Below, piece after piece: positions 1 through 64,000 of a DNA stretch of 64,000 nt (positions are counted from its first letter, which is position 1; each line of letters starts with the position of its first letter). Below the pieces are notes generated by a model. The model did no database searches. It saw nothing but the letters and a program-made list of their open reading frames with translations, and was not told the origin of the DNA. Position numbers and translations under genes: made by a program. Where the stretch lies: positions 3,557,969-3,621,968 of the forward strand of contig NZ_CP079194.1 in the NCBI RefSeq assembly GCF_019297855.1, written 5' to 3'. This DNA is from Gymnodinialimonas ceratoperidinii. GTDB taxonomy: Bacteria; Pseudomonadota; Alphaproteobacteria; Rhodobacterales; Rhodobacteraceae.

Positions 1-158
1 ACGGGAGGCTTGCCACCAAGATTTCCTGAGGATCGACGGTGCGATGATTGCCTTTGGGTCAAATATTTTCCGGGCGTGTGGTGGCGGTTAATCTTCTGTT
101 TTCCTTCATCGGTTACCCTTGTCCCGGACATGATGATCAGGCGGAGACACGGGGCAAG

Positions 159-1736
159 ATGGCAGAACTGAAGACCAACGGGGCGCCCCGTGCGACACCA
201 CCGGCCTCGCGCGGCCGATTGTACCGGATCGCCCAACGCGTCCGGCTCGGGCTCGACCGGGTCGAGGTTCTGGCGCTTTTTCCGTTGATTGCCCTGACTG
301 CCACGTGGTTCGGCTTCGACGATCTTGCACTGGTGACCGCGGTTGTCCTTTCAGCGCTTCTGGCCATTGGTGGGCTCGGCGGACGCCCTGTGGAACGTGC
401 GGGCGGCGGATCGTCTCCGGCCGCCAGCGGGCGAACCGCCTTGGTGGCAATGCTCGACCGCGTGGCCAATCTGGCCGGGCGCGATACTGCCTGTTTCCTT
501 ATTCAGATCGACGATTGGTCCGTGGTGCTCGATCGATGGGGCCATGACGCCAGCGAAGACATCGCGCGCCGCTTGGAAGAGCGCCTGCAAACCGCACTGC
601 GCAACGGGGATCTCCTCACCCGACTGGGCGATTCGCGGTTTGGCGTTGTCCTCTCCCCCCTTTCCTCCGCCCGCCTCGGGCTGCGTGATACGATCGCGAC
701 CCGGCTTGCCGACGCCGTGGCCGAGCCCCTTCCGCTCCGCGGCACCGGTCTGCGGCTGACTGCCTCCATCGGCCATTCTGCGGTGCTCAAGCAGGGCGCC
801 GATCCGGCCGACGCCACCTTCAAGGCTGCCGAGGCCGCTTTGGGCGAAGCGGTGCTCAACGGTCCGGCCGCGACGCGGGCCTTCGCACCCGGCATGGGCC
901 GGGCCCGTGCGCTGCAAACCCGTCTCAGCGAAGAGGTGGAGGCAGCAATCCATGACGGCGCAATACAGGCCTGGTTCCAGCCTCAGGTTCACGCGAAGAC
1001 GAGCGCGCTGTCGGGGATGGAAACACTGGCCCGGTGGCAACATCCCAAGCACGGGCTTCTCGGCCCGAAAGAGTTCTTTCCGGCGGTGGAAGCCTCTGGC
1101 CAGATGCCGCTTCTGGGACAACGGATGCTCCATGAAGCGCTGAAGGCCCTGCGCGACTGGGACAAGCTGAAGGCGCATATTCCCACGATCTCGGTCAACT
1201 TCTCGGTCGAGGAGCTGCGCGATCCGGCGCTTGCGGAAGGCATTGCCTCCGAGGTCGCGCGCTACGGCCTCACGCCGAACCGGGTTGTCATCCAGGTCTC
1301 GGACGATGTTGCCACCCAGATCGACGACGACGCGGTCGTTGCCACGTTGCAGACCCTCCGCGATGCGGGCCATCGTCTGGATCTGGAAGGGTTCGGCATA
1401 GGCGCCGCCTCCATCCCGACCCTGCAGCGCCTGTCGGTCACCCGGATCACTATCGACCGCGGCTTCGTTCTCGACGTCGATGTCGCCCTCGAAAAACGGC
1501 AAGCGGTCTCCGCAATCACCGCTTTGGCCAAGGCGATGGGCATCGAAACCCTCGCCAGCGGGGTGGAGACCCAGACCGAGAGGGACGCCCTGGCTCAACT
1601 GGGTTGTGATTTCCTGCAAGGCTTTGGCGTGGCGCACCCTATGGGGCTAGAAAACGTCGCCGATTGGGCGCGCGCCCATGAAGCCGCCGGCAAGACGATT
1701 CGCCTCGAAGACCGGCGCGCGCAGACGGCAACTTGA
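159..1736 (+). CDS. Degenerate GGDEF-EAL domain membrane protein
   Basis: A 525-residue protein if started at the ATG preceded by a purine-rich GGGGCAAG stretch; an upstream in-frame TTG at 48 would add 37 residues without improving the family match. Two hydrophobic segments near residues 36-73 suggest an inner-membrane anchor. A GGDEF-like domain (about 92-240) has RLGDSRF where RxGGDEF is expected, so cyclase activity is unlikely. The EAL-like domain (about 255-510) has ETL for EAL, LEGFG for the DDFG metal-binding pair and ASGVET for AEGVET. Both domains therefore look catalytically dead. I infer a c-di-GMP receptor or scaffold rather than a turnover enzyme. Confidence 0.8.
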   Translation: MAELKTNGAPRATPPASRGRLYRIAQRVRLGLDRVEVLALFPLIALTATWFGFDDLALVTAVVLSALLAIGGLGGRPVERAGGGSSPAASGRTALVAMLDRVANLAGRDTACFLIQIDDWSVVLDRWGHDASEDIARRLEERLQTALRNGDLLTRLGDSRFGVVLSPLSSARLGLRDTIATRLADAVAEPLPLRGTGLRLTASIGHSAVLKQGADPADATFKAAEAALGEAVLNGPAATRAFAPGMGRARALQTRLSEEVEAAIHDGAIQAWFQPQVHAKTSALSGMETLARWQHPKHGLLGPKEFFPAVEASGQMPLLGQRMLHEALKALRDWDKLKAHIPTISVNFSVEELRDPALAEGIASEVARYGLTPNRVVIQVSDDVATQIDDDAVVATLQTLRDAGHRLDLEGFGIGAASIPTLQRLSVTRITIDRGFVLDVDVALEKRQAVSAITALAKAMGIETLASGVETQTERDALAQLGCDFLQGFGVAHPMGLENVADWARAHEAAGKTIRLEDRRAQTAT

Positions 1737-2195
1737 GGGATTGACGCAGAGCACCTGAGGTTGCTGCGTATACCGAAGGCCGAGGGTTGCGTTGGGTCAG
1801 CGCCGACGACGCGTACACATTAGTGAGGTGGCACCCTAAGAAGGCTTCAACGCGCTTTGAATACGCGCACCGTCCTGCCGCCTTTAGTGCTCCCCCCTTC
1901 CCGATCTCACCTGTAGCGAGACCAGCAACCGGCCCACGGCACCCACGCCAGCCTCTTCTCGCGCCCTCCGGCGGTCTCCCTCCCGTCGCCGCACGGCAGC
2001 CTTTTGCTGCCTCCTCAACCCCCGACACACCCTGCAAAATCGGGCAAACCCCTCCCACAGCCCCCTACCCGCGCCGATTTCGCCTCTTGACCTTTGAACC
2101 CCCAGTCTGTTGAACCCGCAGGGATTGGCGTCACCGAGTGAGCACCGGTGTTTTCGCCTTATTCGCAAGGGCTCTGGCAAAGGAATTTCGCAACG
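1737..2195. other. 459-base gap before yidC, no supported gene
   Basis: The stretch is C-rich on the plus strand and open in several frames, but none of the translations looks like a protein. The usual yidC neighbours rpmH, rnpA and yidD are not here. One short hairpin (GGCAGC, loop, GCTGCC) sits near 1999-2016 without a T run. I looked for RNase P RNA, tmRNA and SRP RNA landmarks and saw none. The last 20 bases carry the yidC ribosome binding site (AAAGGAA). Confidence 0.5.
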
Positions 2196-4058
2196 ATGGA
2201 CGATCAGAACAGAAACCTGATCCTGGCCATGGGCCTCAGCATTGTAGTGATCCTCGTGTGGTTCTTTCTCTTCCCGCCCCCCGAGGTCGTGGAAGACCCG
2301 AACGCGACCCCCGTGGTCGAGACCGAGACCGGCGTCGCGCCCACGCCACCGGTTACCGCTGCTAGCGATCCCTCTGGCGCGGAAAACACCGCCCCAAGCG
2401 AGGTTGCACTGACCGAAGCCGCGCGGATCGACATCGAGACGCCCTCGGTCGAAGGCACCATCTCGCTCCTTGGGGGCCGCATCGACGACCTGTCGCTGCG
2501 CAATTACACGACCGAGGTGGACAGCGATGAAATCGTCCGCCTGCTGTCGCCGGTGGGCTCCGATGAGCCCTATTACGCGCTCTACGGCTGGACCCCCTCG
2601 GGCGGGCTCGGCTACGAGGATGTCCCCACCTCCGACACCCCGTGGGAAATCGAATCCGGCACCACCCTGACACCCGAGACCCCGGTCACTCTGGTCTGGG
2701 AGAACGCGAGCGGCCTCGTTTTCCGCCGCACCATCGCCATCGATGACCGCTTCATGTTCGAAGTCACCCAGTCGGTCGAGAACACGGGCGAGGCCGATGT
2801 GAACCTCGCGCCCTACGGCATCGTGGCCCGTCACGGCCTCCCCTCCGACCTGCAGAACTTCTTCATTCTCCACGAAGGCGTCGTGCGCAAAACCGATGGG
2901 GAACTCTCCGAGGTCGCCTATGACGATCTCCCCGACCTCGACGTCATCGCCCGCGAAGGCGTGCCTGCCGAGGTGCTGGAAGTCGAAGCCAACGGCTGGA
3001 TCGGCTTCACCGACAAATACTGGATGACGACGCTGATCCCCGGCGAAGACCAACCCTTCGTGTCGGTCATCAAATACGTCCCCTCCGCCGACATCTACCA
3101 GACCGAAGCGCGCCTCCCCTACATGGCCATCGCCGCCGGTGAAACGGTCGAGGTCACGACGCAGCTCTTTGCCGGCGCCAAGGAAGCCGAGACCATCCGC
3201 GACTACGAGAACGCCGAGCCCGGCCTGATCGCGCGGCTCTTCGGCGCCGAACAGGATCCCACCCGAGGCGAGGTTTCGCGCTTTGTCGACAGCATCGACT
3301 GGGGCTGGTTCTATTTCCTGACGAAGCCGCTCTTCTGGCTGCTCCACTGGCTCAACAGCACCATCGGCAACATGGGCCTTGCGATCATCGCGCTGACCCT
3401 GATCGTCAAGGCCGTGCTCTTCCCCCTCGCCTATCGCTCCTACGTGTCGATGGCGAAGATGAAAGAGCTCCAGCCCGAGATCGAGAAACTGAAGGAATCC
3501 GCCGGTGATGACCGCGAGAAGCTTCAGAAGGGCATGATGGCGCTCTACAAGAAGAACAAGGTTAACCCCGCGGGTGGCTGTCTGCCGATCCTGCTGCAGA
3601 TCCCGATTTTCTTCTCGCTCTACAAGGTGATTTTCGTCACGCTGGAACTGCGCCACGCACCGTTCTTCGGCTGGCTGAATGACCTGTCGGCGCCCGACAG
3701 TTCGTCGATCCTGAACCTCTTCGGCCTGCTGCCGATCCCGGCGCCTGACCCCGAGTCGATCCTGGCGCTGATCTTCATCGGCATCCTGCCCCTGCTGCTC
3801 GGCATCTCCATGTGGCTGCAGCAGAAGCTGAACCCGGCCCCCACCGACGCAATGCAGGCACAGATCTTCGCCTGGCTGCCCTGGGTCTTCATGTTCATGC
3901 TCGGCAGCTTCGCGTCCGGCCTGCTGGTCTACTGGATCGCGAACAACACGCTGACGTTCACGCAACAGTACCTGATCATGCGCAGCCAGGGCTTCAAACC
4001 CGATGTCTTCGGCAACATCCGCCGAAGCTTCTCGCGCAAGCCCAAGGAAGAGAAGTGA
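2196..4058 (+). CDS. yidC: Membrane protein insertase YidC
   Basis: A 620-residue inner-membrane insertase that integrates and folds membrane proteins with or without SecYEG. The ATG follows AAAGGAA at a good distance and begins MDDQNRNLI; the frame is open further upstream without support. An N-terminal membrane anchor (about 6-26) is followed by an acidic, Pro/Thr-rich linker and a large periplasmic domain. The conserved C-terminal region starts around residue 365 with several transmembrane helices, including the NPAGGCLPILLQIPIFFSLY stretch typical of YidC. The stop overlaps the GTG start of the next gene, so translation is probably coupled. secY and secE lie elsewhere in the window. Confidence 0.96.
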   Translation: MDDQNRNLILAMGLSIVVILVWFFLFPPPEVVEDPNATPVVETETGVAPTPPVTAASDPSGAENTAPSEVALTEAARIDIETPSVEGTISLLGGRIDDLSLRNYTTEVDSDEIVRLLSPVGSDEPYYALYGWTPSGGLGYEDVPTSDTPWEIESGTTLTPETPVTLVWENASGLVFRRTIAIDDRFMFEVTQSVENTGEADVNLAPYGIVARHGLPSDLQNFFILHEGVVRKTDGELSEVAYDDLPDLDVIAREGVPAEVLEVEANGWIGFTDKYWMTTLIPGEDQPFVSVIKYVPSADIYQTEARLPYMAIAAGETVEVTTQLFAGAKEAETIRDYENAEPGLIARLFGAEQDPTRGEVSRFVDSIDWGWFYFLTKPLFWLLHWLNSTIGNMGLAIIALTLIVKAVLFPLAYRSYVSMAKMKELQPEIEKLKESAGDDREKLQKGMMALYKKNKVNPAGGCLPILLQIPIFFSLYKVIFVTLELRHAPFFGWLNDLSAPDSSSILNLFGLLPIPAPDPESILALIFIGILPLLLGISMWLQQKLNPAPTDAMQAQIFAWLPWVFMFMLGSFASGLLVYWIANNTLTFTQQYLIMRSQGFKPDVFGNIRRSFSRKPKEEK

Positions 4059-4816
4059 CTTGGACGCTGGATCAGATATGGCGCTACCCGATCAAGGGTA
4101 TAGGAGCCGAACGGCTCCGCGCCGTCGATCTGGCGCCTGATCTGCCCCTGCCGCTCGACCGTGCTTGGGCGGTACTCGAGGAGGGCGGCGACGCTTCCGA
4201 GGGCTGGCGGTCCTGCCGCAACTTTCTGCGCGGGGCCAAGGGCCCTTCGCTGATGGCCGTGAGTTGCCACGTTGATGGACCGCATGGGGCGGAGGTTATT
4301 CACCTCAGCCATCCCGATCGGCCCGATCTGACGCTGATGCCGCGCACCGATGCCTCGGCGCTACTGGAGTGGTTGGCACCGATCTATCCAGAGAGCCGCC
4401 GCCCTCCGGTCGCGCTCGTCGATGCCCCGCCCGAGGGCATGTCCGACGCGCCCTTCGCCTCGGTCAGCATCCTCAACGCCGCCTCGCTTCGAGCGCTTTC
4501 GCAAAAGTTGGGGCTGCCGAAAAACGAACCCCTCGACCCGCGCCGGTTCCGCGGCAACCTCTGGATCGAGGGCCTCGCCCCGTGGGAAGAATTCGACCTC
4601 GTCGGCAAGACCCTGGCCATGGGCGACGCCCGTTTGGAGGTGATTGAGCCCATCACCCGATGCCGCGCCACCGAGGCCAACCCGAAGACCGGCCACCGCG
4701 ATGCCGAGACCCTGCGCGCCCTGCGCGAGGGGTGGGACCACCAGGATTTCGGCGTCTACGCCATGGTGCGGCAAGGCGGCCGGATCAAGGCGGGGGAAGA
4801 GGTGACCCTGCAATGA
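4055..4816 (+). CDS. MOSC domain-containing protein
   Basis: A 253-residue protein starting at a GTG that overlaps the yidC stop (GTGA). The N-terminal part (WRYPIKGIGAERL) matches the MOSC N-terminal beta-barrel domain and the C-terminal half the MOSC domain, with the characteristic ITRCRAT...NPKTGHRD segment. The Cys there is the expected molybdenum ligand in YcbX/mARC-like proteins. Such enzymes reduce N-hydroxylated substrates with a ferredoxin partner; the substrate here is unknown. It ends in an ATGA overlap with the next gene, so three reading frames are chained. Confidence 0.88.
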   Translation: MTWTLDQIWRYPIKGIGAERLRAVDLAPDLPLPLDRAWAVLEEGGDASEGWRSCRNFLRGAKGPSLMAVSCHVDGPHGAEVIHLSHPDRPDLTLMPRTDASALLEWLAPIYPESRRPPVALVDAPPEGMSDAPFASVSILNAASLRALSQKLGLPKNEPLDPRRFRGNLWIEGLAPWEEFDLVGKTLAMGDARLEVIEPITRCRATEANPKTGHRDAETLRALREGWDHQDFGVYAMVRQGGRIKAGEEVTLQ

Positions 4817-5475
4817 CTGACCAGCCAGATCGCACCGGCCCCGACCCCACCACTCTCGCCCCGATGGCGCCTACCTATGCCGGCACCGTGTTCCTCAAGC
4901 CGCTGGCCGAGGGGCGCGACAACGTCACTGTAGGCGACTACACCTACTACGACGATCAGGACGAGAGCCGCGATTTCTTCACCCGCAACGTCCTGCACCA
5001 TTACGATTTTATCGGCGACCACCTCCATATCGGCCCGTTCTGCGCCATCGCCCACGACGTGCGCATCTTCATGAACGGCGGCACCCATGCGATGGACGGC
5101 TTCTCCACCTTCCCGTTCAACATCTTCGGCAACGGGTGGGAGGAAGGCTTCGACCCCGCAAGCTGGACCGCCGGCCACAAGGGTGACACCCGCATCGGCG
5201 CCGATGTCTGGATCGGAAACTCCGCCACCATCATGCCGGGCGTCACCATCGGGGCTGGCGCGATCATCGCGGCCAAATCCGTTGTCACCCGCGATGTGCC
5301 CCCCTACACCATCGCCGCCGGCAACCCAGCGCAGGCGGTGAAACAGCGGTTCGACGCAGATACCATCGCCCGCCTGCTCGCCATCGCATGGTGGGACTGG
5401 CCCGCCGACAAGATCACCCGTAACCTGAACGCGATCCGCGGCGCTGACCTGCCCGCGCTGGAGGCCGCGATATGA
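4813..5475 (+). CDS. CatB-like hexapeptide O-acetyltransferase
   Basis: A 220-residue left-handed beta-helix acyltransferase of the xenobiotic/streptogramin acetyltransferase type. The catalytic-His region NGGTHAMDGFSTFPF is near residues 79-93, and hexapeptide repeats run from there to TIAAGNPAQ. It would move acetyl from acetyl-CoA to a hydroxyl of a small molecule. Chromosomal relatives are often housekeeping or of unknown substrate, so antibiotic resistance should not be assumed. The start overlaps the MOSC stop (ATGA). An internal ATG at 4864 is an alternative start. Confidence 0.85.
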   Translation: MTDQPDRTGPDPTTLAPMAPTYAGTVFLKPLAEGRDNVTVGDYTYYDDQDESRDFFTRNVLHHYDFIGDHLHIGPFCAIAHDVRIFMNGGTHAMDGFSTFPFNIFGNGWEEGFDPASWTAGHKGDTRIGADVWIGNSATIMPGVTIGAGAIIAAKSVVTRDVPPYTIAAGNPAQAVKQRFDADTIARLLAIAWWDWPADKITRNLNAIRGADLPALEAAI

Positions 5476-6128
5476 ACGCCCTACCCTTCCCCCTTGCCGA
5501 GGCACCTGACCCGATCACCGAGGAACGCGGCCGCAAGCTCTTCGCCGGCAACACCGATTTCCTCAAGGGCGTCGTCGCCATGGACGGCCTGCCCCCCGCC
5601 GACCGGATCGAGGTTTGCTTCGCCGGCCGCTCCAACGTCGGCAAGTCGACGCTGATCAACGCGCTGACCGGCCGCAAGGGCCTCGCCCGGGCTTCCAACA
5701 CGCCCGGCCGCACCCAGGAGATCAACTACTTCACCCTCCTCGACAGCCACTACCTCGTTGACCTCCCGGGCTATGGTTATGCCGAGGCACCGCTCCACGT
5801 GGTCCAGCAATGGCAGGCACTGCTGAAATCCTACCTGCAAGGCCGCGCCACCCTGCGCCGCGCCTTCGTGCTGATCGACGCGCGCCACGGTGTGAAGGCG
5901 GTGGACGAGGAGATCATGAAACTTCTCGATATCGCCGCCGTCCCCTTCCAGACCGTGCTGACAAAATCCGATAAGGTGAAGGGCAAGGACCGCGACGCCT
6001 CGCTGGAACGCACCCGCAAGGCGCTTGCCAACCACCCCGCCGCCTACCCCGAGATCATCCTGACCTCCTCCGAAAAGGGCGACGGCATTCCAACCCTGCG
6101 CGCCGCCATCGCCTCGATCGAAGCCTGA
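5472..6128 (+). CDS. engB: Ribosome biogenesis GTP-binding protein EngB/YsxC
   Basis: A 218-residue TRAFAC-class GTPase needed for large-subunit assembly. The G motifs are in order: G1 [10 protein letters not shown]3 DLPGYG, G4 TKSDK and a G5-like TSSEKG. The start forms an ATGA overlap with the acetyltransferase stop, closing the coupled yidC-MOSC-acetyltransferase-engB chain. A repeat copy follows 12 bases or so after the stop. Confidence 0.95.
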
Positions 6129-6138
6129 TACCCGGGCT

Positions 6139-6190
6139 CGCCCTTCATCTTGGCCCTACAACTCCGGGGGGTCTGGGGGGCTGGCCCCCC
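6139..6190 (-). repeat. Extragenic repeat, copy A
   Basis: On the minus strand this reads as a G/C hairpin (GGGGGG, short loop, CCCCCC), then ACCCCCCGGAGTTGTA and CCAAGATGAAGGG. It lies just after the engB stop, with the core antisense to engB. It shares the core with copies at 8311, 17602, 41260 and 63887. Confidence 0.7.
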
Positions 6191-6217
6191 CATGGCGGGC
6201 CCGCAAAGGCAACAGCG

Positions 6218-6228
6218 CCCCCCCCCCC
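6218..6228 (+). repeat. Homopolymer C11 tract
   Basis: Eleven consecutive C residues in the engB-argB gap. The length is a plausible source of slippage or of sequencing error. No coding sequence crosses it. Confidence 0.6.
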
Positions 6229-6297
6229 GAGACAACCGCTTCACACCCGCGCCGCCACCCCCTAACGTGGCGCAAAATACTCAACGGCCCAAAGCGC

Positions 6298-7155
6298 ATG
6301 AAAACCCAGATGATCCGCGACAACCTCGCCACCGCCCGCACCCTCTCCGAAGCGCTGCCTTACCTGCAACGCTTCAACGACGCAGTCATCGTGGTGAAAT
6401 TCGGCGGCAACGCGATGGGCGATGACGCCGAAATGGCCTCTTTCGCCCGCGACATCGTCCTGCTGCGCCAGGTTGGCGTGAACCCCGTCGTCGTCCACGG
6501 CGGCGGCCCGATGATCAACGACATGCTGGCGAAACTCGGGATCGAAAGCACCTTCAAGGACGGCAAGCGCGTCACCGATGCCGCGACCGTCGAAGTGGTC
6601 GAGATGGTCCTCTCCGGCCTCGTGAACAAGCGGATCGTGCAAGCGATCAACGCCGAAGGCGGCAAGGCCGTGGGCCTGTCCGGCAAGGACGCCAACCTGA
6701 TCACCTGCACGCCCGCCAACCCCGAGCTTGGCTTCGTGGGAGAGCCTTCCCGGATCGACCCGAGCGTGATCAACAACCTGTTCGAAGACGACATGATCCC
6801 CGTCATCGCCCCGCTGGGCCAAGGCGAGAGCGGCGAGACCTACAACATCAACGGCGATACCGCCGCCGGCGCCATCGCGGTCGCCCTCGAAGCGGACCGC
6901 CTGCTGCTGCTCACCAATGTCTCGGGCGTCAAGAACAAGGCCGGCGACGTGGTGACCGAGCTCACCACCGCCGACGTTGACGCGATGATTGCCGACGGCA
7001 CCATTGCCGGCGGCATGATCCCCAAGACCGAGACCGCCCTCCACGCCGTGCGCGGCGGTGTGAGGGCCTGCACCATCGTTGACGGCCGGGTCGCCAATGC
7101 GGTGCTGCTGGAACTGTTCACGGAGCACGGCGCAGGCTCGATGATCCGCCAGTAA
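6298..7155 (+). CDS. argB: Acetylglutamate kinase
   Basis: A 285-residue amino acid kinase that phosphorylates N-acetyl-L-glutamate in the second step of arginine synthesis in the cytoplasm. The N-terminal helix, the KFGGNAMGD nucleotide loop and the HGGGPMI substrate loop are present, as are [11 protein letters not shown] and GGMIPKTE near the C-terminus. The N-terminal extension before VVKFGG is of the length seen in arginine-regulated, hexameric forms. It is downstream of engB across a 169-base gap with a repeat, so it may have its own promoter. Confidence 0.96.
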
Positions 7156-7168
7156 CGGAATCGGAGCC

Positions 7169-7816
7169 ATGGATTACGAAACCCTCCAGAGCGCCGCCGC
7201 CCCCTACCACCTGACCATCGTGGGGGCCTTCCACCCCGACCCGGAAGACGGCGCGCCCGAGGGCACCGAGACCCTCGTGCTCTTCGCCCCGGCCGAGCCC
7301 ACGTTCTGGCCGCACTTCAAGAAATCGCCCGAGTACAGCGACGGCGCAGCGGACCCGATGAACCGCTGGTCGACCCGCGCCCTCTCCGCCATCGCGGAAG
7401 AAACCCGCGCCACGCCACTCTTCCCATTCGGCGGCCCGCCCTATCTGCCTTTCATCTCCTGGGCCCTGAAAAGCGGCAGCATCCATGCCAGCCCGGTGAC
7501 GCTGCTGGTCCACAACGATCAGGGCCTGATGATCTCGTTCCGAGGCGCCCTTGCCCTGCGCGAGAGGATTTCCCTCAGCCCGCCGCGCCTGACGCCCTGC
7601 CTGCTCTGCCCCGCCCCCTGCGAGACCGCCTGCCCGGTCAATGCCCTCTCCGAGCATGGCTACGACACCGCCGCCTGCCATGCCTACCTCGACACCCCCG
7701 CCGGCACCGATTGCCTGACCCGTGGCTGCAAGGCCCGCCGCGCCTGTCCGATCAGTCAGGACTTCAGCCGAAATCCCGAGCAATCGGCCTACCACATGCG
7801 GAGCTTTCATCCTTGA
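7169..7816 (+). CDS. 4Fe-4S ferredoxin-like protein
   Basis: A 215-residue protein with a C-terminal cysteine cluster CLLCPAPCETACP, suited to one [4Fe-4S] centre, and two more cysteines in GCKARRACP. The N-terminal 140 residues are not a ferredoxin fold I can name; the layout recalls the electron-transfer tail of QueG-type proteins without the cobalamin domain. It starts 13 bases after argB and overlaps the following phosphatase start. Its redox partner is unknown; the MOSC protein upstream is one conceivable candidate, as inference only. Confidence 0.7.
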   Translation: MDYETLQSAAAPYHLTIVGAFHPDPEDGAPEGTETLVLFAPAEPTFWPHFKKSPEYSDGAADPMNRWSTRALSAIAEETRATPLFPFGGPPYLPFISWALKSGSIHASPVTLLVHNDQGLMISFRGALALRERISLSPPRLTPCLLCPAPCETACPVNALSEHGYDTAACHAYLDTPAGTDCLTRGCKARRACPISQDFSRNPEQSAYHMRSFHP

Positions 7817-8310
7817 GCCAGACGGTCATCCTCATCCGCCACTGCAAGTCCGACTGGGATGGCAGCACCGGCGATCACACCCGTCCGCTCAGCCCCCGCG
7901 GACATCGGGCAGCCCCCCGCATCGGCGCCTTCCTCGCGCAGCACGGCCTTGTCCCCGATGTCGCCCTCTGCTCCGACGCGCTGCGCACCCGCCAGACCTG
8001 GGCCGGCATCGCCGATCAGCTCCCCGGCGCGCCCGAGCCCACCCTGAACCCTGCGCTCTACCTTGCCGAGCCCGAGGTAATGCTGAAAGCGCTCAGGGCC
8101 GCGGACGCCGCAACCGTCGCGATGATCGCCCATAATCCGGGCACCGCCGCACTGGCCTGGGCGCTCGCTCACAATCCCCCGAACGATCCGGATTTCGAGC
8201 GCTATCCAACCGGTGCCGTCACGGTGCTCCGCTTCGACAATGGCCTCGCGCCCGGCGAAGGTCACCTGCTGCGCTTCACCACCCCGCGCAGCCTCCCGGA
8301 CCCGCGCTGA
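7813..8310 (+). CDS. SixA-like histidine phosphatase
   Basis: A 165-residue histidine phosphatase branch protein. The catalytic RHCKSDW motif lies directly after the N-terminus (residues 8-14), and a second catalytic His appears as AHNPG. The TTG start overlapping the ferredoxin-like stop (TTGA) is chosen because it places the first beta-strand (QTVILIRH) at the N-terminus as in the family; the frame is open further upstream. SixA removes phosphate from phosphohistidine in signalling proteins. The true substrate here cannot be read from sequence. Confidence 0.82.
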   Translation: MSQTVILIRHCKSDWDGSTGDHTRPLSPRGHRAAPRIGAFLAQHGLVPDVALCSDALRTRQTWAGIADQLPGAPEPTLNPALYLAEPEVMLKALRAADAATVAMIAHNPGTAALAWALAHNPPNDPDFERYPTGAVTVLRFDNGLAPGEGHLLRFTTPRSLPDPR

Positions 8311-8340
8311 GCTCCCCTTCATCTTGGCCAATACAACTCA
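8311..8340 (-). repeat. Extragenic repeat, copy B
   Basis: The minus-strand core TGAGTTGTATTGGCCAAGAT followed by GAAGGGGAGC fills the space between the phosphatase stop and the terminator of the converging transporter operon. It lacks the G/C hairpin arm seen in copies A and C. Confidence 0.7.
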
Positions 8341-8371
8341 AGAAAAACGCCCGCGTCTTTCGACACGGGCG
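8341..8371 (-). terminator. Intrinsic terminator of the aap operon
   Basis: The minus strand gives a perfect 10-bp stem CGCCCGTGTC / GACGCGGGCG (one G-T pair) with a GAAA loop, followed by TTTTTCT. It lies about 60 bases after the aapP stop. Confidence 0.9.
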
Positions 8372-8433
8372 GTTATTTCTCGCAAGGCTCAAAGCCGATC
8401 CCAAGTCCCGCGCGACGCGCGGGCGCGCAGGGA

Positions 8434-9225
8434 TCAGTGGCCGAGGATCTGGCTCAGGAACAGCTTGGTGCGCTCCGACTGCGGGTTGGTGAAGAACTCT
8501 TCCGGCTCGTTCTGTTCCACGATCTGGCCTGCATCCATGAAGATCACGCGGTTGGCGACCTGACGGGCGAAGCCCATCTCGTGAGTCACGCAGAGCATGG
8601 TCATGCCCTCTTCCGCGAGCTCGATCATCGTGTCGAGCACTTCCTTGATCATCTCGGGGTCGAGAGCCGAGGTCGGCTCGTCGAAGAGCATGATCCGCGG
8701 CCGCATGCAGAGCGACCGCGCAATGGCCACCCGCTGCTGCTGACCACCCGAAAGCTGGCCGGGATACTTGTCGGCCTGCTCGGGGATCTTCACCTTCTCG
8801 AGGAAGTGCATCGCCGTTTCCTCGGCTTCCCTCTTCGGTGTCTTGCGCACCCAGATCGGGGCCAGGGTGCAGTTCTCAAGGATCGTCAGATGCGGGAAGA
8901 GGTTGAAGTGCTGGAAGCACATGCCGACCTCGGACCGGATCTTGTCGATGTTCTTGAGATCGTTGGACAGCAGCGTGCCATCCACGACGATGGAGCCCTG
9001 CTGGTGCTCTTCCAGCGCGTTGATGCAGCGGATCAGGGTGGATTTGCCCGACCCGGACGGGCCGCAGATCACGATCCGCTCGCCCTGGTTCACCGTCAGG
9101 TTGATGTCGCGCAGGACGTGGAACGTCCCGTACCACTTGTTCATCCCGTTGATCTCGATCGCGACCTCGTCAGACACGGTCATCTGGCTGCGGTCGATAG
9201 GCCGATTCTCAGCTGTAGTGGACAT
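8434..9225 (-). CDS. aapP: General L-amino acid ABC transporter, ATP-binding subunit
   Basis: A 263-residue ABC ATPase that powers periplasmic amino acid import. Walker [10 protein letters not shown] is at 55-63, the signature is [12 protein letters not shown], Walker B is [14 protein letters not shown] and the H-loop lies in VTHEMGFA. The start has a GAGGAG ribosome binding site. It is the last gene of aapJ-aapQ-aapM-aapP, equivalent to bztD of Rhodobacter. The symbol rests on operon order as much as sequence, since polar amino acid ATPases are very similar to each other. Confidence 0.92.
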
Positions 9226-9251
9226 GGATATTCTCCTCGGCGTTGGCCCGA

Positions 9252-10589
9252 TTAACGGTGGCCTGTAGCGAGCTTACGCTCAAGATATTGCGAATAGCGG
9301 GACATGCTGAAGCAGCAGATGAAGAAGCATAGCCCGATGAAGATGAACAGCTCCCAGTAGATGCCGTTCCAGTCCGTGTCGGCGCGGATCGCGTTCGAGA
9401 AACCGATCGGGTCGAACAGGCCGATGAAGACCACCAGCGTGGTGTCCTTGAACAGGCCGATGAAAGACGAAACGATACCCGGGATCGAGATCTTCAGCGC
9501 TTGCGGCAGAATGATCAGCTGCATGGACTGCCAGTAATTCAGGCCGAGGCTGTCGGCACCTTCATACTGTCCCCGCGGCAGGGCCGCGAGACCGCCTCGG
9601 ATCACCTCGGCGATATAGGCCGAGGAGAAGAGCGTCACCATGATGATCACCCGGACCATGAGGTCGAAGTTGGAGCCGGGCGGCAGGAAATAGCCCAGAA
9701 GCAACTGCGCGGTGAACAGCCAGACAATCAGCGGCACGCCGCGGATGACCTCGATGAAGATCACCGAGAACTTGTTGATGATGAACAGGTCCGACTGCCG
9801 CCCCAGTGCCAGCACGATGCCAAGGGGCATCGACAGGATGATGCCGGAGGCACCGATCACGAAGGCAAGGAGGAAGCCGCCAAACTCACGCGATTGCACG
9901 GATTCGATCCCGATGGGCGCGACCGAATGGAACGCGTCGATCAGGGGGCCAACCAGCAGGACCCAGAACAGGATCGGCACGATGAAGGCCAGGATCGTGG
10001 CCGTCATTGCCCCGACGAAACGGGTGCCGAACTTGATGATCGCCCAACCGATGCCGAAGCCGGCCGCAACCAGGACCGGTGCCCAGATCGAGCCGCCCCA
10101 CAGCAGCCAGAAGCAGATGAAGGGCATGGCGGCGGTCAGGATCAGCATCTTGCGCGGCAGCTTGTCGTAAAGCACCGGCGCGATGCCTCCTAGGAACAGC
10201 AGGAACGCAAGGATCGGACGCCAGTAAAGCTCTGGCGGGTAGAAGCCGAACATCAACTGGTCCCAACGGTCCACCAGCACCGCCCAACAGGCAACACCGC
10301 CGCCATGGCCGTCCAGCGGGCCGTAGCGGGCTTCGCGGATCTCCCGGCACTCGCTGAGCGAGCCCGCGTCCCAGATGCCATAGACAACCCAGGGCAGGAT
10401 CGCGGCCAGCACCACGTAGATCACGTAGAGCGACAGGATCGTCATGATCGCGTTGGCGATGGACGAGAACAGGTTGTCTCGCACCCACCGGACCGGACCC
10501 GCAGCCGTGATCGGCGGGGCCTGCTCCGGCAGCATCTCGGTGCGGACATATGCGCTGTCGAGCGCGGTTTCTGAATGAAGCTCACTCAT
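9252..10589 (-). CDS. aapM: General L-amino acid ABC transporter, permease
   Basis: A 445-residue inner-membrane permease with several hydrophobic helices and the cytoplasmic EAA-type loop near [20 protein letters not shown] that docks on the ATPase. The long N-terminal half before the permease domain is typical of AapM/BztC and not of short His/Glu permeases. It has an AGGAG binding site and starts one base after the aapQ stop, so the two permeases should be made in equal amounts. Confidence 0.92.
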
Positions 10590-10590
10590 A

Positions 10591-11880
10591 TCAGCGCTCC
10601 TGCAATTTGACGGAGTTGTTGTAGACGTTCATCACCGCCGAGATCACCAGCGACGTGATGAGGTAGAAGCCGCCAAGCAGAAGCATCCCCTCCAACTCGC
10701 GTCCCGTCTGGTTGATGGTGATGCCGCCCAGGGTGGAGCGGACGTCCATGTAGCCGACGGCCAGCGCCAGCGACGAGTTCTTCGTCAGGTTGAGGTACTG
10801 CGAAATCAGTGGCGGAATGATCACCCGCAGAGCCTGCGGCAGGATCACGAGGTTCATCGTCCAGGATGGACGCATCCCAAGGGCCGCCGATGCTTCGGTT
10901 TGCCCCTTGCTGACGCTGAGGATACCGGCCCGCACGATTTCGGCGATGAAGGCACCGGTATAGAGCGACAGGGCGAACCACAGGGCGATCAGCGCGTTGC
11001 GAAGATGCACGCCGCCCGAGAAGTTGAAGCCGGTCAGCTCGGGGTAATCCAAGGTGGCGCCCAAGACGATCAGGACGATCGCCACCGGGATCACGATGGC
11101 TCCGGCGCGCATCCAGAACAGTCCCGGAGGCCTGACGCCGGTCCGCTCCTGCTTTGCCGCGCCCCAACGCCCGATGAAGATGGATGCCGCGATGCCCAGG
11201 GCCAGAACGACCAGGATGAGCGTCCAGTCGGCACCGGAAACACTCGGCACGATCGCCGCTTCGACACCGTCGGCGGCCTCGGACATCTCGTTGCCGCCCA
11301 GGGAGCGGGTGAAGACGAGGTTCGGAATATAGACACCGCGGTTGGTGACCGCGACGCTGTCGCCGAGGATCATCGAGGCTTCGGGTTCGTCCCCGCGGAA
11401 GTCACGCGGTTGCGGCATGCCCTCGGTCATGATGGCAAAGATCACGATGATCCAGAGCAGCAGGGGAATGTTGCGGAAGCCTTCGACGTAAACGGTCATC
11501 AGGCGGCCGACGATCCAGTTGTTGGACAGACGCAACACGCCGGCAATGACACCCAGAATGGTCGCCGTCACGCAGCCCAGAAAGGCCACCAGCAGCGTGT
11601 TCAGGATACCGACAACCGCGGCGCGGCCATGGGTGGAATCGTTGGAATACTCGATCAGGCGTTGGTTGATGTCATACCCGGCGCGGTTGCCGAGGAAGCT
11701 GAAATCAAAATCCTTGCCCAAGGCAGAGAGGTTCTGGATCGCGTTCGACACCAGCTCCCACAGACCCAACATGATGAGGATGAACACGATGACCTGGATG
11801 GTCAGTGATCGATAGCGGGTATCGTAAATCAACTGGCTGAGTCGGAACGACTCTGCAGGCGGGTCGGAAAGCGTCGCCAT
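10591..11880 (-). CDS. aapQ: General L-amino acid ABC transporter, permease
   Basis: A 429-residue permease partner of AapM. It has an EAA-type loop (IAEIVRAGILSVSKGQTEAS), multiple membrane helices and a large insert before the C-terminal permease domain, typical of AapQ/BztB. The start follows AGGGG. It is separated from aapJ by 148 bases containing a strong hairpin, which fits higher expression of the binding protein. Confidence 0.92.
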   Translation of the reverse strand: MATLSDPPAESFRLSQLIYDTRYRSLTIQVIVFILIMLGLWELVSNAIQNLSALGKDFDFSFLGNRAGYDINQRLIEYSNDSTHGRAAVVGILNTLLVAFLGCVTATILGVIAGVLRLSNNWIVGRLMTVYVEGFRNIPLLLWIIVIFAIMTEGMPQPRDFRGDEPEASMILGDSVAVTNRGVYIPNLVFTRSLGGNEMSEAADGVEAAIVPSVSGADWTLILVVLALGIAASIFIGRWGAAKQERTGVRPPGLFWMRAGAIVIPVAIVLIVLGATLDYPELTGFNFSGGVHLRNALIALWFALSLYTGAFIAEIVRAGILSVSKGQTEASAALGMRPSWTMNLVILPQALRVIIPPLISQYLNLTKNSSLALAVGYMDVRSTLGGITINQTGRELEGMLLLGGFYLITSLVISAVMNVYNNSVKLQER

Positions 11881-11989
11881 AATATGCCCCTGTTAGAAGG
11901 TTCCGCGCTGGTGTCCTTTGAGGCGGCCCAATTTTTTCGGGTCCTGCCGGTTTTTCTTTTGGAACAGCACGGTGGTGGTAGATGTGAAA

Positions 11990-12015
11990 GGGGCGCGAAC
12001 TTTCGTTCGCGCCCC
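11990..12015 (-). promoter_or_regulatory. Intercistronic hairpin between aapJ and aapQ
   Basis: A perfect 11-bp stem GGGGCGCGAAC / GTTCGCGCCCC with a GAAA loop lies just past the aapJ stop. It has only a weak T stretch (TTTCAC). Such elements in binding-protein operons usually stabilise the 5' message or partly terminate, giving excess binding protein. Confidence 0.75.
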
Positions 12016-12028
12016 CCAAGGTCCGGAT

Positions 12029-13060
12029 TTAGCGGAAGGGCGGTGCGTAGAGCAGGCCGCCATCGGTCCACTGAGCGTTCAGGCCACGGGCCAGACCGAT
12101 CGGGGTGGACTCGCCGATGTTGCCATCGAACACTTCGCCGTAGTTACCAACAGCCGCGATCGCGCGGGCTGCCCAATCGGCGTCGAGGCCGAGCATTGCG
12201 CCCAGTTCACCCTCGGTGCCCAGAAGGCGGCGGATCTCGGGGTTCTCGGTGGTGTTGCCGATCTCGCCGACGTTGGCGGAAGTCACGCCGAGCTCTTCAG
12301 CAGCGACCAGCGCGTTCAGGGTCCAGCGCACGATGTCGCCGAACTCGTTGTCACCGTGACGGACCAGCGGGCCGAGCGGCTCTTTCGAGATGATCTCGGG
12401 CAGCAGGACGTGTGCCGAGGGATCTTCGAAGGTGGCACGCGTTGCGGCCAGACCGGAAGCGTCCGTGGTGTAAACGTCGCAGGCACCGGCGAGGTACTGC
12501 TGCTGTGCTTCTGCGTTGGTCTCGATCGGCACGGGCTCGTAGCTCATGTTGTTCGAGGAGAAGTAGTCAGCAAGGTTAAGCTCGGTCGTGGTGCCGGTCT
12601 GGATGCAGACCGTTGCGCCGTCCAGCTCGAGAGCGGAGGAAACGCCGAGTTCACGGGGAACCATGAAGCCCTGACCGTCGTAGTAGTTCACGCCGGCAAA
12701 TTCGAACGCGAGGTCGACATCGCGCGAGAAGGTCCAGGTGGTGTTACGCGCGAGCATGTCGATCTCGCTCGAGGACAGCGCGGTGAAGCGCGTCTGGCCG
12801 GTCGTCGGCACGAATTCGACGGCGCTCGGGTCGTCCAGGATGGCGGCGGCGACTGCGCGGCAGACCGCAACGTCAAAGCCCTGCCATTCGCCGTTGGCGT
12901 CGGGAGCGGAGAAGCCCGTCAGGCCGGTGGAGACGCCGCAGTTCAGCGTGCCGCGCTCTTGGATCTGGGCGAGCGTACCGGACGAATGGGCATCAGCGGC
13001 CGCGAAACCGGCCGCAGTACCTGCGACGGCCAGCGTGCCGAGAAATACGGATTTTTTCAT
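12029..13060 (-). CDS. aapJ: General L-amino acid-binding periplasmic protein
   Basis: A 343-residue solute-binding protein with a signal peptide (MKKSVFLGTLAVAGTAAGFA, cleavage likely after ADA near 25). The family-3 binding-protein pattern follows, with GTLNCGVSTGLTGFS at the mature N-terminus and a ligand-domain AVCRAVAAAIL stretch. In the homologous Aap/Bzt systems it binds a wide range of L-amino acids, including Glu, Gln, Asp and Asn. First gene of its operon, with a GGAAGAGG binding site. Confidence 0.94.
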   Translation of the reverse strand: MKKSVFLGTLAVAGTAAGFAAADAHSSGTLAQIQERGTLNCGVSTGLTGFSAPDANGEWQGFDVAVCRAVAAAILDDPSAVEFVPTTGQTRFTALSSSEIDMLARNTTWTFSRDVDLAFEFAGVNYYDGQGFMVPRELGVSSALELDGATVCIQTGTTTELNLADYFSSNNMSYEPVPIETNAEAQQQYLAGACDVYTTDASGLAATRATFEDPSAHVLLPEIISKEPLGPLVRHGDNEFGDIVRWTLNALVAAEELGVTSANVGEIGNTTENPEIRRLLGTEGELGAMLGLDADWAARAIAAVGNYGEVFDGNIGESTPIGLARGLNAQWTDGGLLYAPPFR

Positions 13061-13119
13061 GTTTACCTCTTCCTGTGGAACCGCCCGTCGGGATCATCTT
13101 TGCGTGTCCCGCCGAGCAT

Positions 13120-13131
13120 TGGCATATGCCA
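13120..13131. promoter_or_regulatory. 12-bp palindrome upstream of aapJ
   Basis: TGGCATATGCCA is a perfect palindrome 60 bases upstream of the aapJ start, next to an imperfect inverted repeat CGAAGG-N9-CCTTCG at 13132-13152. It could be an operator; no regulator can be named. Confidence 0.4.
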
Positions 13132-13295
13132 CGAAGGCCTGTTGAACCTTCGCATGTGACAAAATGGGCAAATCCAAGGCGCGAGGTCAAGGGTAGTGAC
13201 AGGGTAAAGCTCGCGGAAACGGAGTGTTTGCAGCTTGCCCCTACGGCAATCAGGGGAGGAATAGGCAACGCAGGCGAGCCTAAGGGGTGATTTGG

Positions 13296-14009
13296 TTAAC
13301 CACCCTGACTGGCTTCCCAGAAACGCTCGGCATGCAACAATTGCGCCTCTTTCAGCGCTGCGGCCTCTTCCGCCTCTTCATCAGCGCCCCATTGCTCGAT
13401 CTGCCAGCTCTCATCGATTCGGCTCAAACGCCAAGCTTCCTTGGCGGAAATACGGCGGCGGGCCACGGCGAGCCCCAGTACCAGCGAACCGGTGAGGGTC
13501 ACGAGATCGTGTAGCGCGGTCATCTCGAACGGCCCCACCGCACGGGTCGCATGGGCGAGCTTTTCGATGGCCTCGGCGGGCTGGCTCACCCACATGACGC
13601 CGGTGCGCGGCTCGAGCCGGGCCTCGAAGGTCTCATCCGCCCAGTCGAGCATCGGATCCCAAGCGGCTGCCTGACGCTGCACCAGCTCCGCCGGCCCCTC
13701 GGCGCGGTAGCACAGAAGATCCGTCTCGGCGTAACCGATCAGCATATCGGCCACGTCGTCGAACTGCGGCACGACCCGCTCGATCGCGGAGTTGGCAGAG
13801 CGGGTGACGGGCATCGACAGCGGGTCGATCACGCCTTCCTGCGCGTCCCATTCCGCGGCGACAGCCTCGGCCATCGCGCGCGTCGGCATCACGAGGGGCA
13901 GCTTGCCCGGCGTGCTGACACCGCGCCCGTCCAAGAGGACGCGGAAACCGCCGTCTGCCTCCTCGACGGTGGCCTCTTTCCAGAACCGTTTCGCTTTCCA
14001 CTCGGTCAT
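13296..14009 (-). CDS. ATP12 family chaperone protein
   Basis: A 237-residue protein of the ATP12 family, which helps assemble the F1 ATPase alpha subunit in mitochondria and is common in alphaproteobacteria. The start (MTEWKAKRFWKEA) forms an ATGA overlap with the phosphatase stop. Family landmarks are the LLDGRGVSTPGK N-terminal strand-turn, the AAEWDAQEGVIDP motif and the Trp-rich C-terminal helices. No atp genes are nearby. Last gene of a four-gene coupled group. Confidence 0.9.
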   Translation of the reverse strand: MTEWKAKRFWKEATVEEADGGFRVLLDGRGVSTPGKLPLVMPTRAMAEAVAAEWDAQEGVIDPLSMPVTRSANSAIERVVPQFDDVADMLIGYAETDLLCYRAEGPAELVQRQAAAWDPMLDWADETFEARLEPRTGVMWVSQPAEAIEKLAHATRAVGPFEMTALHDLVTLTGSLVLGLAVARRRISAKEAWRLSRIDESWQIEQWGADEEAEEAAALKEAQLLHAERFWEASQGG

Positions 14010-14677
14010 GCGACCTCCCACATCGTCTCGAGCGCGGCGGGCATCTCGGGGAAGGCGCGCAGGATCTGCACGGCACCTGCCCGCGTCAGCATCTCGTCCG
14101 CATGGTAACCCCAACCGACGCCCAAGCCGCGCACCCCGGCGCCGCGCGCCATTTCCATGTCGTAACTCGTATCGCCCACCATCACCGCGTCGGCCGCTGC
14201 GACACCAGTCTCGGCCAGGCAGGTCTCGACCATGGAGGGATGCGGCTTGGAGGGGTGGTGATCGGCGACCTGCAGCGTCTGGAACGTCTTCTCCCAACCG
14301 TGCATTTCGATCAGGTGATCCAACCCGCGCCGCGACTTGCCGGTGGCCACACCCAACAGCAGATCGTCACGGGTCGCCAACTCCGCCAGCACCTCGGCGG
14401 CACCGGGATAGAGCGGCGACTGCGCGCGGCCGGTGGCCCGCAGGTCGACGAAAGTATCCTTGTAGGCCTGGGTTAGGCTGTCGCGCTTGTCGACATGGTC
14501 GGGCACCAGCTTCACGAAAGCCTCGGGCAGCGACAGGCCGACGATCGACAGGATCGCCTCGCGCGTCGGTGTGGGCAGGCCATGGGCGCCGAAGGCGCCT
14601 TCCATCGAGGCCACGATGTGGCCCTGGCTGTCGACGAGCGTGCCGTCGACGTCAAAGATCACCAGTCGCAGGGTCAA
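14006..14677 (-). CDS. HAD-IA hydrolase, phosphoglycolate phosphatase-like
   Basis: A 223-residue haloacid dehalogenase-type phosphatase. Motif I is VIFDVDGTLVDS (nucleophile Asp near residue 9), motif II is the VATGKSRRG region, and motif IV is VMVGDTSYDMEMARGAG. The helical cap insert after motif I fits subclass IA. The start overlaps the pseudouridine synthase stop and the stop overlaps the ATP12 start. The substrate is not identifiable beyond a phosphoglycolate-like guess. Confidence 0.85.
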   Translation of the reverse strand: MTLRLVIFDVDGTLVDSQGHIVASMEGAFGAHGLPTPTREAILSIVGLSLPEAFVKLVPDHVDKRDSLTQAYKDTFVDLRATGRAQSPLYPGAAEVLAELATRDDLLLGVATGKSRRGLDHLIEMHGWEKTFQTLQVADHHPSKPHPSMVETCLAETGVAAADAVMVGDTSYDMEMARGAGVRGLGVGWGYHADEMLTRAGAVQILRAFPEMPAALETMWEVA

Positions 14678-15738
14678 AACGCATCATCCTCGAAAGGGTC
14701 GGCAGGAACATCGCGCGGATCCCAGCCGAGGGTCTCCCACGTCTTGCTCATGTGCTCTGGCAGTGGCGCCACGAGATTGATCTGTGCGCCGGTCTCGGGG
14801 TGGCGGAAGTTGAGCGAGCGGGCGTGCAGATGCAGTTTGCGGCTGATCTCTCCGCCCAGTTGCGCGCCCCAGCCGTCACCGAGGTTCTCCTGCCCCGAGC
14901 CGCCGTATTTGCCATCGCCAATGATCGGGTGCCCGATCTCGGCCATATGGGCGCGGAGCTGGTGGGTGCGCCCGGTGATCGGCACCAGCGCGCACCAGCT
15001 GACCCGGCCGGCGAGGTTGGACATGACGGCGTAATCCGTCTCGGCGCGCTTGGCGCCCTCGGTCTCGGCGATCTCGTGCATCGGCACGGCGCGCATCTTC
15101 TCGTTCTCGCCGCCGCGCCCGTGGCCCGGGGCCTTCACGAGGCCCAACTTGATCGTGCCCATGCGAGGCAGCGGCGAGCCCGCCACGGCAGCCCAGTAGA
15201 TCTTGCGGGTGGAGCGCAGGCGGAAGGCATCGGTGAGCGCCTTGGCCCCCATCCGCGTGCGCGCCAGAAGCAACACGCCCGAGGTGTCCTTGTCGAGGCG
15301 GTGGACCAGACGCGGCTTGTCATCGAACCCAAATTTCAGCGCCTCGGCCAGTCCGTCCACGTGACGCGTCTGGCCGGTGCCGCCTTGCGTGGGCAGGCCG
15401 GCGGGCTTGTTGATCGCGATGATGTGGTCGTCGCGGTAGATCACCGCGCGGCGGATCATCTCGGCGTCGGCATCGCTCACGCGGCTTTGCCGGTTCACCC
15501 AGGTCGCGGGGTCAGCCTTGGGGTCGGCTGCATCGGGCAGCGGCGGGATCCGCACCATCTGCCCCACTTCGAGCCGCGTGTTGGATTTCACCCGGCCGCC
15601 ATCGACGCGGATCTCGCCCTTGCGGCACATCTTCTCGATCCGGCCCTGCGGCACATGGGGGAAGATCCGGCGGAACCAACGGTCGAGCCGTTGATCGCCG
15701 TCGTCCGGCCCCACTTCCAGCGTCTGAACACCACTCAT
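14674..15738 (-). CDS. RluC/RluD-family 23S rRNA pseudouridine synthase
   Basis: A 354-residue enzyme that isomerises uridine in RNA. It has an N-terminal S4 RNA-binding domain (about 15-75) and a catalytic domain with HRLDKDTSGV, whose Asp is the catalytic residue. The ITGRTHQLRAHMAEIGHPI stretch is typical of the RluA superfamily. The start MSGVQTLEVGPDDG makes an ATGA overlap with crcB. RluC is the closer guess by length; RluD is possible. Confidence 0.88.
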   Translation of the reverse strand: MSGVQTLEVGPDDGDQRLDRWFRRIFPHVPQGRIEKMCRKGEIRVDGGRVKSNTRLEVGQMVRIPPLPDAADPKADPATWVNRQSRVSDADAEMIRRAVIYRDDHIIAINKPAGLPTQGGTGQTRHVDGLAEALKFGFDDKPRLVHRLDKDTSGVLLLARTRMGAKALTDAFRLRSTRKIYWAAVAGSPLPRMGTIKLGLVKAPGHGRGGENEKMRAVPMHEIAETEGAKRAETDYAVMSNLAGRVSWCALVPITGRTHQLRAHMAEIGHPIIGDGKYGGSGQENLGDGWGAQLGGEISRKLHLHARSLNFRHPETGAQINLVAPLPEHMSKTWETLGWDPRDVPADPFEDDAF

Positions 15739-16112
15739 GCGAATACCCCGCGCGCGAGCCAGAGGCCCGCCATCAAACCAATTATCGACAGTCCGACCGA
15801 AAGCGCCACGTAAAGCGCCGCCTGCCCGATGTCGCCGCGCTCGTAGAGCGTCACCGTCTCCAGCGAGAAGGCCGAGAACGTCGTGAAACCGCCAAGAAAC
15901 CCGGTCATGACCAGCGGCGAAAGATGGGTGAGACCCCGGTGCGCCGCGATGACCACGAAAAGGCCCATCAGGAACGATCCCACCACGTTCACCGTCAGGA
16001 TCGGCAGAGGAAAGGCGCTCGCGCCGAAGACGCGGAGCATCCCGACACCGGTCAGGTATCGCAGCACGGACCCGAGGGCACCGCCGAGGGCAACTTGAAG
16101 CACAGCAATCAT
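15735..16112 (-). CDS. crcB: Fluoride efflux channel CrcB/Fluc
   Basis: A 125-residue small membrane protein with four hydrophobic helices, started at MIAVLQVALGGALGS, which matches the family N-terminus; an upstream start would add 12 basic residues. The GGFTTFSAFSLE motif lining the fluoride pore is present, as is the NVVGSFLMG helix. These channels export fluoride as dual-topology dimers. The gap to rarA upstream is 54 bases, so one transcript is likely. I did not see a convincing fluoride riboswitch in that gap. Confidence 0.93.
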   Translation of the reverse strand: MIAVLQVALGGALGSVLRYLTGVGMLRVFGASAFPLPILTVNVVGSFLMGLFVVIAAHRGLTHLSPLVMTGFLGGFTTFSAFSLETVTLYERGDIGQAALYVALSVGLSIIGLMAGLWLARGVFA

Positions 16113-16166
16113 AGCGCGCGGAGTGCGCTTGTGGGCCGGGATTGTCAACGTTTGCGCCGATTTGTC

Positions 16167-17489
16167 TTAACGGCGGCGCTTCTCGCGCAGGTTCTCGAAC
16201 CATTCGACGCGCTTGCGCAAATCACGCTCGAAGCCGCGCTCCTTCGGCTCGTAGAACTTGGGGCGCGACATGGTCTCGGGGAAGTAGTTGGCGCCCGAGA
16301 AGCCGTCCTCGCTGTCGTGATCGTATTCGTAGCCCTTGCCGTAGCCCTGCTCCTTCATCATCGCCGTCGGCGCGTTCAGGATGTTCTTGGGCGGCATCGC
16401 CGAGCCGGTGGATTTCGCGCTGGCGCGTGCGGCCTTGTAGGCCACGTAGGCGGCGTTGGATTTGGGTGCGAGGGCGAGGTAGACGACCGCCTGGCTGAGC
16501 GCCAACTCCCCCTCGGGAGAACCGAGCCTCTCGTAGGTTTCCCAAGCGTCAAGGCAGACGCGGTGGGCCTGCGGATCGGCTAGCGCGATGTCCTCCACCG
16601 CCATGCGGGTCAGGCGGCGGGCGAGGTAGCGGGGATCCTCGCCGCCCTCGAGCATCCGGGCGAACCAGTAGAGCGCGGCGTCGGGATCGGAGCCGCGCAC
16701 CGATTTGTGCAGCGCCGAGATCAGGTTGTAATGGGCGTCGCCCGACTTGTCGTATTGCGCCGCGCGCCGTTGCAGGCGCTGGCCGAGGGCTTTCGTGTCG
16801 AGCGGCTCGGTCTTCCAGGCAGAGACCTGCTCCACCAGGTTCAGCATCGCCCGCCCGTCGCCATCGGCCATCTCCCGCAGGGAGACGCGCGCGTCGGGCA
16901 GGAGCGGCAGGGGGCGGCCGAGCTCCGCCTCGGCCCGCTGCAGGAGCGCCTCGAGGTCATCGTCCGAGAGCCGCTCCAGCACCATGACCTGCGAGCGGCT
17001 CATCACGGCGGCGTTGAGTTCAAACGAGGGATTCTCGGTGGTGGCGCCGACGAGGAGGATCGTGCCGTCCTCCATATGCGGCAGGAAGCCGTCCTGCTGC
17101 GCCTTGTTGAAGCGGTGGATCTCGTCGACGAAGAGCAGCGTGCCCTGGCCGTTGGCGTGACGGATCTTCGCCGCCTCGAAGACCTTCCGCAGGTCCGGCA
17201 TGCCGGTGAAAATGGCGGAGATCTGGACGAAGTGCAGCGCCGTCTCGCGGGCCAGAAGCCGCGCGATCGTGGTCTTGCCGACACCCGGCGGCCCCCAGAA
17301 GATCAGCGACGAGAGCGCGCCGCTGTCGAGCATCACCCGCAGTGAGCCCTCGGGGCCGAGCAGGTGCTGCTGTCCGATCACCTCGTCCAGCGAGGCCGGC
17401 CGCAACCGGTCGGCCAGCGGACGCGGCCCCCGGTGTGCTGTGGCAGTGGAATCGGCAGCTTTCGCGCCCGTATCGAAGAGATCGGCCAT
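16167..17489 (-). CDS. rarA: Replication-associated recombination protein A
   Basis: A 440-residue AAA+ ATPase (RarA/MgsA) that acts at stalled replication forks. Walker A GPPGVGKTT is at 66-74, Walker B is LLFVDEIHRFNK, and the sensor-1 region is GATTENPSFE. The C-terminal tetramerisation region contains the typical ALYWFARMLEGGEDPRYLAR segment. First gene of the probable rarA-crcB-rlu-HAD-ATP12 unit. Confidence 0.94.
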   Translation of the reverse strand: MADLFDTGAKAADSTATAHRGPRPLADRLRPASLDEVIGQQHLLGPEGSLRVMLDSGALSSLIFWGPPGVGKTTIARLLARETALHFVQISAIFTGMPDLRKVFEAAKIRHANGQGTLLFVDEIHRFNKAQQDGFLPHMEDGTILLVGATTENPSFELNAAVMSRSQVMVLERLSDDDLEALLQRAEAELGRPLPLLPDARVSLREMADGDGRAMLNLVEQVSAWKTEPLDTKALGQRLQRRAAQYDKSGDAHYNLISALHKSVRGSDPDAALYWFARMLEGGEDPRYLARRLTRMAVEDIALADPQAHRVCLDAWETYERLGSPEGELALSQAVVYLALAPKSNAAYVAYKAARASAKSTGSAMPPKNILNAPTAMMKEQGYGKGYEYDHDSEDGFSGANYFPETMSRPKFYEPKERGFERDLRKRVEWFENLREKRRR

Positions 17490-17601
17490 GGGGTGAACCT
17501 ATGCGTCCTTGGTAAAGAGAACAACGCAGGAGGCGCGCCCCCGGATCCGGGAGCACGACGATTTGTGGCGGGAGGTTGCGCCCGGCAGAGCCGGTCGCCC
17601 T

Positions 17602-17661
17602 CGCGGGGGATGTCATCCCCCGGACCCCCTGAGAGTTGTATGGCCAAGATGAAGGGGAGCG
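17602..17661 (+). repeat. Extragenic repeat, copy C
   Basis: The plus strand carries GGGGGATGTCATCCCCC, then GGACCCCCTGAGAGTTGTAT and GGCCAAGATGAAGGGGAGCG. It sits in the 217-base gap between rarA and the end of luxI, with the core antisense to luxI. It shows the hairpin-plus-core layout most completely. Confidence 0.75.
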
Positions 17662-17706
17662 GGCGCGCATCGGGGGCGACCGCTCCGTCGATTGGCTGTA
17701 TCAGTG

Positions 17707-18294
17707 TCAGTGCATCTTCGAGGCCATCGTCACGAAGTAGCAGCGGTGCGCGACGCCGCCGATCTTCATCACCGGGCCGCCCGGTTCCATGTCGATGCCA
17801 AGGCGGCGGCCGAGACGGGGGATGCCGATGGGCAGGAGGCCGAGAAGGGTGGTGGCCCCCAACTCGCGGGCGGAACGGACCATGTGGCCCATCAGGGACA
17901 TCTGCACTTCCCGGCGGATTTCCGTCTCGACCCCTTCGGCCACGAAGAGACGGTTTGCATCCCAGATATGGGGTGCGATGGGGGCGTCGTCATCCAGCAG
18001 GTTCGCCGGGATCGCATCGAGCAGACCGCGCTGCGCGTCGCGCACCATGTAGCTGTAGATGCCGCAAGACGCCGTCGTGGGGGTCAGGCGCACGCCGGCC
18101 AGCACGCGGCCGCCGTCATGGACACAGACCCAACGGCTCTGGGCCGTGTCGTATTGATCGAATTCCATGTTGCCCTCTGAAGGGATTTCCCAGCCCATCT
18201 CTTCGATGAAGGTGCGGTGGCGCGCCTTGAGCATGTTGGAGAAAAGCGGGCCGTGGGTGTGGAAGTTCTCGAAAGAGAGGGTCGTCATTTGCAT
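17707..18294 (-). CDS. Acyl-homoserine-lactone synthase, LuxI family
   Basis: A 195-residue autoinducer synthase joining an acyl chain from acyl-ACP to S-adenosylmethionine. The invariant residues are in place: Arg25, Phe29, Trp35, Glu44, Asp46 and Asp49 in the N-terminal half, GVRLTPT near 68-74, and WDANRLFVAE for the later W-E-x-x-R-F block, with Asp replacing Glu. The start follows AGGAG. It lies 79 bases after luxR in the same direction. Acyl chain length cannot be read from sequence. Confidence 0.92.
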   Translation of the reverse strand: MQMTTLSFENFHTHGPLFSNMLKARHRTFIEEMGWEIPSEGNMEFDQYDTAQSRWVCVHDGGRVLAGVRLTPTTASCGIYSYMVRDAQRGLLDAIPANLLDDDAPIAPHIWDANRLFVAEGVETEIRREVQMSLMGHMVRSARELGATTLLGLLPIGIPRLGRRLGIDMEPGGPVMKIGGVAHRCYFVTMASKMH

Positions 18295-18373
18295 AAAGGG
18301 CTCCTGTAAGGTGAGTCGTTAACGTGGACACACCGCCAAGAAGGCCGTCATGCGGGCGCTGCGGCCCTTCCCC

Positions 18374-18985
18374 TCAAATCAATCCGTACTCCTTGGCTCT
18401 CTGGACCGCTTCTGCCGTCGTTCGAGCCATCAGTTTTTGACGTGCAGACGTCAGGCGCGCTTTGAAAGCGCTTTCGGATATACCGAGCTTCGCGGCAGCA
18501 GCGGCATGGCGGTCCCCCTCCGCGATGCATTTCAGCGCGTCGGCTTGCGCCTTGGACAGGCGGGCCGGCGGTTCGGACAGATCATGCATGCGGTGCACGA
18601 TCCGGTAGACAAGCTCCATCTCTTCGTCCGTGAACTCCCGGTCCGAACGGCTGGCGCCGGCGATGGTGCGAGAAGACATCGGTCCGATGGATGCAATCAT
18701 CCCGTACTTGAGGCCATATTCAGCGGATTCATCCAGGATCCCGAAAGGGTCCGGCAGGCCGATCTGGCTCCAGCGTCGGGTTCCCGTATGGCTCAACCCC
18801 CAGGCAAGCGTCGGGTCCCTCAGACCGTAGAGTTTAGATGTGTAAACCTCCTGCCAGACATCGGGATACGTATTGACCATGATCAAGGGCGACACGTACC
18901 GGATATGCAGGCCCACGGCGAAACCTGCCGGTGCCGCCAACGATAGCTCGTGCAGCAACAAATCGAGAACCGGCGCTTTCGTCAT
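18374..18985 (-). CDS. LuxR-family autoinducer-binding regulator
   Basis: A 203-residue regulator when started at the ATG preceded by GGTGGGG; a TTG at 19039 would add 18 residues but has no binding site. The N-terminal autoinducer-binding domain keeps the Tyr, Asp-Pro and Trp pattern (KLYGLRDPTLAW). The C-terminal helix-turn-helix is LSKAQADALKCIAEG through LGISESAFKARLTSARQKL. It is followed by luxI, a cognate-pair arrangement. An 18-bp near-palindrome lies 11 bases before this start. Confidence 0.9.
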   Translation of the reverse strand: MTKAPVLDLLLHELSLAAPAGFAVGLHIRYVSPLIMVNTYPDVWQEVYTSKLYGLRDPTLAWGLSHTGTRRWSQIGLPDPFGILDESAEYGLKYGMIASIGPMSSRTIAGASRSDREFTDEEMELVYRIVHRMHDLSEPPARLSKAQADALKCIAEGDRHAAAAAKLGISESAFKARLTSARQKLMARTTAEAVQRAKEYGLI

Positions 18986-18995
18986 GGACCCCACC

Positions 18996-19013
18996 AAATA
19001 GACATGTCCATTT
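18996..19013. promoter_or_regulatory. 18-bp inverted repeat between luxR and a divergent small ORF
   Basis: On the plus strand AAATAGACATGTCCATTT is symmetric at 8 of 9 paired positions, with a perfect GACATGTC core. Length and symmetry are those of a LuxR-type operator. It lies upstream of luxR (from its ATG) and 63 bases before the small ORF. No similar site was seen in the luxR-luxI gap. Confidence 0.55.
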
Positions 19014-19076
19014 AGATAGGTTGCCCGAGAGAGGGTCAAGTTTGATTATCAACCGGTTAGCAAACAGGTGAGACCT

Positions 19077-19241
19077 ATGACCAAGGAGATCGATCCCGAT
19101 CTTTTTGCGCGTCTCATGAGGCTTTCTTCCGACACGCGCAAAGATTTGCTGGAATACCTGGGCCAATCGGCAATGGCCCCCATTGAAGCTGCGCGTGTTT
19201 CCGAGATGAGCTCGGGTGACAGGCCTCGGAGCCCGGAGTGA
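19077..19241 (+). CDS. Unrecognised 54-residue protein divergent from luxR
   Basis: A short ORF starting MTKEIDPDLFARLMRLSSD and ending RPRSPE. The ATG follows CAGGTGAG, a plausible binding site. The first 30 residues are amphipathic and charged, consistent with helices; the tail is polar. It reads away from luxR and ends 20 bases before the rplQ terminator, so it fills the space between the quorum-sensing pair and the ribosomal cluster. I do not recognise a family. It could be a small regulator or a chance ORF. Confidence 0.45.
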   Translation: MTKEIDPDLFARLMRLSSDTRKDLLEYLGQSAMAPIEAARVSEMSSGDRPRSPE

Positions 19242-19260
19242 TATCCGTAAAAGTTTAACT

Positions 19261-19291
19261 AAAAAGACCCTCCGCTGTGGCGCGAAGGGTC
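19261..19291 (-). terminator. Intrinsic terminator after rplQ
   Basis: The minus strand gives GGACCCT / AGGGTC stems around a GC-rich inner pair, followed by TTTTTAG. It closes the rplO-rplQ transcription block. Confidence 0.85.
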
Positions 19292-19320
19292 CAATTCTTT
19301 GCCGAATTTTGAGGCAGGCC

Positions 19321-19737
19321 TTATTCGGCGTCTGCTTCGGCTTCGACGCGGGCACGGTCGGCGGCGCCTTTGGCGTTCACGTCGCGGTCCACGAATTCGA
19401 TGATCGCCATCGGCGCCATGTCACCAAAGCGGAAACCCGCTTTCATGATGCGTACGTAGCCACCCTGACGCTCGGCGTAACGGGGTCCGAGAACCTCGAA
19501 GAGCTTGGCGACGTCCTTGTCCTGCTTCAGCTGCGATGCGGCCTGACGGCGGGCGTGCAGATCGCCGCGCTTGGCGAGGGTCACCAGCTTCTCGATGATC
19601 GGGCGCAGTTCCTTGGCCTTGGGCAGGGTCGTCTTGATCTGCTCATGTTCGATGAGCGAGCCGCACATGTTCGAGAACATCGCTTTACGGTGTTCGTGGG
19701 TCCGGTTCAGGCGGCGGTATCCGCGGGCGTGACGCAT
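19321..19737 (-). CDS. rplQ: 50S ribosomal protein L17
   Basis: 138 residues, beginning [20 protein letters not shown], the conserved L17 N-terminus that lines the exit-tunnel side of the large subunit. The C-terminal tail after about residue 118 is Ala/Glu-rich. It follows rpoA as in the alpha operon, across 171 bases containing a stable hairpin. Confidence 0.97.
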
Positions 19738-19875
19738 GGTCTATCTCCAAAAATGTGCCCTCTACGGGCGTTTTTACTTTGTCTGGAACCCCGTGCGTGC
19801 GGGGCCCTCTCCTTGGGTCGAACCATGCGGATGCGTGGTGGGACCGTGTATTCCCCGGCTCTCCCGGGCATTGCT

Positions 19876-19901
19876 GCGGGCGAAGGTTGGCCCTCGCCCG
19901 C
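19876..19901 (-). promoter_or_regulatory. Hairpin between rpoA and rplQ
   Basis: An 8-bp stem GCGGGCGA / TCGCCCGC directly after the rpoA stop, without a T run. It may be a processing or attenuation signal inside the alpha operon. Confidence 0.5.
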
Positions 19902-19908
19902 AAATTCT

Positions 19909-20925
19909 TCAGAAGTTGTCTTCGTACTTCTTGGCCAGCTCTTCGATGTTGTCGGGCGGCCAGTCGACGATGTCCATGCCCAGGTGCAGGCCCATGCCCG
20001 ACAGCACTTCCTTGATCTCGTTCAAGGATTTGCGGCCGAAGTTCGGGGTGCGGAGCATCTCGGCTTCGGTCTTCTGGATCAGGTCGCCGATGTAGACGAT
20101 GTTGTCGTTCTTCAGGCAGTTGGCCGAACGCACCGACAGTTCCAGCTCGTCCACCTTCTTCAGCAGAAGCGGGTTGAACTCGAGGTCGTCCTCGTCGTCC
20201 TGGCGGGTCGCGCTCTCCGGCTCATCGAAGTTCACGAAGATCGACAGCTGGTCCTGGATGATCCGAGCGGCATAGGCCACGGCATCGTCAGGGCTCAGCG
20301 AGCCATCGGTTTCCAGCTTCAGGGTCAGCTTGTCGTAGTCCAGCACCTGGCCCTCACGGGTGGGCTGCACGTCGTAGGAGACCTTCTTGACCGGCGAGTA
20401 GATCGCGTCGATCGGCATCAGGCCGATGGGCGCATCCTCGGGGCGGTTCTTGTCGGCAGCGACATAGCCCTTGCCGGTGTTGACCGTCAGCTCGATGTAG
20501 AGGTCGGCACCGTCGTCGAGGTGGCAGATCACGTGGTCCTTGTTCAGAACCTCGATGCCCGCGCTCTCGGAGATGTCGCCAGCCGTCACGACCCGGGGGC
20601 CCTTGGCGGAGATGGAGACACGCTTGGGGCCTTCGGCATCCATGCGGATTGCCACGCCCTTGAGGTTCAGCACGATATCGGTCACGTCTTCACGGACGCC
20701 AGCCACGCTGGAGAACTCGTGCAGCACGCCATCGATCTGAACGCTGGTGATCGCCGCGCCTTGCAGCGAGGACATCAGGACACGCCGCAGCGCGTTGCCG
20801 AGCGTCAGGCCGAAGCCACGCTCCAGCGGCTCGGCAACCACGGTCGCCTTGCGCGCAGGATCATTGCCCGGCTGGACAACCAGCTGCGTGGGCTTGATCA
20901 GCTCTTGCCAATTTTTATGGATCAT
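19909..20925 (-). CDS. rpoA: RNA polymerase subunit alpha
   Basis: 338 residues starting [15 protein letters not shown]. The N-terminal assembly domain holds [16 protein letters not shown], the dimerisation helix. The C-terminal domain holds [19 protein letters not shown] and the helices that bind UP elements and activators. Length and layout are normal. Part of rpsM-rpsK-rpoA-rplQ. Confidence 0.98.
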
Positions 20926-21036
20926 ACGTCCCTCCATTCTTGTGTCGGGGGGATCCCGTCCCGGACACGCTCGAGGATCAAAATGACGTCACCCCACGCC
21001 ATCGAGGATGACGCGGGGGGAAGTAGAGAAATATGC

Positions 21037-21426
21037 TTAGACGCGGCGGCGCTTGGGCGGACGGCAGCCGTTGTGCGCCATCGGGGTCACGTCACGAATG
21101 GACGAGATCTGGAAACCCAGGGCAGCCAAGGCGCGCAGCGCGCTTTCACGGCCGGAACCGGGACCCTGCACTTCGACTTCCAGCGTGCGAACGCCGTGGT
21201 CCTGTGCTTTCTTGCCCGCGTCTTCTGCAGCCATCTGGGCAGCAAACGGCGTGGACTTGCGGGAGCCCTTGAAACCCATGGTGCCAGCGGACGACCATGC
21301 AATGGCGTTGCCCTGAACATCAGAGATAAGGATTTTGGTGTTGTTGAACGAAGAGTTCACGTGAGCAACGCCAGCGGCGATGTTCTTGGAGACCTTCTTC
21401 TTTGCGGGGCGACGATCGCGAGCCAT
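21037..21426 (-). CDS. rpsK: 30S ribosomal protein S11
   Basis: 129 residues with the conserved [12 protein letters not shown] start of the fold and the basic C-terminal tail [11 protein letters not shown] that contacts 16S rRNA in the platform. It lies 15 bases after rpsM and 111 bases before rpoA. Confidence 0.98.
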
Positions 21427-21441
21427 GCTATCAGCCCTCCC

Positions 21442-21810
21442 TTATTTCTTCTTGCCGGCAATGGCCTTTGCGGGGCCTTTGCGCGTGCGAGCGTTGGTGT
21501 GGGTGCGCTGACCGCGAACGGGCAGGTTGCGACGGTGGCGCAGGCCACGGTAGGAACCGAGGTCCATCAGACGCTTGATGTTCATCTGGGTCTCACGACG
21601 CAGGTCACCTTCGACGGCGTAGTTGGCGTCGATGTGCTCGCGGATGGCGAGAACTTCGGCGTCGGTCAGCTCGTTCACGCGACGCGTGGGGTCGATGCCG
21701 ACTGCTTCGCAGATCGCGGCAGCAGAGGTGTGGCCAATTCCGGTGACATAGGTCAGCGCGATCGGAACGCGCTTGGCGGTGGGGATGTTAACCCCGGCAA
21801 TACGTGCCAT
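21442..21810 (-). CDS. rpsM: 30S ribosomal protein S13
   Basis: 122 residues starting [15 protein letters not shown], which is preferred over an ATG nine bases upstream because it matches the family. The helix-two-turn-helix region and the lysine-rich C-terminus ([12 protein letters not shown]) that reaches the decoding region are present. No rpmJ is visible in the gap to adk. Confidence 0.98.
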
Positions 21811-21996
21811 GTGTGGCATATCCTTTTCGTTGCGAGCCCGTCATGCCAGGCCCTTTTTTCACAACGTAAGCCCGGGCTTTGTGCACCGGGCTTGCGAGGT
21901 AATATTTCGGGATCAAATGCGCATCTGATTCCCGTCAAGGTGCGGGATGTATGCCTCATTTGAGGAAAGGTCAATAGGCTGCGGGAACCCCGCGGC

Positions 21997-22638
21997 TCAG
22001 CTGTCCAGAACGTCCGCGATTCCCTTGGCGACGAAGTCGATCTCGCCCAGTCCGGGGACCCACCGCAGCTGCTCCTTGGCGTGGTAGTAGCCAAGCAGGG
22101 GCGAGGTCTTCTTGTAGTATTCCATCAGGCGGGTCTTGAGGCTTTCCTCGTTGTCATCCGCGCGACGCTTGAAGTCGGACGCGCCGCAGTTGGCGCACTT
22201 GCCGTCGGCCGGGATCGGCTTGGTCTGGTCGTTGTAGACCTCGCCGCATTCGCCGCAGGTCGAGCGCGCGGTGATGCGGCTGACCAGTTCTTCGTCGTTC
22301 ACCTCCATGGCGATCACGTGATCGAGCGTCTGGCCCACCTCTGCCAGGAGATCCGCCAGCGCATCTGCCTGTGCGAGGGTCCGGGGGAAGCCGTCGAAGA
22401 TGAAGCCGGTGCCGCCCGATTCCAGTTTCTCGCGGATCAGGCCGATGACGATCTCGTCGGTGACCAATTCGCCCTTGGCCATCACTTCCGCCACGCGGTT
22501 GCCCATTTCGGTGCCGCTGTCTTTTGCATCGCGCAGCATGTCTCCGGTGGAGAGCTGCACCATGCCACGTTCCTCCACGAGGATGCGAGCTTGGGTTCCC
22601 TTGCCCGCACCCGGCGGTCCTAGCAGAATAATGTTCAT
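21997..22638 (-). CDS. adk: Adenylate kinase
   Basis: A 213-residue nucleotide kinase balancing AMP, ADP and ATP. The P-loop is [11 protein letters not shown] at the N-terminus. The long LID domain carries a four-cysteine set (CGEC and CANC), indicating a zinc-binding lid as in many Gram-positive and some proteobacterial enzymes. The start overlaps the secY stop by four bases, so the two are coupled. Confidence 0.97.
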
Positions 22639-24002
22639 CGACGCGCTGGTCCTTTACGAGGTTTCTTCGCCCCACCCTTGCGACCCCGCAATTGGGATTT
22701 CTCCAGCAGGCCTTCATATTGGTGAGCCAGCAGATGAGACTGGATTTGCTGGACCGTGTCCATACCCACCGACACAATGATCAGGATCGAGGTACCGCCG
22801 AAGTAGGCGGTGATCGAAAGGTTGGTCCGCACCAATTCGGGCAACATGCACACAAGCGCAAGATAGCCGGCACCCAGAACGAGGATACGCTTCACCACGT
22901 ACTCGAGGTATTCCGCCGTCCGTGCGCCGGGGCGAATGCCCGGAATAAACCCGTTCTGGTTCTTCAGGTTGTCGGCCACGTCCTCGGTCTTGAAGGACAC
23001 GTTGAGGGTGTAGAAATACGTGAAGAAGACGATCATCGCGCCGAAGAACAGCAGGTAGAGCGGTTGGCCGGGACCGAAGTTCGCGAGGATCCAGCCGAGC
23101 ACCGGGCCGGTGCCTTCGGTACCGCCGAAAGTGGTCAGCGTGGTGGGCAACAGCAGCAGCGACGAGGCGAAGATCGCCGGGATCACGCCTGCCGGGTTCA
23201 CCTTGATCGGGAGGTGGCTGGAGCCGCCATCATAGACCTTCATCCCCACCTGGCGGCGCGGATACTGGATGTGGATCTTGCGCAGTGACCTCTCCATGAA
23301 CACCACGAAGATCAGTGTCGCGATCAGCATCGCGATCACCCCGATCGTCGTCGCCGCGGAGAGCGAGCTCCGCCCGGCTTCGAAGAACTGCGCCAAAGCG
23401 GCGGGGATCTCGGCCACGATGCCGACGAAAATGATGAGAGAGATACCGTTGCCGATGCCGCGGTTGGTGATCTGCTCACCCAACCACATCAGGAACATGG
23501 TGCCGCCGACCAGCGTGATCACGCAGCCTGCGCGGAAGAACCAGCCCGGATCCGTGGCGAGACCGCCGGATTCCATGCTGACCGCAAGGCCGTAGGCCTG
23601 TGCCGTGGCCAGGGCGACCGTACCGTAGCGGGTGTATTGGTTCAGCTTCTTGCGGCCCGCCTCGCCCTCTTTCTTCATCTGTTCCATCGCCGGCACCATG
23701 GCCGACATGAGCTGCACGATGATCGAGGCCGAGATGTAGGGCATGATGCCGAGCGCGAAGATACCCATCCGCGACAGCGCGCCGCCGGTGAACATGTTCA
23801 GAACGCCACCCAGACCGGCCGCAGCCGTATCGAAGAACGCGCGAAGCTGGACCGGGTCGATGCCCGGAACCGGGATGTAGGTGCCGATCCGGTAGATGAT
23901 CAGGAGACCCAGAGTGAACCAGATGCGCTGACGAAGTTCGGTCGCTTTACCGAACGCGCTCCAGCTCATGTTGGCGGCCATTTGCTCCGCTGCTGATGAC
24001 AT
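22635..24002 (-). CDS. secY: Protein translocase subunit SecY
   Basis: A 455-residue channel subunit of the Sec translocon with ten hydrophobic helices. Family landmarks are [22 protein letters not shown] at helix 1, the plug region, the [12 protein letters not shown] segment and the basic C-terminal tail. The start used is the first ATG; an in-frame ATG at 23981 after GGAG is an alternative. It follows rplO across 137 bases with an 18-bp hairpin. Confidence 0.97.
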
Positions 24003-24085
24003 GCTGTTCCACCCAATATACGCAAAGCCGCCGGAACCCGATGAAGGGCCCGAGCGGCGCGAGAAAAACCTTCAGAGAAGATGTA

Positions 24086-24103
24086 GGCGGAGAGCTCTCC
24101 GCC
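24086..24103. promoter_or_regulatory. 18-bp perfect palindrome between rplO and secY
   Basis: GGCGGAGAGCTCTCCGCC is fully symmetric. The minus strand continues for about 15 bases before a TTTTT run, so it is not a classical terminator. It may attenuate secY or mark an RNA cleavage site. Confidence 0.45.
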
Positions 24104-24139
24104 CACAACCGTTACGCGGGCCAAAAGACCCGTGATGGG

Positions 24140-24613
24140 TTACTCGGCCGCAGCGGGCGCGGCGACGTTGAGCGCGCCACCGGCGGCTGCAACGGCATCG
24201 ATCGCTGCCTTGGAAGCACCCGTGACGGTGATGTTCAGCTTGCCGGACACGTCGCCCTTGGCAAGGATGCGAACGCCATCGAGCTTGCGGCGGACCAGAC
24301 CGGAAGCAACCAGTGCGTCCTCGGTGATGTCCGCTTTGCCGTCGAGCTTGCCCGCGTCGATGAACTTCTGGATCAGGCCCAGGTTGACGACGGCGTACTT
24401 CTTGCGGTTCGGCTTGCTGAAGCCGCGCTTGGGAAGACGCTGGTAGAGCGGCATCTGGCCACCCTCGTAGGCGTTGATCGCCACACCGGAACGGGATTTC
24501 TGACCCTTGATACCGCGGCCACCCATCTTACCGGTGCCGGAACCGGGACCACGACCGACGCGCTTGCGCTTCTTCGTGGCACCTTCGTTATCACTGAGTT
24601 CATGAAGTTTCAT
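24140..24613 (-). CDS. rplO: 50S ribosomal protein L15
   Basis: 157 residues starting [20 protein letters not shown], with the glycine-rich basic extension [13 protein letters not shown] that threads into 23S rRNA. The binding site is GAGGAGAAG. In this genome it appears to lead a new transcription block, because a terminator and a foreign-looking gene separate it from rpmD. Confidence 0.98.
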
Positions 24614-24708
24614 GTCGCTTCTCCTCTGCCGGATGCGGCCCCCAGCGACGGGAGCGGCCGACCACGGCGTTTGCTAAAGATATGCAGCCCGGATCGGGCT
24701 ACCGGGGG

Positions 24709-24737
24709 CGTATAAGCGTGAGTCCCTGCGCGCGCAA
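24709..24737 (-). promoter_or_regulatory. Putative promoter for rplO-secY-adk-rpsM-rpsK-rpoA-rplQ
   Basis: The minus strand reads TTGCGC, 17 bases, TATACG, about 95 bases before the rplO start. Spacing and -10 match the other ribosomal promoters in this window. It is needed if the terminator after rpmD works. Confidence 0.6.
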
Positions 24738-24791
24738 CATCTTTTGCTGTCGCAGGTAGGGCGAGGCACCTCACGCCCGGCGCACAACGGC

Positions 24792-25286
24792 TCAGCGGCG
24801 CGCGCTCATCCCGTGCTGCTGCGCCTGCTCGGCGGGGATGGCCCGTTCGCGCGGCGTGGCTGGCGCGAACCTTTCGGAAGCCTGCATCTCCGCGATGGTG
24901 TCGTAGGGGAGCCCGGCATGGGCCAGAGCCTCGGACTCGTCGGTGAAGGCATAAACCTCGATCCCCTCTGCCAATTCCGCAAGGGTCTCGTACATTCGGG
25001 CCAATCCGAAGATGACGTCATTGGGCGCGTAGATGACGGTATGGGTTTTGACCTGCACTCCCGGCGCCTGATTATTCACCTCGCGCAGCAAGGATTGCAT
25101 CAGGCGAAAGTTCACATCGAGATCATCGACCTCGGAAAGATCAACGAATTCAGCCCGACCCGGCACGTAATGCACGTCGTTACGATACGCATCGAATACC
25201 TCGAGGATTTGCTCGAAGGTGACAACGCCACTCCACTGGGCGAATAGGAAATTCCGCTCCAGGCAGGTTGAAAATTTAATGGGCAA
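24792..25286 (-). CDS. Unrecognised 164-residue protein inside the spc region
   Basis: It starts at TTG (MPIKFSTCLERNFLFAQW) with AGGGA eight bases upstream. Alternating hydrophobic strands and helices, the FVDLSEVDD strand-turn, and the overall size recall SpoIIAA/STAS-like proteins, but no motif settles it. The C-terminal 25 residues are polar and low-complexity. It lies between rpmD and rplO, after the rpmD terminator, with a 12-bp palindrome upstream. Not a ribosomal protein by composition: it is acidic. Confidence 0.7.
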   Translation of the reverse strand: MPIKFSTCLERNFLFAQWSGVVTFEQILEVFDAYRNDVHYVPGRAEFVDLSEVDDLDVNFRLMQSLLREVNNQAPGVQVKTHTVIYAPNDVIFGLARMYETLAELAEGIEVYAFTDESEALAHAGLPYDTIAEMQASERFAPATPRERAIPAEQAQQHGMSARR

Positions 25287-25338
25287 TTTGCGGATCCCTA
25301 TACCGATTCGCAGCGTAACAGATAAACAGACTGTCAGT

Positions 25339-25350
25339 TATACCGGTATA
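25339..25350. promoter_or_regulatory. 12-bp palindrome upstream of the spc-inserted gene
   Basis: TATACCGGTATA is perfectly symmetric, 53 bases before the TTG start of the inserted gene. On the minus strand a TTATCT-N17-TATAGG promoter-like pair follows it, so it could be an operator. Confidence 0.4.
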
Positions 25351-25378
25351 CAGGAGTCTGGGAATAGGCTTACTGAAT

Positions 25379-25408
25379 AAAAAAGACCCCGACCAAACGG
25401 CCGGAGTC
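25379..25408 (-). terminator. Intrinsic terminator after rpmD
   Basis: The minus-strand stem GACTCCGGCC / GGTCGGGGTC has ten pairs (two G-T) and a GTTT loop, then TTTTTT. It splits the classical spc operon. Confidence 0.9.
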
Positions 25409-25458
25409 TTTCGAGTATCTTAAATGTGACACCATTAGGTAGTGTCAGAGCAATGGCC

Positions 25459-25647
25459 TCAGCCGCGCTCTTCGATGATTTCCACCAGATGCGGGATCTT
25501 GTTGACCATGCCGCGGACCGAAGGCGTATCCTCCAGCTCACGGGTCTTGTGCATCTTGTTCAGGCCCAGGCCGATCAGCGTCTTGCGCTGAACTTCGGGG
25601 CGACGGATCGGCGAGCCGATCTGCTTTACGACAATCGTCTTAGCCAT
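25459..25647 (-). CDS. rpmD: 50S ribosomal protein L30
   Basis: 62 residues starting [20 protein letters not shown], the usual short L30 with [13 protein letters not shown]. It follows rpsE by three bases. Last ribosomal gene of the rpmC-rpmD block. Confidence 0.97.
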
Positions 25648-25650
25648 GGT

Positions 25651-26244
25651 TTAGGCCTCCTCGGAAACGGGCGCTTGCTCGCCGTCGATCTGCGGCGCGT
25701 CATCGCGCTTGGGCAGGATGTCGGCAACCTTCTTGCCACGACGCGACGCGACCTGGCGGGGGCTGGACTCGTTGCGCAGGCCGTCGAGCGTGGCACGGAT
25801 CATGTTGTAGGGGTTCTGCGAACCCGTGGACTTGGAAACCACGTCCTTGACGCCGAGCATCTCGAACACGGCACGCATCGGACCACCGGCGATGATGCCG
25901 GTACCTTCCGGAGCGGTGCGCATGGTCACCTTGCCTGCGCCGTGGTGGCCCAGAACGTCGTGGTGCAACGTGCGGCCCTCTTTCAGCGGCACACGGATGA
26001 GCTGACGCTTGGCCTGCTCGGTCGCCTTGCGGATCGCCTCGGGGACCTCTTTGGCCTTGCCCTTGCCGAAGCCGACACGGCCACGCTGGTCACCGACAAC
26101 CACGAGGGCTGCGAAACCGAAGCGCTTACCGCCCTTGACGGTCTTGGACACGCGGTTGATCGCGACCAGGCGGTCAGCGAATTCTGGTGTTTCTTCTTCG
26201 CGGTTGCGGCCTCGGCCACGCCCCCGGTTCTCACGTTCTGCCAT
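25651..26244 (-). CDS. rpsE: 30S ribosomal protein S5
   Basis: 197 residues. The N-terminal 25 residues are Arg/Glu-rich and extend the family core. Core motifs are [24 protein letters not shown] (here [20 protein letters not shown]) and the [13 protein letters not shown] helix. S5 influences decoding accuracy. Confidence 0.98.
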
Positions 26245-26365
26245 GTGGCAATTCCTTGTATTCGATGACGCTCAGCCGCGTCGGTTGTCTCGATCCTGGT
26301 GAGCCGGGCATCGCTGCCCTGCCCCCGGATCATCGAGGGCGCCCCATCGGAGCGCCCTTCAAGTC

Positions 26366-26725
26366 TTAGAACTTCAAGCCACCTTCACGCGCGGCGTCGG
26401 CCAAGGCCTTCACACGCCCGTGGAACAGGAAGCCGCCACGGTCGAAGTAGCATTCTTCGACGCCGGCCTTCTTCGCCCGCTCGGCAATCGCTTCGCCGAC
26501 CTTGGCCGAAGCCTCGACGTTGTTCTTGCCGACCACACCGAGCGACGGCTCGAGCGAGGAGGCCGAAGCCAGGGTCACGCCGTTGAGATCGTCGATCAGT
26601 TGGACAGAGATGTTCTTGTTCGAACGGTGAACCGACAGACGCGGACGTCCGTTGGCCATTTTCCGCATTTTGTTCCGGTTGCGCAGGCGGCGCTTCTGGA
26701 ACAGCTCTCGTTTGCTTAGTGCCAT
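26366..26725 (-). CDS. rplR: 50S ribosomal protein L18
   Basis: 119 residues binding 5S rRNA. It starts [20 protein letters not shown] and ends [20 protein letters not shown], both typical. A G/C hairpin (GGGCGC / GCGCCC, about 26333-26356) lies just downstream in the 121-base gap to rpsE. Confidence 0.97.
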
Positions 26726-26736
26726 TGTGCCAGCCC

Positions 26737-27270
26737 TTACTTCTTCTTGCCTTCCTTACGGAAGATATATTCGCCCTTGTAGCGAATGCCCTTGCCCTTA
26801 TAGGGCTCCGGCGCGCGCCATTCGCGAATGTTTGCTGCGACCTGACCAACAAGCTGCTGGTCGCTACCCTCGATCACGACTTCGGTGTTCTTGGGGCAGT
26901 TCACGGTGACGCCCTCCGGAACTTCGAAGTCGACGTCGTGGGAATAACCGAGCGACAGCTTCAGGGTGTTGCCCTGCATCTGCGCGCGATAACCCACACC
27001 CTGGATCTCAAGCTCTTTCTTGAAACCCTCGGTGACGCCGGTCACGAGATTCTGCACCATCGTGCGGGACATGCCCCACTGCTGACGGGCGCGCTTGGAC
27101 TTGCCACGCGGCTCGACAGAGATGGCGTTGTCCGCGACACTCAGCGAGACGTCGTCGGTTGCCTTGAAAGTGCGGGTCCCCTTGGGGCCCTTCACTTCGA
27201 TGGTCTGACCTGACACGGAAGCTTCGACGCCCCCGGGCAGCTCGACCGGTTTTTTACCAATACGAGACAT
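26737..27270 (-). CDS. rplF: 50S ribosomal protein L6
   Basis: 177 residues starting [19 protein letters not shown], with two similar alpha/beta halves and the conserved C-terminal [19 protein letters not shown]. It lies near the sarcin-ricin loop in the ribosome. Normal length. Confidence 0.98.
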
Positions 27271-27282
27271 TGCCAGATCTCC

Positions 27283-27675
27283 TTAGAAGATTGTGCAGAG
27301 TACTTCGCCGCCAACATTGTTGGAGCGAGCACTTGCATCGGACATGACGCCCTTGGACGTGGAAACGATCGACACACCCAGACCCTGACGGACCTGCGGG
27401 ATGTCGCCCACGCTCATGTAGACGCGACGGCCGGGTTTCGAGACGCGCTTGAGCTCACGAATAACCGGAGTACCTTCATAGTACTTCAGGCTGATTTCGA
27501 AGGCCGGGTGGCCATCTTTACCAGTCGTGGACTCGTAACCGCGGATGTAGCCTTCGTCCGCCAGCACATCCAGAACGCGAGCGCGCTGCTTGGAGGCCGG
27601 GGTTTCGACTGTGGACTTACCGCGCATCTGGGAGTTCCGGATGCGGGTCAGCATATCACCGAGAGGATCATTCAT
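27283..27675 (-). CDS. rpsH: 30S ribosomal protein S8
   Basis: 130 residues starting [20 protein letters not shown], with the RNA-binding C-terminal [20 protein letters not shown]. In Escherichia coli S8 represses the spc operon by binding its message near rplE; whether this holds here is not visible. Confidence 0.98.
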
Positions 27676-27689
27676 AATCTATCTCTCCC

Positions 27690-27995
27690 TTACCAGCTCG
27701 ACTTGACCATGCCGGGGATCTGACCATTGGAGGCCAGATCACGCAGCTTGATCCGCGACATTTTCAGCTTGCGGTAGTACGCCTTCGGACGACCGGTCAG
27801 GTGGCACCGGTTGTGAAGACGGGTGGGCGAGCTGTTGCGGGGCAGTTTCGCCAGCTTCAGGCGCGCCTTGAAGCGCTCTTCCATCGGCTTGGATTCATCG
27901 GTTGCGATCTCTTTCAGAGCGGCGCGCTTGTCGGCATATTTTGCCACAAGACGCTGACGCTTAAGTTCGCGCTGGACCATGGATACTTTTGCCAT
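27690..27995 (-). CDS. rpsN: 30S ribosomal protein S14
   Basis: 101 residues, the long C-minus form: the zinc-binding cysteine pairs are absent (only one Cys, in RCHLTGRP). The C-terminal [19 protein letters not shown] is conserved. Normal position between rplE and rpsH. Confidence 0.98.
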
Positions 27996-28013
27996 GTGTT
28001 CGTTCCTTTCGCG

Positions 28014-28574
28014 TCAGGCGTTGAAGGGCATGTTGAAGTGCTTCAGAAGCGACTTCGCCTCGGCGTCGGTATTCGCCGTCGTGACAATGATGATATCCAT
28101 GCCCCAGGCAACGTCGACTTTGTCGAAGTTGATCTCGGGGAATACGATATGCTCTTTCAAGCCCATGGCGAAGTTGCCACGACCATCGAAGGACGGCTTC
28201 ACACCACGGAAGTCCCGGATACGGGGCATGGCGATGGTCGTCAGACGGTCGAGGAAGTCGTACATGCGGTCGCCGCGAAGGGTCACCTTGGCACCCACGG
28301 GATGTTCTTCCCGCAGACGGAAGCCAGCGATGGACTTCTTTGCCTTGGTCACGACGGCGTGCTGACCTGCGATGGCCGTCAGGTCTTCCTGAGCGGATTT
28401 CGCTTTCTTGGTGTCACGCACGGACTCGGCACCGGACCCGATGTTGAGAACGATCTTCTCAAGACGCGGGATTTCCATGTCGTTCTTGTAGCCGAACTCT
28501 TCCTTCAGGGCCGCCTTGATCTCGTCGGCGAACTTGACCTTCAGGCGCGGGGTATAGTTTGCGGTATCCAACAT
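28014..28574 (-). CDS. rplE: 50S ribosomal protein L5
   Basis: 186 residues contacting 5S rRNA and P-site tRNA. The core [18 protein letters not shown] and the C-terminal [20 protein letters not shown] are typical. The start overlaps the rplX stop by one base. Confidence 0.98.
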
Positions 28575-28879
28575 CAGATCACGTCCCCCGTGGTCTTGGC
28601 GACGCGCACCTTCTTGCCGTCTTCGATCTTGAAGCCGACGCGGGTGGGTTTGCCGTTTGCATCGAGAAGAGCAAGGTTGCTCAGCTGGATCGGCATCGCT
28701 TGCGGGACGCGACCACCCTGGCTGGACTGGCTCTGCTTGGTGTGGCGGATGGCGATGTTCACGCCTTCCACGATGGCTTTGCCGGCAGACGGGTTGACGG
28801 AGGTGATTTCACCCTCTTTGCCCTTGTCCTTGCCGGCCAGCACGACGACCTTGTCGCCCTTTTTCAACTTGGCAGCCAT
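28574..28879 (-). CDS. rplX: 50S ribosomal protein L24
   Basis: 101 residues from [20 protein letters not shown], an SH3-like KOW domain; the ORF is open seven codons further up but those residues overlap rplN and are not family-like. An early-assembly protein of the large subunit. Confidence 0.97.
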
Positions 28880-28880
28880 C

Positions 28881-29249
28881 TTACAGCACCTCCGGCGCAA
28901 GCGAGATGATTTTCATGAAGTTTTTGGCGCGCAGCTCGCGAACAACCGGCCCGAAGATACGGGTGCCCATGGGCTCGTTGTTGTTGTTGAGGATCACGGC
29001 GGCGTTGCGGTCGAAGCGGATGGCGGTGCCATCTTCACGACGAACTTCTTTGGCGGTGCGAACGACGACGGCCTTGCGGACATCACCTTTCTTAACACGA
29101 CCGCGCGGGATGGCTTCCTTCACCGAGACGACAATGACGTCGCCGACGGAGGCGTATTTACGCTTGGAACCACCCAGAACCTTGATGCACTGAACACGGC
29201 GAGCGCCGCTGTTGTCAGCAACATCCAGATTGGTCTGCATCTGGATCAT
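28881..29249 (-). CDS. rplN: 50S ribosomal protein L14
   Basis: 122 residues starting [20 protein letters not shown]. The conserved [15 protein letters not shown] strand and the C-terminal [12 protein letters not shown] are present. Normal length. Confidence 0.98.
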
Positions 29250-29327
29250 TTGGTTTCTCCCGACGTCCCGGACCGGCTGAGTTGCACGTTGGCCCGGGGG
29301 TTTCGATTAGTTTGAGAAGCGACGGCC

Positions 29328-29558
29328 TTAACCGACAATCACTTCCCAGCGTTTGGATTTGGAAACCGGGGCGCACTCCTGAATGCGGACCTGGTCGCCG
29401 GTCTTGAAGGTGTTTTCAGGATCGTGAGCCCGGTACTTCTTGGACTTACGGATCGTCTTCTGCATGACCGGGTGCTTGAAGCGGCGCTCCACGGATACGG
29501 TCACGGTCTGCTCGTTGGCGTCGCTGGTCACGGTGCCGGTCAGGATGCGTTTGGGCAT
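29328..29558 (-). CDS. rpsQ: 30S ribosomal protein S17
   Basis: 76 residues starting [19 protein letters not shown], an OB-fold primary 16S rRNA binder. [20 protein letters not shown] is conserved. It is separated from rplN by 78 bases. Confidence 0.98.
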
Positions 29559-29561
29559 AAA

Positions 29562-29768
29562 TCAGGCCTCCGCTGCGGCAGCGGCCGCTTTTTCGTTCAG
29601 GATGGTCTTGACCCGTGCGGCGTCACGGCGAACCTGACGCATACGGGCGGTGTTTTCGATCTGGCCAGTGGCCTGCTGGAAGCGCAGGTTGAACGCTTCC
29701 TTCTTCAGAGACGTCAGCTCATCACGAAGCTGATCCGGCGTCTTGTCACGCAGTTCTTGGGCGCTCAT
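29562..29768 (-). CDS. rpmC: 50S ribosomal protein L29
   Basis: 68 residues started at [20 protein letters not shown], two codons inside the longest frame, to match the family. It is a two-helix protein at the exit tunnel with a short Ala tail. It leads its block, since rplP is about 2.8 kb away across a seam of other genes. Confidence 0.95.
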
Positions 29769-29858
29769 GCGCATATCCTTTCAACATCATCAGTCGGCCC
29801 CTTGCAGTTCAGTCGCAGGGTCACCGTGATTCTGATGGAGTTCGGTGAATGAATGCGC

Positions 29859-29887
29859 CGTATAGGAGGGTTCTCGCGTTATGGCAA
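29859..29887 (-). promoter_or_regulatory. Putative promoter for the rpmC-rpmD block
   Basis: The minus strand reads TTGCCA, 17 bases, TATACG, about 90 bases before rpmC. It has the same -10 and spacing as the str, S10 and rplO promoters. Confidence 0.7.
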
Positions 29888-30008
29888 CAGTGATTTCCCG
29901 ATGATCGCGGCACGGGCATGTCCCCACCGGAAGGCGCGCTGGATCGGGGCGGTTACCGCTTCGCGACGCGACGCTCGGTCATGCGCGGCGCGGCATGGAC
30001 CCTGACGC

Positions 30009-30629
30009 TCATTCCCAGCGGTAATTGAAGCTCACGCTCACCCGGTCGTCCTCGTCCATGTTCATCGGCACCTCGTGACGCAGCCATGATTCCCACAGCA
30101 GAACGTCTCCCGTCTCGGGCTTGGGATAAACGAAGCCCCGCAGCTCTTCCCGCGCGTCCTTGCGGCGTGCGGGGGCGGCCATCATCATCGCGTGGCGCGG
30201 GTCCTCGAACTTGATCGAGGCGGCACCGGGCGGGATCTGCACGTAGGTCGTACCGGAGACCACCGAATGGGGGTGGATGTGGCCCGAGTGGGTGCCGCCC
30301 TCGGGCAGGATGTTGATCCAGATGTCCTCCAGCACCAGCCTGCGGCCCTCCAGATCGAAGGCGGCGTCTTCCGCGAAGGCGGCGACATGGGCGTCGAGCG
30401 CCTCCACCAGTTGCGCGAAGACCGGGAAGCGCCAGGGCAAGTCGCTGAGCGAGGCATAGGAGGTGTAGCCGGGAAAGCCGTTCTCCTCGCACCAGTCATG
30501 GCCCGCGTCGTCGTCTTCGGCGACCGAAAAGCAGCTCGCCGACAGCTCGTCGATGTCGACGGCGGGGCCAAGCTCCGAGAGCTTGGCGTGGTAGAGGCGG
30601 GTCACGAAGAGCGATTTTATCTGGGCCAT
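30009..30629 (-). CDS. 2OG-Fe(II) oxygenase-like protein (TIGR02466 type)
   Basis: A 206-residue cupin-like protein. HSGHIHPHSVVSGTTYVQ and a distal LRHEVPMN give a His-x-His...His set suited to an Fe(II) site, and the GTHSGHIHPHS context fits the uncharacterised TIGR02466 family. It lies between rpmC and rplP, antisense to none of them, on the same strand as the ribosomal genes. Some 2OG oxygenases hydroxylate ribosomal proteins (YcfD acts on L16), which makes the position next to the L16 block notable, but the substrate is unknown. Confidence 0.75.
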   Translation of the reverse strand: MAQIKSLFVTRLYHAKLSELGPAVDIDELSASCFSVAEDDDAGHDWCEENGFPGYTSYASLSDLPWRFPVFAQLVEALDAHVAAFAEDAAFDLEGRRLVLEDIWINILPEGGTHSGHIHPHSVVSGTTYVQIPPGAASIKFEDPRHAMMMAAPARRKDAREELRGFVYPKPETGDVLLWESWLRHEVPMNMDEDDRVSVSFNYRWE

Positions 30630-30726
30630 GGCGTCTTGTAGGATGCGACCCCGCCCGCCGCAACGTTTTGGAAACTTCTTGCCTCTATGAAGGGGAGAGC
30701 TAACCTAGCAATTCGAGGCGGCCAGA

Positions 30727-31692
30727 ATGGCGCGACTGATCATGGGGGCCTGTGCCCTTTTCCTTGCCCTTTGGGCACCCGCGCAAACTGGAATGGCGCG
30801 GGCGGATGTCGCTCCGCTTTTGGCCCGGCTCACAGTCCCAACGGTTGCGCCCCTCGACGGGGAGACGGCAATACCTCTCGGGCTCGAAGCTGCTTCTCCC
30901 CAAGGTTTGCACCTTGCCTTGGGCGGAGACCCCGCAGCGCCTCTCGCAGGCCACAGCGCACGTCCTCTTGCCGGTCGCACCGCCGCTCCGATTCTTGGCA
31001 CGACGCGCCCTGAGCAGGCGCCTGCATCGCCTGCCGCGGCCGTTCCAATCCTCGCATTGCGCACCCGAGCCGAGCGTCCCGCTACCGAACCCCCCGCGAC
31101 GTCATCGCGGCCACCGGGCTCTCTCTTTGCCGGAACCGGCGGAGGTCTGTTCGCGCCCTTGCCGTCACGCGCGCGGCCACGCAGCGGGCCGCTCCGCCCC
31201 CTGGCCGGGCGCAGCGCCGTGGCGCAACTCCTTTCCCTGATCGCATCGGCGGAGGCCGGTCTCGCCGGCTACGATGCCGTACAACACGGCGCGCGGGTTC
31301 AACCGCCCGCGCCGCCCACCCGCATGACCCTTCGCGAAATTCACGCCTGGATCGCCGCCACTCCCGGGCAGCCTCACGCCATCGGCCGCTACCAGTTCAT
31401 CCCCCCGACCCTGCGACGCGTCACGGAGATCCGAGGCCTCGGCCCGGACACCTTATTCACTTCAGAGGTGCAGGACAGCCTCGCCCTCGTTCTCCTCGAG
31501 GACGCGGGATTGCGTGCGTTCGAGGCAGGAACCCTGCCCCGCCGTCGCTTCATGGAGAACCTTGCCCGCATTTGGGCCGGCCTGCCGCTGCCGAATGGGC
31601 GGTCATTTTACGAAGGCTACGCCGGCAACAGCGCTGCGATGACCTGGGCGGAATTCGAAGGGGGCGCGACGCAGATTTGGCCGAGGGGTTAG
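30727..31692 (+). CDS. Secreted muramidase, lambda-lysozyme-like
   Basis: A 321-residue exported protein. The signal peptide covers about residues 1-26. A long Pro/Ala-rich linker (about 30-165) has loose repeats of the type PLAGHSARPLAGRTAAPILG. The C-terminal domain (about 170-318) has SLIASAEAG, with a candidate catalytic Glu, and AIGRYQFIPPTLR, both typical of GH104-like muramidases. It would cut peptidoglycan glycan strands. It runs opposite to the ribosomal genes around it, 97 bases from the divergent oxygenase-like gene. Confidence 0.75.
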   Translation: MARLIMGACALFLALWAPAQTGMARADVAPLLARLTVPTVAPLDGETAIPLGLEAASPQGLHLALGGDPAAPLAGHSARPLAGRTAAPILGTTRPEQAPASPAAAVPILALRTRAERPATEPPATSSRPPGSLFAGTGGGLFAPLPSRARPRSGPLRPLAGRSAVAQLLSLIASAEAGLAGYDAVQHGARVQPPAPPTRMTLREIHAWIAATPGQPHAIGRYQFIPPTLRRVTEIRGLGPDTLFTSEVQDSLALVLLEDAGLRAFEAGTLPRRRFMENLARIWAGLPLPNGRSFYEGYAGNSAAMTWAEFEGGATQIWPRG

Positions 31693-31742
31693 ATCACCCC
31701 TCGCCGCCAAGTGACGCCGGGAGGCAGATCCAGCCTCACAAC

Positions 31743-32375
31743 TCAGCCGATCCGCGCAATCCGCCAGAACATCGCGCCGATGATCGACACCACGCCGATC
31801 GCCAGAAGGCCGAGCCCGCGCTCATACAGGCCGTCATAGGATGTGCCCGTAAAGAAGAAGATCGGCGCGGCCACGATCCATACGGCGCCCAAGACCCGCA
31901 GCGCTGTGCCATAGCCGTCATGGACCTCGCCGGCGAAGCGCGCCGCGAGAAACGGCGCCGCCGCCATCAGCACGCCAAGCCCATAGACCAGTTGGACGTG
32001 GATCACGACGCCGTCGTTATCGTTGTCGCCGTATTCATTGCGGGCGCCGATCACCACGATCAGCGCAGCGATGCCCGCCATCGACAGACCCGACACCGGA
32101 AGCCGCCAGTCCCATCCCCGCACGTGGGACAGCCCGAGCGCGGCGGCGAAGAAACTGAACGCGAAACCATAGAGTGCGACATCCATGATGATCTCGTTCT
32201 CGCCCGCGGCGAGGTCGCTGATCGTATCGGCGATCCAGTTGTACTCGGGAACCATGGCCTGCGCGACCAGCAGCCCCACGACCACGGCGATGCAGCCAGC
32301 CCAGATGGTCAGCGCCATGGCCTTCAGAAAACCGCGATTGACGTCGCAACGGGCGTGGGGGGAGGATTGTGTCAT
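31743..32375 (-). CDS. DUF998-type integral membrane protein
   Basis: A 210-residue protein with six hydrophobic segments and short loops, starting at an ATG after CGGAGACG. The pattern (first helix, then EYNWIADTISDLAAGENE) is that of DUF998 membrane proteins of unknown function. It converges on the muramidase gene. Nothing indicates a ribosomal role. Confidence 0.75.
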   Translation of the reverse strand: MTQSSPHARCDVNRGFLKAMALTIWAGCIAVVVGLLVAQAMVPEYNWIADTISDLAAGENEIIMDVALYGFAFSFFAAALGLSHVRGWDWRLPVSGLSMAGIAALIVVIGARNEYGDNDNDGVVIHVQLVYGLGVLMAAAPFLAARFAGEVHDGYGTALRVLGAVWIVAAPIFFFTGTSYDGLYERGLGLLAIGVVSIIGAMFWRIARIG

Positions 32376-32494
32376 CAGCGTCTCCGGGAAGTGGTGTCAG
32401 GAAATCAACCGCCCCGGCCGCGTTCCGTTCCCTCGCGCCGCCACGCGCAACGACGCGCCAGCCCGTTCGGTGCCTCTTCTTCCGCGCGCCAAAC

Positions 32495-32521
32495 GAAAAA
32501 AGGCGGAGCCGCAGCCCCGCC
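32495..32521 (-). terminator. Intrinsic terminator after rplP
   Basis: The minus-strand stem GGCGGGGC / GCTCCGCC (eight pairs, one G-T) has a TGCG loop and is followed by TTTTTT. It ends the rplB-rplP block. Confidence 0.9.
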
Positions 32522-32554
32522 TTCTCTCAATCTCTGTCCACTCGGAAGCGGCGA

Positions 32555-32968
32555 TTACCAGTCTTCGCGCACGACCGTGCGGGTCTTGACCGGAAGCTTC
32601 ATCGCGGCGAGGCGCAGAGCCTCACGGGCGATGTCTTCGTTCACGCCGTCGATCTCGAACATGATACGACCGGGCTTCACTTTGCAGGCCCAGAAGTCGA
32701 CCGAACCTTTACCCTTACCCATACGCACTTCGACGGGCTTGGAGGTTACCGGGGTGTCCGGGAAGATCCGGATCCAGACGCGACCCTGACGCTTCATGTG
32801 ACGCGTCATGGCCCGACGGGCGGCTTCGATCTGGCGTGCCGTAACACGCTCGGGCTGCAGAGCTTTCAAGCCGTAGGTGCCGAACGTGAGGTCCGAACCG
32901 CCCTTGGCTTCACCGCGAATGCGGCCCTTCTGCATCTTGCGGAACTTTGTCCGTTTAGGTTGCAACAT
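32555..32968 (-). CDS. rplP: 50S ribosomal protein L16
   Basis: 137 residues starting [20 protein letters not shown]. The basic core contacts A-site tRNA, and [20 protein letters not shown] is conserved. The Arg-rich loop [20 protein letters not shown] includes the region hydroxylated by YcfD in Escherichia coli. Confidence 0.98.
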
Positions 32969-32981
32969 TTGTCAGACCCTC

Positions 32982-33725
32982 TCAGCGATCACGGCGCGGG
33001 CGCGAGGCCCCACCGCTTTCCTGAAGCTCCTGCTGGCGACGGTCATGGGCAGACGGATCGTGCTCCATGATTTCGCCTTTGAAGATCCAGGTCTTGATAC
33101 CGATGATGCCATAGGCGGTCTTTGCCTCGGCATGTGCGTAGTCGATGTCGGCGCGAAGGGTATGGAGCGGCACGCGGCCTTCCCGATACCATTCGGTCCG
33201 CGCGATCTCGGCGCCACCAAGGCGGCCCGCGACGTTCACCCGGATACCGAGCGACCCCATGCGCATGGCGTTCTGAACGGCACGCTTCATGGCACGACGG
33301 AACGACACACGACGCTCGAGCTGCTGAGCAATGCTCTCTGCAACCAGACGCGCGTCCAGCTCGGGCTTGCGAACCTCGACGATGTTGAGGTGCAATTCGC
33401 TGTCCGTGATCTCGGCCAGTTTCTTGCGCAGGCCTTCGATGTCTGCACCCTTCTTGCCGATGATCACACCCGGACGCGCCGAATGGATCGTCACACGGCA
33501 CTTCTTGTGCGGACGCTCGATGATGATCTTCGAGATACCAGCATCGCCAGCGGGGCGTTTGTCGCGCTTTGCGACATGTTCCCACCAACCGGTCTTGATG
33601 TATTCGCGGATCTTGATGTCTTCCAGCAGCAGGTCACCGTAGTCCTTGGTGTCTGCGTACCAGCGGCTGTCCCAGGTGCGGTTGACCTGGAGACGCATAC
33701 CGATGGGGTTTACCTTATGTCCCAT
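32982..33725 (-). CDS. rpsC: 30S ribosomal protein S3
   Basis: 247 residues starting [20 protein letters not shown]. The KH domain holds [20 protein letters not shown]. The C-terminal tail after about residue 215 is charged and longer than in Escherichia coli. It lines the mRNA entry channel. The start overlaps the rplV stop by one base. Confidence 0.98.
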
Positions 33726-34105
33726 TACGAAGTCTCCTCGACCTGGCGAACCGTGATCGTCAATTCAGCGAACGGCTTGAGAATCTTGCCGAACCGGCCA
33801 CGGGCACGCGGGCGACCGCGCTTCATGGTGAGGTTCTTGCCAACCCAGGCTTCGGCGACGATGAGATCGTCGACGTCCAGACCGTGGTTGTTCTCGGCGT
33901 TTGCGATGGCCGACTGAAGGCATTTCTTCACGTCGACGGCGATGCGCTTCTTGGAGAAGGTCAGGTCCGTGAGGGCCTTTTCAACCTTCTGGCCACGGAT
34001 GAGGCCAGCAACGAGGTTCAGCTTCTGCGGGCTGGTCTTCAGCATACGCAGCTTGGCCATGGCCTCGTTGTCCGCGACGCGGCGGGGGTTCTTATCCTTG
34101 CTCAT
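33725..34105 (-). CDS. rplV: 50S ribosomal protein L22
   Basis: 126 residues. The long hairpin that reaches into the exit tunnel includes [16 protein letters not shown]. The start overlaps the rpsS stop by four bases, so the two are coupled. Confidence 0.98.
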
Positions 34106-34380
34106 TTGCGCTTCGCCTTCTTGTCGGCGGCGTGACCGTAGTAGGTCCGCGTGGGCGAGTATTCCCCGAACTTCTGACCGATCATGTCTTCGGTGACGCT
34201 CACCGGCACGTGCTTGCGGCCGTTGTAGACACCGAACGTCAGACCGACGAACTGCGGGAGGATGGTGGAGCGGCGCGACCAGATCTTGATGACCTCGTTA
34301 CGACCGGATTCCTTGGAGGCTTCGGCCTTCTTGAGGACATAGCTGTCGACAAAAGGACCTTTCCATACGGAGCGGCTCAT
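34102..34380 (-). CDS. rpsS: 30S ribosomal protein S19
   Basis: 92 residues starting [18 protein letters not shown], with [20 protein letters not shown] conserved. A head protein near the A site. Three bases from rplB. Confidence 0.98.
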
Positions 34381-34383
34381 ATC

Positions 34384-35226
34384 TTAGCGCCCTTTCTTCT
34401 TGGCGTGCCTGCTGCGGATGATCAGCTTCTGGCTTGCCTTGTTCTTGTCGCGGGTGCGACGGCCCTTGGTGTCCTTGCCCCATGGCGTAACAGGTGTACG
34501 GCCACCGGAAGTCCGGCCTTCACCACCACCATGCGGGTGATCGATCGGGTTCATGGCAACACCACGTACCGACGGACGCTTGCCCATGTGGCGGACACGG
34601 CCCGCTTTACCAAGGTTCTGGTTCGAGTTGTCGGGGTTCGAGACCGCACCAACCGTTGCCATGCATTCCTGACGGACGAGGCGAAGCTCACCCGAGGAGA
34701 GGCGGATCTGTGCGTAACCACCGTCACGACCAACGAACTGCGCGTAGGTGCCGGCGGCACGGGCGATCTGCCCGCCTTTGCCCGGCTTCAGCTCGATGTT
34801 GTGGACGATCGTCCCGATCGGCAGACCGCTGAAGGGCATTGCGTTGCCCGGCTTGATGTCTGCCTTTGCCGACGCGATGATCTTGTCACCAACGCCCAGA
34901 CGCTGCGGTGCCAGAACGTAGTTCTGCTCACCATCTTCATAGCGCACGAGGGCGATGAAGGCGGTCCGGTTCGGGTCATATTCGATCCGCTCGACCGTGG
35001 CCGAGACGTCGAATTTCTTCCGCTTGAAATCTACGATGCGGTAGAGACGCTTTGCTCCACCACCACGACGACGCGCCGTGATCCGTCCGGTGTTGTTCCG
35101 GCCGCCCTTTTTCGTCAAACCCTCGGTGAGAGACTTGACGGGACGTCCTTTCCAAAGCTCCGAACGGTCGATCAGTACCAGCCCACGCTGGCCCGGCGTC
35201 GTCGGCTTATACGACTTGAGTGCCAT
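34384..35226 (-). CDS. rplB: 50S ribosomal protein L2
   Basis: 280 residues from [20 protein letters not shown]; the frame is open 42 codons further up but that part is not family-like. Near the peptidyl-transferase centre, [20 protein letters not shown] is fully conserved. It leads its block because an inverted OmpA-domain gene separates it from rplW. A TATAAC -10-like element lies about 55 bases upstream without a good -35. Confidence 0.98.
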
Positions 35227-35356
35227 GTTCACTGTCTTCCGTTTGCTTATGGGACCAACCTTCCGGCCACCCCCGATGTTATAGGCCCCCGTAGGTGCCC
35301 GACTTGAGCGCTTGTCGCGGGAACAGGTCAGACCCGCTACCACGACAAACAAACAG

Positions 35357-35378
35357 AGCCCCGGACGAATCCGGGGCT
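35357..35378. promoter_or_regulatory. 9-bp perfect hairpin in the rplB/OmpA divergent gap
   Basis: AGCCCCGGA, loop, TCCGGGGCT. On the minus strand it is followed by CTGTTTGTTTG, a poor T run, so it could be a weak terminator protecting the rplB promoter from read-through. Confidence 0.5.
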
Positions 35379-35497
35379 GTGCCGATGGGGTCTGTTAGGG
35401 GGTGCGGGGTGCGGGGTCAAGGGGGGCGAACCATCCCCTTGCAAAGAGGCCCGTTCTGTCGAAACTCCAAGCCATTGATTATAAGGAACCCCTTCGC

Positions 35498-36400
35498 ATG
35501 AAACACATTGCTTTGATGGCCGCCCTTTGTGCAAGCGTCAGCCTGGCCTCCGCCCAGACCCCAATTACCTATACCGATTCCGCCGGTGGCGAGGTGCTGC
35601 TGCCCTTGGGCGATCTTTCTTTCGCAGACCAGGTCGTTGCGCGCAGTGTCGGCTCCGGCACCATCGCAACCACGGCTGAGCTGCCGGGCGCCACCCTCGG
35701 ATCGCCCGATTACAGCGGCAACGTGAACGACGGGTCTTTTCTTTCGTTAGGCTGCGACGGCACGGTGGAGCTTCTGTTTGCCGACAACGCCCTGATCGAC
35801 GTGCCCGGCCCGGATCTCTACGTCTTCGAGGTCGGCCCCCGGGTCGAGGGGATGTTCCTGGCGATTTCTGAGGATGGTGTCGAATGGACCGACGTCGGCG
35901 CCATCACCGGCGGGCGCGCAGAGGTCGATATCGCGGGCCTTTCCGCACCGGGTGCCAGCTATCGCTTCGTGCGGTTGACCGACGACGGTGAGGGTTGTGG
36001 CACAAACTTCGCCGGCGCCGACGTCGATGCGGTTGCCGCGATCGGCACGGCGCTGCGATTCACCCTCGATGCCGCCGTCCTCTTCGACGTGGACAGCTTC
36101 ACCCTGCGCCCCGAGGCGCTCGCCGAGATCAACGCGGTTGCCGCCCAGATCAGCGCTGCGAATGTCGGCTCGCTCAACGTGATCGGCCATACGGACTCCA
36201 CCGGCTCCGCCGACTACAACATGACGCTGTCGCTGCAACGTTCGGCCAGCGTGCGGGCACAACTGCTGCAGACGACCGCCCTTGCCAATCTTCCCATCAC
36301 AACCGCGGGGCGAGGTGAACTGGAGCCGATCGCCAGCAACGACACGGAAGCCGGGCGCCAAGCAAACCGCCGGGTCGAGATCATCGCCGTCCCGAACTGA
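35498..36400 (+). CDS. OmpA-family surface protein with discoidin-like N-terminal domain
   Basis: A 300-residue exported protein. The signal peptide is MKHIALMAALCASVSLASA. Residues about 25-180 show GPDLYVFEVGPRVEGMFLAI and SEDGVEWTDVG, a pattern I associate with galactose-binding-like surface domains. Residues about 190-300 are an OmpA/MotB peptidoglycan-binding domain with NVIGHTDSTGSADYN and RQANRRVEI. It would tie the outer layer to the wall. The start has AAGGAA. It runs against the ribosomal genes, between rplW and rplB. Confidence 0.85.
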   Translation: MKHIALMAALCASVSLASAQTPITYTDSAGGEVLLPLGDLSFADQVVARSVGSGTIATTAELPGATLGSPDYSGNVNDGSFLSLGCDGTVELLFADNALIDVPGPDLYVFEVGPRVEGMFLAISEDGVEWTDVGAITGGRAEVDIAGLSAPGASYRFVRLTDDGEGCGTNFAGADVDAVAAIGTALRFTLDAAVLFDVDSFTLRPEALAEINAVAAQISAANVGSLNVIGHTDSTGSADYNMTLSLQRSASVRAQLLQTTALANLPITTAGRGELEPIASNDTEAGRQANRRVEIIAVPN

Positions 36401-36732
36401 CCGCCTGACCGCGCGCGCAGCGCTCCCCGGCGCGCGCCGCCGCTTTTGAGGCTCGCGCTCTGGCCATTTTTGCCGTGGCCAGGGTTGCCCCTTCCCTCGA
36501 ACCGCATCGCGCCATACTCGCCGCCGTCACAGCTGAAGCAGACGGATAGGACAGCGGTGGAACCGGAAGCGGACCATTCCAATTTGATCGGAGTGCCAAG
36601 GCGACCGGCGGCCCGACGGTGTTGCCCCAGGACTGACCCGATGCCATCGCGAAAAGAAAAACCCCGGCCGCATCGCTGCTGCCGGGGCTTCCCATGTCTC
36701 TCACCGCAGGGATCAGCCTGCGCGCACCGGGC
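36401..36732. other. 332-base gap between the OmpA-domain gene and rplW
   Basis: It holds a GC-rich stem after the OmpA-domain gene (GCGCGCG / CGCGCGC, then CTTTT near 36410-36450), a hairpin CTGGCCA / TGGCCAG near 36460-36485, and the rplW terminator. No convincing protein is encoded on either strand. Confidence 0.5.
36651..36688 (-). terminator. Intrinsic terminator after rplW
   Basis: The minus-strand stem CCCCGGC / GCCGGGG is followed by TTTTTCTTTT. It ends the rpsJ-rplC-rplD-rplW block. Confidence 0.85.
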
Positions 36733-37029
36733 TCAGAGGCCGGTGGTGACGTCGATCGTGTTGCCCTCTTCGAGCGTAACGTAGGCCTTCTTCACGTCCT
36801 TGCGGGTGCCGAGCTGGCCCCGGAAACGCTTGACCTTGCCCTTGGTGATGGTCGTGTTCACGGCCTTCACCTTCACACCAAAGACAGCCTCGATGGCCTC
36901 CTTGATCTGCGGCTTGTTGCTGTCGATGGCCACTTCGAAGACCACGGCACCGTTTTCGGATGCCATCGTGGTTTTCTCGGTGATCAGCGGCTTGCGGATC
37001 ACGTCGTAGTGCTTTGCGTCTGCGCTCAT
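36733..37029 (-). CDS. rplW: 50S ribosomal protein L23
   Basis: 98 residues at the tunnel exit, where trigger factor and SRP dock. [15 protein letters not shown] and [20 protein letters not shown] are conserved. The start overlaps the rplD stop by four bases. Confidence 0.98.
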
Positions 37030-37646
37030 TTCAACCGAGCCTCCAGTGCTTCGACACCCGCTTTCGTGATCACCAGCGTGTCACGCTTGAGGATGTCATA
37101 GACGTTGGCGCCCATGGTCGGCAGCACATCGAGACCCTCGATGTTGCGTGCGGCCTGAGCGAAGTTTGCGTCCACGTCCGACCCGTCGATGATCAGCGCG
37201 CGCTTCCAACCCATCTCCTTCACCTGCTTGGCAAGTGCGGAAGTCTTGGGATCGTCCATCGCGATGGAATCGATGATCACCAGGCGGCCTTCTGCGGCCT
37301 TGGCGGAGAGTGCGTGGCGAAGGCCCAACTTGCGGAACTTCTTGGTCAGCTCGTGGCCGTGGCTACGGGGCGTCGGGCCCTTGTAGACACCACCCCCGCG
37401 GAAGATCGGAGCCGAACGTGCGCCGTGGCGTGCGCCGCCGGTGCCCTTCTGGCGATAGATCTTCTTGGTGGAGTAGCTGACCTCGCGGCGCGTTTTCACC
37501 TTGTGGGTGCCCTGCTGCGCGTTGTTGCGCTGCCAGCGGACCACACGGTGCAGGATGTCGGCGCGCGGCTCGAGACCGAAGAGGGCCTCGTCCAGGTCGA
37601 CCGAGCCGGCTTTCTTGCCGTCAAGTTTGATAACGTCGACTTTCAT
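37026..37646 (-). CDS. rplD: 50S ribosomal protein L4
   Basis: 206 residues from [20 protein letters not shown]; the frame is open nine codons earlier inside rplC. The tunnel loop includes [20 protein letters not shown]. In gammaproteobacteria L4 represses the S10 operon; a structured S10 leader exists here, but a link is not shown. Confidence 0.98.
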
Positions 37647-37647
37647 C

Positions 37648-38484
37648 TTATTCACCGTCCTTCTGTTCTGCATCGCCAGCAGTTTCGTCAGCCTCTGCGG
37701 CCTCCATCGCTGCTTGCTCTGCGGCGGCTGCTTCTGCGGCGGCTGCGGCTTCTTCTGCTGCGGCTGCTGCGGCTGCCTCTTCGGCGGCCTTGGCGGCTTC
37801 CTCAGCGGCGGAACGCAGGGCGGCGGGCAGGATGGCGTTCTCGGGGAATGCCTTCTTCACCGCGTCCTTGACCGTAACCCAACCACCTTTGGAGCCGGGA
37901 ACGGCGCCTTTGATCATGATCAGACCACGGTCGGTATCGGTGCGCACAACCTGAAGGTTCTGCGTGGTGACACGGGCCGCACCCATGTGACCGGCCATCT
38001 TCTTGCCCTTGAACACCTTGCCGGGGTCCTGACACTGACCGGTGGAGCCGTGCGAACGGTGCGAGATCGACACACCGTGCGTCGCGCGCAGGCCGCCGAA
38101 GTTGTGCCGCTTCATGGCACCGGCGAAGCCCTTACCGATCGAGGTGCCGGTGACGTCGACGTACTGGCCCTCGAAGTAATGGTCGGCGATGATTTCCTCG
38201 CCAACGTCGATCAGGTTGTCGGCATCGACGCGGAATTCCACAAGCTTGCGCTTGGGCTCCACGTTGGCCTTCGCGAAGTGACCGCGCAGGGGCGCAGACG
38301 TCCGCTTGGCTTTCGCCGTGCCAGCGCCAAGCTGAACGGCGGAATAGCCGTCAGAGTCGGAAGTCTTCTTGGCAACAACCTGAAGTTTTTCCAATTGAAG
38401 AACGGTCACAGGAACCTGCTTGCCGTCTTCCATGAAGAGGCGGGTCATGCCGACCTTCTTCGCAATTACACCAGAGCGCAACAT
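37648..38484 (-). CDS. rplC: 50S ribosomal protein L3 with Ala/Glu-rich C-terminal tail
   Basis: 278 residues. The core (about 1-215) is normal, including [20 protein letters not shown] and the Gln in [15 protein letters not shown] that PrmB methylates in other bacteria. Residues about 218-278 form an extension almost wholly of Ala and Glu, probably a solvent-exposed helix. L3 is usually near 210 residues. One base separates it from rplD. Confidence 0.98.
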
Positions 38485-38499
38485 GGTCAGTAGCCCTCC

Positions 38500-38811
38500 T
38501 TAAACCTTGATCTCGACATCCACGCCAGCGGCGAGGTCGAGCTTCATCAGCGCGTCCACCGTCTGGGGGGTCGGATCAACAATGTCCAAAAGACGCTTGT
38601 GCGTCCGGATTTCCCACTGATCGCGGGACTTCTTGTCCACGTGCGGGCCACGGAGAACCGTGAACTTTTCGATCTTGTTGGGAAGCGGGATAGGTCCGCG
38701 TACCTGTGCGCCCGTGCGCTTTGCGGTGTTCACGATTTCCTGCGTGGAAGCGTCGAGAACCCGGTAGTCAAACGCCTTCAGGCGGATGCGGATGTTCTGG
38801 CTGACTGCCAT
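38500..38811 (-). CDS. rpsJ: 30S ribosomal protein S10
   Basis: 103 residues. [20 protein letters not shown] and the loop [20 protein letters not shown], which NusB binds in antitermination, are conserved. First gene of the S10 block, with about 120 bases of leader. Confidence 0.98.
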
Positions 38812-38890
38812 GTGACATCACCCTTTACTTAGGGTCTAGATCGGAGAGGAGGACAACGGCTCATCCGGCACCCTCATCGCGTCTTATTCG

Positions 38891-38932
38891 TCCAACGGAA
38901 AAGGGCGCGCATGGCTAGCGCACCCTGTTGGA
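38891..38932 (-). promoter_or_regulatory. Stem-loop at the 5' end of the S10 message
   Basis: The minus strand pairs TCCAAC with GTTGGA and, inside, GGGTGCGC with GCGCGCCC (one G-T). The stem begins within a base or two of the start site predicted from the promoter. It could stabilise the message or bind a regulator such as L4. Confidence 0.6.
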
Positions 38933-38939
38933 TAGCGCG

Positions 38940-38968
38940 CGTATAGGCGGAGTCGCGCGAGGGAGCAA
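38940..38968 (-). promoter_or_regulatory. Putative promoter of the S10 block
   Basis: The minus strand reads TTGCTC, 17 bases, TATACG. The stretch GCGACTCCGCCTATACG is identical to that in the str promoter at 45986. It starts right after the acyltransferase stop. Confidence 0.75.
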
Positions 38969-38971
38969 GCC

Positions 38972-40120
38972 TTATTGCGCGCGATCCGCAATCGGGCGCG
39001 ACACCGCGCCGGTAACGCCGCGCGGCAGGCTCTCGGCCATGGCGCGCAAGGCATTGCGGAAGGGCACGATCGGACGCTCGAAGACCTGCGCGAAGGCCAA
39101 CCCGACCGCGAGCGCGCCCAACAAGAGCGCCGCATCCCGCCCGACCATGACGGGAAGCGCGGCGTCCAACAGGTGCAGGGCCGGGTAATGGGTGACATAG
39201 ACCGAGAAGCTGGCGCCGGCCAGCCAGCGGATTGCGTCGCCCGTGGTCCCGGCCCCGCTGTCCGCGGCCTGCGCCCGGCGCGTGATCGCGACCACGCCGA
39301 CAAGATGCACGGTGGTGAAGAGGGCGATCAACGTGTTCCAGATCACCTCGTCCGAGAAGCCCAGAACGATCCGGGCATCCGGCACCCCAAGCGCCTGAGC
39401 CGTCGCGGTGGAGAGGATCTCCGGCACTCCTGTCGCCTGACAGGCGAGATAGGCCACAGGTCCAAGAAGCGCGAGACACCAGCGCGTGGTGCCGCGCAGC
39501 GCCGTGAGCTCATCCGACGCGATCCGGCGCCAGAGCCACACTCCGCAAAGCCATGCCGGTGCCAGCAGCAGAACGTTGAGCCCGACCAGCATGATGGAAA
39601 CCAGCAGCAACAGGGCGCGACGCGCGCCGGTCGTGAACATGGCAACGGCGAACATCAGGTAATAGGCCGCCTCGTAGCTAAGCGACCAGAGCGGGCCGTT
39701 GGTTCCAAGGCGCAGGCGGCCGATCCCGGTCCATTCGTTGGAAAAGCTCACGCCGCGCATCAGGATGGTCCCCCACTCCTGCGGCTGATAGAAAGGATAC
39801 GGATAGGCGGCGGGATCAAGCCGCAGGCCTATTGCGTCGAAAGCGAGCGTGAGCAGCAGCGCCGGCAACAAGACGGTCCAGAGCCGTGTCAGCCGGTTGA
39901 AGGTGAACCGCCCGAGCGTCCGGTCGCGGTCTGCGGCAAAGGCGATCACGAGGCCTGAGACGACAAAGAAAACGATCACGGCATCGCTGCCGACGTTCCA
40001 GTCGCGCAGGTAGGCATATTGCGTTCCGGTGAAGCGCGGGTAGGCCAGATGCGACAAGACCACGATCAGCGTTGCCGCGACGCGAAGCGCATCGAGCCAG
40101 ATCGACAGCCCCCGTGTCAT
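38972..40120 (-). CDS. Acyltransferase family 3 membrane protein
   Basis: A 382-residue integral membrane protein with about ten hydrophobic helices. WLDALRVAATLIVVLSHLA at the N-terminus is the usual first helix with the R/H motif of acyltransferase-3 (OafB/NolL-like) enzymes, which O-acylate surface sugars or lipids. The start overlaps the hydroxylase stop by four bases. The substrate is unknown. Confidence 0.85.
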   Translation of the reverse strand: MTRGLSIWLDALRVAATLIVVLSHLAYPRFTGTQYAYLRDWNVGSDAVIVFFVVSGLVIAFAADRDRTLGRFTFNRLTRLWTVLLPALLLTLAFDAIGLRLDPAAYPYPFYQPQEWGTILMRGVSFSNEWTGIGRLRLGTNGPLWSLSYEAAYYLMFAVAMFTTGARRALLLLVSIMLVGLNVLLLAPAWLCGVWLWRRIASDELTALRGTTRWCLALLGPVAYLACQATGVPEILSTATAQALGVPDARIVLGFSDEVIWNTLIALFTTVHLVGVVAITRRAQAADSGAGTTGDAIRWLAGASFSVYVTHYPALHLLDAALPVMVGRDAALLLGALAVGLAFAQVFERPIVPFRNALRAMAESLPRGVTGAVSRPIADRAQ

Positions 40121-41136
40121 TCAGCGGGCTCCATCCGGGTCGGCGGCGTGACCGGATGCGGCGCAGTCTCAGGACGTGTGACCCAATCGATCCCGGTGGC
40201 CTCTTCCAGCGCTTCGGCGAAGGGTTTGAAGAGAGCCGCGCGCAAGGTGGGATGCGGCTGTGGGATCTCGTTGCCCACGGCATCGGCAAGACCGAAATCA
40301 AGCTGCTCCTCGCCGTCGGTCACATAGAGCGTGCCGAACATCCAGTCCCAGATCGCCAGCACTTCGCCGTAGTTCAGGTTGTGGTGCTTCACCGCACGGG
40401 AATGGTGGATCTGGTGCTGCGCGGGCGAGATGAAAATATGCTCCATCACCGGCCCGTAGCTGAGCCAGACATGGCTGTGCCGCAGGTTGGCTCCGAGCAG
40501 GTTGAACACGAAGTAGCCCGCATTGGCGCCGCCGATGGTCAGCAGGTCGATCTCGCCCATCAGCAGGAACAGGACCAGCGCCTGCACGATGCCAATGATC
40601 AGGCTGTAGATCAGGTTGCGCACCACGAGGAAGACGGGATGGTTCCGGTTCGCCGTCAACGGTGTGAGCACCTCGGCGGAATGGTGCAGCGCGTGGAACG
40701 GCCAGAGGTAGCGGTTCTCGTGATGCAGGTAATGGGCCCAGTATTTGCAGAAATCCATCGCAACGAGCATCAAGACGGTGGCCAGCGCCGATCGTCCCCA
40801 TGTGACGTCGAGAGGCTGGAATCCGCCCGGCTGAAACGCGACGAGTTGCGACAGCACGATGATCGTCACCGCGGGAATCAGGAGCACTGCCCCAAGGATA
40901 CCGGCAGCCCCGAGGATCAGGTTGACGCAGAAGATCTTCAGATCAAGCAGGTTCGATCGATGGCGGTAGACCTTCCGCGGCAGGATGAACTCCACGAAGC
41001 GGCCCGGCCGTCCGCGGGCACACCAGATGCCGAAGACCAGAACGACGGTCGCCAGGATGTAGAACACGGCAAGGCGCGAATTCCATCCCAGGAAGGTTGC
41101 CTGAAGGCTCGACAAGATAGAATTGAGCAAATCCAT
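40117..41136 (-). CDS. Sterol desaturase/fatty acid hydroxylase-family protein
   Basis: A 339-residue membrane di-iron oxygenase. Histidine boxes are HYLHHEN, HALHHS and HQIHHS, in membrane-flanked positions. Such enzymes hydroxylate or desaturate lipids, including ornithine lipids and carotenoids in bacteria. It is coupled to the acyltransferase, suggesting joint lipid modification. It has an AGGAA binding site. It lies between tuf and rpsJ. Confidence 0.85.
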   Translation of the reverse strand: MDLLNSILSSLQATFLGWNSRLAVFYILATVVLVFGIWCARGRPGRFVEFILPRKVYRHRSNLLDLKIFCVNLILGAAGILGAVLLIPAVTIIVLSQLVAFQPGGFQPLDVTWGRSALATVLMLVAMDFCKYWAHYLHHENRYLWPFHALHHSAEVLTPLTANRNHPVFLVVRNLIYSLIIGIVQALVLFLLMGEIDLLTIGGANAGYFVFNLLGANLRHSHVWLSYGPVMEHIFISPAQHQIHHSRAVKHHNLNYGEVLAIWDWMFGTLYVTDGEEQLDFGLADAVGNEIPQPHPTLRAALFKPFAEALEEATGIDWVTRPETAPHPVTPPTRMEPAE

Positions 41137-41259
41137 GCGCCGGGGTTCCTGCTTTCTTTTGAGGAGCTATCGCATGGGATTGGGGACAGAATATGACGAT
41201 TTGCGGGCCGGATTTTCCTTGGGAGGCGCCAGATCCGCTTTCGTTGCGCGTGTTGAGGC

Positions 41260-41355
41260 GGACCCTCCGGGGGGAGTTGTATTTGCCAAGATGAAGGGGG
41301 AGCGGTGTGGGCTGCGGGGGCGCGGCTTGGGTGGGTGGTTCGGTGCGCGGGGGGA
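41260..41355 (+). repeat. Extragenic repeat, copy D (long form)
   Basis: The plus strand begins GGACCCTCCGGGGGGAGTTG and runs through CCAAGATGAAGGGGGAGCGG to GCGGCTTGGGTGGGTGG and a G run. It matches copy E over nearly its whole length. Confidence 0.75.
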
Positions 41356-41365
41356 GTGGCGCAGC

Positions 41366-41393
41366 AAAAAGGCCGCCCGGGTGGGGCGGCCTT
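41366..41393 (-). terminator. Intrinsic terminator after tuf
   Basis: The minus-strand stem GGCCGCCC / GGGCGGCC is followed by TTTTTGC. It ends the str operon. Confidence 0.9.
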
Positions 41394-41424
41394 CTCGGGT
41401 CTTACATCGCTGGTGCGGTTGCGA

Positions 41425-42600
<1,176 letters not shown>

Positions 42601-42675
42601 GATGGCCTCCTTAGTGTGTTTGGGCACGCCTTCGGCGGCCCAACGGTTGGGGCGGGCGGATGATCCGCCCCGCCG

Positions 42676-44793
42676 TTATGCGTATTTCGCTTGGATCTCG
42701 TCGGAGATGTTCTGCGGAACCGGTTCGTAGTGGTCGAACTGCATCGAGAACTGCGCGCGGCCCGAAGACATGGAGCGCAGGGTGTTGATGTAGCCGAACA
42801 TGTTGGCCAGCGGCACGAAGGCGTCGATCGCGATGGCGTTGCCGCGCGTATCCTGACCCTGCACCTGGCCCCGACGGGACGTCAGGTCACCGATGATGCC
42901 ACCGGTGTAATCTTCCGGCGTGATGACCTCGACCTTCATGATCGGCTCGAGCAGCTTCGCGCCGGCCTTCCGCATCCCTTCACGCATGCCCATGCGGGCC
43001 GCGATTTCGAATGCGAGGACCGAGGAGTCAACGTCGTGGAACTTACCGTCCAGCAGCTGAACCTTGAAGTCGATCACGGGGAAGCCCGCGAGCGGACCAC
43101 TGTCCATGACGGACTTGATGCCCTTCTCGACGCCGGGGATGTATTCCTTCGGAACCGCACCACCAACGATCTTGGACTCGAACGAGTAGCCTTCGCCCGG
43201 CTCCGTGGGGGAGATGAGCAGTTTGACTTCAGCGTACTGACCCGAACCACCCGACTGTTTCTTGTGGGTGTAGGTGTGCTCGACTTCGTGACCGATGGTC
43301 TCACGGTAAGCCACCTGCGGCGCACCGATGTTGGCCTCGACCTTGAACTCGCGCTTCATGCGGTCGACGAGAATGTCGAGGTGGAGTTCGCCCATGCCAC
43401 GCATGATGGTCTGGCCGGATTCCAGGTCGGTCTCGACACGGAAGGAGGGGTCTTCGGCGGACAGACGCTGCAGCGCCTGGGCCATTTTCTCCTGGTCCGC
43501 CTTGGTCTTCGGCTCGACGGCAATCTCGATCACCGGATCGGGGAACGTCATCGTTTCCAGAACCACCGGATCATTCTTGTCGCAGAGGGTGTCACCGGTC
43601 GTGGTGTTCTTCAGACCACCCAACGCGATGATGTCGCCGGCATATGCCTCTTCGATCTCTTCGCGGTTGTTGGAGTGCATCATCATCATCCGACCAACGC
43701 GCTCGGTGTTGCCCTTGGTCGAGTTGATCATGCTGTCGCCCTTGCGGAGCTGACCGGAGTAAACGCGCACGAAGGTCAGCGAGCCGACGAAGGGGTCGTT
43801 CATGATCTTGAACGCCAGGCCCGAGAACGGCATGTCGTCATCCGCGCGGCGCGGGATGTTGCGGGTCTCGGTCTCGTCGCCGGGCTTGAAGCCCATGTAG
43901 TCGACCACGTCGAGCGGGCTCGGCAGGTAGTCGATCACGGCGTTGAGCAGCGGCTGGACGCCCTTGTTCTTGAACGCGGAGCCACCCAGAACCGGTACGA
44001 AGGACAGCGACAGCGTGCCCTTGCGCAGCAATTTGCGCAGGGTCGGCACGTCGGGCTCTTCGCCTTCGAGGTAGGCTTCCATGGCGTCGTCGTCCATTTC
44101 GACGGCGTTCTCGATCATCTTGGCGCGCCATTCCTGCGCCATGTCCTTCAGGCTGTCGCGGATCGGAGCCTTGATCCAGGACGCGCCGAGGTCTTCGCCC
44201 TGCCACAGCCACTCTTCCATGGTGACAAGGTCGATCAGGCCTTCCAGCTCGTTCTCGGCACCGATCGGGATACCGACGGGAACGGCGGTCGCGCCGGTGC
44301 GGTCTTCGATCATGTGGACGCAGTTGAAGAAGTCGGCGCCGATCTTGTCCATCTTGTTGACGAACACGATGCGCGGAACCTTGTAGCGGTCGGCCTGGCG
44401 CCAGACGGTTTCGGTCTGGGGCTCGACACCGGCGTTGGCGTCAAGCACGGCAACCGCGCCGTCGAGAACCGCCAGCGAACGCTCGACTTCAATGGTGAAG
44501 TCCACGTGGCCGGGGGTGTCGATGATGTTCATGCGGTGCTTGGGCGTGTCGGCGGTCTCGCCGTCTTCGGTACGCTCCCAGAACGTGGTCGTCGCAGCGG
44601 AGGTAATCGTGATGCCACGCTCCTGCTCCTGCTCCATCCAGTCCATCGTGGCCGCACCATCGTGCACCTCACCGAGGTTGTGGGATTTACCTGTGTAGAA
44701 CAGGATTCGTTCGGAACAGGTGGTCTTGCCCGCATCGATGTGGGCCATGATTCCGAAGTTCCGGTAGCGCTCGAGGGGATAATCGCGTGCCAT
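42676..44793 (-). CDS. fusA: Elongation factor G
   Basis: A 705-residue translocase GTPase. G1 is [10 protein letters not shown]3 DTPGHVDF, G4 NKMDK. Domains II-V follow in usual order. Part of rpsL-rpsG-fusA-tuf, 75 bases from tuf. One copy, no sign of the EF-G2 branch. Confidence 0.99.
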
Positions 44794-44918
44794 GGGATGT
44801 CCTAAGACTAAAGTTTAAACGGGGAAGCGGCCCCCGGACGGGGCCGCCTTGTCGCGTAGGGACGCCAGATAAATCCGGCGCCGGACAGATGCCAGCGCCA
44901 AATCTATGGACGCCGAAA

Positions 44919-45389
44919 TTACCAACGGTAGTGGCTGAACGCGCGGTTGGCGTCGGCCATCTTGTGGGTGTCTTCGCGCTTCTTGACGGCGGAACCACGC
45001 ATGTTGACTGCATCCACCAGCTCACCGGCCAGACGCTCTTCCATGGTGTTTTCGTTACGGGCGCGGGAAGCGTTGATCAGCCAGCGGATGGCCAGTGCTT
45101 CGCGACGCTCGGGGCGCACATCGACGGGCACCTGGTAGGTGGCACCACCCACACGGCGGGAGCGGACTTCCACGGCGGGTTTGATGTTTTCGAGCGCTTC
45201 GTGGAAAACTTCCACGGGCGCGCGCTTGAGCTTGCCTTCGACGCGGTCAAAGGCGTTGTAAACAATCTTCTCAGCGACGGATTTCTTGCCGTCGATCATC
45301 AGGTTGTTCATGAATTTGGTCAGGACCATATCGCCGAACTTGGCGTCGGGCAGGACCTGGCGTTTCTCGGCGGCGTGACGACGTGACAT
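44919..45389 (-). CDS. rpsG: 30S ribosomal protein S7
   Basis: 156 residues starting [40 protein letters not shown] is conserved. It nucleates the 30S head and in Escherichia coli represses its own operon. It follows rpsL by 12 bases. Confidence 0.98.
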
Positions 45390-45401
45390 CTGCTGCTCTC
45401 C

Positions 45402-45773
45402 TTATTTGGGGCGCTTGGCGCCGTACTTCGAACGACGCTGGCGACGGTCTTTGACGCCTTGCGTATCGAGTACACCGCGCAGGATGTGGTAACGCACACC
45501 GGGAAGGTCTTTTACACGACCGCCGCGGATCAGGACCACGGAGTGCTCCTGAAGGTTGTGGCTTTCACCGGGGATGTAGCTGATGACCTCGTAACCGTTG
45601 GTCAGACGCACCTTGGCGACTTTCCGCATGGCCGAGTTCGGCTTCTTCGGCGTGGTGGTATAAACGCGTGTGCAGACGCCGCGCTTCTGCGGGCAGCCTT
45701 CCATGTGCTGAGACTTGGAGCGTTTTACTTTAGGCTGCCGCGGCTTGCGGATCAGCTGCTGAATCGTTGGCAT
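45402..45773 (-). CDS. rpsL: 30S ribosomal protein S12
   Basis: 123 residues from [20 protein letters not shown]; the open frame 23 codons further up is leader. Lys in [13 protein letters not shown] and in the [15 protein letters not shown] loop are wild type, so no streptomycin-resistance change is seen. First gene of the str operon. Confidence 0.98.
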
Positions 45774-45985
45774 GGGGTCTCCCCGGTTTGCATCATCATG
45801 TCTGGCGTCCCATGCGCGGCCAAACCGCATAGACAACACCAAAACCGCGTGGTCCCTTCCCTACCTGGAGGACGCCGCGGAGGAATTTCCAGAGGATCAA
45901 GGCGCTTAAAATGCCCGGATCGTGGCCACTCAGAACTGTAGTTTGGCATCACGGGACACGGGACGCGTCCTAGCCAGATGGGCGC

Positions 45986-46014
45986 CGTATAGGCGGAGTC
46001 GCTCAGGCTGTCAA
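45986..46014 (-). promoter_or_regulatory. Promoter of the str operon
   Basis: The minus strand reads TTGACA, 17 bases, TATACG, close to sigma-70 consensus. It lies about 210 bases before rpsL, leaving a long untranslated leader that includes the palindrome GGACGCGTCC. Confidence 0.8.
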
Positions 46015-46027
46015 CAGCGCCTCGGGG

Positions 46028-46855
46028 TCACGCGACAAGGCTGCGCCACGCGGCCTCAAATGCTGGAAGATCAATGGCAAAGCGACGTTGAAGCAGCGGC
46101 GCGATCTCTTCCGGCGGGATCGGCACCGGCTGCCCTGCCCCGAAGGGCGTGCGGGCGTCGTTATGGGCGTGATCGCCGCGGATGAACATCACGCTGTCGG
46201 TGAGGTTCACGAAGGGCACCCGCGCCCAGATCTTGTGGTGCGGGAAGTCCATGACGATGGCCTCATCCTCGGGCTTCAGGAAGATCGCGAGCCCTGCCGA
46301 CCAGCAATGGGTGTTGAGCACATGGGGCTTGAGGCCGCCATCCGGCTGCGCTTCCAGCACCATGCCCTTGCCGTGATCCAGCGCCACCCGGCCATGGAAA
46401 TTCGCCAGCCGAGCCACCTTGCCCCACCCGCGGCGCAACTGCTGCACGTAATCTATCGCCACGGCGTCATCGTCATCCAGCCGGAACTCCGCGACCACCG
46501 TGCGGGTGGCCTCTCGTCCGCCCCAGAGCACATCGCGGCAGATCGCCCGGTGATCCCCCGGCTCGCGCCAATGGGGTTGGATCTGTGGCACATCGGCAAT
46601 CGCCGCCTCGACCCGGTCGCGCCAGGGCTTGGGAAGGTCTTCTCCCATCAGAAGATGCAGGGTGAAATCCTTGTCGGTCTGCGCGCGGAGCGGGGGGAGG
46701 AACACATGCTCGAACCAGAGCGTCCGCTGGTCCAGCCGATCCGGCGCATAGAGCGCGGCGCGGCGTTCCTCGAGGCTTTCGTGATACTTCTTGAAGCCGC
46801 CGGTGCAGGGAAAGGAGAAGCGGCAGAGCCCTTGGACCTGAACCCCCTCAGCCAT
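46028..46855 (-). CDS. Putative glycosyltransferase (rhamnosyltransferase-like)
   Basis: A 275-residue protein of the putative rhamnosyl transferase family (PF11316). FRLDDDDAVAIDYV is the likely nucleotide-sugar/metal site. Its first 90 residues are clearly related to the protein at 47711 (CRFSF..., ALYAPDRL, QTDKDFTLHLLMGE). It overlaps the exporter gene stop by eight bases. The acceptor is unknown. Confidence 0.8.
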   Translation of the reverse strand: MAEGVQVQGLCRFSFPCTGGFKKYHESLEERRAALYAPDRLDQRTLWFEHVFLPPLRAQTDKDFTLHLLMGEDLPKPWRDRVEAAIADVPQIQPHWREPGDHRAICRDVLWGGREATRTVVAEFRLDDDDAVAIDYVQQLRRGWGKVARLANFHGRVALDHGKGMVLEAQPDGGLKPHVLNTHCWSAGLAIFLKPEDEAIVMDFPHHKIWARVPFVNLTDSVMFIRGDHAHNDARTPFGAGQPVPIPPEEIAPLLQRRFAIDLPAFEAAWRSLVA

Positions 46856-47714
46856 GTTTCACCTGCCTTTCCCGGATCAGGGTGAAGACCCCCATCACCA
46901 CCACGATCACGGCCCCGGTCAGCGCGAGGGCATTGGGAAGCTCGGCAAAGACGAGCCAGCCCATGACCAGCGCGAATACGAGAGAACTGTAGCGGAAGGG
47001 CGCGGTGACGGCGACCTCGCCCACCCGCATCACGAGGATCGAGAAGACGTAGCCGCCGATGATGAAAAAGGCGGCAAGCGCCAGCAGCGCTGCGTGGTCC
47101 GCCTGCAGGGGCACCCATTCCTCGGTCACCATCATCACGCCGCCGAAGACGCAGATCGCGGCGGCGGTGATGACGGCGACAGTCATCGACGGCAACTCCG
47201 GTGAGAAACTGCGGGTCACGAGGTCGCGGCCGGCGACCAGCACCACCGTGACCAGCGCCAGCAGGGAGTAGCTGTTGAACCCCTCCGCGCCCGGCTGCAC
47301 GATCAACAGCACACCGAAGGCGCCGACACAGATCGCGCTCAACCGGCGCCAGCCGACCTGCTCCTTGAACATCAGTGCCGCGCCGAGGGTCACGGCCAGC
47401 GGAAGCGCCGAGAGGATGGCGGTCGCATTGGCGATCTGCATGTTGATCAAGGCGGTCAGGAAAGTGACCATCGCGACGATCTCGAACAGGGTGCGCAGTG
47501 CGACCTTGCCCCGATCCGGGCGCGGGACGTGGAAGCTCAACTTGCCGAATGCCGCCACCGTGAGGGTCAGCAGAAGGGTCGTCAGCAGACCCCGCAGAAA
47601 GACGATCTGAAACAACGGTAACTCATCGGCCAGAAGCTTCACCACCACATCGTTGAGGGTGAATGCCGCCATCGAGCCCATCATCAGGAGGGAGCCCTTG
47701 AGGTTCGGCGTCAT
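46848..47714 (-). CDS. EamA/DMT-family transporter
   Basis: A 288-residue membrane protein from MTPNLKGSLLMMGSMAAFTL, with ten hydrophobic helices in two EamA repeats. The frame is open upstream into the neighbouring gene, but the ATG overlapping its stop (ATGA) gives the standard first helix. Such proteins export small metabolites or lipid-linked sugars. It sits between two related glycosyltransferases. Confidence 0.88.
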   Translation of the reverse strand: MTPNLKGSLLMMGSMAAFTLNDVVVKLLADELPLFQIVFLRGLLTTLLLTLTVAAFGKLSFHVPRPDRGKVALRTLFEIVAMVTFLTALINMQIANATAILSALPLAVTLGAALMFKEQVGWRRLSAICVGAFGVLLIVQPGAEGFNSYSLLALVTVVLVAGRDLVTRSFSPELPSMTVAVITAAAICVFGGVMMVTEEWVPLQADHAALLALAAFFIIGGYVFSILVMRVGEVAVTAPFRYSSLVFALVMGWLVFAELPNALALTGAVIVVVMGVFTLIRERQVKHG

Positions 47715-48616
47715 GTGTCGTCGCCTGTCCCGGATGCATCCGCCCGCGCCTCGGCCGCAAGCTGACGCGCCATGCCCGAGCCCTCCTCCTGCAGCTTCTG
47801 CATCATCGGCAGCAGCCGCTTGGGGTTCAGGCCGAACCGTTCGCGAAAGAGCTTGCGGGCCTGCCAATCCGGCAGCTGTCGCGCGCCGGGCGGGATTGAG
47901 CGATCGCTGTCGTTGTGGCCGTGCAGGGTGCGGACGAACATGTACTCATGGGGGTCGATCCAGCACCGCGCGTTGCAGGCGAGCTTGCGGTGGTTCCAGC
48001 GGTAGATGTTGTGCTGGCTGTCGGGGTGATGGATCATCGCCGAGGCAAGCCCAAGGGGCTGCGGCTCGGAGTAATCCCAGAACTGATCCTCGTCGCGCTT
48101 CATGTCCCAGTAGATGCCGCGGTGAAAGCACACGGCAGCGGGAACCTCGGCAGTCGCCCATCCGAGCTTGATCAGGTTGTCCGCGATCTCTCGGGTCCGC
48201 TCGATGTAATCGCGGCCCACCGCGTCATCATCGTCTAGCCGGAACCCGGTGATGAAGTCCGCCTCCTCCTCGTCCAGCCCGCGCCGGAACGCGCGGCGGG
48301 TAGAGTTCAGCGGCCCCGCCGCCTCCAGTGTCGCGATGCGCAGGAAGGGGTACTTGTCCGCCAGCCGCTTGAGCCGCTTGCGGAAATGAAACGGCATCGT
48401 GTCCCCGATCAGCGCCACGAGGGTGAAGTCGGGGTCAGTCTGCGCCGCGAGCGACGGCAGGCAGATGTTCTCGAAATAGGCGAAGCGGCGCTGCATCCGA
48501 CCCGGCGCATAGAGGATCGCCGCGGCCTCCTCCGCCCCGCCCTTCAACGTGCGGAAACCGGCGTCGCCGAGGTAAGAGAAGCGACACACGCCGATGATCT
48601 TGTTCACAGCACTCAT
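47711..48616 (-). CDS. Putative glycosyltransferase (rhamnosyltransferase-like)
   Basis: A 301-residue paralogue of the protein at 46028: VCRFSYLGDAGFRTL, ILYAPGRMQRRFAYFENICL and FRLDDDDAVGRDYIERT align. It starts after AGGGG and its stop overlaps the exporter start. First gene of the three-gene cassette. The C-terminal 60 residues differ most from the paralogue. Confidence 0.8.
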   Translation of the reverse strand: MSAVNKIIGVCRFSYLGDAGFRTLKGGAEEAAAILYAPGRMQRRFAYFENICLPSLAAQTDPDFTLVALIGDTMPFHFRKRLKRLADKYPFLRIATLEAAGPLNSTRRAFRRGLDEEEADFITGFRLDDDDAVGRDYIERTREIADNLIKLGWATAEVPAAVCFHRGIYWDMKRDEDQFWDYSEPQPLGLASAMIHHPDSQHNIYRWNHRKLACNARCWIDPHEYMFVRTLHGHNDSDRSIPPGARQLPDWQARKLFRERFGLNPKRLLPMMQKLQEEGSGMARQLAAEARADASGTGDDT

Positions 48617-48697
48617 GAAACGCCCCTAACCTCCCGTTAAGGCGGAAGTTAGGCGAATTGGCCCGAGGGGGGAATCCCCCTTGGCCGGAGGTCGTTT

Positions 48698-49051
48698 CTA
48701 AGCCTCTGCCTCCGGTGCGCTCCATACGGCCATCTCGGTGCCGCCGGGTTCGCGGAACTGGAACCGACGACCGCCGGGAAAGCTGAAGATCTCTTTCGTG
48801 ATCTCGGCGCCCGCGGCTTTGACCCGCGCCAGCATGGCTTCCAGATCATCGGCTTTCAGAACCGGTAGCGGCGGGCGCAGATCGCCCCGCACGATCCCGC
48901 CGCCCAGACCGGCGCCTTGAATGTCCCTGTAGTCGGGCCCGTAGTCGATGTAGCTCCACCCGAAGGCTTCCGAGAAGAAGGCTTGTGTCTTCTCCAGCTC
49001 GGGCGAGGTGAACTCGATATAGTCGATCGGGGGGTGGGCATCTTGAGACAT
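48698..49051 (-). CDS. VOC-family (glyoxalase/bleomycin resistance-like) protein
   Basis: A 117-residue single VOC domain from MSQDAHPPIDYIEFTSPELE. It shows FFSEAFGW, GGGIVRGDL and the C-terminal FREPGGTEMAVW expected of the fold. Metal-binding positions are incomplete by eye, so an enzymatic role is uncertain. It stands between rpoC and the glycosyltransferase cassette. Confidence 0.85.
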   Translation of the reverse strand: MSQDAHPPIDYIEFTSPELEKTQAFFSEAFGWSYIDYGPDYRDIQGAGLGGGIVRGDLRPPLPVLKADDLEAMLARVKAAGAEITKEIFSFPGGRRFQFREPGGTEMAVWSAPEAEA

Positions 49052-49117
49052 CAGGACAACTCGCTGGCAGGGGAACATTACCGGAACCTTAGCAAAGGCC
49101 GGGCCTGAAACCACACG

Positions 49118-49149
49118 AAAAAACGCCCCGCTGTTTCCAACGGGGCGTT
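49118..49149 (-). terminator. Intrinsic terminator after rpoC
   Basis: The minus-strand stem AACGCCCCG / CGGGGCGTT is followed by TTTT. It ends the rplJ-rplL-rpoB-rpoC message. Confidence 0.9.
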
Positions 49150-49174
49150 TACAATCTCTTGAAGCGACGCGGCC

Positions 49175-52100
49175 TTATTCGGCAGTGTCACCCTCAGGCG
49201 TGGGCTCTTCCTCGACCGGAGCAGCAAGAGCTGCGGCGGCTTCGGCTTCGGCCTGCGCGGCGTCGACGACCTTCTGGTCACGGCTCTTTGCAATCCGCTC
49301 GACCTCTTGCGTCGCACCACCGGTGCCCGCCGGGATCAGACGACCCACGATGACGTTCTCTTTCAGACCGACCAGCTTGTCCCGCTTGCCCTGAACCGAA
49401 GCCTCGGTCAGCACGCGCGTGGTTTCTTGGAAGGACGCGGCAGAGATGAAGCTGCGGGTCTGCAGCGACGCCTTGGTGATACCCAGAAGGATCGGTTCGC
49501 CCTGTGCCGGACGACGACCGTCGCGGACCGCCTTCTCGTTGGCAGCCACGAACTCGGCCTTGTCGACATGCTCGCCCTTGAGCAGCGTGGTCTCGCCGGA
49601 GTCCTGGATCTCCCACTTCTGGAGCATCTGACGAACGATAACCTCGATGTGCTTATCGTTGATCTTCACGCCCTGCAGTCGGTACACGTCCTGCACCTCG
49701 GCGATCATGTAATCGGCCAGAGCCTCGACACCCAACACCGCGAGGATGTCGTGCGGCGCGGGGTTGCCGTCCATGATGTAGTCACCAACCTGCACGAAGT
49801 CGCCTTCGGCAACGGGGATATGCTTGCCCTTGGGCACCATGTATTCCACGGGCTCGAGGCTTTCGTCCGCAGGAACAATGCCGATCCGGCGCTTGTTCTT
49901 GAAGTCACGGCCGAATTTCACATAACCGTCGATCTCGGCGATGATCGCGTGATCCTTGGGACGACGTGCTTCGAAGAGTTCGGCCACACGCGGCAGACCA
50001 CCGGTAATGTCCTTCGTCTTCGCACCTTCCCGCGGGATACGCGCAATCACGTCACCGGCCTTGATCGCCTGACCTTCTTCGATCGAGAGGATCGCATCCA
50101 CCGACATCGTGTAGATCACCGGGTTGCCCTGCTCGTTGCGCATCGGCTCACCGTCGTCGTCGGCGATGATGATCTCGGGCTTCAGCTCGTTGCCTTTGGG
50201 GGCAGTGCGCCAATCCGAGACGATCTTCTGGGTCATGCCGGTCGCATCGTCCGTCTCGTCGCGGATCGAGATCCCCGAGATCAGATCGACAAACTTCGCC
50301 GTACCGGCAGCTTCCGCGATGATCGGCAGGGTATAGGGATCCCATTCAAACAGACGGTCGCCACGGGAGACCATCGCGCCGTCTTCGACAAGCACATTGG
50401 TACCGTAGCCGAGCTTGAACGAGGCCCGCTCGGAGCCCTGCTCGTCCAGGATCGCCAGTACCATGTTCCGGCCCATGACGACGCTTTCGCCAGCTGCGTT
50501 CTTCAGCAGGTTGGCGTTGCGGAATTCGACCTTGCCGTCGACGTTCACTTCCTGGAACGACTGCTGACCACCCTGGGCAACGCCGCCGATGTGGAAGGTC
50601 CGCATCGTCAGCTGTGTACCCGGCTCACCAATCGACTGCGCCGCGATGATGCCCACGGCTTCGCCGGTGTTCACCTTCGTACCGCGTGCAAGGTCACGAC
50701 CGTAACACGTCGCGCAAACGCCCTCTTCCGCCTCACAGGTCAGCGGCGAACGCATCTGCATGGTGGTGACACCCGCGGCTTCCACCGCATCGGCCTTGCG
50801 CTCGTCGATCAGCTCGCCCTTGGAGACGATGATCTCTTCCGTACCCGGAATGAAGACATCCTCACCCGCGGTCCGGCCCAGAATACGCTCGGCCAGGGAC
50901 GCCACGACTTCACCGTCGTTGACGGCCGCTTCGGCCTTGATCGTGTTCTCGGTGCCGCAATCATCCAGACGCACGATGCAATCCTGCGCCACGTCCACGA
51001 GACGACGGGTCAGGTAACCCGAGTTCGCCGTCTTCAGAGCCGTATCCGACAGACCCTTACGGGCACCGTGGGTGGAGTTGAAGTATTCAAGAACGGTCAG
51101 ACCTTCCTTGAAGTTCGAGATGATCGGCGTCTCGATGATTTCGCCGTTCGGCTTGGCCATCAGGCCGCGCATGCCGCCCAACTGCTTCATCTGGGTGACC
51201 GAGCCACGGGCACCGGAGTGGGCCATCATGTAGACCGAGTTCGGCTCCATCTCTGCGCCCGCCTCGTCCCGCTTGGAGGCCGAGATCGTGCCCATCATGG
51301 CGTCGGTGACCTTGTCGTTCACCTTCGACCACGAGTCGATCACCTTGTTGTACTTTTCGCCCTGGGTAATCAGGCCGTCCATGTACTGCTGTTCGAACTC
51401 CTTCACCTGATCGCGCGCCTCGTCGACGAGCTCCCACTTGGTGTCGGGGATGACCATGTCGTCCTTGCCGAACGAGATGCCGGCCTTGAACGCTTCGCGG
51501 AAGCCCATCGTCATGATCTGGTCGCAGAAAATGACCGACTCCTTCTGACCGCAATAGCGGTAGACGGTGTCGATGACCTGCTGAACTTCCTTCTTCCGGA
51601 GAAGACGGTTCACCAGATCGAAAGGTGCCTTCGCATTCAGCGGCAGCAGGGCACCAAGCAGGACGCGACCGGGTGTGGTCTCGAACCGCTTCATGTACTC
51701 GTTGCCTTCCTCGTCGATCTGCGTGAGGCGCGCGGTGATCTTGGAGTGCAGGTGGATTTCACCGGCATCCAGCGCGTGACGCACCTCGTCCACGTCGGCA
51801 AACATCATGCCTTCGCCCTTCATGCCTTCACGGGCAAGGGTGACGTAGTAGAGGCCGAGGATCATGTCCTGCGACGGAACGATGATCGGCGCGCCGTTGG
51901 CGGGCGACAGAACGTTGTTCGTCGACATCATCAGGACGCGCGCTTCCAGCTGCGCTTCCAGCGACAGCGGGACGTGCACGGCCATCTGGTCGCCGTCGAA
52001 GTCCGCGTTGAACGCCGAGCAGACCAGCGGATGAAGCTGGATCGCCTTGCCTTCGATCAGAACGGGCTCGAACGCCTGAATGCCAAGACGGTGCAGCGTG

Positions 52101-53389
52101 GGCGCGCGGTTCAGCAGAACCGGATGCTCACGGATGACCTCGTCGAGGATATCCCAGACCTCGGGACGCTCTTTCTCGACCAGCTTCTTGGCTTGCTTCA
52201 CGGTGGAAGACAGGCCCTTGGCCTCAAGGCGCGAGTAGATGAACGGCTTGAACAGCTCCAGCGCCATCTTCTTCGGCAGGCCGCACTGGTGCAGCTTCAG
52301 CTCGGGGCCGGTCACGATGACCGAACGCCCCGAGAAGTCGACGCGCTTACCCAGAAGGTTCTGACGGAAGCGGCCCTGCTTGCCCTTCAGCATGTCGCTG
52401 AGCGATTTCAGCGGACGCTTGTTGGCACCGGTGATGACCCGGCCACGACGGCCGTTGTCGAACAGAGCGTCGACGGATTCCTGCAGCATCCGCTTTTCGT
52501 TGCGGATGATGATGTCCGGCGCGCGCAGCTCGATCAGGCGCTTGAGGCGGTTGTTGCGGTTGATCACCCGACGATACAGGTCGTTGAGGTCGGAGGTCGC
52601 GAAACGGCCACCGTCCAGCGGCACCAGCGGGCGCAGCTCTGGCGGAATGACCGGAACGACGGTCATGACCATCCACTCGGGGCGGTTGCCCGACTCGAGG
52701 AAGGATTCGACGATCTTCAGACGCTTGATGATCTTTTTCGGCTTCAGCTCGCCGGTGGCCTCCTTGAGGTCCTCGCGCAGCTGGTTGGCCTCGTTCTCGA
52801 GGTCGATCTGGGACAGCATCTCGCGGATCGCTTCCGCACCAATGTTGGCCTGGAACGCGTCGGCGCCGTAGGCGTCCTGGGCGTCCATGTATTCCTCTTC
52901 GCCCATCAGCTGACCGTATTGCAGGTCGGTGAGGCCGGGCTCGATCACCACGTAGTTCTCGAAGTAGAGGATCCGCTCGAGGTCACGCAGGGTCATGTCC
53001 AGCATCAGGCCGATGCGCGACGGCAGCGACTTGAGGAACCAGATGTGCGCGACGGGAGCCGCCAGTTCGATGTGGCCCATGCGCTCGCGGCGGACCTTCT
53101 GCAGCGTGACTTCCACACCGCATTTCTCGCAGACAACGCCGCGATACTTCATCCGCTTGTATTTGCCGCAAAGGCATTCGTAGTCCTTGATCGGCCCGAA
53201 GATACGAGCACAGAACAGGCCGTCACGCTCGGGCTTGAACGTGCGGTAGTTGATCGTCTCGGGCTTCTTGATCTCCCCGTAGGACCAGCTGAGGATGCGC
53301 TCGGGCGAGGCGAGCGAGACCTTGATCTCGTCGAATGCCTTGGGCGGCGTCAGCGGGTTGAACGGGTTGTTTGTAAGTTCCTGGTTCAT
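49175..53389 (-). CDS. rpoC: RNA polymerase subunit beta'
   Basis: 1404 residues from [20 protein letters not shown]. The zinc finger near the N-terminus ([20 protein letters not shown]), the catalytic [12 protein letters not shown] loop and the second zinc site ([16 protein letters not shown]) are intact. The C-terminal tail is Ala/Glu-rich. The gap to rpoB is 95 bases with a hairpin. Confidence 0.99.
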
Positions 53390-53460
53390 GCGAGTACCTC
53401 GAATATCGTGCAAAGGGAGGGGCGGGGTGCGACAACGCGCGCCCTGCCCGGGGGCCGTTG

Positions 53461-53477
53461 GGCGGGGTTACCCCGCC
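53461..53477. promoter_or_regulatory. Hairpin in the rpoB-rpoC gap
   Basis: GGCGGGG, TTA loop, CCCCGCC, just after the rpoB stop and without a T run. It may be an RNA processing or pause site. Confidence 0.5.
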
Positions 53478-53484
53478 AGTTGGC

Positions 53485-57624
<4,140 letters not shown>

Positions 57625-57760
57625 GTTCGATCGCACCTTTCGTTTCTCGCGCCTCCCTCATGCCGTCGGGGCCCGGCTGAGGGTAGCAAGAAATAAGACA
57701 TGACGGATCAATCTGTCTGCCGTCCCACCGGCAAAGCCCGATCCCTTGTCACCGTCTTGG

Positions 57761-57782
57761 AAAACGCCCTTCTCGAAGGGCC
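57761..57782 (-). promoter_or_regulatory. Attenuator-like hairpin between rplL and rpoB
   Basis: The minus-strand stem GCCCTT / AAGGGC is followed by GTTTTCC. A weak terminator here is common and keeps L7/L12 above polymerase subunits. Confidence 0.7.
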
Positions 57783-57865
57783 CTTGCCAAGACAGATACG
57801 GCTGGACCCAAGGTTTCCCTCGGATCCAGCCAAATTGTTGCCCCGAAACGGGGGCGCCAGACCAA

Positions 57866-58240
57866 TTAGGCCAGCTCGACCTCTGCGCCGGCTGCTTCCA
57901 GCTTGGCTTTGACTTCTTCGGCTTCCGCCTTGTCGACGCCTTCTTTGATCTTGCCGCCGGCCTCGACGAGGTCCTTGGCTTCTTTCAGGCCGAGGCCCGT
58001 GATGCCGCGAACTTCCTTGATCACGTTGATCTTGGAGGCGCCGGCGTTCTTCAGAACGACGTCGAATTCGGTCTGCTCTTCAGCAGCCGCACCACCGGCG
58101 TCGCCACCGGCCGCCATCATCACGGCGCCGCCAGCGGCGGGCTCGATGCCGTATTCGTCTTTCAGGATGGTCTTCAGTTCCTGGGCTTCCAGGAGGGTCA
58201 GACCAACGATCTCTTCTGCGAGTTTCTTCAGATCAGCCAT
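57866..58240 (-). CDS. rplL: 50S ribosomal protein L7/L12
   Basis: 124 residues: N-terminal dimerisation domain, an Ala/Gly-rich hinge (about 38-55) and the C-terminal factor-binding domain with [20 protein letters not shown]. Present in several copies on the L10 stalk. Confidence 0.98.
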
Positions 58241-58300
58241 TTGCTTTTTCCGTATGTAAGTATGTGTTCCAACGCCACAAGGGCGGGTCTCAACGGGTGC

Positions 58301-58813
58301 TTACGCCGCCTTCTCTTCGATGGTCGAAAGGATGGAAGCGATATTCGAGGCAGGCGCGCCAATGGCACCGGCGATGTTCGAGGCAGGTGCGCCGATGCAA
58401 CCAACGATGGAAGCGATAAGCTCCTCGCGGGAAGGCATCTTCGCAACGGCTTTAACACCATCGGCATCCAGGATGTTTTCGCCCATCGCACCGCCGAGGA
58501 TGACGTAGTTGTCATTCTCCTTGGCAAACTCGTCCGCAGCTTTGGCAGCCGCGACCGGGTCTTCCGAATAGGCAAGAACAGTCATGCCCGTCATCAGGTC
58601 AGAGATGCCAGCGACATCCGTTCCCTCAAGGGCAATCTTGGCGAGCTTGTTCTTGGCAACACGCACAGCACCGCCCGCGTCGCGAACGCGACCGCGCAGA
58701 TCCTGCATGTTAGCAACCGTGAGGCCCTGGTAGTGTGCCACTACCACGACGCCAGAGCTTTCAAAGATCTGGCCGAGTTCCTCGACCACTTTCTCTTTCT
58801 GGGCTCTATCCAC
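58301..58813 (-). CDS. rplJ: 50S ribosomal protein L10
   Basis: 170 residues starting at GTG ([20 protein letters not shown]) after GGAG; no ATG fits the family N-terminus. [17 protein letters not shown] is conserved. The C-terminal helix that carries L7/L12 dimers is Ala-rich and nearly repetitive ([20 protein letters not shown]). A long leader precedes it. Confidence 0.97.
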
Positions 58814-59010
58814 AGGTTTTCTCCAACTTGGCGGGTTTCCCCACCGCTCAATTAACCGGATCGCTCCGGCGGTTTTTGGTCCGCGTGCAACGGAACCGAA
58901 CACCGCCAAGCGCTCAACGGAGTGAGCGTTCAACAACTGTCTGATCCCATCTCAGGCAGGAATTAACGGGATTTTAAGGCCCCAACCCACCGTCTCGGAC
59001 GAAACGCAAA

Positions 59011-59049
59011 AGAGCGCCCGACGAATCGCACGCTCTGCTGCAAGAGCGT
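59011..59049 (-). promoter_or_regulatory. Three-arm alternative hairpin upstream of rplJ
   Basis: On the minus strand ACGCTCT (59049-59043), AGAGCGT (59036-59030) and CGCTCT followed by TTTGCGTTT (59016-59011 and on) can pair as arm 1 with 2 or arm 2 with 3. Only the second pairing resembles a terminator. It follows the ORF6N gene and precedes rplJ. Confidence 0.5.
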
Positions 59050-59089
59050 CCCTAAACGGATCGGTCCAATTTGCCAAGGGGGGCAGGCG

Positions 59090-59884
59090 CTATTTGGCGA
59101 GATCTTCCAGCGTTGCCATCAGGCCCTCGGTCTCTCCTGTCTGGAGGTACATTTGTGCGCCGAGGATCAATTGCAACTCCTTCGCCAGCAACGCCATGCG
59201 CCGATGCGCGTTTTCGATGTGCTGCGCTTCCGCCTCGGTCGAGGTCTTCTCGGCCTGTGTCAGGATGCTGCGGATCTCGGCCAGGGTCTTTTCGTTCTCG
59301 ATCTCGCCGCGCTTCAGCCGCGCCTTCAGGTAGCCCAGTCCCTCCAGCGCGACACTGCGCGCCTCATCGCGGACCGAGGTGTTCTCCTCGGGGTCGGCGA
59401 TCGCGTCGAGCACCCGGTTCAGCGCCACCTGCAGGCGCCCGCGCAGGGAGCTGTCGGGGTCGGCCCCCGCGCCCATCAGCGCCGTGGCCCGCGCCGCGGC
59501 AGGCAGGTTCTGCCCCGCTGCCACCCGCGCCGTCGCGCGCCGCGTGGCCACGAAACTCGCCACGATCTGGCGCGAGGCCGCGATGGCCACCGGACTGCGC
59601 AACAGGGTGGCCGCCATCACGACACCATGTTCGGTGAAGGCCTTCGGTGGCCGCCGCCGGCCACCATGGCCGCTTGCGATCACATTTTGTGATTTCAAGT
59701 CGGCAAACTCCTCGCGGGTCAGCTCGAAGGCGAAGTCATCGCCGAATTTCTCCGCATTGCGCTTCACCGCCTGATTCAGGGCCGCGGTCTTCACGCCGAA
59801 TTGCGCGGCCACGTCGTGATCCAGCAGGCAGGGCACGCCGCGCAGCTCGATGATCTGTGGCGCGGGTTCGTCTGTGTCAGCCAT
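59090..59884 (-). CDS. ORF6N domain-containing DNA-binding protein
   Basis: A 264-residue protein. Residues about 10-95 match ORF6N: IIELRGVPCLLDHDVAAQFG, LNQAVKRN and the phage-antirepressor ending RRRPPKAFTEHGVVMAATLL. The rest is helical with charged coiled-coil stretches. ORF6N/KilA-N domains are typical of phage regulators. It has an AGAGGGG binding site. It interrupts rplK-rplA-rplJ-rplL; no other phage gene is nearby. Confidence 0.85.
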   Translation of the reverse strand: MADTDEPAPQIIELRGVPCLLDHDVAAQFGVKTAALNQAVKRNAEKFGDDFAFELTREEFADLKSQNVIASGHGGRRRPPKAFTEHGVVMAATLLRSPVAIAASRQIVASFVATRRATARVAAGQNLPAAARATALMGAGADPDSSLRGRLQVALNRVLDAIADPEENTSVRDEARSVALEGLGYLKARLKRGEIENEKTLAEIRSILTQAEKTSTEAEAQHIENAHRRMALLAKELQLILGAQMYLQTGETEGLMATLEDLAK

Positions 59885-59949
59885 GGGCAGCCCCTCTTGC
59901 AGTCACGGAGTGTGACCTCAAATGGGCAGGCTGCCCCGCCCGATTGCAA

Positions 59950-59979
59950 CAAAAAAGGCGCCCGCGAAGGGGCGCCTTT
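59950..59979 (-). terminator. Intrinsic terminator after rplA
   Basis: The minus-strand stem GGCGCCC / GGGCGCC is followed by TTTTTT. It ends rplK-rplA before the ORF6N gene. Confidence 0.9.
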
Positions 59980-60006
59980 CTCGAAATTTTCGGTAACGGT
60001 CGGAGC

Positions 60007-60705
60007 TTAGTTGCCCGTCGCGTTGTCGACGCTCAAAGATACGCCCGGCCCCATGGTGGAGGACAGGTTGATCTTCTGCATGTAGGAGCCCTTGGCACCG
60101 GTCGGCTTCGCCTTGGAGACGGCATCCACGAACGCGCGGATGTTCTCGACCAGCTGCTCTTCCGAGAAAGAGGCCTTGCCGACGCCTGCGTGAACCACAC
60201 CGGCCTTCTCGGCCTTGAACTGGACCTGACCGCCCTTGGCTGCCTCGACGGCCTCCTTGACGTCCATGGTCACGGTGCCGATCTTCGGGTTCGGCATCAG
60301 GTTCCGGGGACCAAGCACCTTACCCAGACGGCCCACGATGGGCATCATGTCGGGGGTGGCGATGCAGCGGTCGAAGTCGATGTTGCCGGCTTGCACCTTT
60401 TCCATCAGATCCTCGGCGCCGACGATGTCTGCGCCTGCCGCCTCGGCCTCTTCAGCCTTCGGACCACGGGCGAACACGGCCACGCGGACCGTCTTGCCGG
60501 TGCCGTTGGGCAGGTTAACCGTGCCACGAACCATCTGGTCCGCGTGGCGCGGATCGACGCCAAGCTTCATGGCGATTTCGACGGTCTCGTCGAATTTCGT
60601 CTTGGAGTTGGATTTGATCAGCGAAACGGCTTCTTCAACCGTGACGTTTTCCTGGCCTTCGAAGGCTGCCTTGGCAGCGGCGAAGCGTTTTCCCACTTTA
60701 CCCAT
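60007..60705 (-). CDS. rplA: 50S ribosomal protein L1
   Basis: 232 residues. The two-domain L1-stalk protein, with [18 protein letters not shown] conserved. In Escherichia coli it represses the rplK-rplA message. It follows rplK by five bases. Confidence 0.98.
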
Positions 60706-60710
60706 GGTTG

Positions 60711-61163
60711 TTACCCCTTCACCTCGATGCCCATCGACTTGGCCGAGCCAAGGACGATTTTCATTGCTGCCTCGACGTCGTTCGCGCTGAGGTCGACCAT
60801 CTTCGCTTCTGCAATCTCGCGCAGCTGCTTGGATGTGATCGTTGCCACCGTCTCACGACCGGGCGTCTCTGCACCACGGGGACGGTTACGCTTGCCGACG
60901 GGCTTAAGGCCGGCGGCTTTCTTCAGGTAGTAAGACGCAGGCGGCGTCTTGATGTCCATCGTGAAGGACTTGTCCTGGTAGTACTGGATGACGGTCGGGC
61001 ACGGTGCACCCTGCTCCATCTCCTGCGTCTTGGCGTTGAACGCCTTGCAGAATTCCATGATGTTGATGCCGCGCTGACCCAGCGCAGGGCCCACGGGGGG
61101 GCTTGGGTTGGCTTGACCTGCAGGGATCTGCAGTTTCATCGAGCCGACGAGTTTCTTGGCCAT
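60711..61163 (-). CDS. rplK: 50S ribosomal protein L11
   Basis: 150 residues starting [20 protein letters not shown], with the Pro-rich [20 protein letters not shown]-terminal domain and the rRNA-binding C-terminal domain. It is the thiostrepton-site protein and needed for stringent response. The binding site is AAAGGAGAGG. Confidence 0.98.
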
Positions 61164-61475
61164 GAGGCCTCTCCTTTATACCAACAGCCCCTCATCGCGT
61201 TTCGGGGCCTTTGTGGCTGCGGTCTGGTCCGACGATCGCGATCGCCTCGCCTCCCACAGTTTTCAGGGACGAACGCAGGGCGCCCATCCATGGAAGCCCG
61301 CCTCCTAAGCCGGAATCGCGGTCATGGCAAATGGAAAATGGCTCGCAAGCGCGTGTCGCGGGCCCCTGCCGTATTCCGGCTGGCCGCGGGGCGGGCGGCG
61401 TGCGCCCTGACAGCGTCCCCAACGCAAAAGGCCGCCCCCTTCGGAGCGGCCCTGCAACCTCGGCGCGATTTGCGC
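61164..61475. other. 312-base gap between nusG and rplK
   Basis: It holds the nusG terminator, then about 240 bases that should contain the rplK promoter and leader. I see TTGCCA-N17-TAGGAG as the best promoter guess, which is weak, and a small CCCC / GGGG hairpin 35 bases before rplK. An open minus-strand frame of 76 codons has no protein-like character. Confidence 0.4.
61424..61452 (-). terminator. Intrinsic terminator after nusG
   Basis: The minus-strand stem GGCCGC / GCGGCC is followed by TTTTGCG. It separates secE-nusG from rplK. Confidence 0.8.
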
Positions 61476-62009
61476 TTACATCTGTTTGGAAACCTGCGTG
61501 TATTCCAGCTCCACCGGCGTCGCGCGGCCGAAGATCGAGACCGTCACCTTCAGGCGCTGGTTCTCTTCGTCGACCTCTTCGACCATGCCGTCGAAATCCT
61601 CGAACGGGCCATCGTTGACCTTGACCTTCTCGCCGACCTCAAAGGTGATCGTCGAGCGTGGGCTGGCTTCGCCCTCTTCCACGCGGTTGAGGATCGCGTT
61701 CACTTCCTCGTCGCGCATCGGCATGGGGCGGCCTTGCGGGCCGAGGAAGCCGGTGACCCGCTGGATCGACGAGATCACGTGGTAGCCCACGTCTGTCATC
61801 TCCATGCGGACCAGCACGTAGCCGGGCATAAAGCGGCGCGGTACGGTGACCTTCTTGCCGCGGCGGACCTCGATCACGTCTTCTTCCGGGACCAGCACTT
61901 CTTCGATCACGTCCTCGAGGCCCTTTTCGGCCACGGCGGTCCTGATCTGCTCTGCGATGCGTTTTTCAAAGTTCGACAGAACCGAGACCGAATACCAGCG
62001 CTTCGCCAT
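61476..62009 (-). CDS. nusG: Transcription termination/antitermination protein NusG
   Basis: 177 residues: N-terminal NGN domain ([30 protein letters not shown]) and C-terminal KOW domain ([20 protein letters not shown]). It links polymerase to Rho or to S10 on the leading ribosome. The gap to secE is 193 bases. Confidence 0.98.
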
Positions 62010-62202
62010 GAATGCGTTTCCGTTTATTAGCGGGCCCTCAGCGGGGCCGGGTGTTGCAACGAGACCAGAATCGGCCCTCTCCCCATTACCACATCCCAGC
62101 GGTGCGCGCTGTCAGATGCTTCAGGTTTGGGGGATGGTGGCGGAGTACAAGCCAAGTCAGGGGAAATCAAGCCCCCTCGACGTCGGCACCCGGTGCGAGA
62201 GA

Positions 62203-62394
62203 TCAGCCGAAAGAGGTGAGGATCAGCTCAAGCGCATTGCGGATCAGCCAATCAACGCCGAAAAAGAAGATCGCGGCCAGAACAGCCATCACGAAGACCA
62301 TGGCCGTCGTGACCAGCACTTCGCGGCGGGTCGGCCAGACAACCTTCGCCACTTCAGAGCGGGTTTGCTGCAAAAACTGGAACGGATTTGTCAT
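62203..62394 (-). CDS. secE: Preprotein translocase subunit SecE
   Basis: 63 residues from MTNPFQFLQQTRSEVAKVVW, the short single-helix form with the conserved EVAKVVWPTRREV amphipathic helix and one membrane span. The frame is open 19 codons upstream across the promoter, which rules that start out. Confidence 0.96.
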   Translation of the reverse strand: MTNPFQFLQQTRSEVAKVVWPTRREVLVTTAMVFVMAVLAAIFFFGVDWLIRNALELILTSFG

Positions 62395-62422
62395 GGGTCG
62401 GTCACTTCCTTCGATCACAGCG

Positions 62423-62451
62423 CATATACGCATGAGGGCGCGCGCATGCAA
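62423..62451 (-). promoter_or_regulatory. Putative promoter of secE-nusG
   Basis: The minus strand reads TTGCAT, 17 bases, TATATG, about 28 bases before secE. It covers an ATG at 62446 on the other strand, which argues for the GTG at 62467 as start of the divergent gene. Confidence 0.7.
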
Positions 62452-62466
62452 GGAGGCTTGGGCAAG

Positions 62467-62928
62467 GTGACCGCAATCGTGATTCTAGGCGCCGCCGTCT
62501 GGCAGAACGGGGCGTCACCGACCCTGCGGCGGCGCACCCGCCATGGCGCTGCCCTCTACCATGAGGGCCATGGAGACGTGGTGATTCCCTGCGGCGGACT
62601 GGGACGGTTTCCCCCGACCGAAGCCGAGGTCATGGCCGAGATCCTGCGCGCTGAGGGGGTGCCCAGTGACGCGATCCGGCTCGAAGCGTCGTCCACCAAT
62701 ACCGTTCAGAACATCCGCAATGCTGTCTCGTTGCTGGAAGGTGAGACCCGTGTGATCCTTGTCTCTGATGCCTATCACCTGCCCCGCGCCCGCCTGATCG
62801 CGCGGCGCGAAGGGCTGGAGGTCTCCACCAGCGCCCCGCCCCTCAAGGGCGCGCGCCTCTGGCCGCAGGTCAAAGGCTGGCTGTGGGAGATCCCCGGCGT
62901 GATCGCGGTTGTTCTGCGCATCCGTTAA
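62467..62928 (+). CDS. DUF218 (YdcF/ElyC-like) protein
   Basis: A 153-residue protein starting at GTG (VTAIVILGAAVWQNG) ten bases after AGGAGG; the ATG at 62446 overlaps the secE promoter and gives a less usual N-terminus. GAAVW, the EASSTNTVQNIRNA motif and VSDAYHLPRARLIA are DUF218 hallmarks. ElyC of this fold affects envelope polysaccharide metabolism. No membrane anchor is seen, so this is the soluble YdcF-like form. Confidence 0.85.
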   Translation: MTAIVILGAAVWQNGASPTLRRRTRHGAALYHEGHGDVVIPCGGLGRFPPTEAEVMAEILRAEGVPSDAIRLEASSTNTVQNIRNAVSLLEGETRVILVSDAYHLPRARLIARREGLEVSTSAPPLKGARLWPQVKGWLWEIPGVIAVVLRIR

Positions 62929-63011
62929 GACAGGCATGCGCGTCCGTTAGGGCAGGCATATGCAGGTTGGCGCGTTCAATGGCGTTTTCGGGATTTTTGG
63001 AAAGGATGGTC

Positions 63012-63087
63012 TGGCAGGGGCGGAGAGACTCGAACTCCCGACCGTCGGATTTGGAATCCGGTGCTCTACCAACTGAGCTACGCCCCT
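63012..63087 (-). tRNA. tRNA-Trp (anticodon CCA)
   Basis: A full cloverleaf of 76 bases with encoded CCA end. Acceptor stem AGGGGCG / CGCCCCT, D-arm GCTCAGTTGGTAGAGC, anticodon loop with CCA flanked by the stem CGGAT / ATCCG, and a T-arm with GTTCGAGTC. The tRNA-Trp-secE-nusG neighbourhood is common in alphaproteobacteria. Confidence 0.97.
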
Positions 63088-63359
63088 AGACCGAGGCAGG
63101 GAGTAGGCCGGATTTTCGTCCATGTCCAGATGGGTGTGGCGGAAATCCCCGATCGGCACGGCATAAAATCCCGCGCCGGGCGAAACGAGCCGGTCTTCCG
63201 CCGCGTGGGGATCGGTATCAGGCGGCACGAAAGGCGCTTGGGAAACCCTCGTGTCACTTCGATCCCGCGCAGACGTCAGAATGTGCTATGCTCAGCGCGA
63301 AACGAATGACCCTCTCGTTTCGCCCCTACCTGTGCCGCATCGAATGGGTGGAGACCGTG

Positions 63360-63761
63360 ATGACCACCCGCCAGTTGATTTCGAACGGCAACCCGATGGA
63401 AGAGATCGTGGGCTTCAGCCGCGCCGTCAGGGTCGGCGCCTTCATCGCAGTGGGCGGCACCGCTCCAGTGAACGCCGAGGGCCAGACCGTGGGCATCGGG
63501 GATGTCTTCGCCCAGACCCGCCAGTGTTTCGAGATCATCAAGAGCGCCCTCGAAGAGGCGGGTTCCGGCCTGCAGGACATCGTACGCACCCGGGTGATCC
63601 TGACCGACATCGACAGGTGGAAGGAAGCCATCGACGCGCGCAAGCTTTACTGCCGCGAGGCGCGGCCGGTCGACACGATCATGGCGATCGACCGCTTCGT
63701 TAACCCTGAATGGCTGGTGGAGATTGAAGTCGACGCCATCGTGCCGGAGCCGCTGTCTTAA
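63360..63761 (+). CDS. RidA (YjgF/YER057c/UK114) family protein
   Basis: A 133-residue protein from MTTRQLISNGNPMEEIVGFS; the frame opens 24 codons earlier without support. The trimeric RidA fold is shown by VGGTAPVNAEGQ, the QTRQCFEIIKSALEEAGS helix and a late VEIEVDAIVP strand. The catalytic Arg of true RidA lies in VRTRVILTD. It is probably a deaminase of reactive enamine/imine intermediates, or a relative with another role. Confidence 0.85.
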   Translation: MTTRQLISNGNPMEEIVGFSRAVRVGAFIAVGGTAPVNAEGQTVGIGDVFAQTRQCFEIIKSALEEAGSGLQDIVRTRVILTDIDRWKEAIDARKLYCREARPVDTIMAIDRFVNPEWLVEIEVDAIVPEPLS

Positions 63762-63886
63762 AACTTGGGAAGGCGGGACGCCTGAATGAATCCGTCGCGC
63801 GCGATGGTTGCGGGGTGGGTGCGAATCTTTGGACGCATGATCGGGCGGGAGTGGCACGGTGGCGGTCGATGGCGCTGTGGGAGAGC

Positions 63887-63980
63887 GGCCCTCCGGGGGG
63901 AGTTGTATTTACCAAGATGAAGGGGGAGCGGGTGTGGGCCCGAGGACGCGGCTTGGGTGGGTGGCCGGTGCGCGGGGGGG
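63887..63980 (+). repeat. Extragenic repeat, copy E (long form)
   Basis: GGCCCTCCGGGGGGAGTTGT, ACCAAGATGAAGGGGGAGCG and CGCGGCTTGGGTGGGTGG in order, as in copy D. Confidence 0.75.
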
Positions 63981-64000
63981 GGGGGGGGGGGGGGGGGGGG
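63974..64000 (+). repeat. G27 homopolymer at the window end
   Basis: 27 consecutive G residues reach the last base. Copy D has only a short G run at the matching place. It may be an artefact of the sequencing chemistry or of a collapsed contig end. Confidence 0.7.

What the first reader, a model, noticed from the sequence alone, without database searches (positions are those of the whole stretch)
19261..62451. Ribosomal/RNA polymerase supercluster is broken into separately transcribed blocks by non-ribosomal genes
Directly visible: gene order is canonical, but non-ribosomal genes sit at six seams (rplA/rplJ, rpoC/rpsL, tuf/rpsJ, rplW/rplB, rplP/rpmC, rpmD/rplO). Terminators are seen after rplA, rpoC, tuf, rplW, rplP, rpmD and rplQ, and promoters with the same spacing lead several blocks. 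The seam genes lean to envelope and lipid functions (OmpA-domain protein, muramidase, fatty-acid hydroxylase, acyltransferase, glycosyltransferases). Inference: insertions were tolerated only at block boundaries, or the boundaries were rebuilt after insertion. Either way, growth-rate control would be exerted at many promoters.
Basis: partly seen in the sequence, partly recalled or inferred. Interest (0 to 1): 0.7.

Follow-up and report, generated by a model that had tools for sequence, protein, structure and literature searches.

The report
Ribosomal superoperon split into portable modules
In this family of bacteria the normally unbroken block of ribosome genes has come apart at a few fixed points, where the next piece starts with its own RNA control element and often its own promoter, and other genes slip in, or pieces move away, at those points.

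Summary
The seams are real. All 39 cluster genes carry the expected domains. U-tailed hairpins follow rplA, rpoC, tuf, rplW, rplP, rpmD and rplQ; promoter-like sites precede rpsL, rpsJ, rplB, rpmC, rplO.

In 117 family loci, 22 within-block junctions between rpsJ and rplQ are closed in 1964 of 1964 assessable cases. Seams are open or inverted: rpoC/rpsL 29/30, tuf/rpsJ 31/76, rplW/rplB 75/104, rplP/rpmC 92/104, rpmD/rplO 46/65. Ten outgroup alphaproteobacteria are closed at the last three. Most seam-gene families (175 of 232) are single ORFs.

Overlooked: blocks start with covarying leader RNAs. The rplB one is Rfam's L2-Alphaproteobacteria leader; for those before rpmC, rplO, rpsJ and rpsL I found no Rfam match and no paper in the listings seen. 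Models of the first three hit 100, 107 and 75 of 120 family genomes; in 115 class draws they hit two, both of this family. The rpmC and rplO leaders also sit in closed seams (10/12, 17/19), where promoters and terminators are sparser: leaders probably came first, promoter, terminator and insert later. Ligands, transcripts and growth-rate control are untested.

The parts
62203..62451 (-). secE, first gene of the cluster
   Evidence: Pfam SecE
59944..59979 (-). terminator-like hairpin after rplA
59090..59884 (-). seam rplA/rplJ: ORF6N-domain protein
   Evidence: Pfam; no homolog found in the other loci held (few cover this seam)
57655..57744 (-). Rhodo-rpoB RNA (Rfam RF03074) between rplL and rpoB
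   Evidence: 53.8 bits against a gathering score of 33.6
49111..49150 (-). terminator-like hairpin after rpoC
46028..49114 (-). seam rpoC/rpsL: glyoxalase-fold protein 48698-49114, Rhamno_transf 47711-48616, EamA 46848-47867, Rhamno_transf 46028-46855
   Evidence: Pfam; EamA and Rhamno_transf are long-term residents of this seam
45987..46014 (-). promoter-like site of the str block, TTGACA-17-TATAC
   Evidence: 11/11
45826..45937 (-). rpsL leader: two covarying hairpin regions, the second U-tailed (attenuator-like)
   Evidence: alignment A7, 21 pairs, 14 with double changes
41360..41392 (-). terminator-like hairpin after tuf
38972..41136 (-). seam tuf/rpsJ: fatty-acid-hydroxylase-domain protein 40117-41136, Acyl_transf_3 protein 38972-40120
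   Evidence: Pfam
38941..38968 (-). promoter-like site of the rpsJ block, TTGCTC-17-TATAC
   Evidence: 9/11
38818..38885 (-). rpsJ leader RNA, model R3
36733..38811 (-). block rpsJ-rplC-rplD-rplW
   Evidence: Pfam
36648..36691 (-). terminator-like hairpin after rplW
35402..36400 (+). seam rplW/rplB: OmpA-domain protein, opposite strand
   Evidence: Pfam; homolog at this seam only in G009 among the loci held
35393..35420 (-). promoter-like site of the rplB block, TTGACC-17-TAACA (weak)
   Evidence: 8/11
35345..35378 (-). sequence-conserved U-tailed hairpin in the rplB leader region (candidate attenuator)
35229..35300 (-). L2-Alphaproteobacteria leader (Rfam RF03142)
   Evidence: 59 bits against 37.8; family 98/120 (77 over the cut-off), class draw 2/115
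32555..35226 (-). block rplB-rpsS-rplV-rpsC-rplP
   Evidence: Pfam
32489..32524 (-). terminator-like hairpin after rplP
30009..32375 (-). seam rplP/rpmC: DUF998 protein 31743-32375; 2OG-Fe(II) oxygenase TIGR02466 30009-30629
   Evidence: oxygenase resident in most family loci
29860..29887 (-). promoter-like site of the rpmC block, TTGCCA-17-TATAC
   Evidence: 11/11
29770..29841 (-). rpmC leader RNA, model R1
25459..29774 (-). block rpmC-rpsQ-rplN-rplX-rplE-rpsN-rpsH-rplF-rplR-rpsE-rpmD
   Evidence: Pfam
25372..25411 (-). terminator-like hairpin after rpmD
24792..25286 (-). seam rpmD/rplO: 164-aa protein, no Pfam or NCBIfam family above cut-off
   Evidence: homologs at the same seam in congeners
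24710..24737 (-). promoter-like site of the rplO block, TTGCGC-17-TATAC
   Evidence: 9/11
24611..24671 (-). rplO leader RNA, model R2
19321..24613 (-). block rplO-secY-adk and rpsM-rpsK-rpoA-rplQ (adk/rpsM is a minor seam in relatives, 6/41)
   Evidence: Pfam
19255..19292 (-). terminator-like hairpin after rplQ

Best explanation
[quoted passage not shown] rpmD], [rplO secY adk, then rpsM ... rplQ]. Each module starts with a structured leader RNA that most likely binds a ribosomal protein of that module and represses its translation or continuation (ligand inferred). Leaders probably arose first, inside a contiguous transcript. With control local to each module, the DNA just upstream of a leader became neutral ground: promoters upstream of the leader and terminators after the preceding block appeared there, genes inserted in either orientation, and blocks moved away with their leader. 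Shown: positions, conservation, covariation, order of features, distribution. Inferred: protein binding, repression, transcript ends, causal order.
For: Closed within-block junctions 1964 of 1964 against open seams. Leaders with covariation scores above all 500 shuffles and above slid controls; models hit 100, 107 and 75 of 120 family genomes and 2 of 115 class draws each, the two being of the same family. Leader R1 in 10 of 12 and R2 in 17 of 19 closed seams (with gaps); of these, 4 and 3 were not among the sequences that built the models. Promoters open versus closed: rpsJ 29/31 vs 0/41, rpmC 79/90 vs 6/12, rplO 40/44 vs 3/19, rplB 33/74 vs 3/29; control genes rplN 0/100, rpsE 0/89, rplP 0/115, secY 2/56, rpsH 5/96. 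Terminators open versus closed: tuf 20/20 vs 3/34, rplW 38/41 vs 6/14, rplP 40/43 vs 4/7, rpmD 24/25 vs 4/13; controls rplR 4/55, rpsQ 0/55, rpsG 1/40. Opposite-strand ORFs, by simple calls, in 36/74 rplW/rplB and 67/90 rplP/rpmC loci, so a single sense transcript through such a seam would run antisense to them. Displaced blocks keep their leader: G133 247 kb, G067 204 kb, G056 2.55 Mb along the contig, G103 57 kb, G021 137 kb.
Against: No RNA data. No ligand shown; a covariance-model comparison with E. coli rRNA found no convincing mimicry. R3 is found in only 75 of 120 genomes. Promoter consensus at rplB is weak (33/74). One within-block junction, rplO/secY, also shows hairpins above shuffles (15/55 vs 4/55). 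Outgroups, which lack the leaders, have a promoter-like site before rpsM in 8 of 9 and occasional wide junctions of their own (rpsG/fusA 638 bp, rplO/secY 304 bp, G032 rplR/rpsE 399 bp). Sequences that built the models match them by construction, and each tested structure came from the aligned sequences themselves. G081, the most basal family tip, lacks the leaders and is closed, but it and G105 are long branches and loss is possible. The closed rpmC set is small (12) and loci are not independent; closed gaps are short, which lowers terminator and promoter detection. Nested closed states could be re-closures that lost promoter and terminator rather than ancestral ones.
Confidence: 0.7

Rival explanations
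1. Boundaries were made by insertion: genes inserted at random, cells survived only where the insert brought or recruited a promoter and terminator, and leaders evolved afterwards on the new 5' ends.
For: Promoters and terminators are concentrated in open seams.
Against: Leaders sit in most closed seams (10/12 and 17/19). Inserts differ from locus to locus while leaders are shared across the family. Flanking hairpins of one open rplW/rplB seam are no more alike than those of different loci (mean longest shared string 6.10 vs 5.99, n 68). Random insertion should also have hit junctions such as rplR/rpsE, rpsQ/rplN or rplO/secY, 0/91, 0/102, 0/58.
Confidence: 0.18
2. Ordinary drift of gene order: seams are simply the widest intergenic gaps, so inserts land there without any regulatory cause.
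For: Closed seams are 114-271 bp (medians), wider than most junctions.
Against: Comparable gaps stay closed: rplR/rpsE 120 bp 0/91, rplO/secY 109 bp 0/58, rpsK/rpoA 100 bp 0/35, rpoA/rplQ 136 bp 0/35, rplL/rpoB 231 bp 1/18 open. In nine outgroups the three inner seams are 2-93 bp, in the tenth -4 to 6 bp.
Confidence: 0.06
3. The conserved elements are not protein-binding leaders but RNase or small-molecule control elements or transcript-stabilising 5' hairpins; modularity is then due to promoters alone.
For: No ligand is shown; the rplB and rpsL elements carry U-tailed hairpins.
Against: Each lies directly upstream of one ribosomal gene; the rplB one is already filed as an L2 leader candidate, though with rating '?' (PMC7247131 passages).
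Confidence: 0.2

Closest known systems
[quoted passage not shown] abstract, outline and found passages read)
   Same: Few genes are inserted between units first; full separation follows; insertions at rpoBC/str and str/S10.
   Different: That paper treats operon-operon junctions; 'promoter', 'terminator' and 'Alphaproteobacteria' do not occur in its main text. Here three seams lie inside S10 and spc, while the classical S10/spc border rpsQ/rplN (recalled) is never open (0/102), and seams carry leaders.
L2-Alphaproteobacteria ribosomal leader, RF03142 (PMC7247131 Table 1, passages read)
   Same: The window has a full-length hit directly upstream of rplB.
   Different: In my draws it is confined to this one family (98/120, 77 of them over the cut-off, vs 2/115). 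In 72 of 74 open loci a U-tailed hairpin lies 60-260 nt upstream of rplB (shuffled 32 of 74); in the window it lies outside the Rfam match.
Ribosomal-protein leaders of other bacteria (for example S10, S8, S7, L10 leaders; recalled)
   Same: Structured RNA upstream of a ribosomal gene, lineage-limited.
   Different: The rpmC, rplO, rpsJ and rpsL elements of the window match no Rfam 15 family even at E up to 5; ligands unknown.
Rhodo-rpoB RNA, RF03074
   Same: Present upstream of rpoB in the window.
   Different: Its junction, rplL/rpoB, is not a frequent insertion seam (1/18).

Membership tests
Ribosomal-protein leader RNA (autogenous cis-regulator) | lies in the 5' region directly upstream of a ribosomal gene | tested here: met
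   R1 before rpmC, R2 before rplO, R3 before rpsJ, A7 element before rpsL
Ribosomal-protein leader RNA (autogenous cis-regulator) | conserved secondary structure with compensatory changes | tested here: met
   pairs with changes on both sides: 8 of 12; 5 of 9; 9 of 12; 14 of 21; covariation score reached by 0 of 500 shuffles in each, but the count of such pairs was reached by 45 of 500 and 15 of 500
Ribosomal-protein leader RNA (autogenous cis-regulator) | mimics the protein's rRNA site | tested here: inconclusive
   best scores on the E. coli rRNA operon 5.5, 7.0 and 8.2 bits, E 1.9, 0.62 and 0.19; no 16S found in the window's assembly
Ribosomal-protein leader RNA (autogenous cis-regulator) | is bound by a protein encoded in the unit and represses it | not testable with these tools
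   needs binding and reporter assays
L2-Alphaproteobacteria leader RF03142 | score above the gathering cut-off, full length, upstream of rplB | tested here: met
   59 bits vs 37.8, positions 1-66 of 66
Brandis-type operon-cluster disconnection | insertion of a few genes, then separation | tested here: inconclusive
   both open seams and displaced blocks exist at the same seams; their order in time was not dated event by event
Brandis-type operon-cluster disconnection | breaks at classical operon borders | tested here: not met
   rpsQ/rplN 0/102; three seams lie inside S10 and spc (borders recalled), though rpoC/rpsL and tuf/rpsJ are classical borders
Separate transcription units at the seams | terminator before and promoter after the seam | tested here: met
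   sequence signals, frequent in open seams and sparser in closed ones; real transcript ends not tested

The most novel reading that the evidence does not exclude
Lineage-specific leader RNAs made a near-universal superoperon divisible: after this family evolved leaders inside S10 and spc, the borders of ribosomal transcription units were redrawn around the leaders, and only then did insertion and dispersal become harmless. Four of these leaders (rpmC, rplO, rpsJ, rpsL) and the U-tailed hairpin before the L2 leader are undescribed regulators.
Probability: 0.45. Interest if true: 0.75.

Novelty: new variant of a known kind. Interest (0 to 1): 0.6.

Why it matters
Why ribosomal gene order is so stable is an old question. 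Here is a family in which the order is loosened at a few fixed points, each marked by a leader RNA, with closed and open versions side by side in close relatives. That gives a natural experiment for whether local feedback control, rather than co-transcription, is what allows a superoperon to be split. It also adds four candidate ribosomal leader RNAs with strong covariation for binding tests.

Tried and rejected
Generic promoter/terminator scan: counts do not exceed shuffles, so no evidence by itself. Duplication of one hairpin on both sides of an insert: not supported. rRNA mimicry by covariance model: nothing convincing; a partial R2 hit lies in 23S with 6.3 bits. Functional lean of seam genes to envelope: no recurring family outside the window; of 109 representatives scanned (of 124 drawn from tuf/rpsJ, rplW/rplB and rpmD/rplO) 85 Pfam families were hit, only 3 by two proteins, and I saw 25 of the 85; lipid A acyltransferase, fatty-acid desaturase and acyltransferase are among them, so a mild lean is not excluded. 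Oxygenase as a gene tied to rplP or rpmC transcripts: not supported, since it lies in either orientation (63 and 27 of 90). Literature: the listings of searches and the 12 shown of 937 and of 23 named no paper on these seams in Rhodobacterales or on the rpmC, rplO, rpsJ, rpsL leaders; led to PMC7247131. The library holds open-licence papers only, so this is weak evidence of novelty.

Rows dropped before counts: L006 (identical to a stretch of G003; one search finds no other pair with the same start of rplB) from the locus tallies; G032 (cluster on the other strand) from the outgroup rows, added; G032, G034 and G056 and loci with under five of the twelve proteins from the tree; four fusA/tuf values of -2100 (fusA query matching tuf at contig starts) read as artefacts. 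A junction is assessable only if both genes lie in the stretch held, so blocks displaced beyond it are not in the 1964. One search counts of one or two open tips within blocks are a strand artefact; one search is the corrected table. Terminator counts use up to 55 randomly chosen loci per gene. Open means a gap of 300 bp or more, a threshold of my choice.
Full report
Observation. The cluster runs on the minus strand from secE (62451) to rplQ (19321). I scanned its 39 genes with Pfam and all matched as expected. The seam genes are: ORF6N protein at rplA/rplJ; glyoxalase-fold protein, two Rhamno_transf proteins and an EamA transporter at rpoC/rpsL; fatty-acid-hydroxylase-domain and Acyl_transf_3 proteins at tuf/rpsJ; an OmpA-domain protein on the opposite strand at rplW/rplB; DUF998 and a 2OG-Fe(II) oxygenase at rplP/rpmC; a 164-aa protein without a family at rpmD/rplO. 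No muramidase domain was found among them.

Gene order in relatives. I fetched the cluster from 47 unnamed relatives (12 of the genus, 25 of the family, 10 of the class) and 80 named rplB loci. One of the named records, identical to genome G003 of the window's genus, is titled 'Rhodobacterales bacterium HKCCE4037'. Gaps between neighbouring genes were measured from tblastn positions. In 117 family loci (38 unnamed including the window, 79 named), the 22 within-block junctions between rpsJ and rplQ are closed in every assessable case, 1964 of 1964 (sum; adk/rpsM counted as a seam). Open or inverted: rpoC/rpsL 29 of 30, tuf/rpsJ 31 of 76, rplW/rplB 75 of 104, rplP/rpmC 92 of 104, rpmD/rplO 46 of 65, adk/rpsM 6 of 41, rplA/rplJ 3 of 14, nusG/rplK 3 of 6; rare others are rpoB/rpoC 2 of 28 and rplL/rpoB 1 of 18. 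The rplA/rplJ and nusG/rplK openings are all in the window's genus. In ten outgroup alphaproteobacteria rplW/rplB (2-31 bp), rplP/rpmC (-4 to 48) and rpmD/rplO (-1 to 93) are closed; rpoC/rpsL is 300 bp or more in 3 of 5 rows, so that border is older. Outgroups have wide junctions elsewhere: adk/rpsM in 3 of 9, and single cases at rplA/rplJ, rplL/rpoB, rpsG/fusA, rplO/secY and rplR/rpsE. Spacer length alone does not explain the family pattern: rplR/rpsE (median 120 bp), rplO/secY (109), rpsK/rpoA (100) and rpoA/rplQ (136) are never open.

Breaks. Where the cluster is physically split in the stretches held, the split falls at a seam, apart from an unresolved case upstream of rpoB in G080. Positions of leaders and rplB in whole genomes show displaced blocks: in G133 the rpmC and rplO leaders lie about 247 kb from rplB; in G067 the rplB-rplP cassette lies 204 kb from the other leaders, on the other strand; in G056 the rplO leader is 2.55 Mb from the rpmC leader along the contig (1.6 Mb the other way if it is circular); in G103 57 kb and inverted; in G021 the rpsJ leader is 137 kb from rplB. 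I read these cases off the tables by eye and did not count all genomes; many other separations are across contigs and may be assembly gaps.

Turnover of seam genes. Simple ORF calls (120 aa or more) gave 485 seam ORFs in 232 families, 175 of them single. At rplW/rplB 70 of 82 families occur in one locus; at tuf/rpsJ 27 of 30. Two seams have residents: the 2OG-Fe(II) oxygenase (rplP/rpmC, largest family, 78 of 84 loci with ORFs) and, at rpoC/rpsL, two families in 22 and 19 of 26 loci, which the homology search identifies as EamA and Rhamno_transf. Opposite-strand ORFs occur in 36 of 74 rplW/rplB and 67 of 90 rplP/rpmC loci. On a FastTree of 12 ribosomal proteins (121 tips) the open/closed state needs 11, 14, 9 and 11 changes at tuf/rpsJ, rplW/rplB, rplP/rpmC and rpmD/rplO; the tree is built from the same cluster's proteins.

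Leader RNAs. Rfam finds the L2-Alphaproteobacteria leader before rplB and Rhodo-rpoB before rpoB. Upstream alignments showed further conserved elements. Alignment and folding give: rpmC leader, 58 sequences, 12 pairs, 8 with changes on both sides, 98.7% of cells paired against 38-59% when slid; rplO leader, 51 sequences, 9 pairs, 5 with double changes, 97.8% against 28-55%; rpsJ leader, 48 sequences, 12 pairs, 9 with double changes, 92.1% against 33-54%; rpsL leader, 34 sequences including one outgroup, 21 pairs, 14 with double changes, 94.1% against 29-47%. No shuffle of 500 reached the observed covariation score in any, though the number of pairs with double changes was reached by 45 (rplO) and 15 (rpsJ) of 500. 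The structures were derived from these same alignments. A permissive Rfam scan lists nothing at these four places.

Distribution. Models R1 (rpmC), R2 (rplO), R3 (rpsJ) hit 100, 107 and 75 of 120 family genomes; in 115 class draws each hits only G000 and G152, both of the window's family. Twenty of the 120 family genomes lent a sequence to R1, and named loci may overlap with others. RF03142 behaves the same: 98 of 120 (77 over its cut-off) and 2 of 115, none in 14 control genomes. Nearly always there is one match per genome. These searches use stricter filters that can lose weak matches. G081, sister to the rest of the sampled family on the pruned tree, and long-branched G105 lack R1, R2 and RF03142 and are closed at the three inner seams.

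Order of events. R1 is in 10 of 12 closed rplP/rpmC seams and R2 in 17 of 19 closed rpmD/rplO seams, missing only in G081 and G105 (gaps); 6 and 14 of these hits were model members, 4 and 3 were not. Promoter-like sites (TTGMCA, 16-18, TATAM, at least 9 of 11) are common in open and sparser in closed seams: rpsJ 29/31 and 0/41, rpmC 79/90 and 6/12, rplO 40/44 and 3/19, rplB 33/74 and 3/29; rpsL 16/17 open. Controls: rplN 0/100, rpsE 0/89, rplP 0/115, secY 2/56, rpsH 5/96; rpsM, at the minor seam, 11/39, and 8/9 in outgroups. Terminators: tuf 20/20 and 3/34, rplW 38/41 and 6/14, rplP 40/43 and 4/7, rpmD 24/25 and 4/13, rpoC 15/17 open, rplA 3/3 open; shuffles gave 4 to 7 of 18 to 55 for rpoC, tuf, rplW, rplP and rpmD; controls rplR 4/55, rpsQ 0/55, rpsG 1/40, but rplO 15/55 against 4/55 shuffled. 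The consensus was chosen after seeing alignments, and short closed gaps reduce detection; both weaken but do not remove the contrast. The reading is: leader first, then promoter, terminator and insert. Re-closure after loss is not excluded, since closed tips are nested among open ones.

rplB leader. In 72 of 74 open loci a U-tailed hairpin lies 60-260 nt upstream of rplB, against 32 of 74 in shuffles; a promoter-like site of at least 9 of 11 is there in 41 of 74 against 4.7 in shuffles, while 8 of 11 is little evidence (70 against 31). Where a site of 8 or more and a hairpin were both found, the site was upstream of the hairpin in 64 of 68. In closed seams the hairpin is in 14 of 25. The sequence core (CCGGATTCGTCCGG-like) occurs 44 times in the 2.75 Mb locus set, in 44 loci, every time within 250 nt of rplB, never on the other strand and not in outgroups. 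In the window the one seam gene is on the plus strand, so the minus-strand hairpin belongs to the rplB transcript if the weak promoter is right. It may be an attenuator working with the L2 leader (inference).

Comparison with the known. Brandis 2021 (PMC8046335; abstract, outline and passages) found in Gammaproteobacteria and Bacilli that genes are first inserted between operons and separation follows. The present case looks alike, but three of its borders are new ones inside S10 and spc, and the old S10/spc border (rpsQ/rplN, recalled) is never open. The paper on 20 ribosomal leaders (PMC7247131; passages only) lists the L2 leader candidate for Alphaproteobacteria with rating '?'; 'rpmC', 'rplO' and 'rpsJ' do not occur in its main text.

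Limits. Computation only. No transcript, binding or growth data. Family genomes in the whole-genome searches were drawn one per genus, and the str and rpoBC parts were covered in fewer loci (n = 5 to 44).

Noticed in passing
window 17707-19039 (-): A luxI-like autoinducer synthase and a luxR-like autoinducer-binding protein lie directly downstream of the rplQ terminator.
   Followed up: no
window 30009-30629 (-): The 2OG-Fe(II) oxygenase of family TIGR02466 is a near-permanent resident of the rplP/rpmC seam across the family, in either orientation; two solved structures (3bvc, 2rg4) are named uncharacterized. A role on the ribosome is possible but unsupported.
   Followed up: partly
window 35345-35378 (-): Sequence-conserved U-tailed hairpin in front of the L2 leader, seen only upstream of rplB in the locus set.
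   Followed up: yes
window 45826-45937 (-): The rpsL leader carries a second, U-tailed hairpin that looks like an attenuator; a related element was aligned from one outgroup genome, G033.
   Followed up: partly
window 21778-21898 (-): A sub-threshold match to the alpha-operon ribosome binding site RNA (RF00140, 22.4 bits against 38, E 0.39) sits just upstream of rpsM, where that element is expected.
   Followed up: no
window 58936-59100 (-): Region before rplJ resembles an L10 leader by eye (recalled motif), but Rfam lists no hit there even permissively.
   Followed up: no
G000, whole assembly: No 16S rRNA match was found in the window's single-contig assembly; perhaps masked or a limit of the search, which also missed it in 5 of 14 control genomes.
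   Followed up: no
window 59090-59884 (-): The ORF6N-domain (phage antirepressor-type, recalled) gene between rplA and rplJ has no homolog in the other loci held, few of which cover this seam: possibly a recent arrival.
   Followed up: partly
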